Source: a virus. From it: a stretch of 54,918 nt of DNA. A model generated the notes under the pieces. It ran no database searches, was not told the origin of the DNA, and saw only the letters and a program-made list of their open reading frames with translations. Within the stretch, counting starts at the first letter, position 1. Each line of letters starts with the position of its first letter. Shown one piece after another: positions 1-54,918 of the stretch. A program made the position numbers and the translations under genes. The stretch is from IMG/VR virus record IMGVR_UViG_3300035234_000017, positions 1-54,918 of that record; one strand, written 5' to 3'.

Positions 1-353
1 CCATATTCTTTGTCTGCATAACTTATAACTGTCGTTCCACCCCAACCTTTTTTTAATAATCTTAACGATTTACCTATAAAAAAACTTTCAGCATTTCTCG
101 GAGTATCGTCCACACAACACAACCTCCGCAATTCAATCACATCATGTATATCATCTACAAATTTTTTCCATTGGTTAGCCATTGCCATTTTACCGTAGAA
201 CATAGCACCTTTTATATTATCATGTTCATCATAGAGAGCATAACAGTAATCTGAAATACACCCATTTATCGATTTTGAATAATGCCACCTCTCAATAAAA
301 CCAGATATATCCTTTCTACTAACACGTTTTACATACCATTTTTCTAATGCCAT
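1..353 (-). CDS. Mom-like GNAT-fold protein (C-terminus cut by window edge)
   Basis: About 117 codons are visible, starting at the ATG at 353 (MALEKWYVKR) and running off the window. The stretches HYSKS near residue 24, ELRRLCC and GGTTVISYAD resemble the Mom-like / GNAT acyltransferase-fold proteins of T4-like phages and prophages, in which an RR.. core is followed by a GW..(V/L)(I/V)(S/T)YAD strand. Mu Mom modifies adenines in DNA to escape restriction. Whether this homologue modifies DNA is inferred from family resemblance only. It lies 29 bp downstream of ald on the same strand. No strong ribosome-binding site precedes the ATG. The missing part should hold the rest of the acyl-CoA-binding fold. 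Confidence 0.55.
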   Translation of the reverse strand, partial: MALEKWYVKRVSRKDISGFIERWHYSKSINGCISDYCYALYDEHDNIKGAMFYGKMAMANQWKKFVDDIHDVIELRRLCCVDDTPRNAESFFIGKSLRLLKKGWGGTTVISYADKEY

Positions 354-382
354 TATGTTCTATCACAAGTCATTATATATTT

Positions 383-1492
383 TCATTCCTCATAATACTC
401 CATAAGTTCTAATGATTCAGCAACCATTAAATTAGTGATTCTACCATTATGTGTATATATACCATTTGTGAAATTAGGATCCACGTTATCAAGACCCATA
501 TCAGCCAAAACAGCTATATATGGTAATGTCGCCTTAGTAAGTATGTTAGTAGCACTTTTAGGATATGCACCAGGCATATTAGACACACAATAATGAATAA
601 CCCCATGGTGCATAAATACAGGGTTTTGATGACTTCTCATCTGTGAAGTTTCAATACAACCACCCTGATCAATAGATACATCAACCACCACTGAACCTTT
701 CCTCATACTTTTTACCATATCTTCAGTAACAACAATAGGAGATTTCTTTCCTGGTATTGAAACTGCACCAATAACTAAATCAGCATCTTTAACAGCAGGC
801 TCCAAATTCCATGAAGTGGAACACTTATATTCAATAGAAGTATTCATATGACCTCTACTCAAATACTCCCAACGATAATCGGTTTCCAACCCTAAAATAA
901 TAACATTAGCACCCATCCCATTTGCCATCTCAGCCGCATGTCTACCCACAACACCATCACCAACAACTACCACATTACCAGAATTAACACCATTGATTTT
1001 TCCTAGTTGGACACCAGACCCATCAAAAAACATTGACTTATCTGTATACTGGAGATAATAACTACCAATAGTAACCGCCATATTACCAGCAATAGCAGAC
1101 ATAGGTGACAACAACGGTAAATTACCAAAATTATCTGTTATTGATTCATATGCTATGGCAGTAGTATTGGTGGATAATAATTTAAGTGTCAGTTCTTTAT
1201 CTACACCCGCAAGATGAAGATAAGTAAATAATATTTGCCCATTAAAATATTTGTATTCTTCCACTTGAGGTTCTTTAACTTTAACCACAAGATCCGAATC
1301 CCATGCATAAAAGTCGTGGCATATTGTCGCACCGGACGATATATAATCATCATCCGAATAACCAGAACCAACCCCAGCTTCAAATGTTACACATACAGAG
1401 TGACCTCTATCAACCAATTCACGCACACCATTTGGGGTAATTGCTACCCTATGTTCGTTTTCCTTTATTTCTTTGATTAATCCAATTTTCAT
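383..1492 (-). CDS. ald: Alanine dehydrogenase
   Basis: NAD-dependent enzyme interconverting L-alanine and pyruvate plus ammonia in the cytoplasm. The 369 aa are full length for the family (about 370). The N-terminal KEIKENEHRVAITP contains the substrate-binding Arg15. KVKEP (about residues 71-75) carries the substrate Lys and YLHLA (91-95) the catalytic His. The Rossmann motif GDGVVGRHAAE begins near residue 178, and VVVDVSIDQGG (268-278) holds the conserved Asp. The start is fixed by the conserved N-terminus, so the 44-bp overlap with the end of purN upstream is real. Ald here is one of three enzymes in the window that make or use pyruvate. In vivo direction cannot be read from sequence. 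Confidence 0.95.
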   Translation of the reverse strand: MKIGLIKEIKENEHRVAITPNGVRELVDRGHSVCVTFEAGVGSGYSDDDYISSGATICHDFYAWDSDLVVKVKEPQVEEYKYFNGQILFTYLHLAGVDKELTLKLLSTNTTAIAYESITDNFGNLPLLSPMSAIAGNMAVTIGSYYLQYTDKSMFFDGSGVQLGKINGVNSGNVVVVGDGVVGRHAAEMANGMGANVIILGLETDYRWEYLSRGHMNTSIEYKCSTSWNLEPAVKDADLVIGAVSIPGKKSPIVVTEDMVKSMRKGSVVVDVSIDQGGCIETSQMRSHQNPVFMHHGVIHYCVSNMPGAYPKSATNILTKATLPYIAVLADMGLDNVDPNFTNGIYTHNGRITNLMVAESLELMEYYEE

Positions 1493-2096
1493 ATTTAGTC
1501 CTCACTGATTCAACTTCCATCAATCTAGGAAGAATTTCATTAATAACCCCTATATACAATTCAGATTCAGTAGCACGACAAGCATCACCTAACGATTGCA
1601 CATCATCATTATCTCTAACTAAAACTAAATTCTGTTTCAATATCGGTCCAGAATCATATTCATCAGTAACAATATGTACAGTAACTCCTGTAACCTTATC
1701 ATTAGACTCTAAGACTGATTTATATATATCATCACCAAACATATTACCATGTTTAGGCAATAATGATGGATGGATGTTTAATATTCTATTTTCATACCCA
1801 TTCAATACTATATTATTAACATGTTTCCTGTATCCAGACAACACTACCAGATCAGTTGCAACTGATTTTAATTTATTAAAAATAGCATTATCTTCGTCAT
1901 GTAGATTAGTTTTACCAGATATTATAGAAACATTAATACCATTATCATGACACCATTGAACTATAAGAGCATCTTTATTATTACATATAACAACACCAAC
2001 TTCAGCTACAATTCTCCATGAATTAATTGCTCCTATAACATCCCTAGCCGCGGTACCACCATCTGACGCCAAAAAACTAATAATTGGTGTCTTCAT
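1449..2096 (-). CDS. purN: Phosphoribosylglycinamide formyltransferase
   Basis: Transfers formyl from 10-formyl-THF to GAR in de novo purine synthesis. The 215 aa match PurN length. The catalytic set is visible: NIHPSLLPKHG gives Asn107 and His109, and HIVTDEYDSGPI (about 141-152) gives the Asp loop. ASDGGTAARD at residues 10-19 takes the place of the usual phosphate-binding SGxGSN loop, so that element is divergent. The gene sits 4 bp after fadE and overlaps ald by 44 bp, implying one transcript. With Prs, PyrD, NrdAB and ThyX it forms a nucleotide-supply set. PurN is also known as a metabolic gene of T4-like cyanophages. Confidence 0.92.
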   Translation of the reverse strand: MKTPIISFLASDGGTAARDVIGAINSWRIVAEVGVVICNNKDALIVQWCHDNGINVSIISGKTNLHDEDNAIFNKLKSVATDLVVLSGYRKHVNNIVLNGYENRILNIHPSLLPKHGNMFGDDIYKSVLESNDKVTGVTVHIVTDEYDSGPILKQNLVLVRDNDDVQSLGDACRATESELYIGVINEILPRLMEVESVRTKYENWINQRNKGKRT

Positions 2097-2100
2097 AATA

Positions 2101-4224
2101 TCACCTCAAATCTTTATCAAAATCATCTACCATAATTGCTTCATGTTCTAAAATCCCATCTAATTCGCCTTTCAGATTAGACTCATATGCCCTTTCTAAA
2201 ATATTTAATGCATCCTTTGTATTAGATGATGTAAAAGTTTTATCTGTCAACCTAGACCTTGCATCAAATCCTAATGCAGATTTAATTGAATTAGGAACAT
2301 TGACCACCGACTTCACCATTTTACTATTCAACTTATCTGATGGACCCTTATATCTTCTACCAAATGGAAATATCAAACGTCTTAATATAAACCCAATGAA
2401 CTTTGAAGGATAATTGTCTAAAATGTCCTCAAACGATTTCTGTATATTATATAATCCAGACTCAGCACCCCATGTGACATATAATATATCATTCTTCTTA
2501 TCCATATCATCAGTATCTTCGTAACGTTTTAATACCGCAGATGTCATATACAACTCTGAAAATGCATCTGCAAATCTACCAGTTATTCTTTGTCGTTTCT
2601 TAAGATCAGCACCCAACACCGATATACTTATATCAGATAACAATGCAAAGTTCTTTGATTCCAATCCAATACGTTTATAATACTTACCAATTTCACATGA
2701 TGCATCTTTTGGTTTAGATATAAACATACCACCAGTAATATTATGATATAATGACCCAAATATATTACCAATAGTATATTTAAGATGACCCATTAACGCC
2801 TTATTAAATGCAATTGCATCACCACATTCAGCAGAAGTTACTTCATCTTTTATAAATGGATGACACCTTAAAGATCCTTGAGAAAACACAATCAACGATC
2901 TCGTTAATATATTCGCACCCTCAACAGTATTAGCAATAGGTTGTGTTATATAATAATTCAATAATAAATTATTAGGACCATCAGATATACCCTTTCCAGC
3001 CAAAATGTCCATACCATCAATAATACATTGTCGCATCCTTTCAGTACATTGATATTTCAACATGGCAGAAATAACAGATGGTTTTTCACCATTTACTATT
3101 GCCGTGGTGGTTAGATTACACGCAGCCTCTACAACATAACATTGTCCGATTATCCTAGACAATGGTTCTTCAATACCTTCCATCTTGGAAATTGGAATTT
3201 TAAATTGTTTTCTTATCCTAGAATATGCAGTAGTAACTTTTAATGTATGTTTAATACCAGCCATAGATAATGATGGTAATGATATTGCCCTACCAGCCGC
3301 AAGACACGCCATTAACATTCGCCAACCCTTTCCTACCCCATCAATTCCACCTATAACATGATTCAATGGTAAAAATACATCTTTACCATAATTCGGCCCA
3401 TTCATAAATGCTTGTCTAGCGGGATAATGTCTGCGTCCTATACGAACACCCTTAGTATCAGTTGGAACTAATACTAAACTTATACCCTCAACAGGAGGCG
3501 AATGCTCAGATTCTTTCAATAACTCATCAGGATCTACAATATGACACGCAACACCAAGTAATGTAGATACTGGTCCAAGTGTGATATATCGTTTTTCCCA
3601 ATTTAATCTAATACCTAATACCTTTTCACCCTCATATTCCCCATATTCAACAACACCATAATCTTCCATCGCCGCAGCATCTGAACCAGAATATGGTCCT
3701 GTTAATGCAAATGCCGGTATATCTTTACCTGATGATAATGTAGGTAACCATTTATCTTTTTGTTCTTGTGTGCCAAACTCATAAAGCAATTCACCAGGAC
3801 CCAAAGAATTTGGAACCATAGTAGTAATTGCTAATGAGATACTTCTAGACGCTAAAACTGATATAATACACGATTGTGCATATGCTGAGAATTCCAAACC
3901 ACCATATTCTTTCTTAATGTTGAGCGCAAAAAAACCATTATCTTTTAAATAATTCCACACATCAACTGGTAAATCTTTATGTATAACATTAACTTCCCAA
4001 TCAGACACCATTTCACAAACAGTATCAACTTCAGAATTAATGAAATCGTGTTCTTCTTGTGTTAATTTAGTTTGTTCTGTATTTAATAGTATATCCCAAT
4101 TTGGTCTACCACCAAATAACTCAGATTCCCACCATACTGTACCGGCATCTAAAGCCTCTCTTTCAGTATTTGATATCTTTGGTAATATCTTTTGGAATAA
4201 TTTCATACCATATTCATTCATCAT
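2101..4224 (-). CDS. fadE: FadE-type acyl-CoA dehydrogenase
   Basis: First step of beta-oxidation: FAD-dependent oxidation of acyl-CoA to trans-2-enoyl-CoA. The 707 aa contain the large FadE architecture. An N-terminal block (EREALDAGTVWWESELF) is followed by the central FAD/substrate region with ALTGPYSGSDAA (about 174-185) and a helical domain in which NTVEGANILTRSLIVF carries the catalytic base Glu435 in the FadE-specific VEGAN context. A DUF1974-like C-terminal extension follows. E. coli FadE is about 814 aa; the missing 80-100 residues are the N-terminal membrane segments, so this enzyme should be soluble. It is followed 4 bp later by purN. The start at MMNEYG follows an AGAGG site. Identity is firm; chain-length preference is not deducible. 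Confidence 0.95.
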   Translation of the reverse strand: MMNEYGMKLFQKILPKISNTEREALDAGTVWWESELFGGRPNWDILLNTEQTKLTQEEHDFINSEVDTVCEMVSDWEVNVIHKDLPVDVWNYLKDNGFFALNIKKEYGGLEFSAYAQSCIISVLASRSISLAITTMVPNSLGPGELLYEFGTQEQKDKWLPTLSSGKDIPAFALTGPYSGSDAAAMEDYGVVEYGEYEGEKVLGIRLNWEKRYITLGPVSTLLGVACHIVDPDELLKESEHSPPVEGISLVLVPTDTKGVRIGRRHYPARQAFMNGPNYGKDVFLPLNHVIGGIDGVGKGWRMLMACLAAGRAISLPSLSMAGIKHTLKVTTAYSRIRKQFKIPISKMEGIEEPLSRIIGQCYVVEAACNLTTTAIVNGEKPSVISAMLKYQCTERMRQCIIDGMDILAGKGISDGPNNLLLNYYITQPIANTVEGANILTRSLIVFSQGSLRCHPFIKDEVTSAECGDAIAFNKALMGHLKYTIGNIFGSLYHNITGGMFISKPKDASCEIGKYYKRIGLESKNFALLSDISISVLGADLKKRQRITGRFADAFSELYMTSAVLKRYEDTDDMDKKNDILYVTWGAESGLYNIQKSFEDILDNYPSKFIGFILRRLIFPFGRRYKGPSDKLNSKMVKSVVNVPNSIKSALGFDARSRLTDKTFTSSNTKDALNILERAYESNLKGELDGILEHEAIMVDDFDKDLR

Positions 4225-4235
4225 ATATCATACCT

Positions 4236-4406
4236 CTAAAATAAAATAAAATCTACCACCCATACTATTATATATAACATTAATGGCATACCAAATGTCA
4301 ATACAGACATCCAAACCGACTTAGTAACAGATTTACACAACCCATTACATTGATAATTAATCTTTTCCCGTATTCTCTCCATCCTTGACTGTACTATTTC
4401 GTTCAC
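4236..4406 (-). CDS. Small single-span membrane protein
   Basis: A 56-codon frame too short for usual ORF cut-offs. The GTG start at 4406 has GGAG about 9 nt upstream; an internal ATG at 4382 would give 48 aa but lacks a usable site. The C-terminal half (VWMSVLTFGMPLMLYIIVWV) is a membrane helix. It overlaps the 55-aa gene at 4357-4524 out of frame and ends just before fadE. No family was recognised. Confidence 0.4.
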   Translation of the reverse strand: MNEIVQSRMERIREKINYQCNGLCKSVTKSVWMSVLTFGMPLMLYIIVWVVDFILF

Positions 4407-4524
4407 TTTCTTTCTTCTCCGTTTTTTGTTTATTATTAAATATGATATCCCAATTATCTCTATATTTTTTGTTATTTATTTTAGATTTTATAGAATCTCC
4501 TGTTATATCATTCTTCGTTGTCAT
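4357..4524 (-). CDS. Conserved small phage protein with YRDNW motif
   Basis: A 55-aa lysine-rich protein with the stretch KYRDNWDIIFNNK at residues 20-32. The K-Y-x-(D/E)-N-W-(D/E)-x-I-F pattern recurs in small uncharacterised proteins of marine T4-like phages, which supports it as a real gene. It overlaps the end of the coiled-coil gene upstream by 17 bp. Function is unknown. Confidence 0.55.
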   Translation of the reverse strand: MTTKNDITGDSIKSKINNKKYRDNWDIIFNNKQKTEKKESERNSTVKDGENTGKD

Positions 4525-4759
4525 TTTCTATTTTTCTTTTTAATTTGTCGCGCTTCCGTTTAAGAGATTTAATCTCTCGTTTTAATTCTTTCACTTCATC
4601 CAAATACCTGTTTGCATCATTTATATCACCACATTTAGCCTCCATACGATTACCAATAGACTGCAACTCTTCTAATAACCCCATTACATGTGAAAAGTTT
4701 CTAGTTTTATAACACTCACGCATTTCATCTATCACAGTACAATAAAATCTATTTGTCAT
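4508..4759 (-). CDS. Small coiled-coil protein
   Basis: An 83-aa protein starting MTNRFYCTV. The start at 4759 is chosen because GAGGGG lies 6-7 nt upstream; longer in-frame starts (4795, 4828) have no such site and the longest would overlap the VWA gene. Residues 45-80 (VKELKREIKSLKRKRDKLKR and flanks) are a highly charged heptad-like coiled coil. No family was recognised. It lies directly downstream of the VWA/HExxH gene, so a partner or accessory role is possible but unproven. Confidence 0.6.
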   Translation of the reverse strand: MTNRFYCTVIDEMRECYKTRNFSHVMGLLEELQSIGNRMEAKCGDINDANRYLDEVKELKREIKSLKRKRDKLKRKIENDNEE

Positions 4760-4796
4760 AATTTTCCCCTCATCTAGCCATAGTACATCTTTCATA

Positions 4797-6989
4797 TTAA
4801 GCAACCATTCTCGCAAATTCTTGTGCAATTAACTTATTAGATTTCTTGTTCTTTTGGAACTTCTTAAAATCACGTTTGATTGTATTCAGTCTCTTACGAT
4901 CTGTTGTAAACAAAGGATCATCATCAGTAACTGTTACAAATTCATCATCTTCTGCCTGTAACCGTTTATCATGAACCACAATATAACGATCATAAAACTC
5001 ATTATCCGAATCAATTTTATCATGAACAATATATCCTAATTTTGGATTAACCATTTTACGATATGATGTTAAGAAAAAACCAATCACATTATATCGTTTT
5101 CGTAATGCATCAAACATCACCTTTTGATATAATTTAGTTCTAGCACCATATGAATAAAAATAATCTCTATCACCCACGTCTGCCTCAAGTCTACCATAAC
5201 CCTCAACATCAAAAACTACAACCTTTTGATCACCATAACCAATGTTCTTAGTTCTAATATCTTGTGCATGACCATCAGTTAGGAAAACCACATTCATCTT
5301 TTCAGTATTATGTTTCTTAACAAAATCATCCGCAAGAATTAATGAGTAAGCAGCAGTTTCAATTAATGGTGTTCCACCCATTGAAAACAGTTTCTCTTTC
5401 ATCCAAGCATTACCACCTGTCAATGTTTCAGAAGAAAACATAACTCGTTGAGTCATTTTGTTCTGTTTACTCGTTGTCCAACTAGAATCGGCAATTTTAA
5501 TCATTCCTAATGCATAATTGGCAAGGTCATATTTACCATAATCTTCACCTTTACCAAACATGTTTCTTTTGCCATTATCTTTCCATTTTTTACCATTAGT
5601 AGTAAATGTATATAATTCATATGGAATACCAACACGTTTCGCAAACATAATCAAAATAACAGACTGTTTTACGGTTTCATATAAACGACCCCACATAGAA
5701 CTAGAGAAATCGACATACATCAATAATCCATGATTCTTAGCATCAGGAAATGACATGATTGACTTGAAAATATGATCATCTAACTTATATTGCCACAATT
5801 TATCCACATCAATTGAACCACTTGTAGACTGTCTTGCCTTTCTTGATTCCATTGCAGATTTACGAAGTTCAAATTGTTGAACCATAGCATTTACTGCGGG
5901 TTTAACGTCACGAATAAACTCTTTATATCTTACATTAATGAACTCATCATGATAAATTTGCATAGCGGGTTGATTATTCTTCATTTCTAAGAATTCAGTA
6001 TAACTTCTCTCCACCTCTTCATCAGTATATAAAAACTCATTAACCAATTGTTCCTTTGTGAATTTAAGATATGAAGTACCACTACCCTCATTAATCATCT
6101 TATTTTCATTCTTTCTAAATGCATCATCAGTAACAGAATGATATGGATCTTCACCAGTAGTATCACCAGTATCAGAAAGTCCACCACCAGAAGAGGAAGA
6201 AACATTATCTTCTTCAACACTATTATCATCAGTAGCATTAGCATCAACATCAGTATCAGAAGAACCAGATTCTAATGAGTCATCACCATCTTCTGAAGCT
6301 TCAGTATCACCAACATCAGAATTTAAACTTTCAGACAATCCAGAAGAATCTTCAGATTCTTCAGATTCTTCTGAATCACCAGAACCATCACTTGATTGTT
6401 GCTGCTGTTGCTGCTGCTGCTGTTCCTGCTGTTCATCAAGAAACTCCATCAACTCACGTGAAACTCTAACTGTATCATCCCAAGTATCAATTTGAAATAC
6501 TTTAGACATCATAACAGATTCTTTAAATGAAAACTTAATATCAATAGTTTTTGATAACTTAGCCTTCAAATTCAATCTATCAAGAAATCCCAAAGTATCA
6601 ACATCAACATCTTTAATACCAAAGAAATTATCTGCAACTAAATGACGATATCCTTTTAGGAAATCATTAATTAATCCAGGATAAAATTCACGAACAAGAC
6701 GTTCAATACGAACATCTTCAACAATATTTAAAATAGAATGTGGTATATCTTCAATATCAGGTAATAACTTATTTATACTTTCATCATGACTGAAAATACT
6801 AGGTGTATATAATGCATGTCCAACCTCATGTCCAATGAACAGAGTGGCAGCATCTTTATATTCTTCTTTCAATAATGGCAATCTAAGAATACGATTAGTA
6901 GGGTCAAATGAAGCAGTTCTAAAATTACCCTCAATAACTTCTAAATCTTCTCTTGCCATTAATTTGGAAAGTAGTGAAGTGTTTAACAT
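4797..6989 (-). CDS. CobT-like VWA protein with HExxH motif
   Basis: A 730-aa protein of the type often annotated 'CobT-like' or 'peptidase' in marine T4-like phages. Residues 50-61 (LFIGHEVGHALY) form an HExxH zinc-site motif. Residues 187-198 are a glutamine run, followed to about residue 285 by an acidic Ser/Asp/Glu linker. A von Willebrand A domain starts near 421 with the MIDAS motif DFSSS (427-431) and a conserved FLTDGHAQD strand. Known VWA-CobT proteins partner with AAA+ ATPases in metal chelatases or MoxR-like remodelling; no such ATPase is next to it here. The gene is led by its own sigma70-like promoter overlapping a perfect palindrome. Molecular function is not established. Confidence 0.8.
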   Translation of the reverse strand: MLNTSLLSKLMAREDLEVIEGNFRTASFDPTNRILRLPLLKEEYKDAATLFIGHEVGHALYTPSIFSHDESINKLLPDIEDIPHSILNIVEDVRIERLVREFYPGLINDFLKGYRHLVADNFFGIKDVDVDTLGFLDRLNLKAKLSKTIDIKFSFKESVMMSKVFQIDTWDDTVRVSRELMEFLDEQQEQQQQQQQQQSSDGSGDSEESEESEDSSGLSESLNSDVGDTEASEDGDDSLESGSSDTDVDANATDDNSVEEDNVSSSSGGGLSDTGDTTGEDPYHSVTDDAFRKNENKMINEGSGTSYLKFTKEQLVNEFLYTDEEVERSYTEFLEMKNNQPAMQIYHDEFINVRYKEFIRDVKPAVNAMVQQFELRKSAMESRKARQSTSGSIDVDKLWQYKLDDHIFKSIMSFPDAKNHGLLMYVDFSSSMWGRLYETVKQSVILIMFAKRVGIPYELYTFTTNGKKWKDNGKRNMFGKGEDYGKYDLANYALGMIKIADSSWTTSKQNKMTQRVMFSSETLTGGNAWMKEKLFSMGGTPLIETAAYSLILADDFVKKHNTEKMNVVFLTDGHAQDIRTKNIGYGDQKVVVFDVEGYGRLEADVGDRDYFYSYGARTKLYQKVMFDALRKRYNVIGFFLTSYRKMVNPKLGYIVHDKIDSDNEFYDRYIVVHDKRLQAEDDEFVTVTDDDPLFTTDRKRLNTIKRDFKKFQKNKKSNKLIAQEFARMVA

Positions 6990-7020
6990 TTAATTTACCT
7001 CTTTATTAACTTATATAGAG

Positions 7021-7049
7021 AGTATATCATAGTTCTTGACATATGTCAA
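7021..7049 (-). promoter_or_regulatory. Sigma70-like promoter for the VWA gene
   Basis: Read on the minus strand: TTGACA at 7044-7049, 17-bp spacer, TATACT at 7021-7026, about 30 bp before the VWA start at 6989. The -35 box lies inside a perfect 24-bp palindrome (7031-7054), so a dimeric regulator could control it. Confidence 0.75.
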
Positions 7050-7054
7050 GAACT
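7031..7054. repeat. Perfect 24-bp palindrome (candidate operator)
   Basis: Two 12-bp arms AGTTCTTGACAT meet without a spacer, giving a perfect inverted repeat covering the -35 box of the minus-strand promoter. It starts 14 bp after the ParB-like gene's stop. The minus-strand RNA has no U-run after it, so an operator fits better than an intrinsic terminator. Confidence 0.65.
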
Positions 7055-7067
7055 ATTTTCATTTATT

Positions 7068-8042
7068 TTACACAGAAGCTTCCGTTGCCATATATTCTGA
7101 AAGAGTAGTATAATCATGTTTTCCACAATATGATGTATAATAGTCCTTACCTTTACCACCTTTTGATGCTGGTTTTGCGACATACTTTGTTGTTTTAGTA
7201 TCATCTACATAATTATCAATGTTCTGCAATACAAAACTAAGTTGTGGGGGCATTTCCTTGCGTTTTGTTCCCCATGAAAACAAGCCGGGTTGTTGTTTGT
7301 ATATCTCTTCAACTGCCCGAGTTACACCATCTAACTCTTTAGATGCACATACAGAATAACCCTTTTCAAATTTTTTGATAAAATCAATCACCTTATTGTC
7401 TGTACCTTTTATTTTATGACATTTTAATGACATTAAAAAGGCACCTAATACAGCCTGACCAGCCTTTTGACCAAGACCAATACCATCCAAGATAAGTAAT
7501 TCTTCTTTAAACAATTGCAATTTTTCTAGCGATGATGTCTGTCCAGATGCGGCATTTGGGTATTTTTCCGGATAAATGCCAGCCGCTGCGTAATTCAATG
7601 CTGTAACATATGTTCCCTTCTTAAACTTGGGACTAGAAAATTTCACACCCAAAAGAATAGCCTGCCCTGTTAGTTTTTCTGCAGTAGACTCAGTAGCTGT
7701 AATACTATCAAAAGTATTATACCCTTCCCACATAGCGTCCATAGAATTATAATAAACATATGTGGCGGCAAGTTCCTTTGGTTTTTCTAGTAAATCGTTC
7801 TCCCAAAAATATTTTCTGGTATTTGAATCAACTACAAATTGAATATCTTTTTTATATGTTTTCCCATGATAAACAGAATCCTTAGTCAATACACCAATAG
7901 TAACAACTCTGTGTTCTGGAATTAATTTTTTAAATTTCTTCATTCCTTTCTTTATTCGGTTTTCTATATCACGATTAAAGGGTATGGATGGAATTGAATT
8001 ATATTCTTCATATGTCAATGTTTTTTGTAAAAGTTCTTTCAT
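7068..8042 (-). CDS. ParB-like (DGNTR-class) phage protein
   Basis: A 324-aa protein of uncertain function. Residues about 45-115 follow the layout of a ParB-like N-terminal family seen in phages: a conserved HRVVTIGVL strand, then FVVDSNTRKYFWEND in place of the usual (L)DGNTRxxxW, then a YNSMDAMWEGYNTFDS segment. The rest is mixed helix with GLGQKAGQAVLGAFLMSLKC near residue 210. It has its own promoter and lies just downstream of the Dam-type methyltransferase, so a role in DNA binding, methylation control or counter-defence is an inference. Catalysis cannot be claimed. Confidence 0.5.
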   Translation of the reverse strand: MKELLQKTLTYEEYNSIPSIPFNRDIENRIKKGMKKFKKLIPEHRVVTIGVLTKDSVYHGKTYKKDIQFVVDSNTRKYFWENDLLEKPKELAATYVYYNSMDAMWEGYNTFDSITATESTAEKLTGQAILLGVKFSSPKFKKGTYVTALNYAAAGIYPEKYPNAASGQTSSLEKLQLFKEELLILDGIGLGQKAGQAVLGAFLMSLKCHKIKGTDNKVIDFIKKFEKGYSVCASKELDGVTRAVEEIYKQQPGLFSWGTKRKEMPPQLSFVLQNIDNYVDDTKTTKYVAKPASKGGKGKDYYTSYCGKHDYTTLSEYMATEASV

Positions 8043-8077
8043 TTTGTTTCCTCACCATTAATAATTAACTGTACACC

Positions 8078-8106
8078 ATTATCTCATACTTTCATCTAAT
8101 TGTCAA
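8078..8106 (-). promoter_or_regulatory. Sigma70-like promoter for the ParB-like gene
   Basis: Minus strand: TTGACA (8101-8106), 17-bp spacer, GATAAT (8078-8083), 35 bp upstream of the start at 8042. It shares the longer block TTGACAATTAGATGA with the promoter at 31329-31357. Confidence 0.8.
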
Positions 8107-8114
8107 TCTTTATT

Positions 8115-8990
8115 TTATAAAAATTCATCCAATGTTGACACGTTACTCTTATAATTCATCAATAACAATTCCTTTCTTTTCTTTTGATTCTCCACATATG
8201 CCGATGACTGATTATTCATGGTGTATGTGAGTTCCCATTCCTCTTGAGTCCATTCACTATACCATTCACGTAGAGTTGGATTGGAATTATATGTAATCAT
8301 ACACGTATTACCAGACTTTGATACCTTTTCATAGAATTCTCTATGATTAAATCCTTTATGCATCGAACCATCCTTTCCATATAAAGAATCCTTGATATCA
8401 TATGGCGGATCCAGAAACAAAAATACATTCGGGTCATCATCAATTAATTCAGAATAATCTAGGTTCGTGATTTTCCAATTCTTGATAATCTTTCCGAATA
8501 TTGTTAACGATTCTATTACCCTAAAGTTGAAACAATCTCTCATTGCCCATGTTGACATAGTACCAGATTCAGTTAAACCAGAGAAAGACATTCTATTCAT
8601 AGCATACCATCTCCATCCAACCTCAAATGGGTCTGTCTGATCTCCTATCTCCGCTTTCATTTCATTGAACAATTCACGACTCTTGTCCACATCATCTCCT
8701 ACTGATTCCTTCTTTTTCTTTAAAATATTGACTAATTGTTCGGTATCACTCTGCAAAGTAATCCAGAAATAATATAGATTCTGGTACTTATCATTTATAT
8801 GAATGGGAATGTTTGGGAATAAACGTGCAAATGCCAAGGAAGGAGAACCCCCACCACCGAAAGCATCTCGGTACTGGGTAATTTCCTGTATATTGGCTGG
8901 AAGTTTGGTATCATGAAACAGATACTTCATTGCCTTTGATTTACCACCTGGATACCTGAGTGGTGTTTTATAGTTATTTAACGATCTCAT
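8115..8990 (-). CDS. dam: Dam-family DNA adenine N6-methyltransferase
   Basis: A 291-aa D12-class (alpha) N6-adenine methyltransferase. LRYPGGKSKAMKYLF at about residues 11-25 is the AdoMet-binding FxGGK-type motif, and FLFLDPPYD (about 190-198) holds the catalytic DPPY. A target-recognition insert lies between them, as in Dam and T4 Dam. The start codon overlaps the preceding 59-aa gene's stop (TAATG), implying translational coupling. Likely role: methylate phage DNA against host restriction or mark it for replication. The target site (GATC or other) cannot be deduced here. Confidence 0.92.
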   Translation of the reverse strand: MRSLNNYKTPLRYPGGKSKAMKYLFHDTKLPANIQEITQYRDAFGGGGSPSLAFARLFPNIPIHINDKYQNLYYFWITLQSDTEQLVNILKKKKESVGDDVDKSRELFNEMKAEIGDQTDPFEVGWRWYAMNRMSFSGLTESGTMSTWAMRDCFNFRVIESLTIFGKIIKNWKITNLDYSELIDDDPNVFLFLDPPYDIKDSLYGKDGSMHKGFNHREFYEKVSKSGNTCMITYNSNPTLREWYSEWTQEEWELTYTMNNQSSAYVENQKKRKELLLMNYKSNVSTLDEFL

Positions 8991-9169
8991 TATTTTAACA
9001 CCGTCACATTTCTATCAATAACCTTTACAGTGTTTTCTTGTCTCCACGTATATCTATCATCAAATTTATGTCCACATTTTTTATAATCTTCCCACTTCAT
9101 ACATAAAATATCACCGATCAATTTTCCACCACCTTCACCTTCAATTATCGGTTGTATCATCATTCCCAT
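8990..9169 (-). CDS. Small protein coupled to dam
   Basis: A 59-aa frame (MGMMIQPIIEGEGGGKLIGD...) with AGGTGA upstream and a stop overlapping the dam ATG as TAATG. It contains ILCMKWEDYKKCGHKFDDRY, with two cysteines and a histidine. No family was recognised. Spacing and overlap support it as a real gene in the promoter-dam unit. Confidence 0.6.
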   Translation of the reverse strand: MGMMIQPIIEGEGGGKLIGDILCMKWEDYKKCGHKFDDRYTWRQENTVKVIDRNVTVLK

Positions 9170-9179
9170 ACTTCACCTG

Positions 9180-9386
9180 TCATATTTTAAGAATATTCTT
9201 CGTAACCAAAGGAAGAATAATATCCTTATTATCAAAAATATGAATCTTCTCCAATAACCTAGAAGTCCATACCACCACAATTATTAATGATAAAAATAAA
9301 GAAATAATAATCACTAACTTATAATCAGACCAACCAATGTCAGAATCAATATAACGTATCCTCTTATGCTTTGTTCGTGTAATCAT
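9180..9386 (-). CDS. Small single-span membrane protein
   Basis: A 68-aa protein. The ATG at 9386 is chosen over an upstream GTG because AAGGAG sits 5 nt before it. A basic N-terminus (TRTKHKRIRY) precedes one helix (KLVIIISLFLSLIIVVVW, about 25-42). First gene after the consensus promoter at 9427-9455 and therefore probably expressed early. Function unknown; small early membrane proteins are often exclusion or host-takeover factors, but nothing here proves that. Confidence 0.65.
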   Translation of the reverse strand: MITRTKHKRIRYIDSDIGWSDYKLVIIISLFLSLIIVVVWTSRLLEKIHIFDNKDIILPLVTKNILKI

Positions 9387-9426
9387 AAACACTCCTTATA
9401 ACAAAGTTGCATTAGTATTTATAATA

Positions 9427-9455
9427 ATTATAACACATTGTGTCAGAATTGTCAA
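9427..9455 (-). promoter_or_regulatory. Consensus sigma70 promoter of the dam unit
   Basis: Minus strand: TTGACA (9450-9455), 17-bp spacer, TATAAT (9427-9432). Both hexamers are perfect. It drives the 68-aa membrane protein, the 59-aa protein and dam. The -35 box begins 8 bp after the panD stop. Confidence 0.85.
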
Positions 9456-9462
9456 GGTTTAT

Positions 9463-9990
9463 TTAAGTTTTACACCTTACACCCTTTGATGGGTGTATAT
9501 CATCTGTCTCTTTTACATGAGTTAATGATTCAATCGTAACTTCTCCTGGATATGGCCATGTCTGTCTAGGTGGTAGTTTTCCCACCTGACTCCCATTATC
9601 ATACCACCGTTTCCCCTGTGCTATTCGATTAACAGCGGTTAACTCCGGGTCAAGAAAAGTAACTACTGTGGGGAAATACCCACTTTCAGTTAACTGCAAA
9701 TGATATTCCCAAGTAACTGTACCATATGCAACTATTATAACTTTATCACCAACATCACATAACTTTGCTGCGGCACCATTCACTGAAATAGTAAAAGATC
9801 TTTCATCGGGGATTGCATATGTTGTGAATCTATTACCATTATTAATATTATATATTTCTATTTGTTGATAAGGCAATATATTCGCCTTCTCTAATATATC
9901 ATTAGAAATTCCACAAGAACCCTCATAATCAATATCACATTCAGTAACTGTTGCATCGTGTATTTTTGATTTTAATATCTGTATTTCCAT
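9463..9990 (-). CDS. panD: Aspartate 1-decarboxylase with C-terminal extension
   Basis: Makes beta-alanine for pantothenate and coenzyme A. Residues 1-115 match the pyruvoyl enzyme: DYEGSCGIS gives the self-cleavage site Gly24-Ser25, with conserved IEIYNINNGNRFTTYAI and SVNGAAAKLCDVGDKVIIVAYG. Normal PanD is about 126 aa. This one is 175, with an extra 55-60 residues rich in Trp, Tyr and Pro (for example KLPPRQTWPYPGEV) that I cannot assign. The gene follows tnaA by 1 bp, last in the 15.7-9.5 kb unit. Providing CoA precursor fits the acyl-CoA enzymes elsewhere, which is inference. Confidence 0.93.
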   Translation of the reverse strand: MEIQILKSKIHDATVTECDIDYEGSCGISNDILEKANILPYQQIEIYNINNGNRFTTYAIPDERSFTISVNGAAAKLCDVGDKVIIVAYGTVTWEYHLQLTESGYFPTVVTFLDPELTAVNRIAQGKRWYDNGSQVGKLPPRQTWPYPGEVTIESLTHVKETDDIHPSKGVRCKT

Positions 9991-9991
9991 G

Positions 9992-11350
9992 TCACTCCCC
10001 CATCGGTATAAGTTCTGCTGTAAAATGTCTCAAATATGGTGGTTCTTTAATTATTTTCAATCCAACCAATTTGTCTTTATTATTGTTTATATTATCTAAA
10101 ATTTCCACAACATAATCAATATGACTTTGGGTATATACCCTACGTGGTATTGTCAAACGTAATAACTCCATATCAGCACACTTATCTTCACCACCAAACA
10201 TAAGACTTCCAATCTCTACACCACGAATACCACCTTCCAAATATAAAGCACAAGCCAATACTTGTGCCGGAAATTGACTTACCGGTATATGAGATAACAT
10301 AGATTTAGCATCAATATATACTGCATGTCCTCCAATTGGTTTAACAACAGGAATACCTAAATCTGAAAGAGCATCACCTAAATATTTAACAGATTGTATC
10401 CTATATTGGAGATAATCTTCTTGAACAACTTCCTTTAACCCCTGAGATATAGCCGCCAAATCTCTACCAGATAACCCACCATAAGTAGGATATCCTTCAG
10501 TTAAAATACCAAGATTTCTAACAGGAGTAGATAATTCCTCATTATTAAATGCTAAAAAACCACCCATATTCACCATTCCATCTTTCTTAGCACTCATAGT
10601 ACAACCATCAGCATAAGAAAACATTTCTTGGGAAATCTCCTTTACCGTTTTATCAGAATATCCATCCTCTCGGAGTTTTATAAAATATGCATTTTCAGCA
10701 AATCTACACGCATCAAGAAAAAACGGTACATTATAATGTGTACAAAGTTTCTTAATCCCCTTAATATTTTCCATTGAAACTGGCTGTCCACCACCAGAGT
10801 TATTAGTAATAGTAACCATACATAATGGTATATCTCTAGAATTAGACTCTAATAAATCCTCTAATTTATTTAAATCCATATTACCTTTAAATGGATGAAG
10901 ATTGGACGGGTCTTTACCTTCCGATATCACTAAATCTAACGCTAATGTGTCATTATATTCTATATTAGCACGTGTCGTATCAAAATGTGTGTTATTTGGT
11001 ATTATTTTACCCCTTTCACATAAAACTGAAAATAATATTCTTTCTGCTGCCCTACCTTGATGTGTTGGAAATATATATTTAAATCCAGTTAAATCCTTTA
11101 TAGTCTTTTCCATATCATAATATGAAGAACACCCAGCATAAGATTCATCACCTTCAATCATTGCACCCCATTGATGGTCAGACATCGCACCAGTTCCAGA
11201 ATCAGTTAATAAATCTATTAAAACATTTTCCCCCTTTATTAAAAATAAATTATAATTAGCAGATTTTAAATGTAATTCCCTTTCCTCTCTAGATATCATT
11301 TTAATAGATTCAACCATTTTAATTTTAAATGGTTCAAATATAGTTTTCAT
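9992..11350 (-). CDS. tnaA: Tryptophanase-type beta-eliminating lyase
   Basis: PLP enzyme of the tryptophanase/tyrosine phenol-lyase family, 452 aa. SAKKDGMVNMGG carries the PLP lysine (Lys256); THQGR (about 96-100) and IDLLTDSGTGAMS are family hallmarks. Two substrate-determining positions favour tryptophanase: FDTT has Asp124 where tyrosine phenol-lyase has Thr, and GVEIGS has Ile380 where phenol-lyase has Arg. Expected reaction: L-tryptophan to indole, pyruvate and ammonia; cysteine and serine are secondary substrates of the family. It overlaps the lipoprotein gene upstream (ATGA) and abuts panD. A tryptophan-degrading enzyme in a T4-like phage is unusual. It could kill the tryptophan pool, make indole or supply pyruvate. 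Confidence 0.9.
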   Translation of the reverse strand: MKTIFEPFKIKMVESIKMISREERELHLKSANYNLFLIKGENVLIDLLTDSGTGAMSDHQWGAMIEGDESYAGCSSYYDMEKTIKDLTGFKYIFPTHQGRAAERILFSVLCERGKIIPNNTHFDTTRANIEYNDTLALDLVISEGKDPSNLHPFKGNMDLNKLEDLLESNSRDIPLCMVTITNNSGGGQPVSMENIKGIKKLCTHYNVPFFLDACRFAENAYFIKLREDGYSDKTVKEISQEMFSYADGCTMSAKKDGMVNMGGFLAFNNEELSTPVRNLGILTEGYPTYGGLSGRDLAAISQGLKEVVQEDYLQYRIQSVKYLGDALSDLGIPVVKPIGGHAVYIDAKSMLSHIPVSQFPAQVLACALYLEGGIRGVEIGSLMFGGEDKCADMELLRLTIPRRVYTQSHIDYVVEILDNINNNKDKLVGLKIIKEPPYLRHFTAELIPMGE

Positions 11351-11781
11351 AATGATTTACTAACAAACGATTCCATACACGTTAATACACTCTCACTAAA
11401 ATTCCTATGAGCATCACTTAACCCACTTTGACCAAATTCACGCTTTAATCTATACCACATATCTTTAGGAGTAAGTTCTTCCATAGTATGAAGTTCTTTA
11501 TTAAACGTAGAAGAATAATTCTCTGTGACTGTTTTAAATTTAACTAAATCTGAATATAATCCATAATCTTTGTCACGTCTTGGGTCAAATGTAACATATC
11601 CAGACATGTTCTTACCAGATAAATCAACAACACACTTGCTAAATGACCTTGGATCGATTGAATAATCTATAAGGTCTTGCTCATTCTCAAATAATTTATA
11701 TACGGCCTCTTCATACTTATCTTTGCTTTCAGAACACCCAACCAAAAATAATACCATAAATACTAACACAACTTTCTTCAT
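11347..11781 (-). CDS. Predicted lipoprotein
   Basis: A 144-aa protein with a classic lipoprotein signal: MKKVVLVFMVLFLVGC, lipobox Cys at residue 16. The mature part is charged with no recognised domain (SFSKCVVDLSGKNMSGYVTF, DPRRDKDYGLYSDLVKF). ATGA overlaps on both sides place it in the same operon as the HExxH gene and tnaA. Phage lipoproteins often block superinfection at the envelope. That role is a guess. Confidence 0.7.
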   Translation of the reverse strand: MKKVVLVFMVLFLVGCSESKDKYEEAVYKLFENEQDLIDYSIDPRSFSKCVVDLSGKNMSGYVTFDPRRDKDYGLYSDLVKFKTVTENYSSTFNKELHTMEELTPKDMWYRLKREFGQSGLSDAHRNFSESVLTCMESFVSKSL

Positions 11782-12146
11782 ATCACACTCCCATTTTTAT
11801 CAATCATAAAATCATAATATAATACATATTCAAACGAATAAGCATAATCCTCATCTAATTCTCTATAGTTTATATGCTGATATACATGAACCATCTCATG
11901 CATAACCGTACTAATTATCGTACCCCTATCCATATCGCAGTCAATGTATATATCATATAATGTCCGACAATCTGGATCACATATAACATACCCACGTAAT
12001 TGTCCTTCAGGTTCCCCACTTAAATCATCAACATAAAATTTAATTTCAATATTATCTGGTATATCTAATCGTTCACACACCCAACCAATGACTGCCTTAA
12101 ATACAGACACATAATAATCATTAACGTCATCGTCATACGATACCAC
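11778..12146 (-). CDS. Putative zinc metallopeptidase-like protein (HEMVH)
   Basis: A 122-aa cytoplasmic-looking protein with STVMHEMVHVYQHIN (about residues 81-95), a zincin HExxH motif with a further His, preceded by a strand-rich region (IEIKFYVDDLSGEPEGQLRG). Size and layout resemble small SprT-like or phage 'HEMxH' peptidases. The third zinc ligand is not obvious. It overlaps the lipoprotein start. A substrate is unknown. Confidence 0.6.
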   Translation of the reverse strand: MVSYDDDVNDYYVSVFKAVIGWVCERLDIPDNIEIKFYVDDLSGEPEGQLRGYVICDPDCRTLYDIYIDCDMDRGTIISTVMHEMVHVYQHINYRELDEDYAYSFEYVLYYDFMIDKNGSVI

Positions 12147-12152
12147 TTACAC

Positions 12153-13319
12153 TCAACGTAAATCCACGCCAATTGCTTCAGATATATTATTATAACCATC
12201 ACGTCTAAGTAATTCTACAAGTCCTATATTAATTTCAGCTGAAATTTGAGGTCCGTGAAATATCATACCAGTAATCAAATGTATTAATGTCGCACCACTT
12301 CTTATTTTCAAATAAGCATCTTCAGCAGTATCACACCCACCTATACCTATAACTATAAATTTATATTCATTATCTTTAACATGTTGTCCACATACCTTAA
12401 TTATATGATTAGTCATAGGACGTAATATATGTCCACTTAAACCACCACGGTCATCTGGCATAACTCGTTTTTCTATCTTACCACCATGTATGACATATGT
12501 AACCTTATCATCATCGGGTATCAATTCACGTTTTACTGTAAGATTACAAGTCAAAATACCATTAATACCATACGTATGCATAACATCTATCATCTGACAG
12601 ATTTCTTCATCTGTATGATCTGGACCAATCTTACAATATACAGGATATTCATTCAACCCCATCAATTCTCTTACACTCTTAACCTTTACTAACAATTCTG
12701 TTAAATTTTCCATATCAAAAAAGGGATTAGATACCCCCAAATTAGGACAACTAAGATTAATAGTAGTATAATCTCCATATGGAGACAATCGTTTAAATGA
12801 AGTTAATAAATCATCTATAACATCATCCTTATCAGATACACCGTTTGTTGCAGAAACTGATACACCACAAACACCATCGGCATGTTTCCAATCAGGGGCA
12901 ACACGATCTGCCACATGTAATGAACCAGAATTATTCAACCCATACCAAACATTAATAGATTGTGACTTAACCGCTCTCCATAATCTAACCGGTGGATTAC
13001 CATCATGTGGTTCTTTTGAAAATGAACCAAGTTCAATACCAGAAAATCCCAAATCACGTATGACAGGTGGCAATACCCCATACTTATCAAATCCAGCAGA
13101 AATTAACAATGGATTGCTATAATGAACACCGTTTACACCTTGAGATAACATAGTATTATCATACCTATATAAATATCTCAATAACTTTTTACTATATGGG
13201 ATACGTTGAACCCATCCTATAATATTTTTAACTACATCATGTGCCGTTTCAGGACACAATTTAAATAATATAGGTCGTAATAACCACTTATAAACAATCC
13301 TCTGCATTCTATACTTCAT
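12153..13319 (-). CDS. pyrD: Dihydroorotate dehydrogenase (quinone), class 2
   Basis: Oxidises dihydroorotate to orotate in pyrimidine synthesis, passing electrons to quinone. The 388 aa include the N-terminal membrane-associating helical domain (RIVYKWLLRPILFKLCPETAH) typical of class 2. The FMN barrel follows with NPLLISAGFDKYG, the substrate loop TTINLSCPNLG containing the catalytic serine of class 2 enzymes, YCKIGPD, and the phosphate loop IGIGGCDTAEDAYLKIRSGA. Spacing to neighbours is 6-9 bp. Together with Prs it supports UMP synthesis during infection. The N-terminal domain predicts inner-membrane attachment and use of the host quinone pool. Confidence 0.94.
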   Translation of the reverse strand: MKYRMQRIVYKWLLRPILFKLCPETAHDVVKNIIGWVQRIPYSKKLLRYLYRYDNTMLSQGVNGVHYSNPLLISAGFDKYGVLPPVIRDLGFSGIELGSFSKEPHDGNPPVRLWRAVKSQSINVWYGLNNSGSLHVADRVAPDWKHADGVCGVSVSATNGVSDKDDVIDDLLTSFKRLSPYGDYTTINLSCPNLGVSNPFFDMENLTELLVKVKSVRELMGLNEYPVYCKIGPDHTDEEICQMIDVMHTYGINGILTCNLTVKRELIPDDDKVTYVIHGGKIEKRVMPDDRGGLSGHILRPMTNHIIKVCGQHVKDNEYKFIVIGIGGCDTAEDAYLKIRSGATLIHLITGMIFHGPQISAEINIGLVELLRRDGYNNISEAIGVDLR

Positions 13320-13328
13320 AATATTCCT

Positions 13329-13679
13329 TTATAATTTATTTCCTGGATTATGCTCTGACGGCAATTCTTCATATTTCTCTTCTGGCATATGATTTCCACC
13401 ACATCCACCCTCTATATGGTGGTTAGCGCCACAACCAAATTCACCAGTAAATGTATATTCGCCCAATCTTTGTGTCGTTATGTCCTTAACATTCTCAATA
13501 TCATTCTTGAGTTTTGCTTCAATAGCAGACATATCTATTTCAGTTTGTTTTACATTATTTGTAACGTCAACTCCACGTTGAATATACTCTCCAACTAAAG
13601 AATTCCAATTAATATCATATGCACCATATACACCAACTAACGTACCTACCGTTAATAACACCTTATTTCGTTTTTTCAT
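13329..13679 (-). CDS. Membrane-anchored protein with Cys/His-rich tail
   Basis: A 116-aa protein. The N-terminus (KKRNKVLLTVGTLVGVYGAY) is a signal anchor. The middle (about 45-75) is helical, and the C-terminus has GEFGCGANHHIEGGCGGNH, a Cys/His/Gly stretch that could bind metal. No family was recognised. It lies between pyrD and a small gene in the AMG operon. Confidence 0.55.
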   Translation of the reverse strand: MKKRNKVLLTVGTLVGVYGAYDINWNSLVGEYIQRGVDVTNNVKQTEIDMSAIEAKLKNDIENVKDITTQRLGEYTFTGEFGCGANHHIEGGCGGNHMPEEKYEELPSEHNPGNKL

Positions 13680-13681
13680 AA

Positions 13682-13930
13682 CTAACCTCTTTTCAAATTA
13701 TCAATATGATAAACCCCATTAGTTTTCTCAAATTCAATCAACACATTATTTTCATCAAGTATTCGTTTAATAACACCACCACTTCCACTATTACTATCCC
13801 AATCCTTAAATGCCAAACACGACATACCCACTTTAACTGCATGTGTATTAAAAAAATCAACTTCAAGCTTATCTTGAATCACTTGCAATTCTTCTTCACT
13901 TGGTTCTTTATCTTTACCAAATTTAAACAT
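13682..13930 (-). CDS. Small hypothetical protein
   Basis: An 82-aa acidic protein. A helical start (DKEPSEEELQVIQDKLEVDF) is followed by a predicted beta-rich part (VKVGMSCLAFKDWDSNSGSG, VIKRILDENNVLIEFEK) reminiscent of a small SH3-like barrel. Function unknown. Spaced 2-9 bp from its neighbours. Confidence 0.55.
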   Translation of the reverse strand: MFKFGKDKEPSEEELQVIQDKLEVDFFNTHAVKVGMSCLAFKDWDSNSGSGGVIKRILDENNVLIEFEKTNGVYHIDNLKRG

Positions 13931-13939
13931 AATTATTCC

Positions 13940-14425
13940 TTAACATCTGTTATTATATCTATAAATACCATCATCAATTACTCTCTTAGCCTCTGAATTA
14001 TCACCCCACCCATTAACTTTTGCCCACTTGTTTTCATCTAAATCCTTATAATGTTCAAAGAAATGATATATACTCTCCAACTGTTCAATCGGAACATCTA
14101 TAATATCATACCAATCAGAATATACCTCATCAACAGGTACTGCCAATATTTTAGGATCGTCACCCGACTCATCTACCATATGGAGAACCCCAATGACATT
14201 ACATAATACTTTGCAATTAGGTATTAATGGATATGGTGTTATTACCAAAACATCAACAGCATCATTGTCACCACCTATTGTATTTGGCAGACAACCATAA
14301 TTGCAAGGATAGTGCATTGATGTGTGTAAAAATCTATCAAATCTAAGCACACCCGTTTTATGATCAACTTCATATTTAATATGTGAAGTTCCCATAGACA
14401 TTTCAATCAATACGTCAATATTCAT
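13940..14425 (-). CDS. ppa: Inorganic pyrophosphatase, family I
   Basis: Hydrolyses pyrophosphate, pulling PRPP-dependent and polymerase reactions forward. The 161 aa (E. coli 176) retain the core: IEMSMGTSHIKYEVD, YPCNYGCLPNT, the metal-binding GDNDAVDVLV (the D..D..D signature) and DESGDDPKILAVP with further metal Asp residues. No good ribosome-binding site precedes the ATG at 14425; instead it lies at the edge of a tandem 16-bp repeat rich in A on the coding strand. It is in the same unit as pyrD, and near prs. Confidence 0.92.
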   Translation of the reverse strand: MNIDVLIEMSMGTSHIKYEVDHKTGVLRFDRFLHTSMHYPCNYGCLPNTIGGDNDAVDVLVITPYPLIPNCKVLCNVIGVLHMVDESGDDPKILAVPVDEVYSDWYDIIDVPIEQLESIYHFFEHYKDLDENKWAKVNGWGDNSEAKRVIDDGIYRYNNRC

Positions 14426-14452
14426 TTTTTTGTATATTCATTTTTTTGTATA
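14421..14452. repeat. Tandem 16-bp direct repeat at the ppa start
   Basis: Two identical units TTCATTTTTTTGTATA (14421-14436 and 14437-14452), with the first bases of a third after them. It spans the 54-aa gene's stop and the ppa ATG, consistent with replication slippage. It replaces the normal ribosome-binding-site region of ppa. Confidence 0.8.
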
Positions 14453-14602
14453 TTCATTTAATACCTTTTCATTAATAATGCCCATTTTATACAATTCATG
14501 TAATGTGACATTTACAGCAAAATACCAACCATGTCTAAACCCTGCCCTGAATGAAAACCCAGCACATATTCCTAATAAAAATATCCATATTATATCTTCC
14601 AT
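14438..14602 (-). CDS. Small membrane protein
   Basis: A 54-aa frame with an N-terminal hydrophobic helix (IIWIFLLGICAGFSF) then a soluble tail ending EYTKK; the last codons are made by the 16-bp repeat. It begins 8 bp after the permease gene. No family was recognised. Confidence 0.5.
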   Translation of the reverse strand: MEDIIWIFLLGICAGFSFRAGFRHGWYFAVNVTLHELYKMGIINEKVLNEYTKK

Positions 14603-14610
14603 ATCTATAT

Positions 14611-15252
14611 TTAGGAGTCATGATATATTATAAGAATGTTATGTAACCATTCAACCTCATAGTATTCTGCAAATTCGTGTATTCCAGAAGATAAAAAATA
14701 CAAAGCAAATATCGGAAATACATATGATGATGCTTTAAATATATATTTCGTATTAAAATTGTTAATACGTGTTCCAATATATACTAATATACCAATACCA
14801 ATCAGAAATCCAAATAACATACCAATAACATCTGATAATACTGATGTATATAATGAGAAATAAAATAACACAACTTCTACACCTTCTCTCAATATAGTAA
14901 AAAACGATACTAAGACAAATGCCATGGAATTATTATATTGTAAATGTTCGTTAATATGTTTATTTGCATTAACACACCAAACAGAAATATATAATAACAT
15001 CAACCCAGTTATAACCTGTACATAACCCTCAAATAACTCTAAATCAGAATGTTCAAATATATCAACAAATAAATAAGCAACCAAGATTGATGACAGTATA
15101 CCTAAAAATGAACCCAAATATACATATCTCTTATGTTCATATTCCGTCAACTTTAATATTATCATCAAAAGTAATAATATCTCTATACCTTCTCTAACAA
15201 TAATAAATAAAGAACTACTTAATGACGGTAAAAAATAATCCCCAAATTCCAT
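14611..15252 (-). CDS. FTR1-family iron permease
   Basis: A 213-aa multi-span membrane protein with the two REGxE signatures of FTR1/EfeU permeases: IVREGIEILLLL at about residues 18-29 and LREGVEVVLFYF at about 121-132. These glutamates form the iron path. Roughly seven hydrophobic segments are visible. Bacterial EfeU is about 276 aa, so this is a shortened version, but both motifs and the C-terminal HEFAEYYE segment remain. No EfeO/EfeB partners are seen. Its first two neighbours on the transcript are small genes behind a consensus promoter. Inferred role: raise inner-membrane iron import, perhaps for RNR and the Fe/2OG enzyme. Confidence 0.88.
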   Translation of the reverse strand: MEFGDYFLPSLSSSLFIIVREGIEILLLLMIILKLTEYEHKRYVYLGSFLGILSSILVAYLFVDIFEHSDLELFEGYVQVITGLMLLYISVWCVNANKHINEHLQYNNSMAFVLVSFFTILREGVEVVLFYFSLYTSVLSDVIGMLFGFLIGIGILVYIGTRINNFNTKYIFKASSYVFPIFALYFLSSGIHEFAEYYEVEWLHNILIIYHDS

Positions 15253-15261
15253 AATATACTC

Positions 15262-15555
15262 CTAATGCGATTCATTCCCCAATGCCAATATTATATAATG
15301 AACAGCCTTTAGCAAATCATCTCTATTAGAACCATTCTTCTTACCATACCTCATTAAATATTTCAATGAATTATCAATACACGTATTAGTCATAGTTCCC
15401 CTAGCACGATATATATCAAGTACTTGTATATCATTATTATCATTAGTGTAATGTGACACATAAGTAGATCCGATATAATCTCTTATCTCTGATAAAACTC
15501 TAGTTTCATCATATCCTTCGGAATATGGCAATTCCATTGTTTCACTTTCTCTCAT
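15262..15555 (-). CDS. DUF3310-like phage protein
   Basis: A 97-aa protein starting MRESETMELP at 15555; this ATG overlaps the upstream TGA (ATGA), so a longer 105-aa reading is not used. The C-terminal half, SLKYLMRYGKKNGSNRDDLLKAVHYI, matches the DUF3310 pattern (KYLxRxGKK...DLxKAxxY), common in phages and sometimes labelled nucleotide-kinase-related. Biochemical function is not established. Confidence 0.65.
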   Translation of the reverse strand: MRESETMELPYSEGYDETRVLSEIRDYIGSTYVSHYTNDNNDIQVLDIYRARGTMTNTCIDNSLKYLMRYGKKNGSNRDDLLKAVHYIILALGNESH

Positions 15556-15692
15556 GGCAATGCCCCATTTAATACCCATTTAGAAGTAGGATGTCGTTTC
15601 TTTGTATATGACCCATGCCCACTTTGTTTACCAAATGATTTCCCACGGGCATTCTTGTGATCACTTCTAAATGGTTTAGCTCTTTTACTCAT
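15552..15692 (-). CDS. Small basic protein
   Basis: A 46-aa, Lys/Arg/His-rich protein (MSKRAKPFRSDHKNARGKSF...), first gene after the consensus promoter at 15720-15748. AAGGAG lies 7 nt before the ATG and the stop overlaps the next gene (ATGA). The charge suggests nucleic-acid binding. No family was recognised. Confidence 0.65.
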   Translation of the reverse strand: MSKRAKPFRSDHKNARGKSFGKQSGHGSYTKKRHPTSKWVLNGALP

Positions 15693-15719
15693 AAAACGCT
15701 CCTTTTAATATTTAACAAC

Positions 15720-15748
15720 ATTATAACATGTTTTTAACCAAATGTCAA
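15720..15748 (-). promoter_or_regulatory. Consensus sigma70 promoter of the 15.7-9.5 kb metabolic unit
   Basis: Minus strand: TTGACA (15743-15748), 17-bp spacer, TATAAT (15720-15725). Both hexamers are perfect. It leads a run of genes with gaps below 20 bp from the 46-aa protein through FTR1, ppa, pyrD and tnaA to panD. Confidence 0.88.
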
Positions 15749-15756
15749 GACATATT

Positions 15757-15861
15757 CTAATTTAAACTGACATTTATAATATACCCAATACCTATTAATA
15801 TTGCATTTGCACAAATAAAAATAGCAAATAATAACCCTAAAAATTTAAAATTTTCTTTCAT
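15757..15861 (-). CDS. 34-aa membrane peptide
   Basis: MKENFKFLGLLFAIFIC... to INVSLN: one hydrophobic helix. Its ATG overlaps the prs TGA (ATGA), the coupling seen at many junctions here. Too short for family assignment. Confidence 0.5.
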   Translation of the reverse strand: MKENFKFLGLLFAIFICANAILIGIGYIINVSLN

Positions 15862-16811
15862 GATACTAACGCCTTTAATGATTCACCATTACGAAATCTT
15901 CGTATCGTCTCCGATACCAAGTCCTTTACACTTATTACCTTTATCTTTGATGTTAACTCGGAAGTATGTTCTATAGAATCTGTAATATACAAAGTCCCGA
16001 TATCAGACTGTTCTATTCGTTCAATAGACTTTCCAGAAAAAACACCATGAACTGCAACACAATCAACCCTCACCGATCCAGACAACTTTAATGCATCTAC
16101 AGCACCAACCAATGTTCCCCCACCATCAATCATATCATCTACTATAACACATTTTTTACCTTCAACATCACCAATAACATTCATAACCTCTGACATACCC
16201 GGCTCTGGTCGACGTTTATCAATAATTGCGATTGGTAAATTTAATTCCTTTGCAAAATACCTTGCACGACCAGAACCACCCACATCAGCAGCAACCACAA
16301 CATCCCAATAAGAAGGAACAATTGCGGCAACAATAGAATCCCTCATAGTTTTTAAAGCTGATATATGTTCACAAACAACATTGTTATTAAAAAATGCTTG
16401 TGTTTGCAAAGAATGTAAATCCATACAGATTACTGAATTTATACCAGAATAACAGAGCATATTAGCAAACACCTTACCAGATATAGGACTTCTATTAGTA
16501 CGTCTATCTTGTCTAGCATATGCATAATATGGGAATATAACATTAATAACAGATGGATTTGAACGTCTAACTGCATCAATAAGTAACATCAATTCCATTA
16601 TATCATTGTTTCTATTAGAACCTACCCCAGATTTAAATCCAGCTATAATAAAAACTTCCTCTAACCGAATGTTCTCCTTAATCTCTACATAAATCTCTGA
16701 ATCAGGAAAATCTCTAATTTTCACATTGGTCAATCTCATACCAAGATTCTCAGCAACTTGTTTGGCCAACTTTGTATTAGACCGTGTTGAAATTATTATA
16801 GATTTTTTCAT
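15858..16811 (-). CDS. prs: Ribose-phosphate pyrophosphokinase
   Basis: Makes PRPP from ribose-5-phosphate and ATP, the shared precursor for purine, pyrimidine and NAD synthesis. The 317 aa are full length for class I. RDFPDSEIYVEIKENIR, PYYAYARQDRR (ATP loop), the cation-site DLHSLQTQAFF, and the PRPP-binding VIVDDMIDGGGTL are all present. ATGA overlaps link it to the ThDP decarboxylase upstream and to the 34-aa peptide downstream. PurN and PyrD in the same window belong to the pathways that consume its product. Confidence 0.95.
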   Translation of the reverse strand: MKKSIIISTRSNTKLAKQVAENLGMRLTNVKIRDFPDSEIYVEIKENIRLEEVFIIAGFKSGVGSNRNNDIMELMLLIDAVRRSNPSVINVIFPYYAYARQDRRTNRSPISGKVFANMLCYSGINSVICMDLHSLQTQAFFNNNVVCEHISALKTMRDSIVAAIVPSYWDVVVAADVGGSGRARYFAKELNLPIAIIDKRRPEPGMSEVMNVIGDVEGKKCVIVDDMIDGGGTLVGAVDALKLSGSVRVDCVAVHGVFSGKSIERIEQSDIGTLYITDSIEHTSELTSKIKVISVKDLVSETIRRFRNGESLKALVS

Positions 16812-18538
16812 AAATTATCTTTACATAATGTTTCAATTATATTTTTCATTGCAATAGATTGATCATCTGGGTCAATCTCTATATTTAATACATAAGATTG
16901 TGACTCATCATCTAATGCAGTTTCTAATGCATTCCTGAATTGAGAAGAATCTGATATATACATCCCAACACCACCATCCATTAAATCTGTTATTTTATCA
17001 TATCTCCAATTATGAATATCATTGAACTCACCTTCCATAATTGCCTTTTCAGTAGAATATCCCCTATTATTAAGTATAAGAATAACAGTATTCAACTCAT
17101 TACGAATGTGGGATGAAAATTCGGAACCCGTCATTTGAAAGGCACCATCACCAACAATGACTATTGGTCTTTTATGTGGTTTTGCATACTTAACACCAAC
17201 TGCGGCAGGAACCGAAAATGACATAGATGTATAATATGCCATACATAAAAATTGTCCTTTCCTCATAGGAACATCAATAATACCAAATAACGATTCACCT
17301 ATATCTGATATTACTATATGATCCTCACTTATCAATTCACCTATAGTATCAAATACATATTCCAATTTAGTAGGATTCGTCATGTCATGTGACTTAAATG
17401 ACAATTTACTGGTATCTACAATATTAGTCCATCTACTTATAGAATTATCAGATTGAATCTCAGAATCATCTAAATATACCAAAAATGAACGAACCATCTC
17501 ATAAAAACTAGAAGTTGTAGATTTTAATGTTTTAACATGTTTATTTTCAAACATGATACCATCATCCATATTAATAGAAATATCAGCAGCAAAATCAAAT
17601 GATTCAATATCCGTATTAACCATACCAATAGTAACAATACAGTCTGATTTTTTTATCTCATCAATAACTGACGAATCAGAAAATAAACCAGAAACACACC
17701 CAATAGAATTTCGACTAAACTCTGAAATGGTGGATTTACCAAGCAAAGTTGTAAATATTGGAATATTAAACTTCTTTGCAAAATTAAGAATATGGTCTTC
17801 TAATGAATTACGAAATACCTCATGACCAATAATTAAAACCCTATTACTTGCAGATTTAAATTTATTCAAATTATCATATGGTAAATTTATAGATTTGCAT
17901 TCTTTAGAAAATGGAGTATCCTTAACAATGACATTATTAGAATCCTTCACATATGCTGGAAAGATTTTTGATGGTACATCATCCCCATATACTGTTTGAA
18001 ATTTCTTCAAATATTCATCAACTGAACGTACTATATCTTTATTTGAAAATTCAATATAAATTGGTCTAGAATGTTTTCGCATTTTATTCAATGCCAAATG
18101 AATCATAGACATATTAAAAAACATATCTTCAGAATCTAACGAATAAGTATTAGTGGTTATATTCTTGAATATATCCCTTTGTGTATTTGCATTATTGATT
18201 GTGTGATGTCTATTTGGATTTACCAATAAATCATCAGATGATGGTTTACCAACAAGAATAACAACTGGTGACCTTTCCGCATAGGCACCAGCAACCGAAT
18301 TCATAATATTCATAGCACCAACTGAATACGTGACACATACCACACCACAACCACGTAATCTACCATATGCATCTGCGGCATATCCAGCAGAATCTTCTCT
18401 ACTCACTCCAACATATTCCATATCAGAATGTTCTTCAATTTCACGCATAAAATTTAACGTGTAATCTCCTGGTATACCAAATATATGACCTGCACCATAT
18501 AACTTTAATTGTTCTATTAAAAAATGTCCTAAATTCAT
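16808..18538 (-). CDS. ThDP-dependent 2-oxoacid decarboxylase (pyruvate/indolepyruvate type)
   Basis: A 576-aa ThDP enzyme of the PDC/IPDC/KdcA branch. The N-terminal FGIPGDYTLNFM and SREDSAGYAADAYGR include the catalytic Glu that activates ThDP. NRHHTIN (about 108-114) is the paired-His active-site motif of decarboxylases. GDGAFQMTGSE through LNNRGYSTEK is the ThDP/Mg motif, ending in the second active-site Glu. This branch decarboxylates pyruvate, phenylpyruvate or indole-3-pyruvate; the sequence does not decide which. Pyruvate is a strong candidate because Ald and tryptophanase both yield it, giving acetaldehyde plus CO2. It overlaps prs by ATGA. Confidence 0.88.
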   Translation of the reverse strand: MNLGHFLIEQLKLYGAGHIFGIPGDYTLNFMREIEEHSDMEYVGVSREDSAGYAADAYGRLRGCGVVCVTYSVGAMNIMNSVAGAYAERSPVVILVGKPSSDDLLVNPNRHHTINNANTQRDIFKNITTNTYSLDSEDMFFNMSMIHLALNKMRKHSRPIYIEFSNKDIVRSVDEYLKKFQTVYGDDVPSKIFPAYVKDSNNVIVKDTPFSKECKSINLPYDNLNKFKSASNRVLIIGHEVFRNSLEDHILNFAKKFNIPIFTTLLGKSTISEFSRNSIGCVSGLFSDSSVIDEIKKSDCIVTIGMVNTDIESFDFAADISINMDDGIMFENKHVKTLKSTTSSFYEMVRSFLVYLDDSEIQSDNSISRWTNIVDTSKLSFKSHDMTNPTKLEYVFDTIGELISEDHIVISDIGESLFGIIDVPMRKGQFLCMAYYTSMSFSVPAAVGVKYAKPHKRPIVIVGDGAFQMTGSEFSSHIRNELNTVILILNNRGYSTEKAIMEGEFNDIHNWRYDKITDLMDGGVGMYISDSSQFRNALETALDDESQSYVLNIEIDPDDQSIAMKNIIETLCKDNL

Positions 18539-18581
18539 ACAACCACCTTTATTTAAAAGTATTACATAATATCTAACATCT

Positions 18582-19364
18582 CTATAGTTCTTCTGGATTA
18601 CCCCTTGTCGATTCTAAATGTTCAGCCCACGCACAACAGTCATGATACCCTGATGATGAATGATCATTAAAAGAATCTATTTCAAATTGCAATAATCCAC
18701 CACACATACCCCATATATATTGTCCAATCAAATACATTCTAGAATATCCAGAAACAACCCTACCATTACAATCAAAATATTTTAATAATCCAATATGTCT
18801 GAATCCAACAAGTTCTAATGGGTGTCGTGTAACTATATCACAATTATTTTTAAATCTATAAAATGTTGGAGTAAACGAAGATGCAAAATCAGAATCACCC
18901 ACTCTAGGCGACCCAAAAGTATATCCTATAGAATCTTTTCCACCAAATCGTGATGAGGCTAAAGTACATAAAGCAGCTCCCAAACTATGACCTGTAAAAT
19001 ATACATTCCTGTGTTTATCTCCGACTATTGAATAATCTACATAATGTTGAAGCAAATCATCATATATCAAGTCTAATGCACCCTTAAACCCCCTATGAAC
19101 ACTACCAATACTGTCTGATTCAACCTTTCTAAATTTTATATCTGCCTCAATATCTGACAATTGTGTCGGTTCCGTCCCCCGAAATACATATATAATATCT
19201 TCATCATCCCATAATCCATAACATTGAGTAGACCCATTATTAAAAAACTTAATATCATATTTCTCTGAATATATTTCTGAGAAATCTGCAACATCCAAAT
19301 AAGCATTCATAGACAATCCAGAAAAAAACGTTGCATTTTTATAACTAAATTCCCTATTTAACAT
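18582..19364 (-). CDS. Class 3 lipase
   Basis: A 260-aa alpha/beta hydrolase of the Lipase_3 (fungal-type triacylglycerol lipase) family. The nucleophile elbow is FTGHSLGAAL with Ser127, followed by YTFGSPRVGD, NNCDIVTR (Asp176) and a C-terminal SSGYH (His241, with His235 nearby). IIYVFRGTE (about 58-66) is the oxyanion-side strand. No signal peptide, so it should act inside the cell on membrane or storage lipid, or be released at lysis. It lies in the same run as the fad genes and could supply free fatty acids to them. Substrate is not deducible. Confidence 0.88.
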   Translation of the reverse strand: MLNREFSYKNATFFSGLSMNAYLDVADFSEIYSEKYDIKFFNNGSTQCYGLWDDEDIIYVFRGTEPTQLSDIEADIKFRKVESDSIGSVHRGFKGALDLIYDDLLQHYVDYSIVGDKHRNVYFTGHSLGAALCTLASSRFGGKDSIGYTFGSPRVGDSDFASSFTPTFYRFKNNCDIVTRHPLELVGFRHIGLLKYFDCNGRVVSGYSRMYLIGQYIWGMCGGLLQFEIDSFNDHSSSGYHDCCAWAEHLESTRGNPEEL

Positions 19365-19365
19365 A

Positions 19366-19572
19366 TCAATCTCCAGAGCAATTAACAGAAATAGAATTCG
19401 GGGATACAGCTTTAGCTACTTGTTTCCTAAGTGCAGATCTTCCCCCCTCTGGTATCGAACAATAACGTTCTACTGTATGAGATGCTGCTAATTTTACAGT
19501 ATCCATCTTAGAACAACCTTGTATAATTATAATACTTAATATCATCAAACTCAACTTAAATAAATTCTTCAT
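19366..19572 (-). CDS. Small predicted lipoprotein
   Basis: 68 aa: MKNLFKLSLMILSIIIIQGC is a lipoprotein signal with lipobox Cys20. The mature 48 residues contain two cysteines (RYCSIPEGG, SVNCSGD) that could form a disulphide. It starts just after the hairpin terminator at 19588-19617 and ends 1 bp before the lipase gene. Function unknown. Confidence 0.6.
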   Translation of the reverse strand: MKNLFKLSLMILSIIIIQGCSKMDTVKLAASHTVERYCSIPEGGRSALRKQVAKAVSPNSISVNCSGD

Positions 19573-19587
19573 TTTACTCTCCTATAA

Positions 19588-19617
19588 TAAAAAATATTCC
19601 GCCATTGACGGAATATT
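19588..19617 (-). terminator. Rho-independent terminator after the secreted-protein gene
   Basis: Inverted repeat AATATTCCG / CGGAATATT (19593-19601 and 19609-19617) with a 7-nt loop. On the minus strand it is followed by a T-run (19588-19592 and beyond). It sits 13 bp after the stop of the gene at 19631-19948, separating it from the lipoprotein/lipase genes. Confidence 0.8.
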
Positions 19618-19630
19618 CACATTCAATATA

Positions 19631-19948
19631 TTAATCGAAATTATATCGGTACTCTACCGCTACATTTTCAAGATGTTGATCATGTCCTTCAAATATATCC
19701 CATGGACCTGACATTTGTTGTCTATTATACATCATCGTGACTTCATGTGATTTTGAACCAACATAAGCAGTAGTAAATAATCGTAGACCATTAGTATCTT
19801 GATCACCACTCCAAAAATCGTTCAGGTTATCCATATCTTGTGTCCAACGTAAACCAGCATCCTTCATTTTCAATGAAAATGAATCTGCAACAGCTACCGT
19901 CGTTGTAAATGCAAATAATACAGTTAATAAAATTAATACCTTCTTCAT
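19631..19948 (-). CDS. Small secreted protein
   Basis: A 105-aa protein read from MKKVLILLTV at 19948, where GAGG lies about 8 nt upstream; the longer frame to 20005 would start inside a hairpin. The signal peptide is MKKVLILLTVLFAFTTTVAVA, then a mature part (DSFSLKMKDAGLRW...) ending EYRYNFD, which resembles the closing beta strand of an outer-membrane barrel. At about 84 mature residues a full barrel is not possible, so this may be a fragment or small periplasmic protein. Family unknown. Confidence 0.6.
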   Translation of the reverse strand: MKKVLILLTVLFAFTTTVAVADSFSLKMKDAGLRWTQDMDNLNDFWSGDQDTNGLRLFTTAYVGSKSHEVTMMYNRQQMSGPWDIFEGHDQHLENVAVEYRYNFD

Positions 19949-20017
19949 ATTTTTTCCTCTTTGTTGTAAAAATGAAACATAATGTGGGTATTTTCCAACA
20001 CCCACAATATATATATA

Positions 20018-20500
20018 AGAGGATTTCTGTTGCCAAGTATCCCCAAACTCCGCATACTTATATACTAAGCTGCAACCGCAAAATTATCATCTGCATTTAT
20101 TTTTTTGATTTTTACATCTTTCTTGATGAATAGTCCATATACAATATAATACATTGTCGAATCTGTTCTCCCCCACAAAAATTGTCTAGTCACAACCCAA
20201 AAGTCCTGCAGAACTTCATGAACGCCACTTGCGGCTAAGGATACACCGGGAGTTTGTTGTCCCGTGTTCACATACGTCCATATATACATTGTAGAACCCA
20301 TCATCGCTGCTCGGTGCTAAGTTAAATGAACCCGTTGGCTCTGGGCGAATTCACCCTCACCATCTTTCATACGTTCCATCTATTCTACTAAGTATACCGT
20401 GTGTCACACATTCCGTATATATGCATTATACATCTACACTAAACAATTTATGTGGAAGAGGTGGGAATCGCACCCACGTCCAACATACATAAAATATACT
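20018..20500 (-). ncRNA. ssrA: Circularly permuted (two-piece) tmRNA
   Basis: Gene order on the minus strand is acceptor piece first, coding piece second. Acceptor piece: a T-arm (stem 20461-20465/20473-20477, loop TGCGATT) preceded by GGAC, then CTCTTCC (20454-20460) and A. Coding piece: GGGGGAG (20168-20174) pairs with that CTCTTCC, including the G3.U70 alanine signal, and is followed by ACAGATTCGACA, the tmRNA 5' hallmark. CAATGTAT (20149-20156) can pair with GTATGTTG (20481-20488) as helix 2. The tag frame at 20065-20094 reads ADDNFAVAA then stop. CCA is not fully encoded. Rescues stalled ribosomes and tags products for proteolysis. Exact ends are approximate. Confidence 0.85.
20175..20450 (-). 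other. Intervening segment of the permuted tmRNA
   Basis: About 275 nt between the two tmRNA pieces, longer than I would expect for a permuted tmRNA. It can form a strong hairpin from ACAC/GGGA pairing with UCCC/GUGU (minus strand; plus strand about 20244-20270). It also carries a second copy of the coding-piece 5' motif: GTCCATATA plus ATACATTGTAGAA at 20276-20296 (plus strand), against GTCCATATA and ATACATTGTCGAA at 20133-20161. No convincing protein. Presumably removed on maturation. Confidence 0.5.
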
Positions 20501-20508
20501 TCAAACTA

Positions 20509-20811
20509 TTATGCTTTTAACTTTAAATCTTCCTCCGTTACAATATCTTCATACCCATCATACTCACGAACATAAAACTTTAACCCCTTTGTAACATATA
20601 ACAATCGCATATTATCAAACTCATATAAATTATGAGTTGGTTCTGACATCTCCATCACCTGTTTATGAAATGATTTCTCATCCCCATGCAAAAATTCATA
20701 AATTAATTCAGCATCCATTCTAAGTGATTGGGGTTTAATGGAAAATCCACTACCCCAACCAGCATGTATAAGAACTCCTACTTTACCATCTGCACTATAA
20801 TATTTGCCCAT
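20509..20811 (-). CDS. Hypothetical protein
   Basis: A 100-aa protein (MGKYYSADGKVGVLIHAGWGSG...). GWGSGFS near residue 19 and a strand-rich C-terminus (MRLLYVTKGLKFYVREYDGY) are its only clear features. It overlaps the fadJ 3' end by 17 bp and ends just before the tmRNA acceptor piece. Not recognised. Confidence 0.6.
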   Translation of the reverse strand: MGKYYSADGKVGVLIHAGWGSGFSIKPQSLRMDAELIYEFLHGDEKSFHKQVMEMSEPTHNLYEFDNMRLLYVTKGLKFYVREYDGYEDIVTEEDLKLKA

Positions 20812-22792
20812 CTAAATTCTCCACTAATTGTGCATCTTGAGAATGATATTGTTTACTAATTTCTTTGCTTATTTCATCAGAATAATGCAATGGACCACCC
20901 CTGAATGGAGCAAATCCAGTACCAAAAATAATACCAGAATCTATAAGATCAGAAGATTCTACAATACCCTCATCTAAACATAATTTACACTCTGTAATAA
21001 TTTTTCCAATTAACCTTGACTTTATCTCTACTTTAGAATCCGCATAAACCTTATCCACCGGATTACCTTTATTATATATATAAAACCCCCTACCAGATTT
21101 GATACCCAATTTACCCTTGTCTACTAACTTCTTTAATCTTTTTGGAACAGTAATTCCAAGATCTTCACTTATTATATCCGTGACAAAATAACAAACATCA
21201 AGTCCTACAGTATCTGCCAATAATAATGGACCCATTGGCATACCAAAATCAGTAAAAGAATTGTCAATTTCTTCTTTACTATATCCCTCATCCAACATAT
21301 TAATAGCCTCAATAAGTGTAGGCATTAACACACGATTAACTAAAAATCCTGGACTCGATTTAACTTTTAATGGTAACTTATCAATATGTCTGCAAAATGA
21401 CATAGACTTCTCTATAACATCCTCTGATGTAATATCTGAATATACCACTTCAACCAAAGGCATTTTTGCAACTGGATTAAAAAAGTGTATACCAACTAAT
21501 CTCTCAGGATTTTTCATTTCACTTGATAATACTTCCAACTTGATAGAAGATGTATTAGTGCCCAATATAGCAGTACGTTTCATTTCAGATTCTAATTCAC
21601 TATATAATTGACGTTTAATATCCGCATTTTCAACAATAGCCTCAATGACTATATCTGCGGAAGATATACCATATCCATTTTTATCAGGAATCAACCTATC
21701 ATACACGTCATTGATTAAATAATCCTTTCCAGAAAATCTTTTTACATAAAATTTATACGATCTTTTCATTGCGGCAGCTATGGTGTTATCATCAATATCT
21801 TGTAAAGTCACCTTATATCCCCTTAGAGCCGCCCACATTGCAATGTCTCCACCCATTACACCAGCACCTATAACGTGGACATGTTTAAGATCTAACTTAG
21901 ATTTATCACCAGAAGATTTAAGTAAATCCTGTAACATAAACACTCGTAATAAATTCTTTGCAGTATCTGTCATTGCTAACTTAGAAACCGACTCCGCCTC
22001 TGCATTCATAAAATGATGCTCATCATATCCATATTTTTCCCATATATCAACTAAAGCATATGGAGCAGGATAATGTTGTTTATTTGCCTCTTTCCTTAAA
22101 TTTCTACGTATCTGCATTGATAATAACTTTCTACCAATACCAGAATTCAATACAGAATCTAATTTATCTGGTCGTCTAACGGGAGGACACTTTGCAAGTA
22201 CATCTTCCGCAGATTTAACTAATAAACGTTCAGGAACTGCATAATCAACTAATCCCATCTTTTTTGCCTGATATACTGATAAAGTACGTCCACTTAACAT
22301 CATACCCATAGCCTTAATAACACCAAGAACTCTAATAGACCTAACAGAACCACCAAATCCAGGATGTATCCCCAACTTAACTTCAGGAAATCCGACTCGG
22401 ATATTAGGAGAATCTAATATAATTCTATAATCACATGATAATGCAAGTTCCAATCCGCCACCAAGACACAATCCATTAATTAATGCCAATGTAGGAAATT
22501 CCATGTCATCAATTAACCACATCACTTCTTGTCCTTTAGTAATGGCTTCATAAGCATCATCATACTCATGGAAATCCTTAAATTCTGTAACATCAGCACC
22601 AGCAATAAACCCAGTTGATTTATCAGAACAAATAACCATACCATCAGGATTATCAGATTTAACCTCTAATAATACATCTTTTAATTCCGTTAATACTTCA
22701 CCAGATAATACATTCATACTACCATAAGAATAATCAAAATGTACCCATGCTATATTGTTAGAATATTTTAATTTAAAATGTTTATAATTCAT
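20795..22792 (-). CDS. fadJ: FadJ/FadB-type enoyl-CoA hydratase / 3-hydroxyacyl-CoA dehydrogenase
   Basis: Bifunctional beta-oxidation enzyme, 665 aa (E. coli FadJ 714, FadB 729). The N-terminal crotonase domain has INGLCLGGGLELALSCDYR with Glu115 and GFPEVKLGIHPGFGGSV with Glu137, the two hydratase acids. The dehydrogenase domain has the NAD motif HVIGAGVMGGD (about 306-316) and the catalytic His436 in VGIHFFNPVAKMPLVEVV. The C-terminal helical domain follows. Hydrates trans-2-enoyl-CoA, then oxidises 3-hydroxyacyl-CoA with NAD+. It lies 3 bp after fadI, the thiolase it would form a complex with. Slight shortening falls in linker regions; all catalytic residues remain. Confidence 0.95.
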   Translation of the reverse strand: MNYKHFKLKYSNNIAWVHFDYSYGSMNVLSGEVLTELKDVLLEVKSDNPDGMVICSDKSTGFIAGADVTEFKDFHEYDDAYEAITKGQEVMWLIDDMEFPTLALINGLCLGGGLELALSCDYRIILDSPNIRVGFPEVKLGIHPGFGGSVRSIRVLGVIKAMGMMLSGRTLSVYQAKKMGLVDYAVPERLLVKSAEDVLAKCPPVRRPDKLDSVLNSGIGRKLLSMQIRRNLRKEANKQHYPAPYALVDIWEKYGYDEHHFMNAEAESVSKLAMTDTAKNLLRVFMLQDLLKSSGDKSKLDLKHVHVIGAGVMGGDIAMWAALRGYKVTLQDIDDNTIAAAMKRSYKFYVKRFSGKDYLINDVYDRLIPDKNGYGISSADIVIEAIVENADIKRQLYSELESEMKRTAILGTNTSSIKLEVLSSEMKNPERLVGIHFFNPVAKMPLVEVVYSDITSEDVIEKSMSFCRHIDKLPLKVKSSPGFLVNRVLMPTLIEAINMLDEGYSKEEIDNSFTDFGMPMGPLLLADTVGLDVCYFVTDIISEDLGITVPKRLKKLVDKGKLGIKSGRGFYIYNKGNPVDKVYADSKVEIKSRLIGKIITECKLCLDEGIVESSDLIDSGIIFGTGFAPFRGGPLHYSDEISKEISKQYHSQDAQLVENLDGQIL

Positions 22793-22795
22793 AAT

Positions 22796-24109
22796 TTATC
22801 TCTTTAAATTTTCAACTAATATTGCACCACCTTGTCCATGCCCAATACATAAAGATGCAACCCCATAATGTCCACCACTTGATTCTAACGTCTTAATTAA
22901 ATGATATACTATCCGTGTTCCAGAAGCACCTACAGGATGTCCTATACTAATAGAACCACCATGAACATTTAATTTTTCATCAGGTATTAACCCAAATGGT
23001 TCATTCAATCCAAACTCAGATAAACAATAATCTGCATCATTCATTGCCCTTGTACAACCAATAACTTGTGCGGCAAATGCTTCATTTAATTCCCAACTAT
23101 CAATATCATCACATCGTAATCCATTTCTCATAACAAGAGGAACTATTGACTGAACTGGACCCAATCCCATCTCTGATGGATCTACTCCAGCCCACTTAGT
23201 ATCAATAATTTTTGCAATAGCTTTATCACGTAACCCATACTTATCCAAGGCATCCTCACTTGCCAACAAAACAAATGAAGCACCATCCGTAATAGGTGAA
23301 GAATTACCCGCAGTCACATTACCAAATATTTTATCAAAAACTGGTCTTAATTTCCCTAATTTTTCAATAGTGTTCTTGGATCTAACAGATTCATCTTTAT
23401 TGTAAAAATTCCCATCAGTATCATATATAGTAACAATCTCATCCTCTAATACATTAGTATTTTGTGAGATAGACGATTTCATATGACTATCTAATGAATA
23501 AGCATCCATATCATTTCTAGATATATTAAACTTATATGCCAAATTCTCAGCAGTCTGCCCCATTGATAAATTAATAGTTGGATCTTTTAATGCACGTAAT
23601 AAACTAATCACAGGAACTAATAACTTAGGTCTAAACTTAAGTAACACAGACAACTTCTTAGAAAATGTCTTAGCTAATGTAAATTCAGACAACCACATAG
23701 TCATATCATCATTAAATAATAATGGTGCCCTACTCATAGTTTCCGTACCACCAGCAATAACCAAATCGGACTGTCCACAAGATATACTCCTATATGCCGA
23801 ATCGATTGACTGCAAACCAGAAGCACAATTTCGTTGTACCGTATATGCCGGTATATCAACATTAAGACCTAATCGTAATGATAACAATTTTGCAATATTA
23901 CACTCATCAGCGTTGGGGTTCATGCAACCAACAACCAATTCATCCACATCATCATTACCAATATCATTACGAATCAACATAGGTCTAACCGCTTGAATCG
24001 CCAAATCCAATGCCTTAAACTTTCCAGGACTTCCCTTAGCCTTTAAAAAGGGCGTCCTACTACCATCTACAATATATACATCATTTAACTTATATCTCAT
24101 ATCTATCAT
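22796..24109 (-). CDS. fadI: FadI-type 3-ketoacyl-CoA thiolase
   Basis: Last step of beta-oxidation: cleaves 3-ketoacyl-CoA with CoA to acetyl-CoA and a shortened acyl-CoA. The 437 aa equal FadI length (436). VQRNCASGLQ carries the nucleophile Cys95, SIGHPVGASG the His391, and ASLCIGHGQGGA the second Cys421. The FadI-type loop (MTMWLSEFTLAKTFSKKLSV and following) is present. The ATG overlaps the upstream TGA; a second ATG (MRYKLND) 9 codons... 9 nt in has a better-placed AAGGGAG and may be the true start. fadJ follows at 3 bp, so the pair should be made together as the multienzyme complex. Confidence 0.95.
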   Translation of the reverse strand: MIDMRYKLNDVYIVDGSRTPFLKAKGSPGKFKALDLAIQAVRPMLIRNDIGNDDVDELVVGCMNPNADECNIAKLLSLRLGLNVDIPAYTVQRNCASGLQSIDSAYRSISCGQSDLVIAGGTETMSRAPLLFNDDMTMWLSEFTLAKTFSKKLSVLLKFRPKLLVPVISLLRALKDPTINLSMGQTAENLAYKFNISRNDMDAYSLDSHMKSSISQNTNVLEDEIVTIYDTDGNFYNKDESVRSKNTIEKLGKLRPVFDKIFGNVTAGNSSPITDGASFVLLASEDALDKYGLRDKAIAKIIDTKWAGVDPSEMGLGPVQSIVPLVMRNGLRCDDIDSWELNEAFAAQVIGCTRAMNDADYCLSEFGLNEPFGLIPDEKLNVHGGSISIGHPVGASGTRIVYHLIKTLESSGGHYGVASLCIGHGQGGAILVENLKR

Positions 24110-24288
24110 CTCCCTTCTTCAAGGTCATCCTTTAAATTCATAAATTTCTTACGTTCCAATAATAACATATAACACCTACCACAATGCCACGTGCTATCAT
24201 CTTTTAATGTTTTTTCAACCAAATCTAACTTCAATTCACAATAACTAATATCATTACATAAACATATTATATTCCTATGTCTATTCAT
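24106..24288 (-). CDS. Small Cys-rich protein
   Basis: A 60-aa frame from MNRHRNIICLC at 24288. The longer reading overlaps the membrane-protein gene and has no better start. CLC...C near the N-terminus and WHCGRC at about 35-40 could form a zinc site. Its TGA overlaps the fadI ATG. Unknown. Confidence 0.5.
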   Translation of the reverse strand: MNRHRNIICLCNDISYCELKLDLVEKTLKDDSTWHCGRCYMLLLERKKFMNLKDDLEEGR

Positions 24289-24301
24289 ATTTTGATATAT
24301 C

Positions 24302-24490
24302 CTATATCGGTATGTTGTCCTTAACTGAAATAAGTCCTGTTGCAATAATTATCCATATCGGTATTAATACAAATAAAATACCTAACAATATTTTATTTGT
24401 AATATCTTCAGCCTTCACCGACATATTCATAACATTACATAAAATCACAAATGACAATATACATAACCAAACTATTTCAAACCATCCCAT
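24302..24490 (-). CDS. Small two-span membrane protein
   Basis: 62 aa with two hydrophobic helices (EIVWLCILSFVILCNVMN and ILLGILFVLIPIWIIIATGL) joined by a short charged loop. AGGAG precedes the ATG. It sits between dnaJ and the Cys-rich gene. Function unknown. Confidence 0.6.
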   Translation of the reverse strand: MGWFEIVWLCILSFVILCNVMNMSVKAEDITNKILLGILFVLIPIWIIIATGLISVKDNIPI

Positions 24491-24499
24491 TTTAAACTC

Positions 24500-25519
24500 C
24501 TATTCAAACCTTGACAAAGATCGTAATATCTTTTCATGTTTGGAATTAATACTAACAGGTATTTTTAAATTAACTTCGCATAATATGTCGCCAGACTTAT
24601 TACCACGTTTAACCCCCATACCCTTTAATCTCAACATTTTACCAACATTAGTTTTAGGTGATACTGTAAGTTTAACAACTTTGCCATCTAACATAACCAT
24701 ATTAACTTTACCACCAAGACATAACGTACCATACCCAACATCTAACTTACAAATTAAATTTAAATTATCACGAACAAATGTATCATGTTGTAATACACTC
24801 ACCGTTATATATAAATCACCAGTAACACCATTATTTTTATTAGTAAATCCCTGACGAGAATATTTTAAACGTTCACCATTAAATATACCACTTACTATAT
24901 TTATTTTAAAATTCTCTGCCTTCTTAGTAAACCCCTCACCACGACACGTTATACAAGGATTACGTATAATTTTACCAGAACCATTACAATAATTACACAC
25001 CGACCTAACATGTTGTCCAAACATATTAGATTGTATTATCTCACCAGAACCATTACACGATCTACATATTGCATAATCAGAAGAAGAACGCACACCCTTA
25101 CCGTCACATGGAACACACTTATACTCCTTCGGTATTTTAATTTCAATAACATCACCAAAAACAGCCTGTTTTAATGTAATATTAACATTATATTCGACAT
25201 CCTTACCTTTCGGTTGTTGCCTCTGTTGACGTTGTTGCCGTTGTCCACCAAAAATATCACCAAAAATATCACTAAAGGGGTCGTGCATCCTATTACTTTC
25301 ATCAGTATGCCCAAAACGATCATATTTACGTCTTGAATCATCATCTGATAATACTTCATACGCTTCTTTTATCTCTTTAAATTTATCCTCGGATTTAACA
25401 TCACCCTGATTCTTATCAGGGTGATACTTCATCGCTAACTTCCTATAACTTTTCTTAATCTCACCAGAAGTAGACTCTTTCCCTACCCCTAATACATCAT
25501 AATAATCACGTTTAGACAT
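24500..25519 (-). CDS. dnaJ: Chaperone DnaJ
   Basis: J-domain co-chaperone that stimulates DnaK ATPase and delivers clients. The 339 aa have the J domain with YHPDKNQ (HPD at about 33-35), a short linker in which the Gly/Phe region is partly replaced by a QRQQRQQ run, four CxxCxGxG zinc repeats ([32 protein letters not shown]), and the C-terminal substrate domains. It lies 12 bp downstream of dnaK. It is somewhat shorter than E. coli DnaJ (376). Confidence 0.95.
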
Positions 25520-25531
25520 TAAATCACCGCA

Positions 25532-27466
25532 TTATTTGGTTTCAGATTTTCCCTCTGGAACAGGTTCCACCGGGTCTTCAACCACTTCTGCATTGACAAC
25601 TTCGGCATCAACGGTTTGGGTTTCTGTAGGTTCGTCACTAGTAACATCAGATTCTGTGGTTGGTTCTGGTTTTTGTAATTTAGCAGACAACTCTGCTAAT
25701 GATTGTACTTTAGTATTAATATCATCTAAATCTTCACCAGACATAGACTCTTTTAATTCCGCAACACTATTTACAATATCAGTTCTTTCTTCATCAGTAA
25801 TTACGATTTCCTCATCTGATAATTTACCCTCAACGTCATTAATAAATCCTTCAGCCATATTTCTAGCACCAACTAACGCAGTATACTTCTCATCTGCCTC
25901 TTTATGTTCTTCACCCTCTTTAATCATACGTTCTACATCTTCATCAGATAATCCAGATGAAGATTTAATTTCAATGGACTGTTCCTTACCAGTATTTTTA
26001 TCTTTGGCAGAAACATGCATAATACCATTAGCATCAATATTGAATTCAACTTCAATTTGTGGTGTTCCGCGTGGTCCTGGTTGAATTTCTGTCAAATCAA
26101 ATCTACCTAAAGAATTGTTACCAGAAGCAACTGAACGTTCACCTTGCAGAACATGAATAGTAACTGCCGGTTGATTATCTTCGGCAGTTGAAAATACTTC
26201 ACTTTTTTTCGTTGGAATGGTGGTATTCTTTTCAATTAATGTGGTCATAACACCACCCATCGTTTCAATACCTAATGATAATGGAGTAACATCAAGCAAT
26301 AACACATTGTCAATACCACCAGATAACACACCACCTTGTGTAGCAGCACCAAGAGCAACTGACTCATCAGGATTTACATCCTTTCTCGGTTCAATACCAA
26401 AAATAGATTTTACAATTTCTTGAACCTTAGGCATTCTAGTTTGTCCACCAACTAAAATAACATCATCAACCTTAGTAATATCTGCATCCTTTAAAGCAGT
26501 AACACAAGGAGTTTTTGTACGTTCAATTAATTCAGATACCATCTTCTCCAATTTAGAACGTGAAATCTTAACATTTAAATGTTTAGGTCCAGTTGCATCA
26601 GCAGTAATATATGGTAAATTTACTTCAGTTTCTTGAGTCGATGACAACTCAATTTTACACTTCTCTGCCGCTTCTTTTAATCGTTGTAATGCAATAGGAT
26701 CATTATGAAGATCTACACCATTTTCTTTTTTAAATTCATCACAAAGATAATCAATAAGTCGTAAATCGAAATCCTCTCCACCTAAAAATGTATCACCATT
26801 AGTAGACAATACTTCAAAGGAATATTCCCCATCCACATTCGACATCTCAATAATAGAAACATCAAAAGTACCACCACCAAGATCATAAACAGCAACTACC
26901 TTATCATCAGTAACATCACCCTTATCTAAACCATAAGATAAAGCCGCAGCGGTAGGTTCATTGATAATTCGCATAACATCTAGTCCTGCAATCTTACCAG
27001 CATCTTTTGTTGCCTGTCTTTGTGAATCATTAAAATATGCAGGAACAGTAATAACCGCCTGTGTCACTTCAGAACCCAAATATGATTCTGCATCTTTTTT
27101 TAATTTCATCAAAATTTTTGATGAAATTTCTGGGGGAGATAATAACTCACCACCAGATTTTACCCACGCATCACCATTATCCGCCTCCACAATGTCATAA
27201 GGAACCATAGATATGTCCTTTTGAACTGCATCATCTTTAAACTTTCTGCCAATTAATCTCTTAACCGCAAACAATGTATCTTTTGGATTAGTCACCGATT
27301 GTCTCTTAGCTGACTGTCCTACTAATATTTCCGAACCCGAATGTGAAACTATAGATGGTGTCGTCCTAGAACCTTCACCATTTTCAATTACTACTGCCTT
27401 ACCATTCTCTAATACAGCTACACATGAATTAGTAGTACCCAAATCAATACCAATAATATTACCCAT
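25532..27466 (-). CDS. dnaK: Hsp70 chaperone DnaK
   Basis: Full-length Hsp70 (644 aa; E. coli 638). [13 protein letters not shown] opens the ATPase domain, [13 protein letters not shown] and [14 protein letters not shown] are the family signatures, and the substrate domain starts at [14 protein letters not shown]. The acidic C-terminal tail ends [10 protein letters not shown] rather than EEVKD-like. A complete dnaK-dnaJ pair in a T4-like phage is unusual. T4 itself modulates host chaperones with gp31 rather than encoding Hsp70. No grpE is seen in the window, so host GrpE would be needed. Possible clients are virion or replication proteins. Confidence 0.97.
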
Positions 27467-27486
27467 TTACTTCTCCTTTCTCAATT

Positions 27487-27792
27487 TTAAATTAAACCAG
27501 TTTTCTTTCTTGCTTTATTAATAATTTCTGTATTCTTTACAGTTTTCGCATCCCTACCACCCAACTTCTCAGCTAATGGTGAATACGGATTTTGATCTGC
27601 AACTTTACGCAATACATCATTAAACCCATCAGATGGTTTCATTCCACCCATCCTACCAGATATTATTTTAGGAGCACCTATTATTTGTGTTATATGTGAA
27701 TTTTCTAACAAAAATATATCCCTATCAGATATACTAATAAATCTATCAAATACTTCTTCAGTATCATTATTTTTAAAGGTATACGTTGGCAT
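27487..27792 (-). CDS. Conserved T4-like phage hypothetical protein
   Basis: A 101-aa protein with MPTYTFKNNDTEEVFDRFISIS at the N-terminus and GFNDVLRKVADQNPYSPLAEK later. This layout is familiar from marine T4-like phages; the first half resembles the FmdB-type strand pattern without its cysteines. Function is not known. It follows the DHFR-like gene with no gap. Confidence 0.6.
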   Translation of the reverse strand: MPTYTFKNNDTEEVFDRFISISDRDIFLLENSHITQIIGAPKIISGRMGGMKPSDGFNDVLRKVADQNPYSPLAEKLGGRDAKTVKNTEIINKARKKTGLI

Positions 27793-28284
27793 TTATTTAT
27801 TCCTTTCCACTATCCTGAGATCCAATTCATTAGTTACATTATTAAACACATTATAATATTCATCTTCAATAACATCCATATAATAATCCATTATATGAAT
27901 ATTACTATCTATCTTTTTATCTAAAATCTTTGCAATATAAAACTTATCAACAAATTCCCAATATGTCATATATATATAATACCCACCAACTATATGTATG
28001 TCAACATGTGAATGGGAATGTAACCACGACACAGCATCCGATATATTAACTTTAAACGAATTCTTATCATAATTTATTTCATTATTTGTTATAACATATT
28101 TAATTAACTCTGATGGTAATATATCAAATAATTCCTTATATGCATTATGACCCATTACCAATATAGCATTTCTCGATATACTACGATTAAACCATCTACG
28201 TGTTGTATTATTATAGAATATAAGACTCTTACCATTATCATCAATACCATAATCATTACTTAATATCAAACTAGCCGTAATCAC
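27793..28284 (-). CDS. Divergent dihydrofolate reductase-like protein
   Basis: A 163-aa protein with the DHFR outline: ASLILSNDYGIDDNGK, AILVMGHNAYKEL (cofactor loop), and DIHIVGGYYIYM for the conserved IGGxxxY. In alignment with E. coli DLAWF (Asp27) this protein reads TRRWF, so the proton-donating acid is Thr28. It may be inactive, use another residue, or have another role. The start is a GTG with GAGG about 10 nt upstream. ThyX in this phage regenerates tetrahydrofolate without DHFR, so loss of catalysis may be tolerated. Confidence 0.7.
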   Translation of the reverse strand: MITASLILSNDYGIDDNGKSLIFYNNTTRRWFNRSISRNAILVMGHNAYKELFDILPSELIKYVITNNEINYDKNSFKVNISDAVSWLHSHSHVDIHIVGGYYIYMTYWEFVDKFYIAKILDKKIDSNIHIMDYYMDVIEDEYYNVFNNVTNELDLRIVERNK

Positions 28285-28296
28285 CTAAAACAAACC

Positions 28297-28701
28297 TCAA
28301 TCTAATAAATTAGGAAATACCTCATCTACTAATTTTCTAGTCAACCACTTTACTTTCATTTTTTTATTCAATATATTAAAAACAACATCAGATTCACCCC
28401 GATGTAAACTCTCCATAAATTGAATAAATCTACGTTCACTTCTACGAGTAATGACATAAGATTCGTCTAAAAAGACTTCCAATTCAGGCAAAGTTTTATT
28501 CAAATTAGTATAACTGTATCCTTCTGGTGAATCATCAGGTATATAATTAGGCATTTTGTCAAATACAAAATGAAAATCATCAAACATCAACTTTAATATT
28601 CGTGTTAATAACTTACTATTATTCATTAATAGTACATTCTTCCTTTCTTGTGTATTTTTAGCATTATCAAATTCAAAAAACACTTCGTGTATAAGTTTCA
28701 T
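28297..28701 (-). CDS. Stand-alone DNA-ligase N-terminal-domain-like protein
   Basis: A 134-aa helical protein whose start (MKLIHEVFFEFDNAKNTQERKN region) and end (KMKVKWLTRKLVDEVFPNLL) resemble the N-terminal DNA-binding domain of T4-type ATP-dependent ligases, where an RDLxCGVSxxTxNKVxPGLI block precedes the catalytic domain. The KxDG nucleotidyltransferase domain is absent. It overlaps the RNase H gene by 29 bp, so it is probably used in lagging-strand processing. Similar free-standing proteins occur in marine T4-like phages. Function is inferred only. Confidence 0.5.
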   Translation of the reverse strand: MKLIHEVFFEFDNAKNTQERKNVLLMNNSKLLTRILKLMFDDFHFVFDKMPNYIPDDSPEGYSYTNLNKTLPELEVFLDESYVITRRSERRFIQFMESLHRGESDVVFNILNKKMKVKWLTRKLVDEVFPNLLD

Positions 28702-29566
28702 TTATATCCTCTTTTAAATTATCCATTTCTGAATATAACATAATCATTCTATTTTTAGTAAAATATTCCATCATGGTGTTATTATTTCCAATTGGAACTT
28801 TAACAAAATCATCCAATATAGACTCTGATATATCCTCTGGTATAAAATTAAAATCAATTAATTTCTCATTTCGTTTATATGCATCCACTAAATCATCATC
28901 CAAAAAATCATAAGGATTCTTATTTAAATTTAACCATTCTATAATCTTATTCTTTCTCAATGGAGTTTGCCTATAATCACTCAAAAACACATCATCTGGT
29001 GATAATACATTAGGAATACCATCTGATCTATCACCACGTAATATATGTTCTCTTAAATATTTTTTAGGATCTGTAGTTTTAATAAATTTACCAGTATTAT
29101 AGCTATACTGAGAAACCCCTTTATATATTTGTAGTTGTTTAAAATCTTTATCTGATGATAATATTAATATATTTTCTCTATCATGATATTCCTTTGTCAA
29201 AATAGCAATAATATCATCAGCCTCAACGGTATCTAACTCTAACAATCTATAAGGAAACCAATCAACCAAATCTTTTTTCACCGTTCTAATCGTATCAAAT
29301 ATAACTTTCCAATCTATATTAGAATTCTCTCTATCCTTTTTACGAGAATGTTTATAATAAGGAAATACATCCTTTCTCCAAAAATTCTTATTATCACAAC
29401 ATATAACAACATTACCATATTTATCAGAATAACGTTTCTTTATCGATAATATATAAGTAATAAATGAATTCATCACCGACATATCCCTGATAGACTCATC
29501 AGTATTCTTCTTTTCTTCATTAATAGATAATGAAATTATAATCTGATTAAAATCCAACAATATCAT
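28673..29566 (-). CDS. rnh: T4-type RNase H (5'-3' FEN-like nuclease)
   Basis: A 297-aa member of the FEN/T4 RNase H family that removes RNA primers and flaps. MILLDFNQIIISLS supplies the first metal Asp, FWRKDVFPYYKHSR the basic helical-arch region, LDTVEADDIIAIL two metal acids, and ILILSSDKDFKQLQ the SDKD motif. GDRSDGIPNV is the H3TH segment. Length is near T4 Rnh (305). It precedes the ligase-N-domain-like gene with a 29-bp overlap. Confidence 0.93.
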   Translation of the reverse strand: MILLDFNQIIISLSINEEKKNTDESIRDMSVMNSFITYILSIKKRYSDKYGNVVICCDNKNFWRKDVFPYYKHSRKKDRENSNIDWKVIFDTIRTVKKDLVDWFPYRLLELDTVEADDIIAILTKEYHDRENILILSSDKDFKQLQIYKGVSQYSYNTGKFIKTTDPKKYLREHILRGDRSDGIPNVLSPDDVFLSDYRQTPLRKNKIIEWLNLNKNPYDFLDDDLVDAYKRNEKLIDFNFIPEDISESILDDFVKVPIGNNNTMMEYFTKNRMIMLYSEMDNLKEDINETYTRSVF

Positions 29567-29575
29567 AAAATTCCT

Positions 29576-29725
29576 TCAATCTTTATTAAAATCCAAATTA
29601 TTATAATCACACACCTCAACTACTGACCCACACATAGAACAATATTTAATTTCTAATACATCATCAGTAACAGTCTGTATCACATACTCCGCATTACAAT
29701 TAGTACATACTACTTCCGTTTCCAT
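29576..29725 (-). CDS. Small zinc-ribbon protein
   Basis: A 49-aa protein with two CxxC knuckles, VCTNC (Cys7, Cys10) and YCSMC (Cys29, Cys32), typical of a zinc ribbon. It lies 9 bp upstream of the RNase H gene. Likely a nucleic-acid or protein adaptor; nothing more can be said. Confidence 0.65.
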   Translation of the reverse strand: METEVVCTNCNAEYVIQTVTDDVLEIKYCSMCGSVVEVCDYNNLDFNKD

Positions 29726-29750
29726 TCAACACATCCATTTGTATCATATA

Positions 29751-29933
29751 TTAATATTCATCATCTTGTTGATGACCCCTTCTATTATTCTTAGGAACAT
29801 ATTCTTTAGAATATCTTTTATCTATCTGTTCCCATACTTTTTTACCATACATAGAAATAAAACTTTCTTTATCCATTTCTAACCAATTATTCTCAGATTC
29901 AAAATCTATATCATGTAAATTCATTTTAGACAT
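29751..29933 (-). CDS. Small protein with WxxMxKExF motif
   Basis: A 60-aa acidic protein. NWLEMDKESFISMYGKKVWEQI (residues 16-37) resembles the C-terminal part of the SH3-like gene at 30091-30504 (EWYDMTKEDFVEKY), suggesting a shared short domain. AGGTG precedes the ATG. Function unknown. Confidence 0.55.
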   Translation of the reverse strand: MSKMNLHDIDFESENNWLEMDKESFISMYGKKVWEQIDKRYSKEYVPKNNRRGHQQDDEY

Positions 29934-29956
29934 AATACTACACCTACTCTCCTAAC

Positions 29957-30094
29957 TCATTTCTTTAACAATTCTTCTATATGATCAACTACAGAAGTAC
30001 TCCTTGCAGCCAACCATACATTAATATACTTATATCCATATTTTTTACCAAATTCAATCATACCCATACTTTCAACATCATCACTCATACTCAT
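29957..30094 (-). CDS. Small hypothetical protein
   Basis: A 45-aa frame (MSMSDDVESMGMIEFGKKYG... IEELLKK) whose ATG overlaps the upstream TGA (ATGA at 30091-30094). The coupling makes it likely real. No domain was recognised. Confidence 0.5.
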   Translation of the reverse strand: MSMSDDVESMGMIEFGKKYGYKYINVWLAARSTSVVDHIEELLKK

Positions 30095-30504
30095 ACTCCA
30101 ATAACCCTATTAGCCTCTTCTATCATATCATCCGCCTCTTTTGAATATGTATAAAATTCATATTCATGTCGATCCCAATCTTCAATACAATATTTCTCGA
30201 CAAAATCTTCTTTTGTCATATCATACCACTCTTTCGACTGTCCTTCATAATTATATAAATACTTAAATTCAGTAACATTCTCTGGTCGAAATGATCTCCA
30301 ACCCTGTGAGTTAACATCCCACACAGAAATAACTAATTCAGATACATTACCATTACCCTTTGGTAAAAACGATTCAGGAACAAAAATCATATCTAATGTG
30401 CATGACATAACACGTAAATCACCATTAACTTTATTAAAAGTTACTTCACACACACCATCTTTTAAAGAGTTAACCATTCCACTCTTACTTCTAATATCAT
30501 TCAT
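30091..30504 (-). CDS. SH3-like beta-barrel phage protein
   Basis: A 137-aa protein from the ATG at 30504. Residues about 10-80 (VNSLKDGVCEVTFNKVNGDL, MSCTLDMIFVP, VISVWDVNSQGWRSFRPENV) match the small SH3-like fold common in T4-like phages ('LKxGxVxVxFxKxDGxxRxMxCTL ... VWDxxxxxWRSF'). The C-terminal EWYDMTKEDFVEKYCIEDWD repeats a motif of the neighbouring 60-aa gene. Role unknown. Confidence 0.65.
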   Translation of the reverse strand: MNDIRSKSGMVNSLKDGVCEVTFNKVNGDLRVMSCTLDMIFVPESFLPKGNGNVSELVISVWDVNSQGWRSFRPENVTEFKYLYNYEGQSKEWYDMTKEDFVEKYCIEDWDRHEYEFYTYSKEADDMIEEANRVIGV

Positions 30505-30506
30505 AA

Positions 30507-30665
30507 TCAATCACCCTCATATAACGCAGCACCAGCAATCATTGATAAAAACCCAACAAACGAATATGAAATCATAGAACCAATATCATACGTCGCAGAA
30601 TCAACAACACCTAGAATAACAAAAAAACCCAAAACACTCAATAAAACACATAAAAAATTATACAT
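30507..30665 (-). CDS. Small two-span membrane protein
   Basis: A 52-aa frame with two hydrophobic helices (FLCVLLSVLGFFVILGVV and ISYSFVGFLSMIAGAAL). GAGG lies just upstream of the ATG. First of several tiny membrane proteins at 30.5-31.3 kb. Function unknown. Confidence 0.5.
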   Translation of the reverse strand: MYNFLCVLLSVLGFFVILGVVDSATYDIGSMISYSFVGFLSMIAGAALYEGD

Positions 30666-30747
30666 ATATCCTCATATTAAACTAATTAAAAAACAAAACC
30701 AAACTATATTAATACATATCAATTCAATTAATATATCTATTATAAAA

Positions 30748-30930
30748 TCATAAATTCTTTTTAGCAATATAATCATGACTATAATCTATCTCAGTATGTG
30801 TATCTCTCTCATGATCGTGAACACTCGCATAATCACCATTTACAATCGGTATAACAAATACTATCCATAAAAAACCAACTACTATGCACAACATAGTAAC
30901 TATAATTTTCTGTATAGTTAACTTATCCAT
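30748..30930 (-). CDS. Small single-span membrane protein
   Basis: A 60-aa protein with one helix (IIVTMLCIVVGFLWIVFVIPIV), then a His/Asp/Glu-rich tail (HDHERDTHTEIDYSHDY) that could bind metal. No family was recognised. The 80 bp downstream hold nothing I can identify. Confidence 0.5.
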   Translation of the reverse strand: MDKLTIQKIIVTMLCIVVGFLWIVFVIPIVNGDYASVHDHERDTHTEIDYSHDYIAKKNL

Positions 30931-30936
30931 GGCAGA

Positions 30937-31083
30937 TTACCCCACTAATATACGATTCTGCACTTCCTCTATCTCAACATCAGTAAATACCTTATTACCA
31001 ACTAAAGCTGGAAACAGTAATAACATTATAATTAAACCAAACATCAATCCCAATAAAACCAATCTTCTTATTAAAATACTCAT
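30937..31083 (-). CDS. Small single-span membrane protein
   Basis: A 48-aa frame: MSILIRRLVLLGLMFGLIIM... followed by a short acidic tail (FTDVEIEEVQNRIL). GGAG precedes the ATG. Consecutive with the two neighbouring membrane-protein genes. Confidence 0.5.
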   Translation of the reverse strand: MSILIRRLVLLGLMFGLIIMLLLFPALVGNKVFTDVEIEEVQNRILVG

Positions 31084-31101
31084 TTTAATACTCCATTAAA
31101 T

Positions 31102-31323
31102 TTAAAAAAACCATCTATAAATAGCTACAATATCAATAACAAAATAAACAACATTCATCCACATTAAAGAATATTCATGAATCCTATACCCATAAATACA
31201 CCAAAGAATTGAAGAAACTCCAAATAATATAAAGGAATATGGACTAATAGTTATATTCAATGCCAATAATATTGCGGCAACAACTCCAAAAATGGTTCCC
31301 CAATCGGCAATATTAAGTTTCAT
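31102..31323 (-). CDS. Three-span small membrane protein (DUF6552-like)
   Basis: A 73-aa protein with three helices: WGTIFGVVAAILLALN, FILFGVSSILWCIYGY and LMWMNVVYFVIDIVAIYRWFF. The ending (N-x-V-x-F-x-(I/V)-x-x-x-x-x-YRW) is that of small uncharacterised membrane proteins related in layout to YgjV/SemiSWEET half-transporters. First gene after the perfect promoter at 31329-31357. Transport function is not shown. Confidence 0.6.
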   Translation of the reverse strand: MKLNIADWGTIFGVVAAILLALNITISPYSFILFGVSSILWCIYGYRIHEYSLMWMNVVYFVIDIVAIYRWFF

Positions 31324-31328
31324 AACAC

Positions 31329-31357
31329 ATTATATCATAAAGTCATCTAATTGTCAA
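31329..31357 (-). promoter_or_regulatory. Consensus sigma70 promoter
   Basis: Minus strand: TTGACA (31352-31357), 17-bp spacer, TATAAT (31329-31334). It overlaps the last codons of the gene at 31347-31622 and shares TTGACAATTAGATGA with the promoter at 8078-8106. It should drive the 31.3 kb and lower genes, possibly as far as the fad and prs region. Confidence 0.87.
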
Positions 31358-31622
31358 GCTTTTTTTGTAATAATTCAAAAACAATATTCACTAACTTTTC
31401 ATGTGAATTACGTCTATCCAACTCCACATTTAAAAACTCTCTAGCATAACACTCTAATTGCAATTTACTCATCAATAACAAATCATCACGAACTAATGAA
31501 TGTGGGTAATTATCCAAATCATTTAAATCTAATTCAATATTAACCTTTACTGGTTTAGTTATAACACCCGCGGGTTCTTGTATTGATGATACAAACATGT
31601 CCTTAATCCATTCAAATATCAT
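31347..31622 (-). CDS. Conserved T4-like hypothetical protein
   Basis: 91 aa. The second half (LLLMSKLQLECYAREFLNVE then LDRRNSHEKLVN) follows the pattern M(T/S)KxxLExxARExxxxELDRR..K..L, common in T4-like marine phage proteins (a SAP-like or Rho-N-like helical pair). Function unknown. Its last codons contain the -35 box of the next promoter. Confidence 0.55.
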   Translation of the reverse strand: MIFEWIKDMFVSSIQEPAGVITKPVKVNIELDLNDLDNYPHSLVRDDLLLMSKLQLECYAREFLNVELDRRNSHEKLVNIVFELLQKKLDN

Positions 31623-31631
31623 ATTAACACC

Positions 31632-32297
31632 TCATAAACTATTATTATATTTATATATAGTATCCTTAAGATTTGTTGTCCAATTATCACGATGTTCTTT
31701 AAATACCTGTGGTGTATTATCATCAACCGCAATAATAATCACCAATTGTACAATTGGTATATTAGTACGTTCTTCCCACATTATCGCATAAGCAGCACAT
31801 TGCATAAAATATGACGATATCCATTCTTTCTTTTTCAATTTCTTTGATGTTTTAAAGTCTATAATACTTAACTTTCCATCAAATTCAGCAACACAATCTA
31901 CTCTACCAGCCAACTTTAAATGATTAGAATATAATGCACACTCTTGTTCATATATACTACCAATACGATCAAGAGTAGGTTTCACCGAAGATAATGATGA
32001 TATTATATTAGGAAAATATCCTTTCGTATAATTAACATCATTATCAAGATACTTCTCTATTATTTCATGTACTTGTGTTCCACGATAAGACGCAGCATAA
32101 GAAATCCTATTAGCCTCTTCAATACCAACACGTCTTTTCCATTTATCAATGAATTCCTTTGATAATATAGATAAGACAGTTGTAACAGACGGATATTCAA
32201 TACCATCCGGTGTCACATATTTCCTAGAACCATCAGATGACGTGACAGATTCCAAATCATCATAATCCTTAAAATTAATCTGGCAATGTTCAAACAC
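31632..32297 (-). CDS. RecB/Cas4-like PD-(D/E)XK exonuclease
   Basis: A 221-aa nuclease with YPSVTTVLS at the N-terminus, RGTQVHEIIE (GxxxHxxxE), LAGRVDCVAEFDGKLSIIDFKTSKK, which supplies the GxxD and (D/E)xK metal-binding acids and lysine, and MQCAAYAIMWEE, the QxxxY motif. This is the single-domain RecB-family exonuclease commonly found in T4-like marine phages. Likely role: recombination, end processing or host DNA degradation. It ends where dut starts (1-bp overlap). Confidence 0.88.
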   Translation of the reverse strand: MFEHCQINFKDYDDLESVTSSDGSRKYVTPDGIEYPSVTTVLSILSKEFIDKWKRRVGIEEANRISYAASYRGTQVHEIIEKYLDNDVNYTKGYFPNIISSLSSVKPTLDRIGSIYEQECALYSNHLKLAGRVDCVAEFDGKLSIIDFKTSKKLKKKEWISSYFMQCAAYAIMWEERTNIPIVQLVIIIAVDDNTPQVFKEHRDNWTTNLKDTIYKYNNSL

Positions 32298-32818
32298 TAA
32301 TTAACTCCCGTCGAACCAAATCCACCAGATCCCCTACTAGAAGAACCATCACCAGTACCTGGTAATTCACTCAAATCACTACATACAACTATACCAGGAC
32401 TTTCATGTGGTATAAACATAATCTGAGCAATCCTATCTCCATCATTTACTCTAAATTTCTCTGAACCATGATTCTGTAATACAACACCAACAACACCACG
32501 ATAATCAGAATCTATCACACCAGCTAATACATCAATCCCATGTCTTAATGCCAACCCCGACCTTGGTTTAATTATACCTACAAATCCTTGACGTATACCA
32601 AACACCACACCAGTAGATATCAATAAACGTTCTCCTGGATATACATATGACGTTCTATGTTTTATACCAGTAGGATTATATTCATATGTGATTGTTTCAT
32701 CTATAGATGCATATAAGTCATACCCAGCAGAATAATTAGTACCCCTAGTTGGTTTTTTAGCAGTCTCATTCATTAATATAACTTTCACACCTAATAGAGA
32801 ATTTTCATCATATATCAT
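32297..32818 (-). CDS. dut: dUTPase
   Basis: Hydrolyses dUTP to dUMP and pyrophosphate, sparing DNA from uracil and feeding ThyX. The 173 aa carry all five trimeric dUTPase motifs: AGYDLYAS (1), PRSGLALRHG (2), GVIDSDYRGVVGVVLQN (3), GDRIAQIMF (4) and the C-terminal RGSGGFGSTG (5). An insertion near residues 45-60 (EYNPTGIKHRTSYVYPGE) is unusual. It overlaps its neighbours by 1-4 bp. Confidence 0.95.
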   Translation of the reverse strand: MIYDENSLLGVKVILMNETAKKPTRGTNYSAGYDLYASIDETITYEYNPTGIKHRTSYVYPGERLLISTGVVFGIRQGFVGIIKPRSGLALRHGIDVLAGVIDSDYRGVVGVVLQNHGSEKFRVNDGDRIAQIMFIPHESPGIVVCSDLSELPGTGDGSSSRGSGGFGSTGVN

Positions 32819-33009
32819 TCCCCACCCCCTATTTGATATTCATATTTCAGAACATTCCAATTCAACTTATCATACGGTAACATACCATCATCTGTTGGTT
32901 TCGGTAAATTAACCCAAACCATATTGGTACCCCTATATCTAACTCTAATACGTTTATTAGATTTCCATTCATAATTTAAATGTAACGGATTTAACACATT
33001 TTTACTCAT
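32815..33009 (-). CDS. Small hypothetical protein
   Basis: A 64-aa basic protein (MSKNVLNPLHLNYEWKSNKR...), overlapping dut by 4 bp and thyX by 8 bp. No family was recognised; the tight overlaps suggest it is translated with them. Confidence 0.55.
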   Translation of the reverse strand: MSKNVLNPLHLNYEWKSNKRIRVRYRGTNMVWVNLPKPTDDGMLPYDKLNWNVLKYEYQIGGGE

Positions 33010-33766
33010 AATCTCTTACCACCTTCTTCATAGTTAATGCTTCCCACGAAATAGGATACAACGCCCCTAATATTCTATTCCACTCATCAGAAAGTTCACG
33101 TATCTCCAATTGAGCCGTAGAACTTTTTCTTAAATTATATGCCCTTGCCCAAGCATATAAAGACCCTGTTACAAAATATTCAGTCATCATAGACTGTGGT
33201 AGAACCATTCTAGCTTGTTCTGGACACACACCCGACTCAATCATCTCCGTATATAATCTAGTTGATTGAGTAATATGACTCATATATGCGTCTTCTAATA
33301 AAGGAGAAGTTAGTCCATTCATGAATGGTTCTTTGAAATGAGTGACAAAATCTGTATCAGAAGAACCCTGTTTAACCTTCTCTGGACGTGTTCTCCACCC
33401 ATTAGTTTCTGGTACATGAAAATCTGGAGTATCTGATACATATCGTCTTGACACTTCATTATAACTAAACCCCACAACATGCTTAAATCTCTGTCTAGCA
33501 ACAAAAATAGGCACTTTCTCACGTAACGTAACCATTTCATGTGTAAATGGTGTGAAGTGGTTATGTTTGGCCAAATACCTAATCAACTTTTTATCACCAT
33601 CTTTAACATTAGGAATAAATGCGTGTAATGTACACTCTCCATCTTCATCCACGTGTTCTACAATTTCATCAAAGCCAACCCCCTCAGAAAACTTAGCAAA
33701 TGAAACACGAGCAGAATTAACTACTGTAATATCATCACCCATATGATTAACATATTCTACCTTCAT
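33002..33766 (-). CDS. thyX: Flavin-dependent thymidylate synthase
   Basis: Makes dTMP from dUMP using FAD, NADPH and methylene-THF. The 254 aa contain the ThyX signature as RQRFKHVVGFSYNEVSRRY (usual RHRxxSxNExSxRY), with the first His replaced by Gln and VGF before the motif serine position read as SYNE. The C-terminal QLEIRELSDEWNRILGALYP is also typical. It lies with dut and grx-nrdB in the dNTP block. ThyX releases THF rather than DHF, which fits the degenerate DHFR in this genome. Confidence 0.93.
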   Translation of the reverse strand: MKVEYVNHMGDDITVVNSARVSFAKFSEGVGFDEIVEHVDEDGECTLHAFIPNVKDGDKKLIRYLAKHNHFTPFTHEMVTLREKVPIFVARQRFKHVVGFSYNEVSRRYVSDTPDFHVPETNGWRTRPEKVKQGSSDTDFVTHFKEPFMNGLTSPLLEDAYMSHITQSTRLYTEMIESGVCPEQARMVLPQSMMTEYFVTGSLYAWARAYNLRKSSTAQLEIRELSDEWNRILGALYPISWEALTMKKVVRDYE

Positions 33767-33775
33767 ATATACCCC

Positions 33776-34183
33776 TCATAACCTATTTAAATGTGACTTC
33801 CTAACCTTAACCATTATCCAAGAATTGTAATATTCATCAGATTCTAATACTTTATAATCAAATTGATACTTAGCCTCAAAATACGCACATTCCGACTTAG
33901 TTTTACACAACCTCAATATCTTCCTATCAAACTGTTCAGCCCCAATTTTATTCAAATCTTCTAATAATAATTCAGAAGAACCATAGTAATCTTGCCAATC
34001 AGATTCTACCTTCTTCTTCTTTCTCTTTTTATTCTTTTGATATGACTTAACTGACCAAAAGAATTTCTTACCTATATACTTCTTACCATTATCTTTATTA
34101 GTTATTTCATATACAAACCCATATAAAAGTTTTGGATCTAAATTCTTGGGTACATATACCTTATTCCTATACATCCATGTCAT
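33776..34183 (-). CDS. GIY-YIG-type endonuclease-like protein
   Basis: A 135-aa protein from the ATG at 34183, chosen because AAGGA lies 7 nt upstream. YGFVYEITNKDNGKKYIGKKFFW gives the GIY-YIG core (here YGFVY...KYIGKK), followed by a Lys-rich stretch, SDWQDYYGSSELL and a conserved Glu in CAYFEAKYQFDYKVL. This resembles Seg-like phage enzymes. It could be a homing or stand-alone nuclease. The basic insert (about 50-60) may bind DNA. Confidence 0.7.
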   Translation of the reverse strand: MTWMYRNKVYVPKNLDPKLLYGFVYEITNKDNGKKYIGKKFFWSVKSYQKNKKRKKKKVESDWQDYYGSSELLLEDLNKIGAEQFDRKILRLCKTKSECAYFEAKYQFDYKVLESDEYYNSWIMVKVRKSHLNRL

Positions 34184-34198
34184 ACACACATCCTTATA

Positions 34199-34804
34199 TT
34201 ACAAAATAATATCCCTCCAATCCTTATCATCAATATGTTCAATACTTCTTAATGATATAGGACCAAAATCAGACCTACTAATTAAATCATATGCTTCAAA
34301 TACAAATGCCCTATTATTTACCCTAGAAAATCCATTTATTCCAGTTTTACCAAACTTAGGTTTGCCCAACTTTTCTTTAACACCAACCCTACCAAATCCC
34401 GGCCAACTGTTCGCACACATATTAGTAGATACCGCATAATAATCAGACTCCTTTTCTGCATACGTTATTGCATCCTGTTCAAAATCCTTTCCAAGTTCAA
34501 TAAGATCTTTTAATAACTTACCAGAATCCTTAAGGTCAACAACATAATATGATGCCTCTGATACCTCTTTACCACCATTCTCAATCCAAGAACCCTTTAT
34601 TTTAGTAATACCATATCCACGTTTTAATAACTTAGAACGTAAAATACTATTCTTACCAATGTTCTGTTTCTTTGTATACTTAACACCATCACCACATTCA
34701 GCAGTATCTCTAAATGCCGTAATAGTACCAGTATCGTGTTCTATCCACGACGACCTAATACGATTCAGTGTCGATTCCGATAGAATCTTTGTTATAGTAC
34801 TCAT
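34199..34804 (-). CDS. Conserved T4-like hypothetical protein (DUF3293-like)
   Basis: 201 aa. The block NSILRSKLLKRGYGITKIKGSWIENGGKEVSEASYYVVD, followed by a helix and DFEQDAITYAEK, has the outline of DUF3293-like proteins ('LRxxLxxxGYGxxKVxGxxxEN..E.S..V') found in T4-like phages and bacteria. No catalytic motif is evident. It lies 9 bp after grx-nrdB. Confidence 0.5.
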   Translation of the reverse strand: MSTITKILSESTLNRIRSSWIEHDTGTITAFRDTAECGDGVKYTKKQNIGKNSILRSKLLKRGYGITKIKGSWIENGGKEVSEASYYVVDLKDSGKLLKDLIELGKDFEQDAITYAEKESDYYAVSTNMCANSWPGFGRVGVKEKLGKPKFGKTGINGFSRVNNRAFVFEAYDLISRSDFGPISLRSIEHIDDKDWRDIIL

Positions 34805-34813
34805 AAATTTCCC

Positions 34814-36007
34814 CTAATATACATCCGACCAATCTCCCTTTAAACCACCAACTTCATATTCTGTAACCCGATTCTCAAAAAAGTTAGTATGGTCGGGTGC
34901 ATTTAATACCCAATCTAACCACGGTAACGGATTCTCTTTAACTCTATAATTAGGTTTGAATCCTAATTGTAATAATCTTCTATCAGCAATATATCTGATA
35001 TATTGTTTAACATCATCTTTATCTAAATCTTCTATAATAGAGTCTCCATATGCAAGATCTATAAATTTATCTTCTAACTTAACAACTTTACGTAACATAC
35101 TATATATGTCTTTCTTAAAATCATCAGTAACAATTCTAGGATGTTCTTCACAAAACTTCTTAAAAATTTGAGTCATACCATCAACATGCATACTTTCATC
35201 ACGAATAGACCATTCTACAACTTTACACATTCCTTTCATTTTACCAAATCTTTGAAAATTTAATAACATTACAAATGAAGCAAATAATGAGATACCTTCA
35301 GAAAATACAGACTTAGAAATAGCAAATGCCAAATTAGAATAGTTAGAGTTATCATTATCTCGCATAAACTCAACTTTATTAGACATTTCTTTATATTCTA
35401 AAAATGCATGAAACTCTGATTCAGGCAATCCTAATGTGTCATTCAATAAAGCATATGCTCTTTGATGTATGCCTTCTCTAGCCGCAAACGAACCGAGCAT
35501 GTTACGTATCTCGTTATTCTTTAATTTAGGAATAAAAAAATCATAATAATTTTGTCCAACCGCAACATCAGATTGAGTAAATAACCTTAATACTTGAGTA
35601 ATATAATTCCTTTCAGACTCCGATAATTTACCATTCTTCCAATCAGCAACATCATCAGATAAATCAATCTCATCTTCAATCCAATGTGCCTGTTCATGTC
35701 TTTTTGTCAATTCAACCGCCCACGGATACCTAAATGGTTTATATGTTTCTGATGGTGTAGTCATATTGACAGGAGTATCAAATAAAAATTTCTCTTTATT
35801 TTTCATCAGGGTATCATAGTTACCAAAATACTCACCATCCACAACAATTTGAGGTACAGTTCTTTGATTCAACTTTGCAAAATCGTTCCAAACATCCTCA
35901 CCTGACTGTATATCTCTTTCCGTATACGTAACATCGTGTTTATCAAACCATTGTTTTACATTCAAACAAAATGAACAAGACCCCTGTGAATATACTACTA
36001 TTTCCAT
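34814..36007 (-). CDS. nrdB: Glutaredoxin-NrdB fusion (class Ia RNR beta subunit)
   Basis: A 397-aa fusion. Residues 1-77 are a glutaredoxin with CSFC (Cys11, Cys14), TVPQIVVDGEYFG and a terminal helix. From about 90 the RNR small subunit follows: EDEIDLSDDVADW (metal acid), AREGIHQRAYALL (Glu and His ligands plus the radical Tyr), SEGISLFASF and IRDESMHVDGM (remaining Glu/His ligands). It generates the tyrosyl radical for NrdA, and the attached glutaredoxin can re-reduce NrdA's C-terminal cysteines. Only the C-terminal tail (EYEVGGLKGDWSDVY) contacts NrdA. Grx-NrdB fusions are known but uncommon. Confidence 0.94.
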   Translation of the reverse strand: MEIVVYSQGSCSFCLNVKQWFDKHDVTYTERDIQSGEDVWNDFAKLNQRTVPQIVVDGEYFGNYDTLMKNKEKFLFDTPVNMTTPSETYKPFRYPWAVELTKRHEQAHWIEDEIDLSDDVADWKNGKLSESERNYITQVLRLFTQSDVAVGQNYYDFFIPKLKNNEIRNMLGSFAAREGIHQRAYALLNDTLGLPESEFHAFLEYKEMSNKVEFMRDNDNSNYSNLAFAISKSVFSEGISLFASFVMLLNFQRFGKMKGMCKVVEWSIRDESMHVDGMTQIFKKFCEEHPRIVTDDFKKDIYSMLRKVVKLEDKFIDLAYGDSIIEDLDKDDVKQYIRYIADRRLLQLGFKPNYRVKENPLPWLDWVLNAPDHTNFFENRVTEYEVGGLKGDWSDVY

Positions 36008-36041
36008 TTATTCCTCCATTTATAAAAAACTTTCCAAATCA

Positions 36042-36320
36042 TCACAATACAGTATCATCACCACCATCCTTACTTGGGAAAAAATCATTTACTTGATGAC
36101 CTTTAAATTTAATAGTATCAGGATTTTCAAAACACGACTCATAACCCTTCCACAACGATTCCATCCTTAACTCAAATAATTTGGATACTGCAACAATATC
36201 TTCACGTTCTGAACTAACTCTCATTTTTTTAATAATTAATTCTAAATCATCAGAAAATCCCCACACCTTCATTATTAATTGATCTAACTCATACAACCTA
36301 TCTATTTTATCTTTCTTCAT
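36042..36320 (-). CDS. Conserved T4-like hypothetical protein
   Basis: A 92-aa helical protein (LDQLIMKVWGFSDDLELIIK, AVSKLFELRMESLWKGYESC) with the spacing of an uncharacterised helical family of T4-like marine phages. It overlaps the upstream 81-aa gene by 4 bp. Function unknown. Confidence 0.5.
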   Translation of the reverse strand: MKKDKIDRLYELDQLIMKVWGFSDDLELIIKKMRVSSEREDIVAVSKLFELRMESLWKGYESCFENPDTIKFKGHQVNDFFPSKDGGDDTVL

Positions 36321-36562
36321 AATCTACCTCTATACTTGTTATACATCCCCATATAATAATTATAACACATAGCAGAACAATACATATTTTCACACTTTTC
36401 TATCCACTCATCACTAGGATATCCATCATCATAATATACCGCCAATGGTCTATACACAGGAGCATTTATATCAAAAAAGGCATACTTCCCATTTACTCGT
36501 TGTAATTCTGGTATATTAATAAGTCCAACAGACACCCTCTTTATCACATATAAATTTTTCAT
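36317..36562 (-). CDS. Small Cys/Tyr-rich protein
   Basis: An 81-aa protein from MKNLYVIKRV at 36562. A longer 124-aa reading is rejected because its extra N-terminus overlaps another gene (36591-36755) out of frame. The C-terminus CENMYCSAMCYNYYMGMYNK has three cysteines and many tyrosines, possibly metal-binding. No good ribosome-binding site is seen. Unknown. Confidence 0.5.
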   Translation of the reverse strand: MKNLYVIKRVSVGLINIPELQRVNGKYAFFDINAPVYRPLAVYYDDGYPSDEWIEKCENMYCSAMCYNYYMGMYNKYRGRL

Positions 36563-36590
36563 CAGTCGACTCGCACCAACAGATGTTGCA

Positions 36591-36755
36591 TCACACATCT
36601 GCACACACAGGTACAAGTGAACACACCCACCTAATACCATATCTATCAAATGAAACCTTATAGATATTAAACACATTACGCACATTAACATCTAATACAA
36701 TACCATATCCATATCTTCCAGATATAACACCATCTCCACTACATATTTCTCTCAT
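36591..36755 (-). CDS. Small SH3-like protein
   Basis: A 54-aa frame (MREICSGDGVISGRYGYGIV...) with AGGGA before the ATG. GRYGYGIVLDVNVRN and YKVSFDRYGIRWV look like beta strands of a small barrel, as in phage SH3-like proteins that begin xGxGxVxxV. It lies between the tRNA and the Cys/Tyr-rich gene. Confidence 0.5.
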   Translation of the reverse strand: MREICSGDGVISGRYGYGIVLDVNVRNVFNIYKVSFDRYGIRWVCSLVPVCADV

Positions 36756-36774
36756 AACTATTCCCTACTAAAAT

Positions 36775-36850
36775 TGGTGGGTCTGGTAGGACTCGAACCT
36801 ACACTCGGCCGATTATGAGTCGGATGCATTAACCATTATGCTACAGACCC
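36775..36850 (-). tRNA. tRNA with anticodon CAU (elongator Met or Ile2)
   Basis: A 76-nt cloverleaf with encoded CCA. The acceptor GGGTCTG/CAGACCC pairs fully. The D-arm contains AGCATAATGGTTAATGC, the anticodon loop CTCATAA has CAT at 36815-36817, and the T-arm is GTAGG/TTCGAGT/CCTAC. Stem CCGA/TCGG around CTCATAA resembles bacterial tRNA-Ile2, which reads AUA after lysidine modification. AUA is very frequent in this AT-rich genome, so Ile2 is attractive, but Met cannot be excluded. Confidence 0.95.
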
Positions 36851-36856
36851 CATTCT

Positions 36857-36958
36857 TTAAAACAAATGATAAGCAAAATATATTCCTGTCACAACCAAAT
36901 GAAATAAAACTAAATTCGGTTCAAACGTTATTTTTCTATCTATTAAATTAATTAACAT
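36857..36958 (-). CDS. 33-aa membrane peptide
   Basis: MLINLIDRKITFEPNLVLFH then a short hydrophobic end (LVVTGIYFAYHLF). It fits exactly between the Gly-zipper gene and the tRNA. Too short to classify; it may be fortuitous. Confidence 0.35.
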   Translation of the reverse strand: MLINLIDRKITFEPNLVLFHLVVTGIYFAYHLF

Positions 36959-36963
36959 GTTTT

Positions 36964-37455
36964 TTATCTCAACAAACGATAAGAACGATTAATATTAACC
37001 CTGACACTTTTTCCTGGATCATAACTTAAAACAGATGACATAAGATTACCATCAACTTTATACGACACACTATAACCACTAACATATTGCTCTGTATGCG
37101 TATTTTCTTCAATAACACAATCATTCACATACTGTTTTTTTGATTTATAACTATCTTCAATACTAGAACCAATCATAGCACCAGCGGCAGTACCAAGCAT
37201 TCTATTAACAGTAGAACCTGTTAGTTTTCTAGTAATAACGTGTCCAGCAAAAGCACCAACAACCCCACCAAGCAAATTAGAGGAATTAGAATCAACATAT
37301 ACCTCACGTTTAACACATGTTCTAGTTGGTGTATCATACACCACTCTGTTATTATATATAGGAGTTGACGATATAACTGGAACCGTAACCACCTCGGCAT
37401 ATGCATTAGTTGTTAACATTAATGCCGTTAATAACAATAATTTACCACTTTTCAT
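36964..37455 (-). CDS. Glycine-zipper outer-membrane-associated protein
   Basis: A 163-aa exported protein. The signal peptide is MKSGKLLLLTALMLTTNAYA. Residues about 60-98 (LLGGVVGAFAGHVITRKLTG, LGTAAGAMIGSSIED) form a Glycine-zipper-2TM pair as in SlyB/RcsF-associated lipoproteins, but there is no lipobox. Two outer regions contain cysteines (RTCVKREV, NDCVIEE). First gene behind the promoter at 37489-37517. Probably inserts in or coats the host envelope; purpose unknown. Confidence 0.75.
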   Translation of the reverse strand: MKSGKLLLLTALMLTTNAYAEVVTVPVISSTPIYNNRVVYDTPTRTCVKREVYVDSNSSNLLGGVVGAFAGHVITRKLTGSTVNRMLGTAAGAMIGSSIEDSYKSKKQYVNDCVIEENTHTEQYVSGYSVSYKVDGNLMSSVLSYDPGKSVRVNINRSYRLLR

Positions 37456-37488
37456 GACTTTACTCCAATATTTTTAACTAATATATAT

Positions 37489-37517
37489 ATAATAACACAA
37501 AAACAACTATAAGTCAA
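37489..37517 (-). promoter_or_regulatory. Sigma70-like promoter for the Gly-zipper/tRNA/nrdB unit
   Basis: Minus strand: TTGACT (37512-37517), 17-bp spacer, TATTAT (37489-37494). The weakest of the set (one mismatch in each box). The -35 box overlaps the 3' end of the acyltransferase gene. Confidence 0.65.
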
Positions 37518-39789
37518 GTCTTTTTTCAATAAAAATTGAAATTCTTTCCCATATTAAATCAGAATTATTATACAGTATACCATGACAATCAGAACCAATA
37601 ATATGCATTTCCTTATCGATGGAAGATATATTATTATATATATAATCAGCCCCACTAACGGAAACTAATGAATCATCTTTAGAAAATATAATCAACATGG
37701 GAACTGTTACATTAGCTAATGTACTCTTAATACTTTTAACCAATCTCCCTACCTCATATATACTAAACGTTGGTATTATCCAATAATTAATATGTTCATT
37801 CTCAGGAATATTCTTAAAAAATGCTTTAACTCCATTACCTGATAATAATATACTAACAACCTTATTAATACCGTTGATTATGGGTACAAACTTAATTCTA
37901 GTATCATTATAAAAAATAGGAGCAGATATAACAACTATGGATTTAACCCTAGAGTCATGTATAAATTCGTTACGTAATGCAATTGCACCACCAGTAGAAA
38001 ACCCGATAATCACAATATTTTTAGACAACATACAAGCCATGTCAAAATAACTATAAACCGAATTTATCCAATCATTATAATCATATTGCATCAAATCATA
38101 GGGTGACGTACCATGACCAACTATTCTAGCACCAACAACAGTATAACCAATATCACACAAATAATCACCAAACCCCCTAACTTCTGCCGGAGATGATAAT
38201 AATCCATGGATTAACAATATTACTACACCGTTAGACTTTTTAGGGAATAAAATAAAAGGATTATTATTAGAAGTATTAATATCAGAAAATTTAGAATTAT
38301 ATTTATCATTCCTATATAATTTCTTATCATATGTTAACGATAGTTTCTGATCATCTAATAAATGTAATACTATATCTTTATTAGTGACCTTATGCATACC
38401 ACTAATAACACCTTTAACCACTTCACCAACCAAAGAAATCGGCTGTATCTCGTTATAATATACAACTAATAAATTCTCAACTCTAACTGTCAAAGGATCA
38501 ACATTAGAATTAAACTTACTAGATAAATATATAGTATTAGTCCCTATAACCAATACACCTTGTTTCTCAAGAGACTCAATATATTTTAATATATCTACAT
38601 TATTACCACTTAATATATCACTATAAAGTCGAGGCGTTAATAACCCACGATGTAATCTAATTTCAGGTTTATATTGTAATGTCTTTAACACCAAATATAA
38701 TTCTTTATATAATTGATCTTTAGAAACAGATACTATATTTTGTTTGAATCTATACATCAATAAACAAGATGTCAGATGGCTTAAATTAATAGTAACATAA
38801 GAATAAATACTTTTAGTGTAAAAGTCACGTGTAACATTAGAACACTTTATGAGATGTTTATGCAACATCTCACCTTTCCAAGACTTATCAACACTACCAA
38901 TAGAAAACACATCATCTAAGGATTTTATAGAATCAGTAAATGTTTCAGTTAAAGATGACTTCCATGAATGCCAAATACCGGAGGTAGATATCACTTTACT
39001 CATAACAACATCCATATCAGTATCTTTAGTAATTAAATTCCCCTCAACTATCAATTCTTCTGTTTGTCGTAATGTAAGTCCATTAGAAATATATTCAACA
39101 GCCTTCAATAAAACATTATCAGTCGCACGTAAAGGATAAAACGTTATATTAGATGCAACTATATTAGTAGGTATTTCTACTGCTGCCAATAACTCATCCA
39201 AACTATGAAAATCTAATTCCTTTTGCCACATTAATAATCTATCCATATCCATATCTCTATGAGCATTACGAACTATGAACTTAAACACCTCCAACCCATG
39301 TGACAAAACAGCTGCACCAGTATGTTGTTTCCGTACTTTCATGGTTGTTTGACATAACATATTATAATGTCCTTCATCATCAACAACCCGATGATCCTTT
39401 ACCATCCCACCTTCAGGGAAAATAACAACTTTATGTCCGTGTAATATTTGTTTTGCTAAAATAGGAAATAATCTAGGGTGATTATGTGGGATAACCCCCA
39501 ACTTACTTAAATACGATGACAATATACCATCATTTTTAAAAAATTCACCAGAACCAACAGAATAACAATAACTACCATTTTCTTCATGTATCAAATATTG
39601 AGGAATAAATGTTTCTATACGAGAAAAATGATTAAATACAAATATACTACCATCATTAATATTAATATCAGAATGAATATTAATATTAATTCTTAATAGT
39701 CTTTTCAAAATTCTAAATGCACGTATAGATAATCTATACATACGTTTGTCTATATCAACCCAATCATGATTATACTTAGAAAGTTTCAT
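37507..39789 (-). CDS. Acyltransferase (LPLAT)-alpha/beta hydrolase fusion
   Basis: A 760-aa, two-enzyme fusion. The N-terminal PlsC/LPLAT-like domain has IFVFNHFSRIETF (HxxxxE, His54/Glu59, where most have HxxxxD) and VIFPEGGMVKD (about 122-131), with a helical middle region. The C-terminal part (from about 520) is a carboxylesterase/monoacylglycerol-lipase-like hydrolase: ILLIHGLLSSP oxyanion strand, IIGFSTGGAI with Ser598, SKDDSLV with Asp705, SDCHGIL with His736. Together these could remodel glycerolipids or acyl carriers. It overlaps the methyltransferase stop (ATGA), sharing its promoter. Substrates are unknown; the lipid theme fits the fad genes. Confidence 0.85.
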   Translation of the reverse strand: MKLSKYNHDWVDIDKRMYRLSIRAFRILKRLLRININIHSDININDGSIFVFNHFSRIETFIPQYLIHEENGSYCYSVGSGEFFKNDGILSSYLSKLGVIPHNHPRLFPILAKQILHGHKVVIFPEGGMVKDHRVVDDEGHYNMLCQTTMKVRKQHTGAAVLSHGLEVFKFIVRNAHRDMDMDRLLMWQKELDFHSLDELLAAVEIPTNIVASNITFYPLRATDNVLLKAVEYISNGLTLRQTEELIVEGNLITKDTDMDVVMSKVISTSGIWHSWKSSLTETFTDSIKSLDDVFSIGSVDKSWKGEMLHKHLIKCSNVTRDFYTKSIYSYVTINLSHLTSCLLMYRFKQNIVSVSKDQLYKELYLVLKTLQYKPEIRLHRGLLTPRLYSDILSGNNVDILKYIESLEKQGVLVIGTNTIYLSSKFNSNVDPLTVRVENLLVVYYNEIQPISLVGEVVKGVISGMHKVTNKDIVLHLLDDQKLSLTYDKKLYRNDKYNSKFSDINTSNNNPFILFPKKSNGVVILLIHGLLSSPAEVRGFGDYLCDIGYTVVGARIVGHGTSPYDLMQYDYNDWINSVYSYFDMACMLSKNIVIIGFSTGGAIALRNEFIHDSRVKSIVVISAPIFYNDTRIKFVPIINGINKVVSILLSGNGVKAFFKNIPENEHINYWIIPTFSIYEVGRLVKSIKSTLANVTVPMLIIFSKDDSLVSVSGADYIYNNISSIDKEMHIIGSDCHGILYNNSDLIWERISIFIEKRLDL

Positions 39790-40772
39790 AACATTAAAAA
39801 ACTATCAAGTGTTGGGATATTCTTACGTTCAATCTCAATATTAACATTCTCTTCAGTTATCTTAAAAAACTGTTCTGATGCTTCAAATCCAATATACTTT
39901 CTACCAAGTTGTGATGCTCTAACTAAGGTAGTTCCTGTGCCAGAAAAGGGGTCAAGAACAACACCACCTACTGGACAACCAGCAATTATAGGTTTATCAA
40001 TTAATTCTGAATTATATGAAGCAAGGTGTGAAGAACGATTACCCTTTATTGTAATGTTCCAAAAATCGGCAACATCACCCGGGTTCTTTCCTTTAGTATT
40101 GTAATCAGAAGATCGTGGTCGTTTATTACGTGTCTTACCAACGCCACCATTAGTTCCTATATGCTTATCAACAGTAGATGATGGACTATTAAAATTATTA
40201 CGTTCAGATTCCACTTTTAAATACATATGCTCATCACGAATAGAATCAAGGTCAAAATAATAACCTTTAGGTTTCTTCGTCATTAAAAAGATATATTCGT
40301 GTTTCTTTGAGAATCTATCACGAACCGATTCAGGCATACCATTTCTCTTTGCCCAGATTATATCATTACGAATAGTCCATCCACGGTCATAACAACCAAT
40401 AGCAAATCTATGAGGAATCAATAATAAACTTTTAGGTTTCAAATCAGATGGTTGGTTAATCTTCATACCACCCAAATAATCACCAGTTCTACTTCCAGTA
40501 TGACCAGTATTAAGTCCACCAGATTTAGTAGAATATGTATCACCAAGATTGATCCATACAGTACCAGTATCTTTTAAAACTCTATGAATTTCATCCATCA
40601 TTTCCCATAAATGTTCAAGATATTCTTGGAATGTGGGTTCTAATCCCCACTGACCATCAAACCCATAATCCCTTAATTGCCAATATGGCGGTGACGTAAT
40701 GACACAATCAATAGAATTATCATCTAACTTTTTGAAACCTTCCATGATGTCACAATTATATATTTTATCCAA
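39786..40772 (-). CDS. DNA methyltransferase, beta class (N4-C or N6-A)
   Basis: A 328-aa methyltransferase read from TTG at 40772. The GTGGGGGG run lies 5 nt upstream and the translation then opens DKIYNCDIMEGFKKLDDNSI, the usual start of this family; an upstream frame would include promoter DNA. VITSPPYWQLRDYG (about 25-38) is the catalytic SPPY motif and LDPFSGTGTTLVRASQLGRKYIG the AdoMet motif near the C-terminus, an order that defines the beta class. SPPYW favours N4-cytosine but does not prove it. No cognate restriction enzyme is adjacent. Confidence 0.9.
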   Translation of the reverse strand: MDKIYNCDIMEGFKKLDDNSIDCVITSPPYWQLRDYGFDGQWGLEPTFQEYLEHLWEMMDEIHRVLKDTGTVWINLGDTYSTKSGGLNTGHTGSRTGDYLGGMKINQPSDLKPKSLLLIPHRFAIGCYDRGWTIRNDIIWAKRNGMPESVRDRFSKKHEYIFLMTKKPKGYYFDLDSIRDEHMYLKVESERNNFNSPSSTVDKHIGTNGGVGKTRNKRPRSSDYNTKGKNPGDVADFWNITIKGNRSSHLASYNSELIDKPIIAGCPVGGVVLDPFSGTGTTLVRASQLGRKYIGFEASEQFFKITEENVNIEIERKNIPTLDSFLML

Positions 40773-40795
40773 ATTAAACCCCCCACTATATTCAT

Positions 40796-40824
40796 AGTAT
40801 ACCACACCACTAGCTAATTGTCAA
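40796..40824 (-). promoter_or_regulatory. Sigma70-like promoter for methyltransferase/acyltransferase
   Basis: Minus strand: TTGACA (40819-40824), 17-bp spacer, TATACT (40796-40801). It shares TTGACAATTAG with the 8.1 and 31.3 kb promoters. The -10 box is 24 bp before the TTG start, so the 5' UTR is short. Confidence 0.82.
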
Positions 40825-40829
40825 GATAT

Positions 40830-41555
40830 TTATTCGTTTTTGTCAATTGCATCTTGAAATGAAGGTCTATCTATACAACGATTAACATAAGATTGAAGAT
40901 GTGGGAAATCGTAGAGAAGTTCAGGGAACCAATTCAATGTAGAAGATACCATTATATCAACAACAGAAAATTCATGTCCTATCATATATGGACGTTGAGC
41001 CATCATTGGATTATTACCATGCATTGAGTTGTTTATAATTACTAATATTTTTTTATATCGTTCTAATGAATATTCAACAACCGACTGTCTACGTTTTTCT
41101 TTAGGCAACATCTTAGTATGTAAAAATAAATCTACTAATGGATACTCCATTGTAGATGTAACATAAAACATCCACTTCAAATATTCAGTTCTATATAAAC
41201 TAGACACATCAGGAGATAATCCAGATTCAGGATTCATATCACACAAATACATACAAATAGCACCAGCCTCCCACATCACATGATCATTATATTTTAATGT
41301 TGGAAGTGTACCACCGGGATTTAAATTTAAATATGACCTACTATGATTATCCATCAACTCAATCACATCCCCATTAGAATCCTTTAACTCGCCCCTGTCA
41401 CTTAGTGATTTCCTTGCCCTATCATGCCAAAGTAATTGTGATTGAATAGGAGTACGAATCAACTTATACTCAATACCCAATTCTTCTAACAACCATAAAG
41501 GTCTGAATGACCTTGTATCAACCCAATGATATAACTCAATAACATCTTTACTCAT
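40830..41555 (-). CDS. Glutathione S-transferase
   Basis: A 241-aa cytosolic GST from the ATG at 41555 (AGGAG upstream). ELYHWVDTRSFRPLWLLEELGIEYKL is the thioredoxin-like N-terminus with a Ser/Arg site, NPGGTLPTLKYNDHVMWEAGAICMYL carries the glutathione-binding cis-Pro and (E/S)-A pair, and HEFSVVDIMVSSTLNW is the conserved N-capping (S-x-x-D) box. Possible role: detoxify lipid peroxides or electrophiles produced by fatty-acid turnover. Specific substrate unknown. It is not obviously a standard T4-like gene. Confidence 0.88.
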   Translation of the reverse strand: MSKDVIELYHWVDTRSFRPLWLLEELGIEYKLIRTPIQSQLLWHDRARKSLSDRGELKDSNGDVIELMDNHSRSYLNLNPGGTLPTLKYNDHVMWEAGAICMYLCDMNPESGLSPDVSSLYRTEYLKWMFYVTSTMEYPLVDLFLHTKMLPKEKRRQSVVEYSLERYKKILVIINNSMHGNNPMMAQRPYMIGHEFSVVDIMVSSTLNWFPELLYDFPHLQSYVNRCIDRPSFQDAIDKNE

Positions 41556-41563
41556 ATTCACTC

Positions 41564-41881
41564 CTACAAATTAGTTGGATTCACCGAAAAATATAATGCA
41601 AATGTTTTTACCGTGTACGGATATACATGTTCATTATATTCTAATACTTTTCCTTCCTCTAAAAATTCACGTTTCAATAAACACTTGTCAACATGATTTG
41701 GTAAATTATCAAAATTATCATATAAATTCTGCATCACCTCATGATGTCTTGTCTCTGAATATATATTATTACTATCTGGATGATGAGTAAATAAATATGA
41801 ATACATCAAATAGTATCCTATTTCTTTTTCTAAATTGTATTTATCGGACTCCATATACTCATAATACTTATCAATCTTCAT
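41564..41881 (-). CDS. Hypothetical protein
   Basis: A 105-aa protein rich in Tyr, His and Asp (MKIDKYYEYMESDKYNLEKE...). Helical N-terminus; no motif recognised. It lies 8 bp before the GST gene and 1 bp after the DGHHR gene. Confidence 0.55.
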   Translation of the reverse strand: MKIDKYYEYMESDKYNLEKEIGYYLMYSYLFTHHPDSNNIYSETRHHEVMQNLYDNFDNLPNHVDKCLLKREFLEEGKVLEYNEHVYPYTVKTFALYFSVNPTNL

Positions 41882-41882
41882 A

Positions 41883-42590
41883 CTATCGATTCCGTTTATT
41901 ACCTATGGAATCACCATAAGCTAGTGCCAATGGTAACAACTTAGCTAACGGTAAACTAATCTTTAAAACATTAAGTTTCATATTTCTATCTAACAATATA
42001 GCAGATAAAAATCTATGATGTCCATCAATAATACGATTATCGGATGATACTATTAATACTTTAGAATTTAATAATTTTATAGTCCCATTAACACCATTCT
42101 TAGCTATAGTACCAAGACCCTTATCAAAATATATTTGATCCTGAATTGGAGTTAAATCTTTCGCTGAGATTTTATCACGTGTAACTTTTACCACATCATC
42201 ACGTTCATTACCATCATTCTTTTTTAACCCAGCCTTTAAAAACTTATCAGCCTTATCACCTGATAATCCTTCTGGAAATGGATTTGACGGAACTGTATCT
42301 TTAGAAAATGGTTTGATTATATCAAGTTTACCCTTTGACAATCTCTTTTGAAATTTATCAACATCCCTAGAAGTTATAACTGGCATATCCTTTCTTTTGG
42401 TATTACCTTTATATGCCAATTTCTGTGCTAAAACATAATTCTTATCAAAATCCGGAATATCTTTATCTAATGTTGGGAATTTAGATAACGCATATTCTCT
42501 TGCATCTTCTAAAGACGTAGTAACAACCTCAAGTTTACCAGCCGCAGCACCACCACCCTTTTCCATTAAATAACTCTTAAATGTCTTCAT
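41883..42590 (-). CDS. ParB-like DGHHR protein
   Basis: A 235-aa protein starting MKTFKSYLMEK at 42590; the ATG overlaps the preceding TGA (ATGA). The 'MKTF.xYLxE' opening is typical of many T4-like marine phage proteins. Residues about 160-215 (LTPIQDQIYFDKGLGTIAKN, VSSDNRIIDGHHRFLSAILL) form a ParB/Srx-like fold with a DGHHR motif as in ParB-type CTPase/nuclease domains. It follows a KxDG nucleotidyltransferase gene. Function in the phage is unknown. Confidence 0.7.
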   Translation of the reverse strand: MKTFKSYLMEKGGGAAAGKLEVVTTSLEDAREYALSKFPTLDKDIPDFDKNYVLAQKLAYKGNTKRKDMPVITSRDVDKFQKRLSKGKLDIIKPFSKDTVPSNPFPEGLSGDKADKFLKAGLKKNDGNERDDVVKVTRDKISAKDLTPIQDQIYFDKGLGTIAKNGVNGTIKLLNSKVLIVSSDNRIIDGHHRFLSAILLDRNMKLNVLKISLPLAKLLPLALAYGDSIGNKRNR

Positions 42591-43804
42591 TTCTCCCAAC
42601 CTTTTATTATATCTTTTGAAAAATTATTTGCTGAAAATTCCATTCGGTTTACCAATTTAACAGCATTATCATTACGGTCAATTGCAACAAATCCCTCTGA
42701 ACCAGATACTTTAAATCCATCCTTAGTTCTTACAAAGGTAGATATATCAGACACACTCTCCATCTTATCTATTAAAATCTCTTTAGCATCAACTAAATGA
42801 TTTTGTAACTCAAACATCAATCTTAAATTCTTTTTATTAGAATCCGAAAAAAAACTTAAAACATCTTCTCTTGATTTCGACTTTTTAGATTTGCCTTTAT
42901 CAGACTTTAACTTGTCAATATCTTTTTGATACTTATCTGAAATATATTTAATAAGATCATCTGTATGTTTTCTAGTATTTGTAATCTTCTCTTGTGACCT
43001 GACTTTAGTATTATTAAAAGTATTAATCAGTTGATTAATAACTGAATTAGTAGAAACATCATTTAATGTAGTTGATGATATTTTTCTAAATATCTTACCA
43101 GCATCAGATAAATGTGATGTAACTATATCAGTCTCAGATTTAGTCATAGTAGCAGTACCAGACAAATCAGTAAGATCCGCAGTTCTCATCCATACACTTG
43201 AAGTCTTTTTAAAATCACGAATACTGATATTAAATGATGCAGACATATTCTCAAAAGAATCACCAGTATATTTTGTATGCCAAACAACACCTATCTTTGA
43301 CTGTAATATAGAACCAGCCTGTGATGTTGGTACAGCGTATACTATCGTATTAGGATGAAAGGTAACATAAGATTCACCATCAATTGTTTCATTCTTAAGG
43401 TCAGAATTAGTATACATGATATCACCTTGCATGACACCTGTAATACCAAGTTTCTTTAGTTCAGTATATGCGATTTTTAACTTACTAGACAAATCACCAG
43501 AAGTATCGTCATCTATATCGTTATGTGACTTATATACTTTTGGATTCTTATTAAATATACCCTTCTTCGCAACAAAAAACTGTCCATCTGTCGGGTCAAT
43601 ACCAGCAAACACAGCAGGAGCGCCATCCCACTTAACAGTAACTGAATGTGAAGTATTAGAATTACCAGACAACATATCTCTCAATGACCTTAAAGCGTTA
43701 ATGGCACCACGTGTGCCATTAACACCACCATCAAGGACAAGATCCTCAATATGAGTCATATGAGTATTTTTAGCTTCTGTTACATATTCTTGAAATGTTA
43801 ACAT
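42587..43804 (-). CDS. KxDG nucleotidyltransferase-like protein (ligase superfamily)
   Basis: A 405-aa protein opening MLTFQEYVTEA. VKWDGAPAVFAG (Lys58-Gly61) is the KxDG motif I of ATP-dependent DNA/RNA ligases. GVMQGDIMY (about 123-131) fits motif III, and SEGFVAID with AVKLVNRM near the C-terminus (369-389) fits motifs IV and V. The Lys/Ser-rich middle (about 270-330) is an insertion. No OB fold is clear. Homologues in marine T4-like phages are annotated as uncharacterised (DUF6267-like). It may be a polynucleotide ligase or an AMP/GMP transferase; enzymatic activity is inferred. Confidence 0.65.
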   Translation of the reverse strand: MLTFQEYVTEAKNTHMTHIEDLVLDGGVNGTRGAINALRSLRDMLSGNSNTSHSVTVKWDGAPAVFAGIDPTDGQFFVAKKGIFNKNPKVYKSHNDIDDDTSGDLSSKLKIAYTELKKLGITGVMQGDIMYTNSDLKNETIDGESYVTFHPNTIVYAVPTSQAGSILQSKIGVVWHTKYTGDSFENMSASFNISIRDFKKTSSVWMRTADLTDLSGTATMTKSETDIVTSHLSDAGKIFRKISSTTLNDVSTNSVINQLINTFNNTKVRSQEKITNTRKHTDDLIKYISDKYQKDIDKLKSDKGKSKKSKSREDVLSFFSDSNKKNLRLMFELQNHLVDAKEILIDKMESVSDISTFVRTKDGFKVSGSEGFVAIDRNDNAVKLVNRMEFSANNFSKDIIKGWEK

Positions 43805-43841
43805 ATATTACAACTCTAAATGTAAAATTATATTTATAATA

Positions 43842-45119
43842 TTAAAACTGTTCCTCTTCAGTAGAACCGTCCATAGCAGTAACAGATGATTTACCACCTT
43901 GTATAACATTTGTAACAGAATCAAAATAACCAGCACCAACTTCCTCTTGATGCCTTGCAAATGTATATCCATCTTTAACCGAAGCAAACTCAGGTTCTTG
44001 GACACCCTCCACATAAGCAGTCATACCACGTTCAACATAATCTTTTGACAACTCAAACATAGAATGCCACATATCATGAATACCAGCTAACGTAATAAAT
44101 TGCCATTTGAACCCCATCTCCCCTAATTTTTGTTGATAGTGACTTATTTCTTCATCACTCAAATTCTTCTTCCAATTGAATGACGGTGAGCAGTTGTACG
44201 CCAGAAGTTTGCCCGGATACTGTTGGTGTATCGCAGTCGCAAATTTTTGTGCCTCTTCTAAATTCGGCACCGCAGTTTCACACCAAAGCATATCAGCATA
44301 AGCCGCATAAGATAATCCCCTTGATATCGCTTGGTCTATTCCGCAGTTGACTCTGAAAAACCCCTCTTCAGTTCTCTCCCCTGTGACGAATTCCTTGTCA
44401 CGGACATCAATATCAGATGTCAGCAAAGTTGCTGCGTTAGCATCTGTCCTTGCGATAATAACGATAGGCACACCCATAACATCAGATGCCAATCTCGCAG
44501 ATACTAATTTCTGGATTGCCTCTTGTGTTGGCACTAACACCTTACCACCCATATGTCCACATTTCTTAGCAGATGATAATTGGTCTTCTAAATGAATACC
44601 AGACACACCGCACTCTATCATAGATTTAGTCAACTCATAAGAGTTCAACACCCCACCAAACCCAGCCTCAGCATCTGCGATAATTGGAGCAAAGTAATCA
44701 ATATCGTTTCTTCCCTTGTTCCATTGAATTTCATCTGCTCTACGGAATGTATTATTAATACGTCTTACCATCATTGGTACTGAATTATATGCATATAATG
44801 ATTGATCTGGATACATAGTTTCTGACGAATTACCATCAGCGGCAACCTGCCAACCTGATAAATATATAACCTTAATACCAGCCTTAACTTGTTGCATAGC
44901 TTGACCAGCAGTTATAGCACCCATAGAATTAACATATCCATCTTCGTTAATCAATTTCCAAAGTTTTTTAGAACCCACGGTAGACACTGTATATTCTTCA
45001 TCAAACGAACCACTTAACCTAATAACATCTTCTGCCGAATAATCACGTTTGACATTCAACCAACGATCATTCTCTCGCCAATCTTTCTCTAAAGTTCGTA
45101 CTCTACCCAATTGTTCCAT
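43842..45119 (-). CDS. aceA: Isocitrate lyase
   Basis: Glyoxylate-bypass enzyme splitting isocitrate to glyoxylate and succinate. The 425 aa (E. coli 434) are complete: [21 protein letters not shown], the catalytic-loop [16 protein letters not shown] with Cys187 and His189, [14 protein letters not shown], and [11 protein letters not shown]. It allows growth on acetyl-CoA from fatty acids. The partner malate synthase is not in the window. The stretch 44.1-44.5 kb is visibly richer in G+C than its neighbours, consistent with a more recent acquisition. It lies between nrdA and the KxDG gene, 22 bp from nrdA. Confidence 0.97.
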
Positions 45120-45140
45120 ATATAAATTCTCCTATTTTAA

Positions 45141-46904
45141 TTAACCTTCACAACTAACACAACCATCCTGACTAACAAATTCACCTCTTACACCAATTAA
45201 CAAATCTTGACCAGATGGGGTTTCTGCATAATCTGTCATAGTATTCTGTTCTATCTTTTCAGACAATATTTCTGTACGATTTGACGTTTCTGTTCTTAAA
45301 TAATATAACGACTTATTGCCCAATTTCCACGCATTATAATGTACTTCATGTAAATATTTCTTATCAACACCCGCAGGAAAAAATACATTCAAACTTTGAG
45401 ATTGACAAATATATTTTGCACGTTGACCACCCAATCTAACAATATCATTTTGATCTATCTCTATTGCTGTCTTAAATACTTCTTTTTCATGGTCAGATAA
45501 AAATGATAAATGTTGAACAGACCCATTATTAGACATAATAGAATTCCATACATATTCCGTATCATGTCCATAGTCCTTAAGTACTTTTTCTATATATTTA
45601 TTTTTAATTAAATGACTACCAACTCTTGTCCTATGAACAAAAGCATTAGCCTTAATAGGTTCAATTGATGGTGATGTTCCAGCAATACTTGAACTATTAG
45701 CATTTGGAGCAATTGCTAATAAATTGGCATTCCTACGTCCAGTACCTATCATATCTGGACATTCACCACGTTCTTCCCCTAATATTAATGATTGTTTAAC
45801 CGCCTCAGATTTAATATATGAAAAAATTTCTTCATTATATTCAGCAGCAGTCTGACTACCAAACGAAACAGACTTACTCATTAAAAAATTATGCCAACCC
45901 ATTGTTCCAACACCAATAGACCGTTCCTGACTAGCAGAAAAACTAGCCTTTGATATTTCACTTGGAGCATGTTCTATAAAATAAGTTAATACATTATCTA
46001 AAAATGTAATTAGATCCGCAACTAACTTACTACCCTTCCACTCATCATAAGTTTCAAGATTCAATGAACTTAAACAACAGACAGCTGTGCGTTCTTCATT
46101 AGTTGGTAATGTGATTTCACAACACAAATTAGAACCTCTTGAAAACAACCCTTTATCCTTTTGTGTTTGTGGATATGCATCATTCGCCTTATCAATAAAA
46201 TATATATATGGTTCACCAGTGCGATAACGTGTCTCTAATAAGGTTTCCCATAACTCCCTAGCCACAACGGTATCGGTTTGATTACCTGTTTTTGGATCAA
46301 TAAGTTCCCATACCGAATTGTCTTCAAGTGCTTGCATAAAACTATCGGGTACATTAACACCATGATGTAGATTAAGACACTTCCTATTAACATCACCAGT
46401 AGGTATTCTAAGTGACATAAATTCCATAATATCAGGATGGGATATATCTAAATAAGAAGCATAAGACCCCTTTCGTGTTATACCCTGTTTATATGCAGTC
46501 ATATCAGCATCCACAGTATGTAAAAATGGTATTGGTCCTGGTGCTATATCTGATACAGAACGAACATCCGACCAATGTCCACCAACACCACCACCCTTAA
46601 CTGACAACCACCGTAATTCAGATGTATGATCTATTAAACCTTCCAATGTATCTGGTACATATCCTAAAAAACATGATATTGGTAATCCTCTTACATGTTC
46701 TTCCTTTTCTGGAGCATTTGATAAAACAGGGGATGAGAACATAAACCAATTCTTATCTATATATGAATATATTCTACTTGCTAACTTTTCATCATTAAAA
46801 CTAAATGCATTTGAAGTTCTCTTAAATGCATCCTCTGGAGCATCTTCATACTCCCTCATATAATAATCACGTAATAGCTTCAACCCCTGTTCACTTATAT
46901 TCAT
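45141..46904 (-). CDS. nrdA: Ribonucleotide reductase alpha subunit, class I
   Basis: A 587-aa large subunit, short because the N-terminal ATP-cone is absent. GLPISCFLGY supplies the first redox Cys, SNLCCEITLP and VCCLSSLNL the thiyl-radical Cys and second redox Cys region, GNKSLYYLRTE the tandem Tyr radical relay, and the C-terminus DGCVSCEG the CxxC shuttle. Without the cone, dATP feedback at the activity site should be missing, leaving specificity control only. Works with the glutaredoxin-NrdB fusion 9 kb downstream. Confidence 0.95.
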   Translation of the reverse strand: MNISEQGLKLLRDYYMREYEDAPEDAFKRTSNAFSFNDEKLASRIYSYIDKNWFMFSSPVLSNAPEKEEHVRGLPISCFLGYVPDTLEGLIDHTSELRWLSVKGGGVGGHWSDVRSVSDIAPGPIPFLHTVDADMTAYKQGITRKGSYASYLDISHPDIMEFMSLRIPTGDVNRKCLNLHHGVNVPDSFMQALEDNSVWELIDPKTGNQTDTVVARELWETLLETRYRTGEPYIYFIDKANDAYPQTQKDKGLFSRGSNLCCEITLPTNEERTAVCCLSSLNLETYDEWKGSKLVADLITFLDNVLTYFIEHAPSEISKASFSASQERSIGVGTMGWHNFLMSKSVSFGSQTAAEYNEEIFSYIKSEAVKQSLILGEERGECPDMIGTGRRNANLLAIAPNANSSSIAGTSPSIEPIKANAFVHRTRVGSHLIKNKYIEKVLKDYGHDTEYVWNSIMSNNGSVQHLSFLSDHEKEVFKTAIEIDQNDIVRLGGQRAKYICQSQSLNVFFPAGVDKKYLHEVHYNAWKLGNKSLYYLRTETSNRTEILSEKIEQNTMTDYAETPSGQDLLIGVRGEFVSQDGCVSCEG

Positions 46905-46913
46905 ATATTATTC

Positions 46914-47069
46914 CTATTTTTGTATTCCTTTATAATCATTATCCATGGCATCCCACAAGACTTCATCTTTAACTTGATGTTCCGCATTATCATATTCCAA
47001 ATCCTTTATCTTATGTTTTAATTCGTCATTCTCTTTTTTTAAAAAGTCAAGTTCATCTCTAATTTCCAT
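46914..47069 (-). CDS. Small coiled-coil protein
   Basis: A 51-aa protein, MEIRDELDFLKKENDELKHK and on, forming a clear leucine heptad coiled coil with an acidic tail. AGGAG lies before the ATG. It sits between primase and nrdA. Function unknown. Confidence 0.6.
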   Translation of the reverse strand: MEIRDELDFLKKENDELKHKIKDLEYDNAEHQVKDEVLWDAMDNDYKGIQK

Positions 47070-47078
47070 AAATCTCTC

Positions 47079-48098
47079 CTAACATCGTTTCCATTGATTA
47101 AGACACGCCTTCGCCGATAATCCATATTTTATGTTATTACGTATTAATGTTTGTAATTTATCCTCCGTATAACCATTAACGACCATATCGTTAATATCCT
47201 TTTCTTTAACATCTTCAGGCCATATAAATATCCCATATGAGTTATCAACAACCTTCTGCATTTTTTTTACTATTTGACTATTTCTAGGTTCATTATCATA
47301 TATAAAAACTACATCCTTAAACTTTTTAAAATACTCTAAATCACAATCACTTCCAGCCATTGCAACCGAATTATCAACAAATAATGAATCTAATGGACCC
47401 TCTAATACATATACCGTATTATCCATTTTAACATTATCCAATCCATATAACTTTAATACATCATCCTTTATCTTTATAGTTATATACCTAATAGATGAAT
47501 CATTAATTGTCCTACCTTGTATTGCAACTAAATTATATTTATCATCAAAAAATGGTATCACAATTCTAGGATCATTCTTAATTAAATTATAAGAATGATT
47601 TGGTAATATAGAATTAACCAAAAGTTCAAAATCATCAGAATAATATAACAAGTCTAATTTAGTAATCTTTCTATTCTTTATATACTGTAATGCTATATGA
47701 CCCTCTTCTAATTCAGACAATTTAATAACATTATCATAATCAAAACGTCTTCTTTTCCTATTATAAGAAAAATTCATATTATATTCAGGGTCATCGGTTT
47801 TCTTTACCTTATCCGATAGACTCTTACCATACTTCCACAATTCCATAACATATTCATCATACAAAGGTTTATCAATCATCTTAATAAAATTCTTAAAATT
47901 CATTGATGCACCACAATTATGACACATATAAAAATAATTATTCTTTTTTAAATATAAAAAACCTCTAGATTTTGTTTTATTTTTTTTAGAATCACCACAT
48001 AATGGACATCTAAAATTGTACAAATTATCCTTTTTCTTCACAAACATATCAAACTTATAAGACATTCTATTTATATAAGAATTATCTATATAACTCAT
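47079..48098 (-). CDS. DNA primase (T4 gp61-like)
   Basis: A 339-aa primase. The N-terminal zinc ribbon is CPLCGDSKKNK and MCHNCGA (about 35-65). The TOPRIM core has VYVLEGPLDSLF, VAMAGSD and VFIYDNEPRN, with acids for metal binding. It makes RNA primers for lagging-strand synthesis together with the gp41 helicase at 52-53 kb. A C-terminal INDMVVNGYTEDKL segment is usual for phage primases. Confidence 0.92.
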   Translation of the reverse strand: MSYIDNSYINRMSYKFDMFVKKKDNLYNFRCPLCGDSKKNKTKSRGFLYLKKNNYFYMCHNCGASMNFKNFIKMIDKPLYDEYVMELWKYGKSLSDKVKKTDDPEYNMNFSYNRKRRRFDYDNVIKLSELEEGHIALQYIKNRKITKLDLLYYSDDFELLVNSILPNHSYNLIKNDPRIVIPFFDDKYNLVAIQGRTINDSSIRYITIKIKDDVLKLYGLDNVKMDNTVYVLEGPLDSLFVDNSVAMAGSDCDLEYFKKFKDVVFIYDNEPRNSQIVKKMQKVVDNSYGIFIWPEDVKEKDINDMVVNGYTEDKLQTLIRNNIKYGLSAKACLNQWKRC

Positions 48099-48126
48099 AC
48101 CACCACCTCACATCATATTAAATAAT

Positions 48127-48795
48127 TTACACCTCGTTATGTCTATATAATATCATCATATTACCATAAGTATCATCCTGAATCACAACATTCTTTTTTG
48201 GATTATTTTTAATATACTTCCTAACATCCTTTGCCTCTTCAGACGACATATAATTCTTCCATCTCGCATACTTCTTCTTACCTTTCATCAAATTAACATA
48301 TGTATCAAATTTTACAGGATATACTGCAAACCCACCAAATTTAGATGGTGGGTTTTTTCCCAACCCTGCAAAATTACTAGTCTCTCCAGATGAACCAATA
48401 GGTCCAATAGCATTTGCAAAATTCTCATCAATACATTTCTTTTCACAATTATCAAATTCCATAACATTAACATACTCAATCAAACAACCTTTAAGTATCC
48501 TTTGACTTTCATCCGACAACTCACTCTCACGAATTAATGCAAAAGCGGCAACATATGATGCTATTTGACTACCACCACCCGGAATTTTAGACAATATACG
48601 TTTTATATTAAATACCAATCTATGAAGAAGTGTATATGACTCCTTTTCCTTTTTGGTCTTTAAAGTTTTACTAGTCCTCAAATTTTTACCATTCTTATCA
48701 ATAATACCATGTTTATAAGCTTCTTGTTTATGCCATGGTGTAGTCAAAACTCTCAAAAACTTATATGATATATAACCATCTATCATTGCCGACAT
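48127..48795 (-). CDS. Conserved T4-like hypothetical protein
   Basis: A 222-aa protein (MSAMIDGYISYKFLRVLTTPWHK...) with KKEKESYTLLHRLVFNIKR, GGGSQIASYVAAF and a C-terminal basic region. This order is familiar from marine T4-like phage genomes, next to primase and helicase genes, without an assigned role. AAAGGAG precedes the ATG. Confidence 0.6.
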   Translation of the reverse strand: MSAMIDGYISYKFLRVLTTPWHKQEAYKHGIIDKNGKNLRTSKTLKTKKEKESYTLLHRLVFNIKRILSKIPGGGSQIASYVAAFALIRESELSDESQRILKGCLIEYVNVMEFDNCEKKCIDENFANAIGPIGSSGETSNFAGLGKNPPSKFGGFAVYPVKFDTYVNLMKGKKKYARWKNYMSSEEAKDVRKYIKNNPKKNVVIQDDTYGNMMILYRHNEV

Positions 48796-49175
48796 TATAT
48801 CTCCTTTAACTTTGTATATATATATGGGTCAGAGTTAATAGTTTTTATATTAACACCAACCACATCAACCCTTGTGGGCAACCTGTCTATAAATAATAAA
48901 AATGTTTTCAAAATATAATGATATTCTCCATCAATCTTAAAAAACAATAATCTAGTACACGGTTCGCCATCTAAAACATTATACAATACTATTAAATGGT
49001 TCAATATTAATCTCTCTTTAAGAATACCACGATTATGATACCTATAAAATAATCGTTTAATATACTCAAATCGTTTCATATCATCCGTAAACTCTTCCAA
49101 CGTATGACAATTATAATTAACATACGACCTCATCTGATATATAACTATATTTTTATCATTTAAAATTTCAAACAT
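48795..49175 (-). CDS. Conserved T4-like hypothetical protein
   Basis: A 126-aa protein. DDMKRFEYIKRLFYRYHNRG and LKERLILNHLIVLYNVLDGE then TRLLFFKI form a pattern seen repeatedly in marine T4-like phages. Mostly helical; function unknown. Its stop overlaps the next ATG by one base. Confidence 0.6.
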   Translation of the reverse strand: MFEILNDKNIVIYQMRSYVNYNCHTLEEFTDDMKRFEYIKRLFYRYHNRGILKERLILNHLIVLYNVLDGEPCTRLLFFKIDGEYHYILKTFLLFIDRLPTRVDVVGVNIKTINSDPYIYTKLKEI

Positions 49176-49198
49176 ACATTAAACTATTAAATAATATT

Positions 49199-49387
49199 TC
49201 AATCTTTTTTAACTGTTTTTTTAGGTTTTTTAGGTTTTTTCTTTACTTCTTCTACCGTCTCTGCCTTAACAAGATCTAATAATCCTTTACGAGAAATTAA
49301 TAATTCATTAGTTCTGGGGTGTCTCCAACCCTCATTACTAGGTACTGCATCCGAACACCACTTTGGTGGCTCTATTTTAACTGACAT
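49199..49387 (-). CDS. Conserved small T4-like protein
   Basis: 62 aa. WCSDAVPSNEGWRHPRTNEL, then a Lys/Pro-rich tail (KKPKKPKKTVKKD). The WC.xAVPTxxGWxxPxT(G/N)E pattern recurs in marine T4-like phages. Function unknown; the tail may bind nucleic acid. Confidence 0.6.
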   Translation of the reverse strand: MSVKIEPPKWCSDAVPSNEGWRHPRTNELLISRKGLLDLVKAETVEEVKKKPKKPKKTVKKD

Positions 49388-50144
49388 TTTTTTCTCCTAT
49401 TTCTTTTAAATTTTTAAATTTAGTTGACTTTTCGTTCAAGTAACTGTTATATTTATATAACTCTTCAATAATAAAATACTCGGATATATTATCTTGTGTT
49501 GATTCTATTATATCATACGCATCCACACAATCAAAATACTCACTTAACATATCACCACCTTGCAGAAAATCAAATACATGTTCTTCCACATTCATATTTT
49601 TTCTAATGGTATCAAATAATAATTTACCATCCTTAAAATTTGACGGTAATCCTTTTTTAAAATTATCATAATCATTAGAAACTGCGGCAACTCTCATCTT
49701 CGAAGCTGACATACCAACAACTCCATCCGAATCAGGGTCACGTTTCCCAGCAGATTTCACTTCAATACTTGTAAAATTATAATACCCATGTCTAGACTTA
49801 ATATCATTATACTTATCCATTAACATTTTAAATTCATTAACACGGTCAGAACCAACAACCATAACAACAGCATTAAAACCATCATCATATAATTTAACTA
49901 AAATATCAAAAACATTACGTATATTATCATCATTAACAATACTTTTAGAATGTTTTGGAAACATTTTCTTTATAAATTTAACCTTATCTTTCAATGAAAG
50001 TGGGTTTTTCTTAGAATCGTGACTCTTTGATAAATACATTCTATATTCACCAGATGACACAGAAGATAATGCATCTAATAATTTGCCATGTCCTGTTGTT
50101 GGTGGATTCAATCTACCAAATGAAAAAGTGATTTCTTTACCCAT
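49377..50144 (-). CDS. Nucleotidylyltransferase (NadM/cytidylyltransferase-like)
   Basis: A 255-aa protein from the ATG at 50144. FSFGRLNPPTTGHGKLLDAL (about 7-26) is the (T/H)xGH motif of nucleotidyltransferases, VMVVGSDRVNEF the GSD motif, and VVGMSASKMRVAA the (I/M)SxTxxR motif. Common in T4-like marine phages. It may act on NMN (NAD synthesis or repair), phosphopantetheine or an RNA end; the sequence does not settle which. It overlaps the upstream coiled-coil gene by 8 bp. Confidence 0.82.
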   Translation of the reverse strand: MGKEITFSFGRLNPPTTGHGKLLDALSSVSSGEYRMYLSKSHDSKKNPLSLKDKVKFIKKMFPKHSKSIVNDDNIRNVFDILVKLYDDGFNAVVMVVGSDRVNEFKMLMDKYNDIKSRHGYYNFTSIEVKSAGKRDPDSDGVVGMSASKMRVAAVSNDYDNFKKGLPSNFKDGKLLFDTIRKNMNVEEHVFDFLQGGDMLSEYFDCVDAYDIIESTQDNISEYFIIEELYKYNSYLNEKSTKFKNLKEIGEKNVS

Positions 50145-50556
50145 TATCTCTATCCCCACCAGTTAATAACAAAATCTCATCAATCTGTTTTTTTATTATT
50201 ACTTCACGATTTGGCCAATATATATAATCTTTATCATCATTCTTCATTAAATTATATAATAATGGCATAATCATGCGCTCAACTTTCAACAATTTATCCT
50301 CGACAACTTCTTTACTTATATCAATACTACTGGATTTATCTTCGTAAAGTTGTTTTGTAGATAATAACTCACGCAATACATCATTTTGTTTCTCCAAAAA
50401 AACATCCATCTTCTCTAATACATGTTTCACTTCCACATTAGTAGTATCTATCTTTTTTGAAACTTCATCATTTGTTGATTTTATACTAACTAATTCTTCT
50501 TCATCTACTGCCGTAAATCCAAAATCTATCTCATCGTATTTATATTCATTAACCAT
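50137..50556 (-). CDS. Conserved coiled-coil T4-like protein
   Basis: A 139-aa protein: IDFGFTAVDEEEL at the start, a coiled-coil middle (VEVKHVLEKMDVFLEKQNDV), and KVERMIMPLLYNLMKNDDKD with YIYWPNREVI at the end. The IYWPNR ending is characteristic of an uncharacterised T4-like family. Function unknown. Confidence 0.65.
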   Translation of the reverse strand: MVNEYKYDEIDFGFTAVDEEELVSIKSTNDEVSKKIDTTNVEVKHVLEKMDVFLEKQNDVLRELLSTKQLYEDKSSSIDISKEVVEDKLLKVERMIMPLLYNLMKNDDKDYIYWPNREVIIKKQIDEILLLTGGDRDNG

Positions 50557-50564
50557 GTTAATTC

Positions 50565-50876
50565 CTACTTATTAAATATATATTTATCTTTTTCAACATA
50601 TAGTTCTTCCATAAGTCCGTCTACAATAATTTCCACATTCTCAATATTACTAGATTCTATAGTCTCAGACCTACAAGCAAACCATCTTTTTAATTCATTT
50701 AATATTGTTTTTTCCAAAGAAAAAACATCTTTCTTTTCAATATCAAGTTCATAAATTTTATAATAACTCAAGGTTGGATCACTAGTTCTATATGACTTAA
50801 TCCGTTGATCTGTATTCTTAGTAATACCAACCTTAATTCTGTTATCATGTATTTTTATTATATAATAATAATACAT
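50565..50876 (-). CDS. T5orf172-type GIY-YIG-like protein
   Basis: A 103-aa protein (MYYYYIIKIHDNRIKVGITK...). YYYIIKI..RIKVGITKNTDQRI, a later SYYKIYELD and VFSLEKTILNEL with the conserved Glu follow the T5orf172/MUG113 branch of the GIY-YIG fold. Could be a nuclease. One-base overlap with the thermonuclease gene. Confidence 0.65.
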   Translation of the reverse strand: MYYYYIIKIHDNRIKVGITKNTDQRIKSYRTSDPTLSYYKIYELDIEKKDVFSLEKTILNELKRWFACRSETIESSNIENVEIIVDGLMEELYVEKDKYIFNK

Positions 50877-51310
50877 TACTCCAATGGACTTTCAATACGA
50901 CTTTCAAGAAACATCTTTCGATTACGTTGCAACATATCCCACTTTTCATCCATTTCCATCTTAGATCCACCATCATATGGCACAGCAAATCCTTCCATAA
51001 CAAGAGTATCATTAATACTTCTATCATCAGATTCTGTTATAAACAACTCACCTAGTACTCTACCATACTTACCAACACCATGAGATTTTATGATAAACTC
51101 ACCATCATTCTCATCTATTATCTCATATAAGCGATGTTTGGCTGCTATCCCCAATTCCTTTTCTTCAAGAAACTTCGTCCTTGACTCTGCCGTATCAATA
51201 AACATTAATCTAATTCGTTTTGTAACTGATACATCAAATCCTAAATCAATATAAGCATCTAATGTATCACCGTCAACAATACGTTTTAAAATGGCATTAT
51301 AAGTATACAC
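50876..51310 (-). CDS. Thermonuclease-like (SNase) nuclease
   Basis: A 144-aa SNase-fold protein. VDGDTLDAYIDLGF supplies the first Ca-binding Asp, KRIRLMFIDTAESR the catalytic Arg and acid pair, and GKYGRVLGEL the second Arg. No signal peptide, so it acts inside the cell, perhaps degrading host nucleic acid. Such genes are frequent in marine T4-like phages. Confidence 0.88.
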   Translation of the reverse strand: MYTYNAILKRIVDGDTLDAYIDLGFDVSVTKRIRLMFIDTAESRTKFLEEKELGIAAKHRLYEIIDENDGEFIIKSHGVGKYGRVLGELFITESDDRSINDTLVMEGFAVPYDGGSKMEMDEKWDMLQRNRKMFLESRIESPLE

Positions 51311-52047
51311 TATTCTTTCTCGTCTGTTTCATCAACTTCTTCAACAGAACCATCCAAATAATGCATATACGTACCAATAATATATTTATCATTAGATTTT
51401 GGTTGTTCTCCCAAATGTGGATGTGTCCAAAATGGAGGGAATATTGCTATACTCCCCCTTTTAGCGGGGATAGTAATGCCATATTCAGGAAACACCGTTT
51501 GTCCACCCTCTTCAACATCATTCAAATATAAAAATATAACCAAAAACCTTCTTGCAGATGCATGATCACCAACATCCACATGATAATTGAAAAAATTAGA
51601 TTCTTTATGATCATACTTCTTTATGCGAATTTCCTCACACGCAGCATTAGATGGGAAAAATGATATGTTATAAAATCTGCGATAACTCTCAATATAATCG
51701 TAAATTTTATGCATAAATTCAACCGATAATTTAGACGAGTCAGTAGTTGGTTTTGCCCCCTTAATAAGTTCTTCATCAAATAAATTAACTTCTTTAAAAC
51801 ACCGATACTCTTCATGTTCAGTCAATTGTTGTCTATCTTCATTTTCATCAAAAAACTTAACAACCTTATCACACCATTCATCATCCACCGCATTTTCATA
51901 TACAGTAATAAAAGCCTTATTCATATCAGGTTCAATAACTACAAAATCATCTTTACTTTCAGTAGAATCTTCTGTTATATCTTCCAACTCAAGTGTTGGT
52001 TCAACACTTTCTTCAACTTCAACTGTCTCAACATCTTTTTTACTCAT
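51310..52047 (-). CDS. Fe(II)/2-oxoglutarate-dependent oxygenase
   Basis: A 245-aa prolyl-4-hydroxylase-like protein, with an acidic N-terminal 35 residues. IRIKKYDHKES then YHVDVGDHA (His and Asp iron ligands), LVIFLYLNDVEEGGQTVFPE, and THPHLGEQPKSNDKYIIGTY (second His ligand and the 2OG-binding basic residue). 2OG oxygenases are recurrent in T4-like marine phages; substrate may be protein or nucleic acid. It overlaps the helicase gene by 4 bp. Confidence 0.9.
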   Translation of the reverse strand: MSKKDVETVEVEESVEPTLELEDITEDSTESKDDFVVIEPDMNKAFITVYENAVDDEWCDKVVKFFDENEDRQQLTEHEEYRCFKEVNLFDEELIKGAKPTTDSSKLSVEFMHKIYDYIESYRRFYNISFFPSNAACEEIRIKKYDHKESNFFNYHVDVGDHASARRFLVIFLYLNDVEEGGQTVFPEYGITIPAKRGSIAIFPPFWTHPHLGEQPKSNDKYIIGTYMHYLDGSVEEVDETDEKE

Positions 52048-53417
52048 ATTACTATCTCCACATTTCCTATACGTTTATTAAAATTCTTAGTCGCAACATC
52101 ATTACTGCCCTTTTCATTAGTTATAGTTGATTGTGCATTATCAGACACATCATATAACCTCATTTTAGATTTATCAATCCCAACAACAAACCGCTTGGTT
52201 ACATTGGGGTCATTATATCTATTCTTTAATTGTTTCACCATAATCTGATTCATTTGTTCTAATTCATCATTAGACATTAACGCAAACATCAAATCAGCCG
52301 TAGCCGGTAATCCAAAACTCTCTGACGTATCTTCTAAACCAATATCAGAAGATACAAATCCTTGTCTATTAACCTGAGTAGCACTAAATATTGGAACGTT
52401 ATGTTCTACCGCAAGTCCACGAACTTCTTCCGCTATTGATTTAATTAAAGTATACGAATTTACATTACTACCATTCTTCAATCTAGAAGAACTACATATA
52501 TTCAAATAGTCTATAAAAATAACATCAGGTTTAAATGTATTCTTAATCCATAACTCATTTAACAAATGATTAAAATGACTAACCGACGCAGATGCAGTTG
52601 GATATTCCTTTATTATCAACCTACCAGTACTCTTTTTCTTAACACGGTCAATGCGTTTAGTATATACATCAAAACTAAGTTCCTTCAATTGATGTATTGG
52701 AATGTCCAATAAATTAGCGTCGACACGTTCAGCAATTTTTTCTTCCGACATCTCCAATGTAATATATAATACATTATACCCACCCATCATATGAGAAGCA
52801 GCAAGATCACACATAAATAAAGATTTCCCAACACCAGTTCCTGCCATTGCAATATTTAATGTCTTTCTTGGTACACCACCATTAGTTATCTTATTAAATT
52901 TATCTAAATGAAATGGGATTTTTTCTTCCTTTTCATTATAAAAATCAAATCGTTTCTTATAATCATCTATAAAATCATGTCCAACATTATTATCAAATGA
53001 GACTGCCAAAGCATCACTCAATATCTTTGGCAGTTGTCCTTTATCCTTTTCACCATCACCATCAATTATACTAATTGACTCCAAAACTGCATTGTATAAC
53101 GCTCGTTCTTGACACCAATCTTCCGTAGTATTAACTACATATTCCAAATCCTCTTTAATATATTCATCTAATACTTCAACAACACTAACCACATTACCAT
53201 ACAAATTATCGTTTATATTAACCGAATCTAAACTAATCCGTAAAGCATTTGTAGTTGGAACATTATTATAATGTTCGAAATAGTTATCAATTATATCATA
53301 TAATGTTCTATATTTATCTTCACTAAAATAATCACTCTTAACATAAGGTAATACCTTTCTACAATATTCTTCATTATGTGTTAAGTTCTTCAGTATCATC
53401 AATTCCGTTAAGCTCAT
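52044..53417 (-). CDS. Replicative DNA helicase (T4 gp41-like, DnaB family)
   Basis: A 457-aa DnaB-type helicase. The N-terminal helical domain is followed by IAMAGTGVGKSLFMCDL (Walker A), VIFIDYLNIC (Walker B), ISATQVNRQGF and the arginine-finger region near VVGIDKSKMR. Unwinds DNA ahead of the fork and recruits the gp61 primase. In this order (uvsX, small gene, gp41) the locus matches marine T4-like phages. Confidence 0.95.
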   Translation of the reverse strand: MSLTELMILKNLTHNEEYCRKVLPYVKSDYFSEDKYRTLYDIIDNYFEHYNNVPTTNALRISLDSVNINDNLYGNVVSVVEVLDEYIKEDLEYVVNTTEDWCQERALYNAVLESISIIDGDGEKDKGQLPKILSDALAVSFDNNVGHDFIDDYKKRFDFYNEKEEKIPFHLDKFNKITNGGVPRKTLNIAMAGTGVGKSLFMCDLAASHMMGGYNVLYITLEMSEEKIAERVDANLLDIPIHQLKELSFDVYTKRIDRVKKKSTGRLIIKEYPTASASVSHFNHLLNELWIKNTFKPDVIFIDYLNICSSSRLKNGSNVNSYTLIKSIAEEVRGLAVEHNVPIFSATQVNRQGFVSSDIGLEDTSESFGLPATADLMFALMSNDELEQMNQIMVKQLKNRYNDPNVTKRFVVGIDKSKMRLYDVSDNAQSTITNEKGSNDVATKNFNKRIGNVEIVI

Positions 53418-53769
53418 CTACACTCTCATATTTATCAACATATTCATATAAAACAAAATTTAAAATCTTACCAACCAATACTTTAAATTCATCAGAACTA
53501 TCTGCGATTTTAACGCTAAAGTCATCATTACCAACCAACGTATTATACCCATACTTGATTGTTAATTCATCACCACTTTCGTCAATATTAACACCATCAT
53601 ATTTATATATAATGTCTTTAAACTCTCCCGTCTTAATTCTAATAGCATAATAGTCCTCATGTTCAGACTCCACCACTTCATACATTTTCTTAAATTCCGA
53701 TACACCATCTTCAGAAGTCAAAAATGTAGCACAATCACTTAATTTCTTTAACTCATCTATATTATCCAC
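53374..53769 (-). CDS. Conserved small protein between uvsX and gp41
   Basis: A 131-aa acidic protein (MDNIDELKKLSDCATFLTSE...), overlapping the helicase by 44 bp. The beta-rich middle (DYYAIRIKTGEFKDIIYKYD, LTIKYGYNTL) and acidic ends are all that can be seen. Position suggests replication or recombination function; it is not recognisably gp59. Confidence 0.55.
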   Translation of the reverse strand: MDNIDELKKLSDCATFLTSEDGVSEFKKMYEVVESEHEDYYAIRIKTGEFKDIIYKYDGVNIDESGDELTIKYGYNTLVGNDDFSVKIADSSDEFKVLVGKILNFVLYEYVDKYESVDELNGIDDTEELNT

Positions 53770-53778
53770 AATAACTCC

Positions 53779-54834
53779 CTACTTAATATTAAACAAATAA
53801 TCATCATCTGTCATAATCGTCTTATTACTTGATATACAATATCTATTGCTTAAATAAGTTAAAAATTTCTCAGATTTCAGTATAGGTTTCCAAAATTCTA
53901 TATTATTCGTAGTAGACCCCCTAAACTTTTTATCTATAATCTCACCAGTTTCTAAATCAATAAGATTATACCAACCGCCAGATCTCTTTATTATACCACA
54001 ATCCACCGCCATGTCAAGTAACCCAGACCATCTATCTAATCCGTTCTCAAAGGAAACATTTATAGGGATCTTTGACTTCTCTTTAACATACCTAGATTTC
54101 TCTATATTAATTATAAAATTATAACCCGCAAGATCAGAACCAACCTTTTCTTGTTGTCTACCAACAATCCATATATTATCGGAAGAATAATATGCACCCT
54201 TACCACCAGACACCACTTGTCTTGAATACATTTCTTGTGTATCATACGTATGATTAATAACAATCATTGGAATGTCGTTTAATGTGAGATGTGGTGTAAC
54301 CATCCTAAATAATGACTTGAATTGTTTCGCCCTAGTCATATCCGCAGCACTCTTCTCGGCATGAGCATCATCAACTTCTTTTTTCGATGCCAAATTACCA
54401 ACAGAATCTATCATAATAAATATTCTATCGTCACGGCTAATTTCTTTCACTTGCTTCATAATATCAAATTTAAGTTCCTCTAAATCTGTAACAGGAACAT
54501 GCAACACTCTACTCGTATCAATCTCAAATGTATCAAAATATGATTGTGGTGTACCAAATTCACTGTCATAAAATATACATATAGACTCTTCATACTTATC
54601 CATATACGATTTCATGCATAATAAACCAAATGCCGTCTTAAAATGTTTTGATGGTCCAGCAATCATAGTTAACCCAGAACTAAATCCACCAAAAGGACTT
54701 CCAGAAAAGGCAATATTAATAGCAGGAACTTTAGTAGTCACTACGTCATTGTCATTCAAATAAATAGAATCTTGCAATACGGAAATTCTATCTTGTAAAG
54801 TAGAACTCTTCCTCATTCGTTCCATTAACCCCAT
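53779..54834 (-). CDS. uvsX: UvsX RecA-like recombinase
   Basis: A 351-aa strand-exchange ATPase. MIAGPSKHFKTAFGLL (about 57-72) is the UvsX-type Walker A (GPSKxxKT), IFMIDSVGNLASKKE the Walker B, and MIVINHTYDTQ the L2-adjacent strand. It directs recombination-dependent replication and repair. TAAGGAG precedes the ATG. A perfect -35/-10 pair occurs inside the 3' third of the gene (53990-54017, 16-bp spacer), possibly accidental. Confidence 0.95.
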   Translation of the reverse strand: MGLMERMRKSSTLQDRISVLQDSIYLNDNDVVTTKVPAINIAFSGSPFGGFSSGLTMIAGPSKHFKTAFGLLCMKSYMDKYEESICIFYDSEFGTPQSYFDTFEIDTSRVLHVPVTDLEELKFDIMKQVKEISRDDRIFIMIDSVGNLASKKEVDDAHAEKSAADMTRAKQFKSLFRMVTPHLTLNDIPMIVINHTYDTQEMYSRQVVSGGKGAYYSSDNIWIVGRQQEKVGSDLAGYNFIINIEKSRYVKEKSKIPINVSFENGLDRWSGLLDMAVDCGIIKRSGGWYNLIDLETGEIIDKKFRGSTTNNIEFWKPILKSEKFLTYLSNRYCISSNKTIMTDDDYLFNIK

Positions 54835-54846
54835 ATACTTCTCTCC

Positions 54847-54918
54847 TTATAAAAAATCATCTAAAACATTTCTATGTTCAACATCCCAACCAATAGAGTC
54901 GGTTATTGTCTTAATTGG
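54847..54918 (-). CDS. C-terminus of probable DNA polymerase gp43 (cut by window edge)
   Basis: The last 23 codons of a gene entering from the right end: ...ITDSIGWDVEHRNVLDDFL then stop, 12 bp before uvsX. The acidic LDDFL ending after (S/V)IGW... matches the sliding-clamp-binding tail of T4-like gp43 polymerases ('IGW.xE...TLEDFF'), and gp43 often precedes uvsX in marine T4-like phages. The fragment is too short for certainty. Confidence 0.6.
   Translation of the reverse strand, partial: PIKTITDSIGWDVEHRNVLDDFL

Follow-up and report, generated by a model that had tools for sequence, protein, structure and literature searches.

The window, that is, the whole stretch of DNA analysed here (IMGVR_UViG_3300035234_000017, 54,918 bp), is a fragment of a T4-like phage carrying helicase, primase and recombinase genes of the gp41, gp61 and UvsX types (Table 1). 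Its relatives carry gp43-type, gp23 head, portal, sheath and terminase genes, and a single 96.8-kb contig combines the T4-like head, portal, sheath and terminase with FadE, FadJ, thiolase, isocitrate lyase (ICL) and malyl-CoA lyase. As an earlier note on this DNA had stated, the four genes encoding FadE, FadJ-type protein, FadI-like thiolase and ICL in the window share one strand with those encoding gp41, gp61, UvsX, NrdA and the glutaredoxin-NrdB protein.

Table 1. Genes of the window discussed in the text, with positions, strand and basis of assignment.
Product	Position	Strand	Basis
Alanine dehydrogenase (alanine/pyruvate)	383..1492	-	family match
PurN-like formyltransferase	1449..2096	-	118 bits, below 150 cut-off
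FadE-type acyl-CoA dehydrogenase, 707 aa, with ACDH_C domain	2101..4224	-	complete ORF, family match
PanD aspartate 1-decarboxylase	9463..9990	-	108.2 bits, cut-off 106
Tryptophanase / tyrosine phenol-lyase-type beta-eliminating lyase	9992..11350	-	family match
Quinone-type dihydroorotate dehydrogenase (DHODH)	12153..13319	-	family match
Inorganic pyrophosphatase	13940..14425	-	
Ribose-phosphate pyrophosphokinase (PRPP synthetase, Prs)	15858..16811	-	
ThDP-dependent decarboxylase	16808..18538	-	nearest indolepyruvate/phenylpyruvate decarboxylase models, below cut-offs
Class 3 lipase (Lipase_3)	18582..19364	-	family match
FadJ-type enoyl-CoA hydratase / 3-hydroxyacyl-CoA dehydrogenase, 665 aa	20795..22792	-	complete ORF, family match
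FadI-like 3-ketoacyl-CoA thiolase, 437 aa	22796..24109	-	complete ORF, family match
ThyX thymidylate synthase	33002..33766	-	
NrdB with N-terminal glutaredoxin domain	34814..36007	-	
760-aa LPLAT-type / hydrolase protein	37507..39789	-	family matches
Isocitrate lyase (AceA), 425 aa	43842..45119	-	complete ORF, family match
NrdA	45141..46904	-	
gp61-type T4-like primase	47079..48098	-	family match
gp41-type T4-like replicative helicase	52044..53417	-	family match
UvsX recombinase	53779..54834	-	family match

The four enzyme genes are intact, with strong family matches, and the residues that the earlier note had named, the presumed catalytic ones of these families, are all in place (FadE E435; FadJ E115, E137 and H436; thiolase C95, H391 and C421; ICL C187). 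In FadE, the profile search found the N-terminal, middle and C-terminal acyl-CoA dehydrogenase domains as well as ACDH_C, and the protein scored above the cut-offs of NF007000 (910 against 600 bits) and NF009586 (902 against 608 bits) and below that of the 'exception' model FadE_coli (855 against 1300 bits), whose name suggests a narrow scope. Glu435, presumably the catalytic residue, lies in VEGANILTRS and is invariant in all nine aligned copies (the window and eight viral loci). The FadJ-type protein carries ECH and 3HCDH domains on one chain, with the hydratase Glu pair and the dehydrogenase His, and aligns nearly end to end with alpha subunits of fatty acid oxidation complexes in the PDB. 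It is named only FadJ-like because the equivalog cut-offs of FadJ (502 against 869 bits) and FadB (468 against 870 bits) were missed; the exact GAGVMGG string of the NAD site is missing from two of four copies. The thiolase gene lies 3 nt from the FadJ gene, and the thiolase domains with Cys/His/Cys are present, the motifs occurring in 4/4 copies. This protein passed PRK08170 (607 bits, cut-off 593) and missed both FadI equivalogs, TIGR02446 (251 against 712 bits) and PRK08963 (309 against 560 bits), and is therefore better named FadI-like. ICL passed its equivalog PRK15063 (737 bits, cut-off 562), and its C187 lies within the motif KKCGH, found in all five copies.

Among the other genes, the class 3 lipase and PanD proposed earlier were confirmed by family matches. 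For the proposed LPLAT-esterase fusion, the C-terminus of the 760-aa protein is clearly a monoacylglycerol-lipase-like alpha/beta hydrolase, but the LPLAT-type acyltransferase at the N-terminus is borderline (23.7 bits against 23). The gene encoding the beta-eliminating lyase is present in the relative G004 and missing at the same place in G003.

The same set was found on 115-kb and 96.8-kb relatives, which, but for a few genes gained or lost, are colinear with the window. A diverged 60.9-kb relative keeps it in rearranged order. In the FadE tree, the viral copies and contig L141 (DQME01000048.1) formed one group with 100/100 support, apart from 17 other cellular copies; the other 79 genome loci listed in the FadE search were 44-50% identical. 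An assembly chimera or host contamination, with bacterial metabolic genes misjoined to phage DNA, would fit the bacterial enzyme families to which these proteins belong and the bacterial look of matching records filed as phage in a public collection. However, identical junctions occur on contigs named as different datasets, the set persists in two lineages with rearranged genes, the viral FadE group stands apart from cellular copies, and the cargo genes are interleaved with phage genes at similar GC. Since independent contigs, including the one with T4-like structural genes and the diverged rearranged relative, retain the set, such a chimera, which the earlier note had named as fatal to its reading, was rejected and is given practically no credence. 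Decay of the cargo genes was likewise rejected: instead of a dN/dS near 1, values of 0.02-0.24 were obtained for six cargo genes and 0.04-0.24 for the NrdA, UvsX and ThyX controls, indicating purifying selection similar in strength to that acting on core genes of the phage, with between-lineage ratios being rough because dS is partly saturated (up to 3.8).

The classical glyoxylate bypass, with a malate synthase encoded just outside the window, was not borne out. Malate synthase above cut-off was found in none of 22 related records, all fragments, and two weak matches in relatives were rejected as their positions coincide with the malyl-CoA lyase gene itself. The search beyond the window for fadD and ETF genes was equally negative (FadD family match in 0/29 and ETF in 0/30 related records, which are fragmentary). 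Instead, a gene encoding malyl-CoA lyase was found in 6 of 30 related records (the other 24, which are fragments, showing none); in four of these six contigs it is accompanied by both FadE and ICL, and in the other two by a single one of them (FadE in one, ICL in the other). The scan of the viral contig collection for this gene used two short patterns, which diverged copies can escape. Malyl-CoA lyase and malate dehydrogenase are both missing from the window itself. The phage-borne programme of beta-oxidation and ICL, conserved and under purifying selection, was supported and the bypass with malate synthase was not; the predicted route is altered by the malyl-CoA lyase of the relatives, in which no malate synthase or FadD match was found.

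The best PDB match of the malyl-CoA lyase was malyl-CoA lyase 5ugr (E 7.8e-100, residues 1-311 of 320 aa). Like 5ugr and 4l9y, the phage-lineage enzyme has the named active-site residues over full-length homology, whereas those two are cellular enzymes, presumably of Methylobacterium and R. sphaeroides with serine-cycle and ethylmalonyl-CoA roles, and the phage-lineage copy sits with ICL and FadE. Residues E44, D45, R78, E143, D172 and D294 are invariant in 6/6 aligned copies and, in an alignment read by eye, correspond to the six conserved residues given in the available part of PMC3832036, so that the full-length match comes with the Mg-ligand Glu/Asp, the Arg and the lid Asp. According to the same part of that source, a lid Glu replaces this Asp in the malyl-CoA thioesterase group; D294 aligns with the lid Asp of 4l9y (position read by eye), outside that group. 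Against NCBIfam equivalogs the lyase stayed below every cut-off (RipC 169/375, citE 160/443 and HaloMCL 128/500 bits).

In L006 the gene order is ICL - malyl-CoA lyase - FadE, and the same order is found in L141 with one small ORF in between. These two contigs are sisters in the FadE tree, and the tandem order is limited to them, since the three genes lie 3.7-57 kb apart in the 115-kb, 96.8-kb, 60.9-kb and 37-kb relatives. Further carbon enzymes of the relatives are PEP synthase (1101 bits, cut-off 598), malate dehydrogenase (418 bits, cut-off 271; 1/30 related records, which are fragments, and five contigs in the collection scan) and a hot-dog acyl-CoA thioesterase (E 7.7e-23), which scored 30 bits against the YciA cut-off of 162, the G010 copy giving no YciA match. 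The thioesterase gene adjoins the FtsH and PEP synthase genes in G003 and G010, and in the 115-kb relative the PEP synthase and thioesterase genes lie outside the stretch matching the window. For the window phage, malyl-CoA lyase, malate dehydrogenase, PEP synthase and thioesterase are predicted from its relatives.

From these genes it appears probable, with substantial room for doubt, that the phage encodes a pathway leading from fatty acids to C4 acids via a malyl-CoA lyase bypass and feeding gluconeogenesis and nucleotide synthesis; enzyme activities, direction of flux, thioester release and benefit to the phage are what we infer. Fatty acyl-CoA, from the host or self-released, would be converted to acetyl-CoA by FadE and the FadJ-like and FadI-like enzymes, and ICL would split isocitrate into succinate and glyoxylate. 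Malyl-CoA lyase, replacing malate synthase, would join glyoxylate and acetyl-CoA to malyl-CoA, from which malate would be freed by a thioesterase of the phage (the hot-dog enzyme) or of the host. With the malate dehydrogenase and PEP synthase of the relatives, C4 and C3 carbon could pass to aspartate, PEP, ribose-5-phosphate and nucleotides, the nucleotide end being served by phage Prs, DHODH, PurN-like protein, ThyX and Nrd, and the host would supply FadD, ETF, citrate synthase and aconitase. The 'lipid-to-nucleotide' purpose proposed earlier is plausible on sequence grounds and gains from the PEP synthase and malate dehydrogenase of the relatives.

Malyl-CoA lyase might serve another reaction than a stand-in for malate synthase, either joining propionyl-CoA (from odd-chain acids) and glyoxylate to beta-methylmalyl-CoA or cleaving malyl-CoA as in a serine-cycle host. 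This would agree with malyl-CoA lyases being promiscuous and reversible and having no thioesterase action (PMC3832036, available part), with the lid position, Asp in the phage and Glu in the R. sphaeroides thioesterase group, with the lineage's major head protein being nearest (60%) to those of Methylophilales phages, and with the separation of the ICL and lyase genes in most contigs. However, the tandem order in L006 and L141 points to glyoxylate and acetyl-CoA as linked substrates, and the thioesterase gene next to FtsH and PEP synthase also speaks against it, so that we consider it quite improbable. A purpose of energy rather than carbon, in which beta-oxidation and bypass mainly provide NADH/FADH2, ATP and a filled TCA cycle and the nucleotide genes are ordinary T4-like cargo, is unlikely: beta-oxidation gives reducing equivalents, and virome fadB/fadL and TCA genes have been read as serving to generate energy and to balance TCA intermediates (Hurwitz 2013, PMC4053976, available part), but the same lineage carries anaplerotic or gluconeogenic enzymes, namely malyl-CoA lyase, malate dehydrogenase and PEP synthase, the last of which spends two high-energy bonds per PEP. 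Remodelling of lipids or lysis, with lipases and acyl-CoA enzymes altering or clearing membrane lipids and acetyl-CoA as a by-product, would account for the Lipase_3 and the lipase-acyltransferase-like protein of the window and for an alpha/beta-hydrolase-like ORF adjoining ICL in L141 (judged by eye), but it leaves the ICL, malyl-CoA lyase, malate dehydrogenase and PEP synthase of the lineage unexplained and is very unlikely.

In T4-like phages, the best-known auxiliary genes act in photosynthesis, in the pentose phosphate pathway and on nucleotides. Single functions of the present set are already known, going by the available parts of the sources: aceAB, fadB and fadL carbon genes were reported in ocean viromes (Hurwitz et al. 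2013, PMC4053976), and an aceBA operon on the 179-kb T4-like environmental genome TARA_ERS478052_N000008, whose authors suggest a host benefit during a lysogenic phase (Nishimura et al. 2017, PMC5332604). The virome study likewise ascribes beta-oxidation and glyoxylate-shunt functions to ocean viruses, but through gene families pooled across viromes rather than genes linked on a single genome; the main text of PMC4053976 contains neither 'fadE' nor 'acyl-CoA'. TARA_ERS478052_N000008 shares T4-like structural genes and ICL as an auxiliary gene with the present lineage, whereas its ICL is paired with malate synthase, and neither a beta-oxidation gene nor malyl-CoA lyase or PEP synthase is mentioned in the available text. 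For giant viruses, acyl-CoA dehydrogenase, lipase, malate synthase and isocitrate lyase have been reported (review PMC9270025, available part), but they infect eukaryotes, whereas the window belongs to a phage. ICL is not mentioned in the main text of PMC7785012, PMC11360552, PMC8940887 or PMC4164917. Neither the complete set nor a phage-borne malyl-CoA lyase was found in the literature searched or in any verified phage record; the earlier note, too, knew of no described phage with its full set of enzymes. If the proposed route is true, some phages would feed replication from host lipids, with a pathway step filled by malyl-CoA lyase rather than textbook malate synthase, and fatty-acid label should end up in phage DNA.

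In a collection of 50,697 phage records, no verified phage with a beta-oxidation and ICL programme was seen. FadE matched 19 records, FadJ 20 and thiolase 41, all below 60% identity among the matches listed; two doubtful records were examined, the others being assessed from their names and listed annotations. MT835486, an 'UNVERIFIED' faecal record with a row of thiolase - enoyl-CoA hydratase - 3HCDH - acyl-CoA dehydrogenase - two ETF genes, looks bacterial (0/10 scanned ORFs phage-like) and was rejected, as was Microcystis phage MaAM05, which also looks bacterial, its acyl-CoA dehydrogenase (24% identity) lying amid annotated flagellar-motor, OmpA, MurJ and BioD genes. The T4-like phage C48C1 (OQ984149, Kyanoviridae), the top match by DNA polymerase (47%), encodes a 'hypothetical protein' that is an ICL homologue at 52% identity, but has no match to FadE, FadJ or malyl-CoA lyase, nor to thiolase among the best 20 of 41. 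Judged by major head protein, the named phages closest to the lineage are the T4-like Melnitz (a Methylophilales phage, 60%) and Pelagibacter phage HTVC008M (58%), neither of which gave a match in the FadE, FadJ, ICL and malyl-CoA lyase searches. Other ICL-bearing viral records comprise 63 loci at 55-62% identity. For the 50 of these on the longer contigs (the 13 shortest were dropped), the records were searched, and malate synthase was found in one and HpcH_HpaI in none.

As to the host, L141 is part of a gammaproteobacterial MAG, but its FadE falls inside the phage group; we therefore take it for phage DNA sorted into a bacterial bin, and this binning is weak host evidence at best. The FadJ search in that MAG gave nine matches, of which the one with the lowest E-value was 30% identical. 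Of 369 genomes of the class, 54, that MAG included, have a malyl-CoA lyase match at E <= 1e-70, the best other match in the class being 67% identical.

The window, a complete virus record of 54,918 bases, is probably a fragment of a phage genome, and 70 of its 73 ORFs (at least 60 aa, overlapping ORFs removed) lie on the minus strand. The four enzymes named in the earlier note were complete, with the named residues at their positions, and were interspersed with T4-like genes encoding primase, helicase, UvsX, RNase H, NrdA and NrdB-glutaredoxin. The names FadE and isocitrate lyase (ICL) held, while the other two proteins are best called FadJ-like and FadI-like, since the FadJ, FadB and FadI cut-offs were missed. 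GC content ranged from 0.27 to 0.37 (2-kb windows) and showed no separate block of cargo genes, the highest values being at ~43-46 kb, including ICL. Other metabolic genes encode alanine dehydrogenase, PurN-like formyltransferase, PanD, a tryptophanase-type lyase and DHODH, together with pyrophosphatase, FTR1, PRPP synthetase, a ThDP decarboxylase, lipase_3 and ThyX; DnaK and DnaJ are also encoded. The tryptophanase-type lyase and the ThDP enzyme may belong to a side branch of aromatic amino acid or pyruvate metabolism.

Coordinates of the genes discussed in the window and in other viral records
Feature	Record	Position	Remarks
FadE	window	2101-4224	complete; family cut-off passed by wide margin
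FadJ-type protein	window	20795-22792	complete; below FadJ and FadB equivalog cut-offs
Thiolase	window	22796-24109	complete; PRK08170 cut-off met, FadI models missed
ICL	window	43842-45119	complete; family cut-off passed by wide margin
DNA methylases	window	8115-8990, 39786-40805	
Tryptophanase/tyrosine phenol-lyase-type lyase	window	9992-11350	
FTR1-type iron permease	window	14611-15252	protein 100% identical in 115-kb relative
Indolepyruvate-decarboxylase-like ThDP enzyme	window	16808-18538	
DnaJ + DnaK	window	24500-27466	
ICL	L006	241-1518	
Malyl-CoA lyase	L006	1547-2503	
FadE	L006	2584-4671	
ORF resembling window PurN-like ORF	L006	4668-5273	
Malyl-CoA lyase, FadE, ICL	G003	39 kb, 54 kb, 95 kb	
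Malyl-CoA lyase, FadE, ICL	G004	2 kb, 14 kb, 59 kb	
ICL, malyl-CoA lyase, FadE	G010	9 kb, 14 kb, 31 kb	
ICL, malyl-CoA lyase	G024	4-6 kb, 9-10 kb	
ICL homologue	OQ984149.1 (L114)	44175-45416	phage C48C1
FtsH	115-kb relative	L116:6224-8035	
IbpA-like small heat-shock protein	115-kb relative	L117:3980-4432	
Peptidylprolyl isomerase	115-kb relative	L116:1569-2096	
DNA methylases of relatives and Mom-family protein	relatives (Mom-family protein in 115-kb relative)	L119:6661-8142, L117:11050-11949	
Tryptophan-halogenase family protein	37-kb contig	L133:1967-3523 (-)	near tail-fibre genes

The metabolic genes are truly located in phage DNA. The search over viral genomes proposed earlier recovered all four enzymes in viral contigs, with 13 loci for FadE (14 with an alignment query), 12 for FadJ and 10 for the thiolase in the viral_contigs scan. 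Two relatives, G003 (115,003 bp) and G004 (96,760 bp), were colinear with the window save for a few gene gains and losses; G004 carries T4-like genes for major head protein, scaffold, portal, tail sheath and terminase, and G003 encodes baseplate-type proteins, a gp32-type ssDNA-binding protein, a gp43-type polymerase and a gp46-type SbcC subunit. In the diverged relative G010 (60,947 bp), the identity was 58% for FadE, 78% for FadJ and for the thiolase, 90% for ICL and 56% for UvsX, and gene order was rearranged, yet FadE, FadJ, thiolase, ICL and PanD were all kept. When 18 marker proteins were tested on contig loci (≥50% identity over ≥30% of length), 43 contigs had at least one marker above threshold; the thiolase was present in all 12 FadJ-bearing contigs, and a 13th thiolase-bearing contig ends within the thiolase gene.

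A FadE tree was built from 27 proteins, 9 from phage and 18 picked among the 80 genome loci listed. The 9 phage copies clustered with L141 at 100/100 support, the remaining 17 cellular copies fell outside this group, and L141 and L006 were sisters; the 79 genome loci other than L141 had 44-50% FadE identity among the matches listed. L141 (DQME01000048.1), 5.7 kb long, belongs to a gammaproteobacterial MAG, but since its FadE sits within the phage group, the contig is probably of phage origin and was binned with a bacterial genome. Pairwise dN/dS was 0.056-0.184 for FadE, 0.117-0.235 for FadJ, 0.087-0.157 for the thiolase, 0.022-0.097 for ICL, 0.072-0.227 for malyl-CoA lyase and 0.055-0.100 for PEP synthase, and the phage controls gave 0.043-0.136 (NrdA), 0.059-0.242 (UvsX) and 0.069-0.099 (ThyX). 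The values near 1 that the earlier note had named as counter-evidence were thus absent from cargo genes (0.022-0.235) and controls (0.043-0.242) alike.

In a phage collection of 50,697 records, matches were observed for FadE (19 records), FadJ (20) and the thiolase (41), all below 60% identity, for ICL (10) and for malyl-CoA lyase (6, 27-33% identity). The T4-like phage C48C1 has an ICL homologue with 52% identity, annotated as hypothetical protein. Two candidates were set aside as bacterial-looking: MT835486 (L278; unverified), which has a row of butyrate-type genes, two of them for ETF, and the Microcystis phage record MaAM05 (MW495066, L279), with an acyl-CoA dehydrogenase amid bacterial-type genes (flagellar, OmpA, MurJ). 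Some other matching records were likewise bacterial-looking by name and annotation.

The classical partners, which the earlier note had advised seeking, were not found in the related records scanned: the AMP-binding family (FadD) was in 0 of 29, with no match among 30 scanned window ORFs either, ETF was in 0 of 30, and none of 22 had malate synthase above its cut-off. The HpcH_HpaI (CitE/malyl-CoA lyase) family was found in 6 of 30, and a viral_contigs scan using two short patterns returned the same six contigs and no others. Four of them (G003, G004, G010 and the contig of L006) carry both FadE and ICL, G002 only FadE and G024 only ICL beside the lyase. In L141 the order is hydrolase-like ORF, ICL, small ORF, malyl-CoA lyase and FadE. 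In L006 ICL is directly followed by malyl-CoA lyase, FadE and the PurN-like ORF, whereas in G003, G004, G010 and G024 these genes are spread out.

Residues 1-311 of the 320 in the phage protein align with the malyl-CoA lyase 5ugr. By eye in this alignment, E44, D45, R78, E143, D172 and D294 are the counterparts of six residues described as conserved in the available portion of PMC3832036, and all are invariant in the six copies compared. D294 matches the lid Asp of 4l9y; the same portion gives Glu at this position in the R. sphaeroides malyl-CoA thioesterase group. The phage protein therefore looks, from its residues, like a lyase that would require a thioesterase partner to give malate. That the lyase serves another use is the second rival reading.

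At least 77 viral ICL loci were found (from 83 stretches), of which, among those listed, 14 belong to this lineage (90-99%) and 63 are diverged (55-62%). In the records of 50 of these 63, malate synthase was found once and HpcH_HpaI never. In this sample viral contigs often have ICL by itself but rarely together with malate synthase, and the only lineage in which ICL was seen alongside malyl-CoA lyase is the FadE-bearing one, absences being weak because many ICL records are fragments. ICL and malate synthase occur together in a viral record of 81 kb (G453, record of L113, 6143-6871), which resembles a published aceBA genome.

G003 also has genes for PEP synthase (1101 bits, cut-off 598), FtsH (799, cut-off 600), malate dehydrogenase (418, cut-off 271) and a hot-dog acyl-CoA thioesterase (best PDB E 7.7e-23; YciA just 30 bits, cut-off 162), and the thioesterase, FtsH and PEP synthase genes adjoin one another in G003 and G010. 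PEP synthase is in itself not uncommon among viral sequences, since 10 loci at 85-100% identity and 19 more at 48-54% were found; malate dehydrogenase had 5 viral loci (64-100%) and occurred in 1 of 30 related records. The best reading is a programme in which fatty acyl-CoA would be converted to acetyl-CoA, then to C4 acids and on into gluconeogenesis, with malyl-CoA lyase taking the place of malate synthase, and the host would have to provide the enzymes that form acyl-CoA and carry electrons away from FadE, as well as citrate synthase and aconitase. Its gene content, linkage, conservation and selection are observed; from these we infer the activities, direction and benefit, and energy supply as the main purpose is the chief rival. 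The lipid-module interpretation of the earlier note is thus partly supported and extended: the gene set is conserved and selected, but malate synthase was not found above cut-off in the relatives scanned.

Auxiliary metabolic genes of T4-like phages are of a known kind; the design here is unusual and testable. In the portions of the sources available, virome gene families included aceAB, fadB and fadL (Hurwitz 2013, PMC4053976), and an aceBA operon was described in an environmental genome of 179 kb that also has T4-like structural genes, to its authors' knowledge the first aceBA in a complete viral genome (Nishimura 2017, PMC5332604). Central carbon proteins including FadE, FadI, FadJ and AceA/B were followed in HP1- and HS2-infected cells (PMC11170926), and from the text available we read these as host proteins. 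The present gene set was undescribed in the phage and virus literature searched on malyl-CoA lyase, FadE/acyl-CoA dehydrogenase, ICL with beta-oxidation or glyoxylate, fatty acid oxidation, and PEP synthase with fatty acid, a corpus mostly of titles and abstract starts with few subscription papers or bioRxiv preprints.

The lineage also carries a proteostasis set: the window has DnaJ and DnaK, and the 115-kb relative encodes FtsH, an IbpA-like small heat-shock protein and a peptidylprolyl isomerase; DnaK matches very large uncultured phage records too. A tryptophan-halogenase family protein was observed in a related 37-kb contig. Both the window and relatives encode DNA methylases, and the 115-kb relative has a Mom-family protein, which points to DNA modification.
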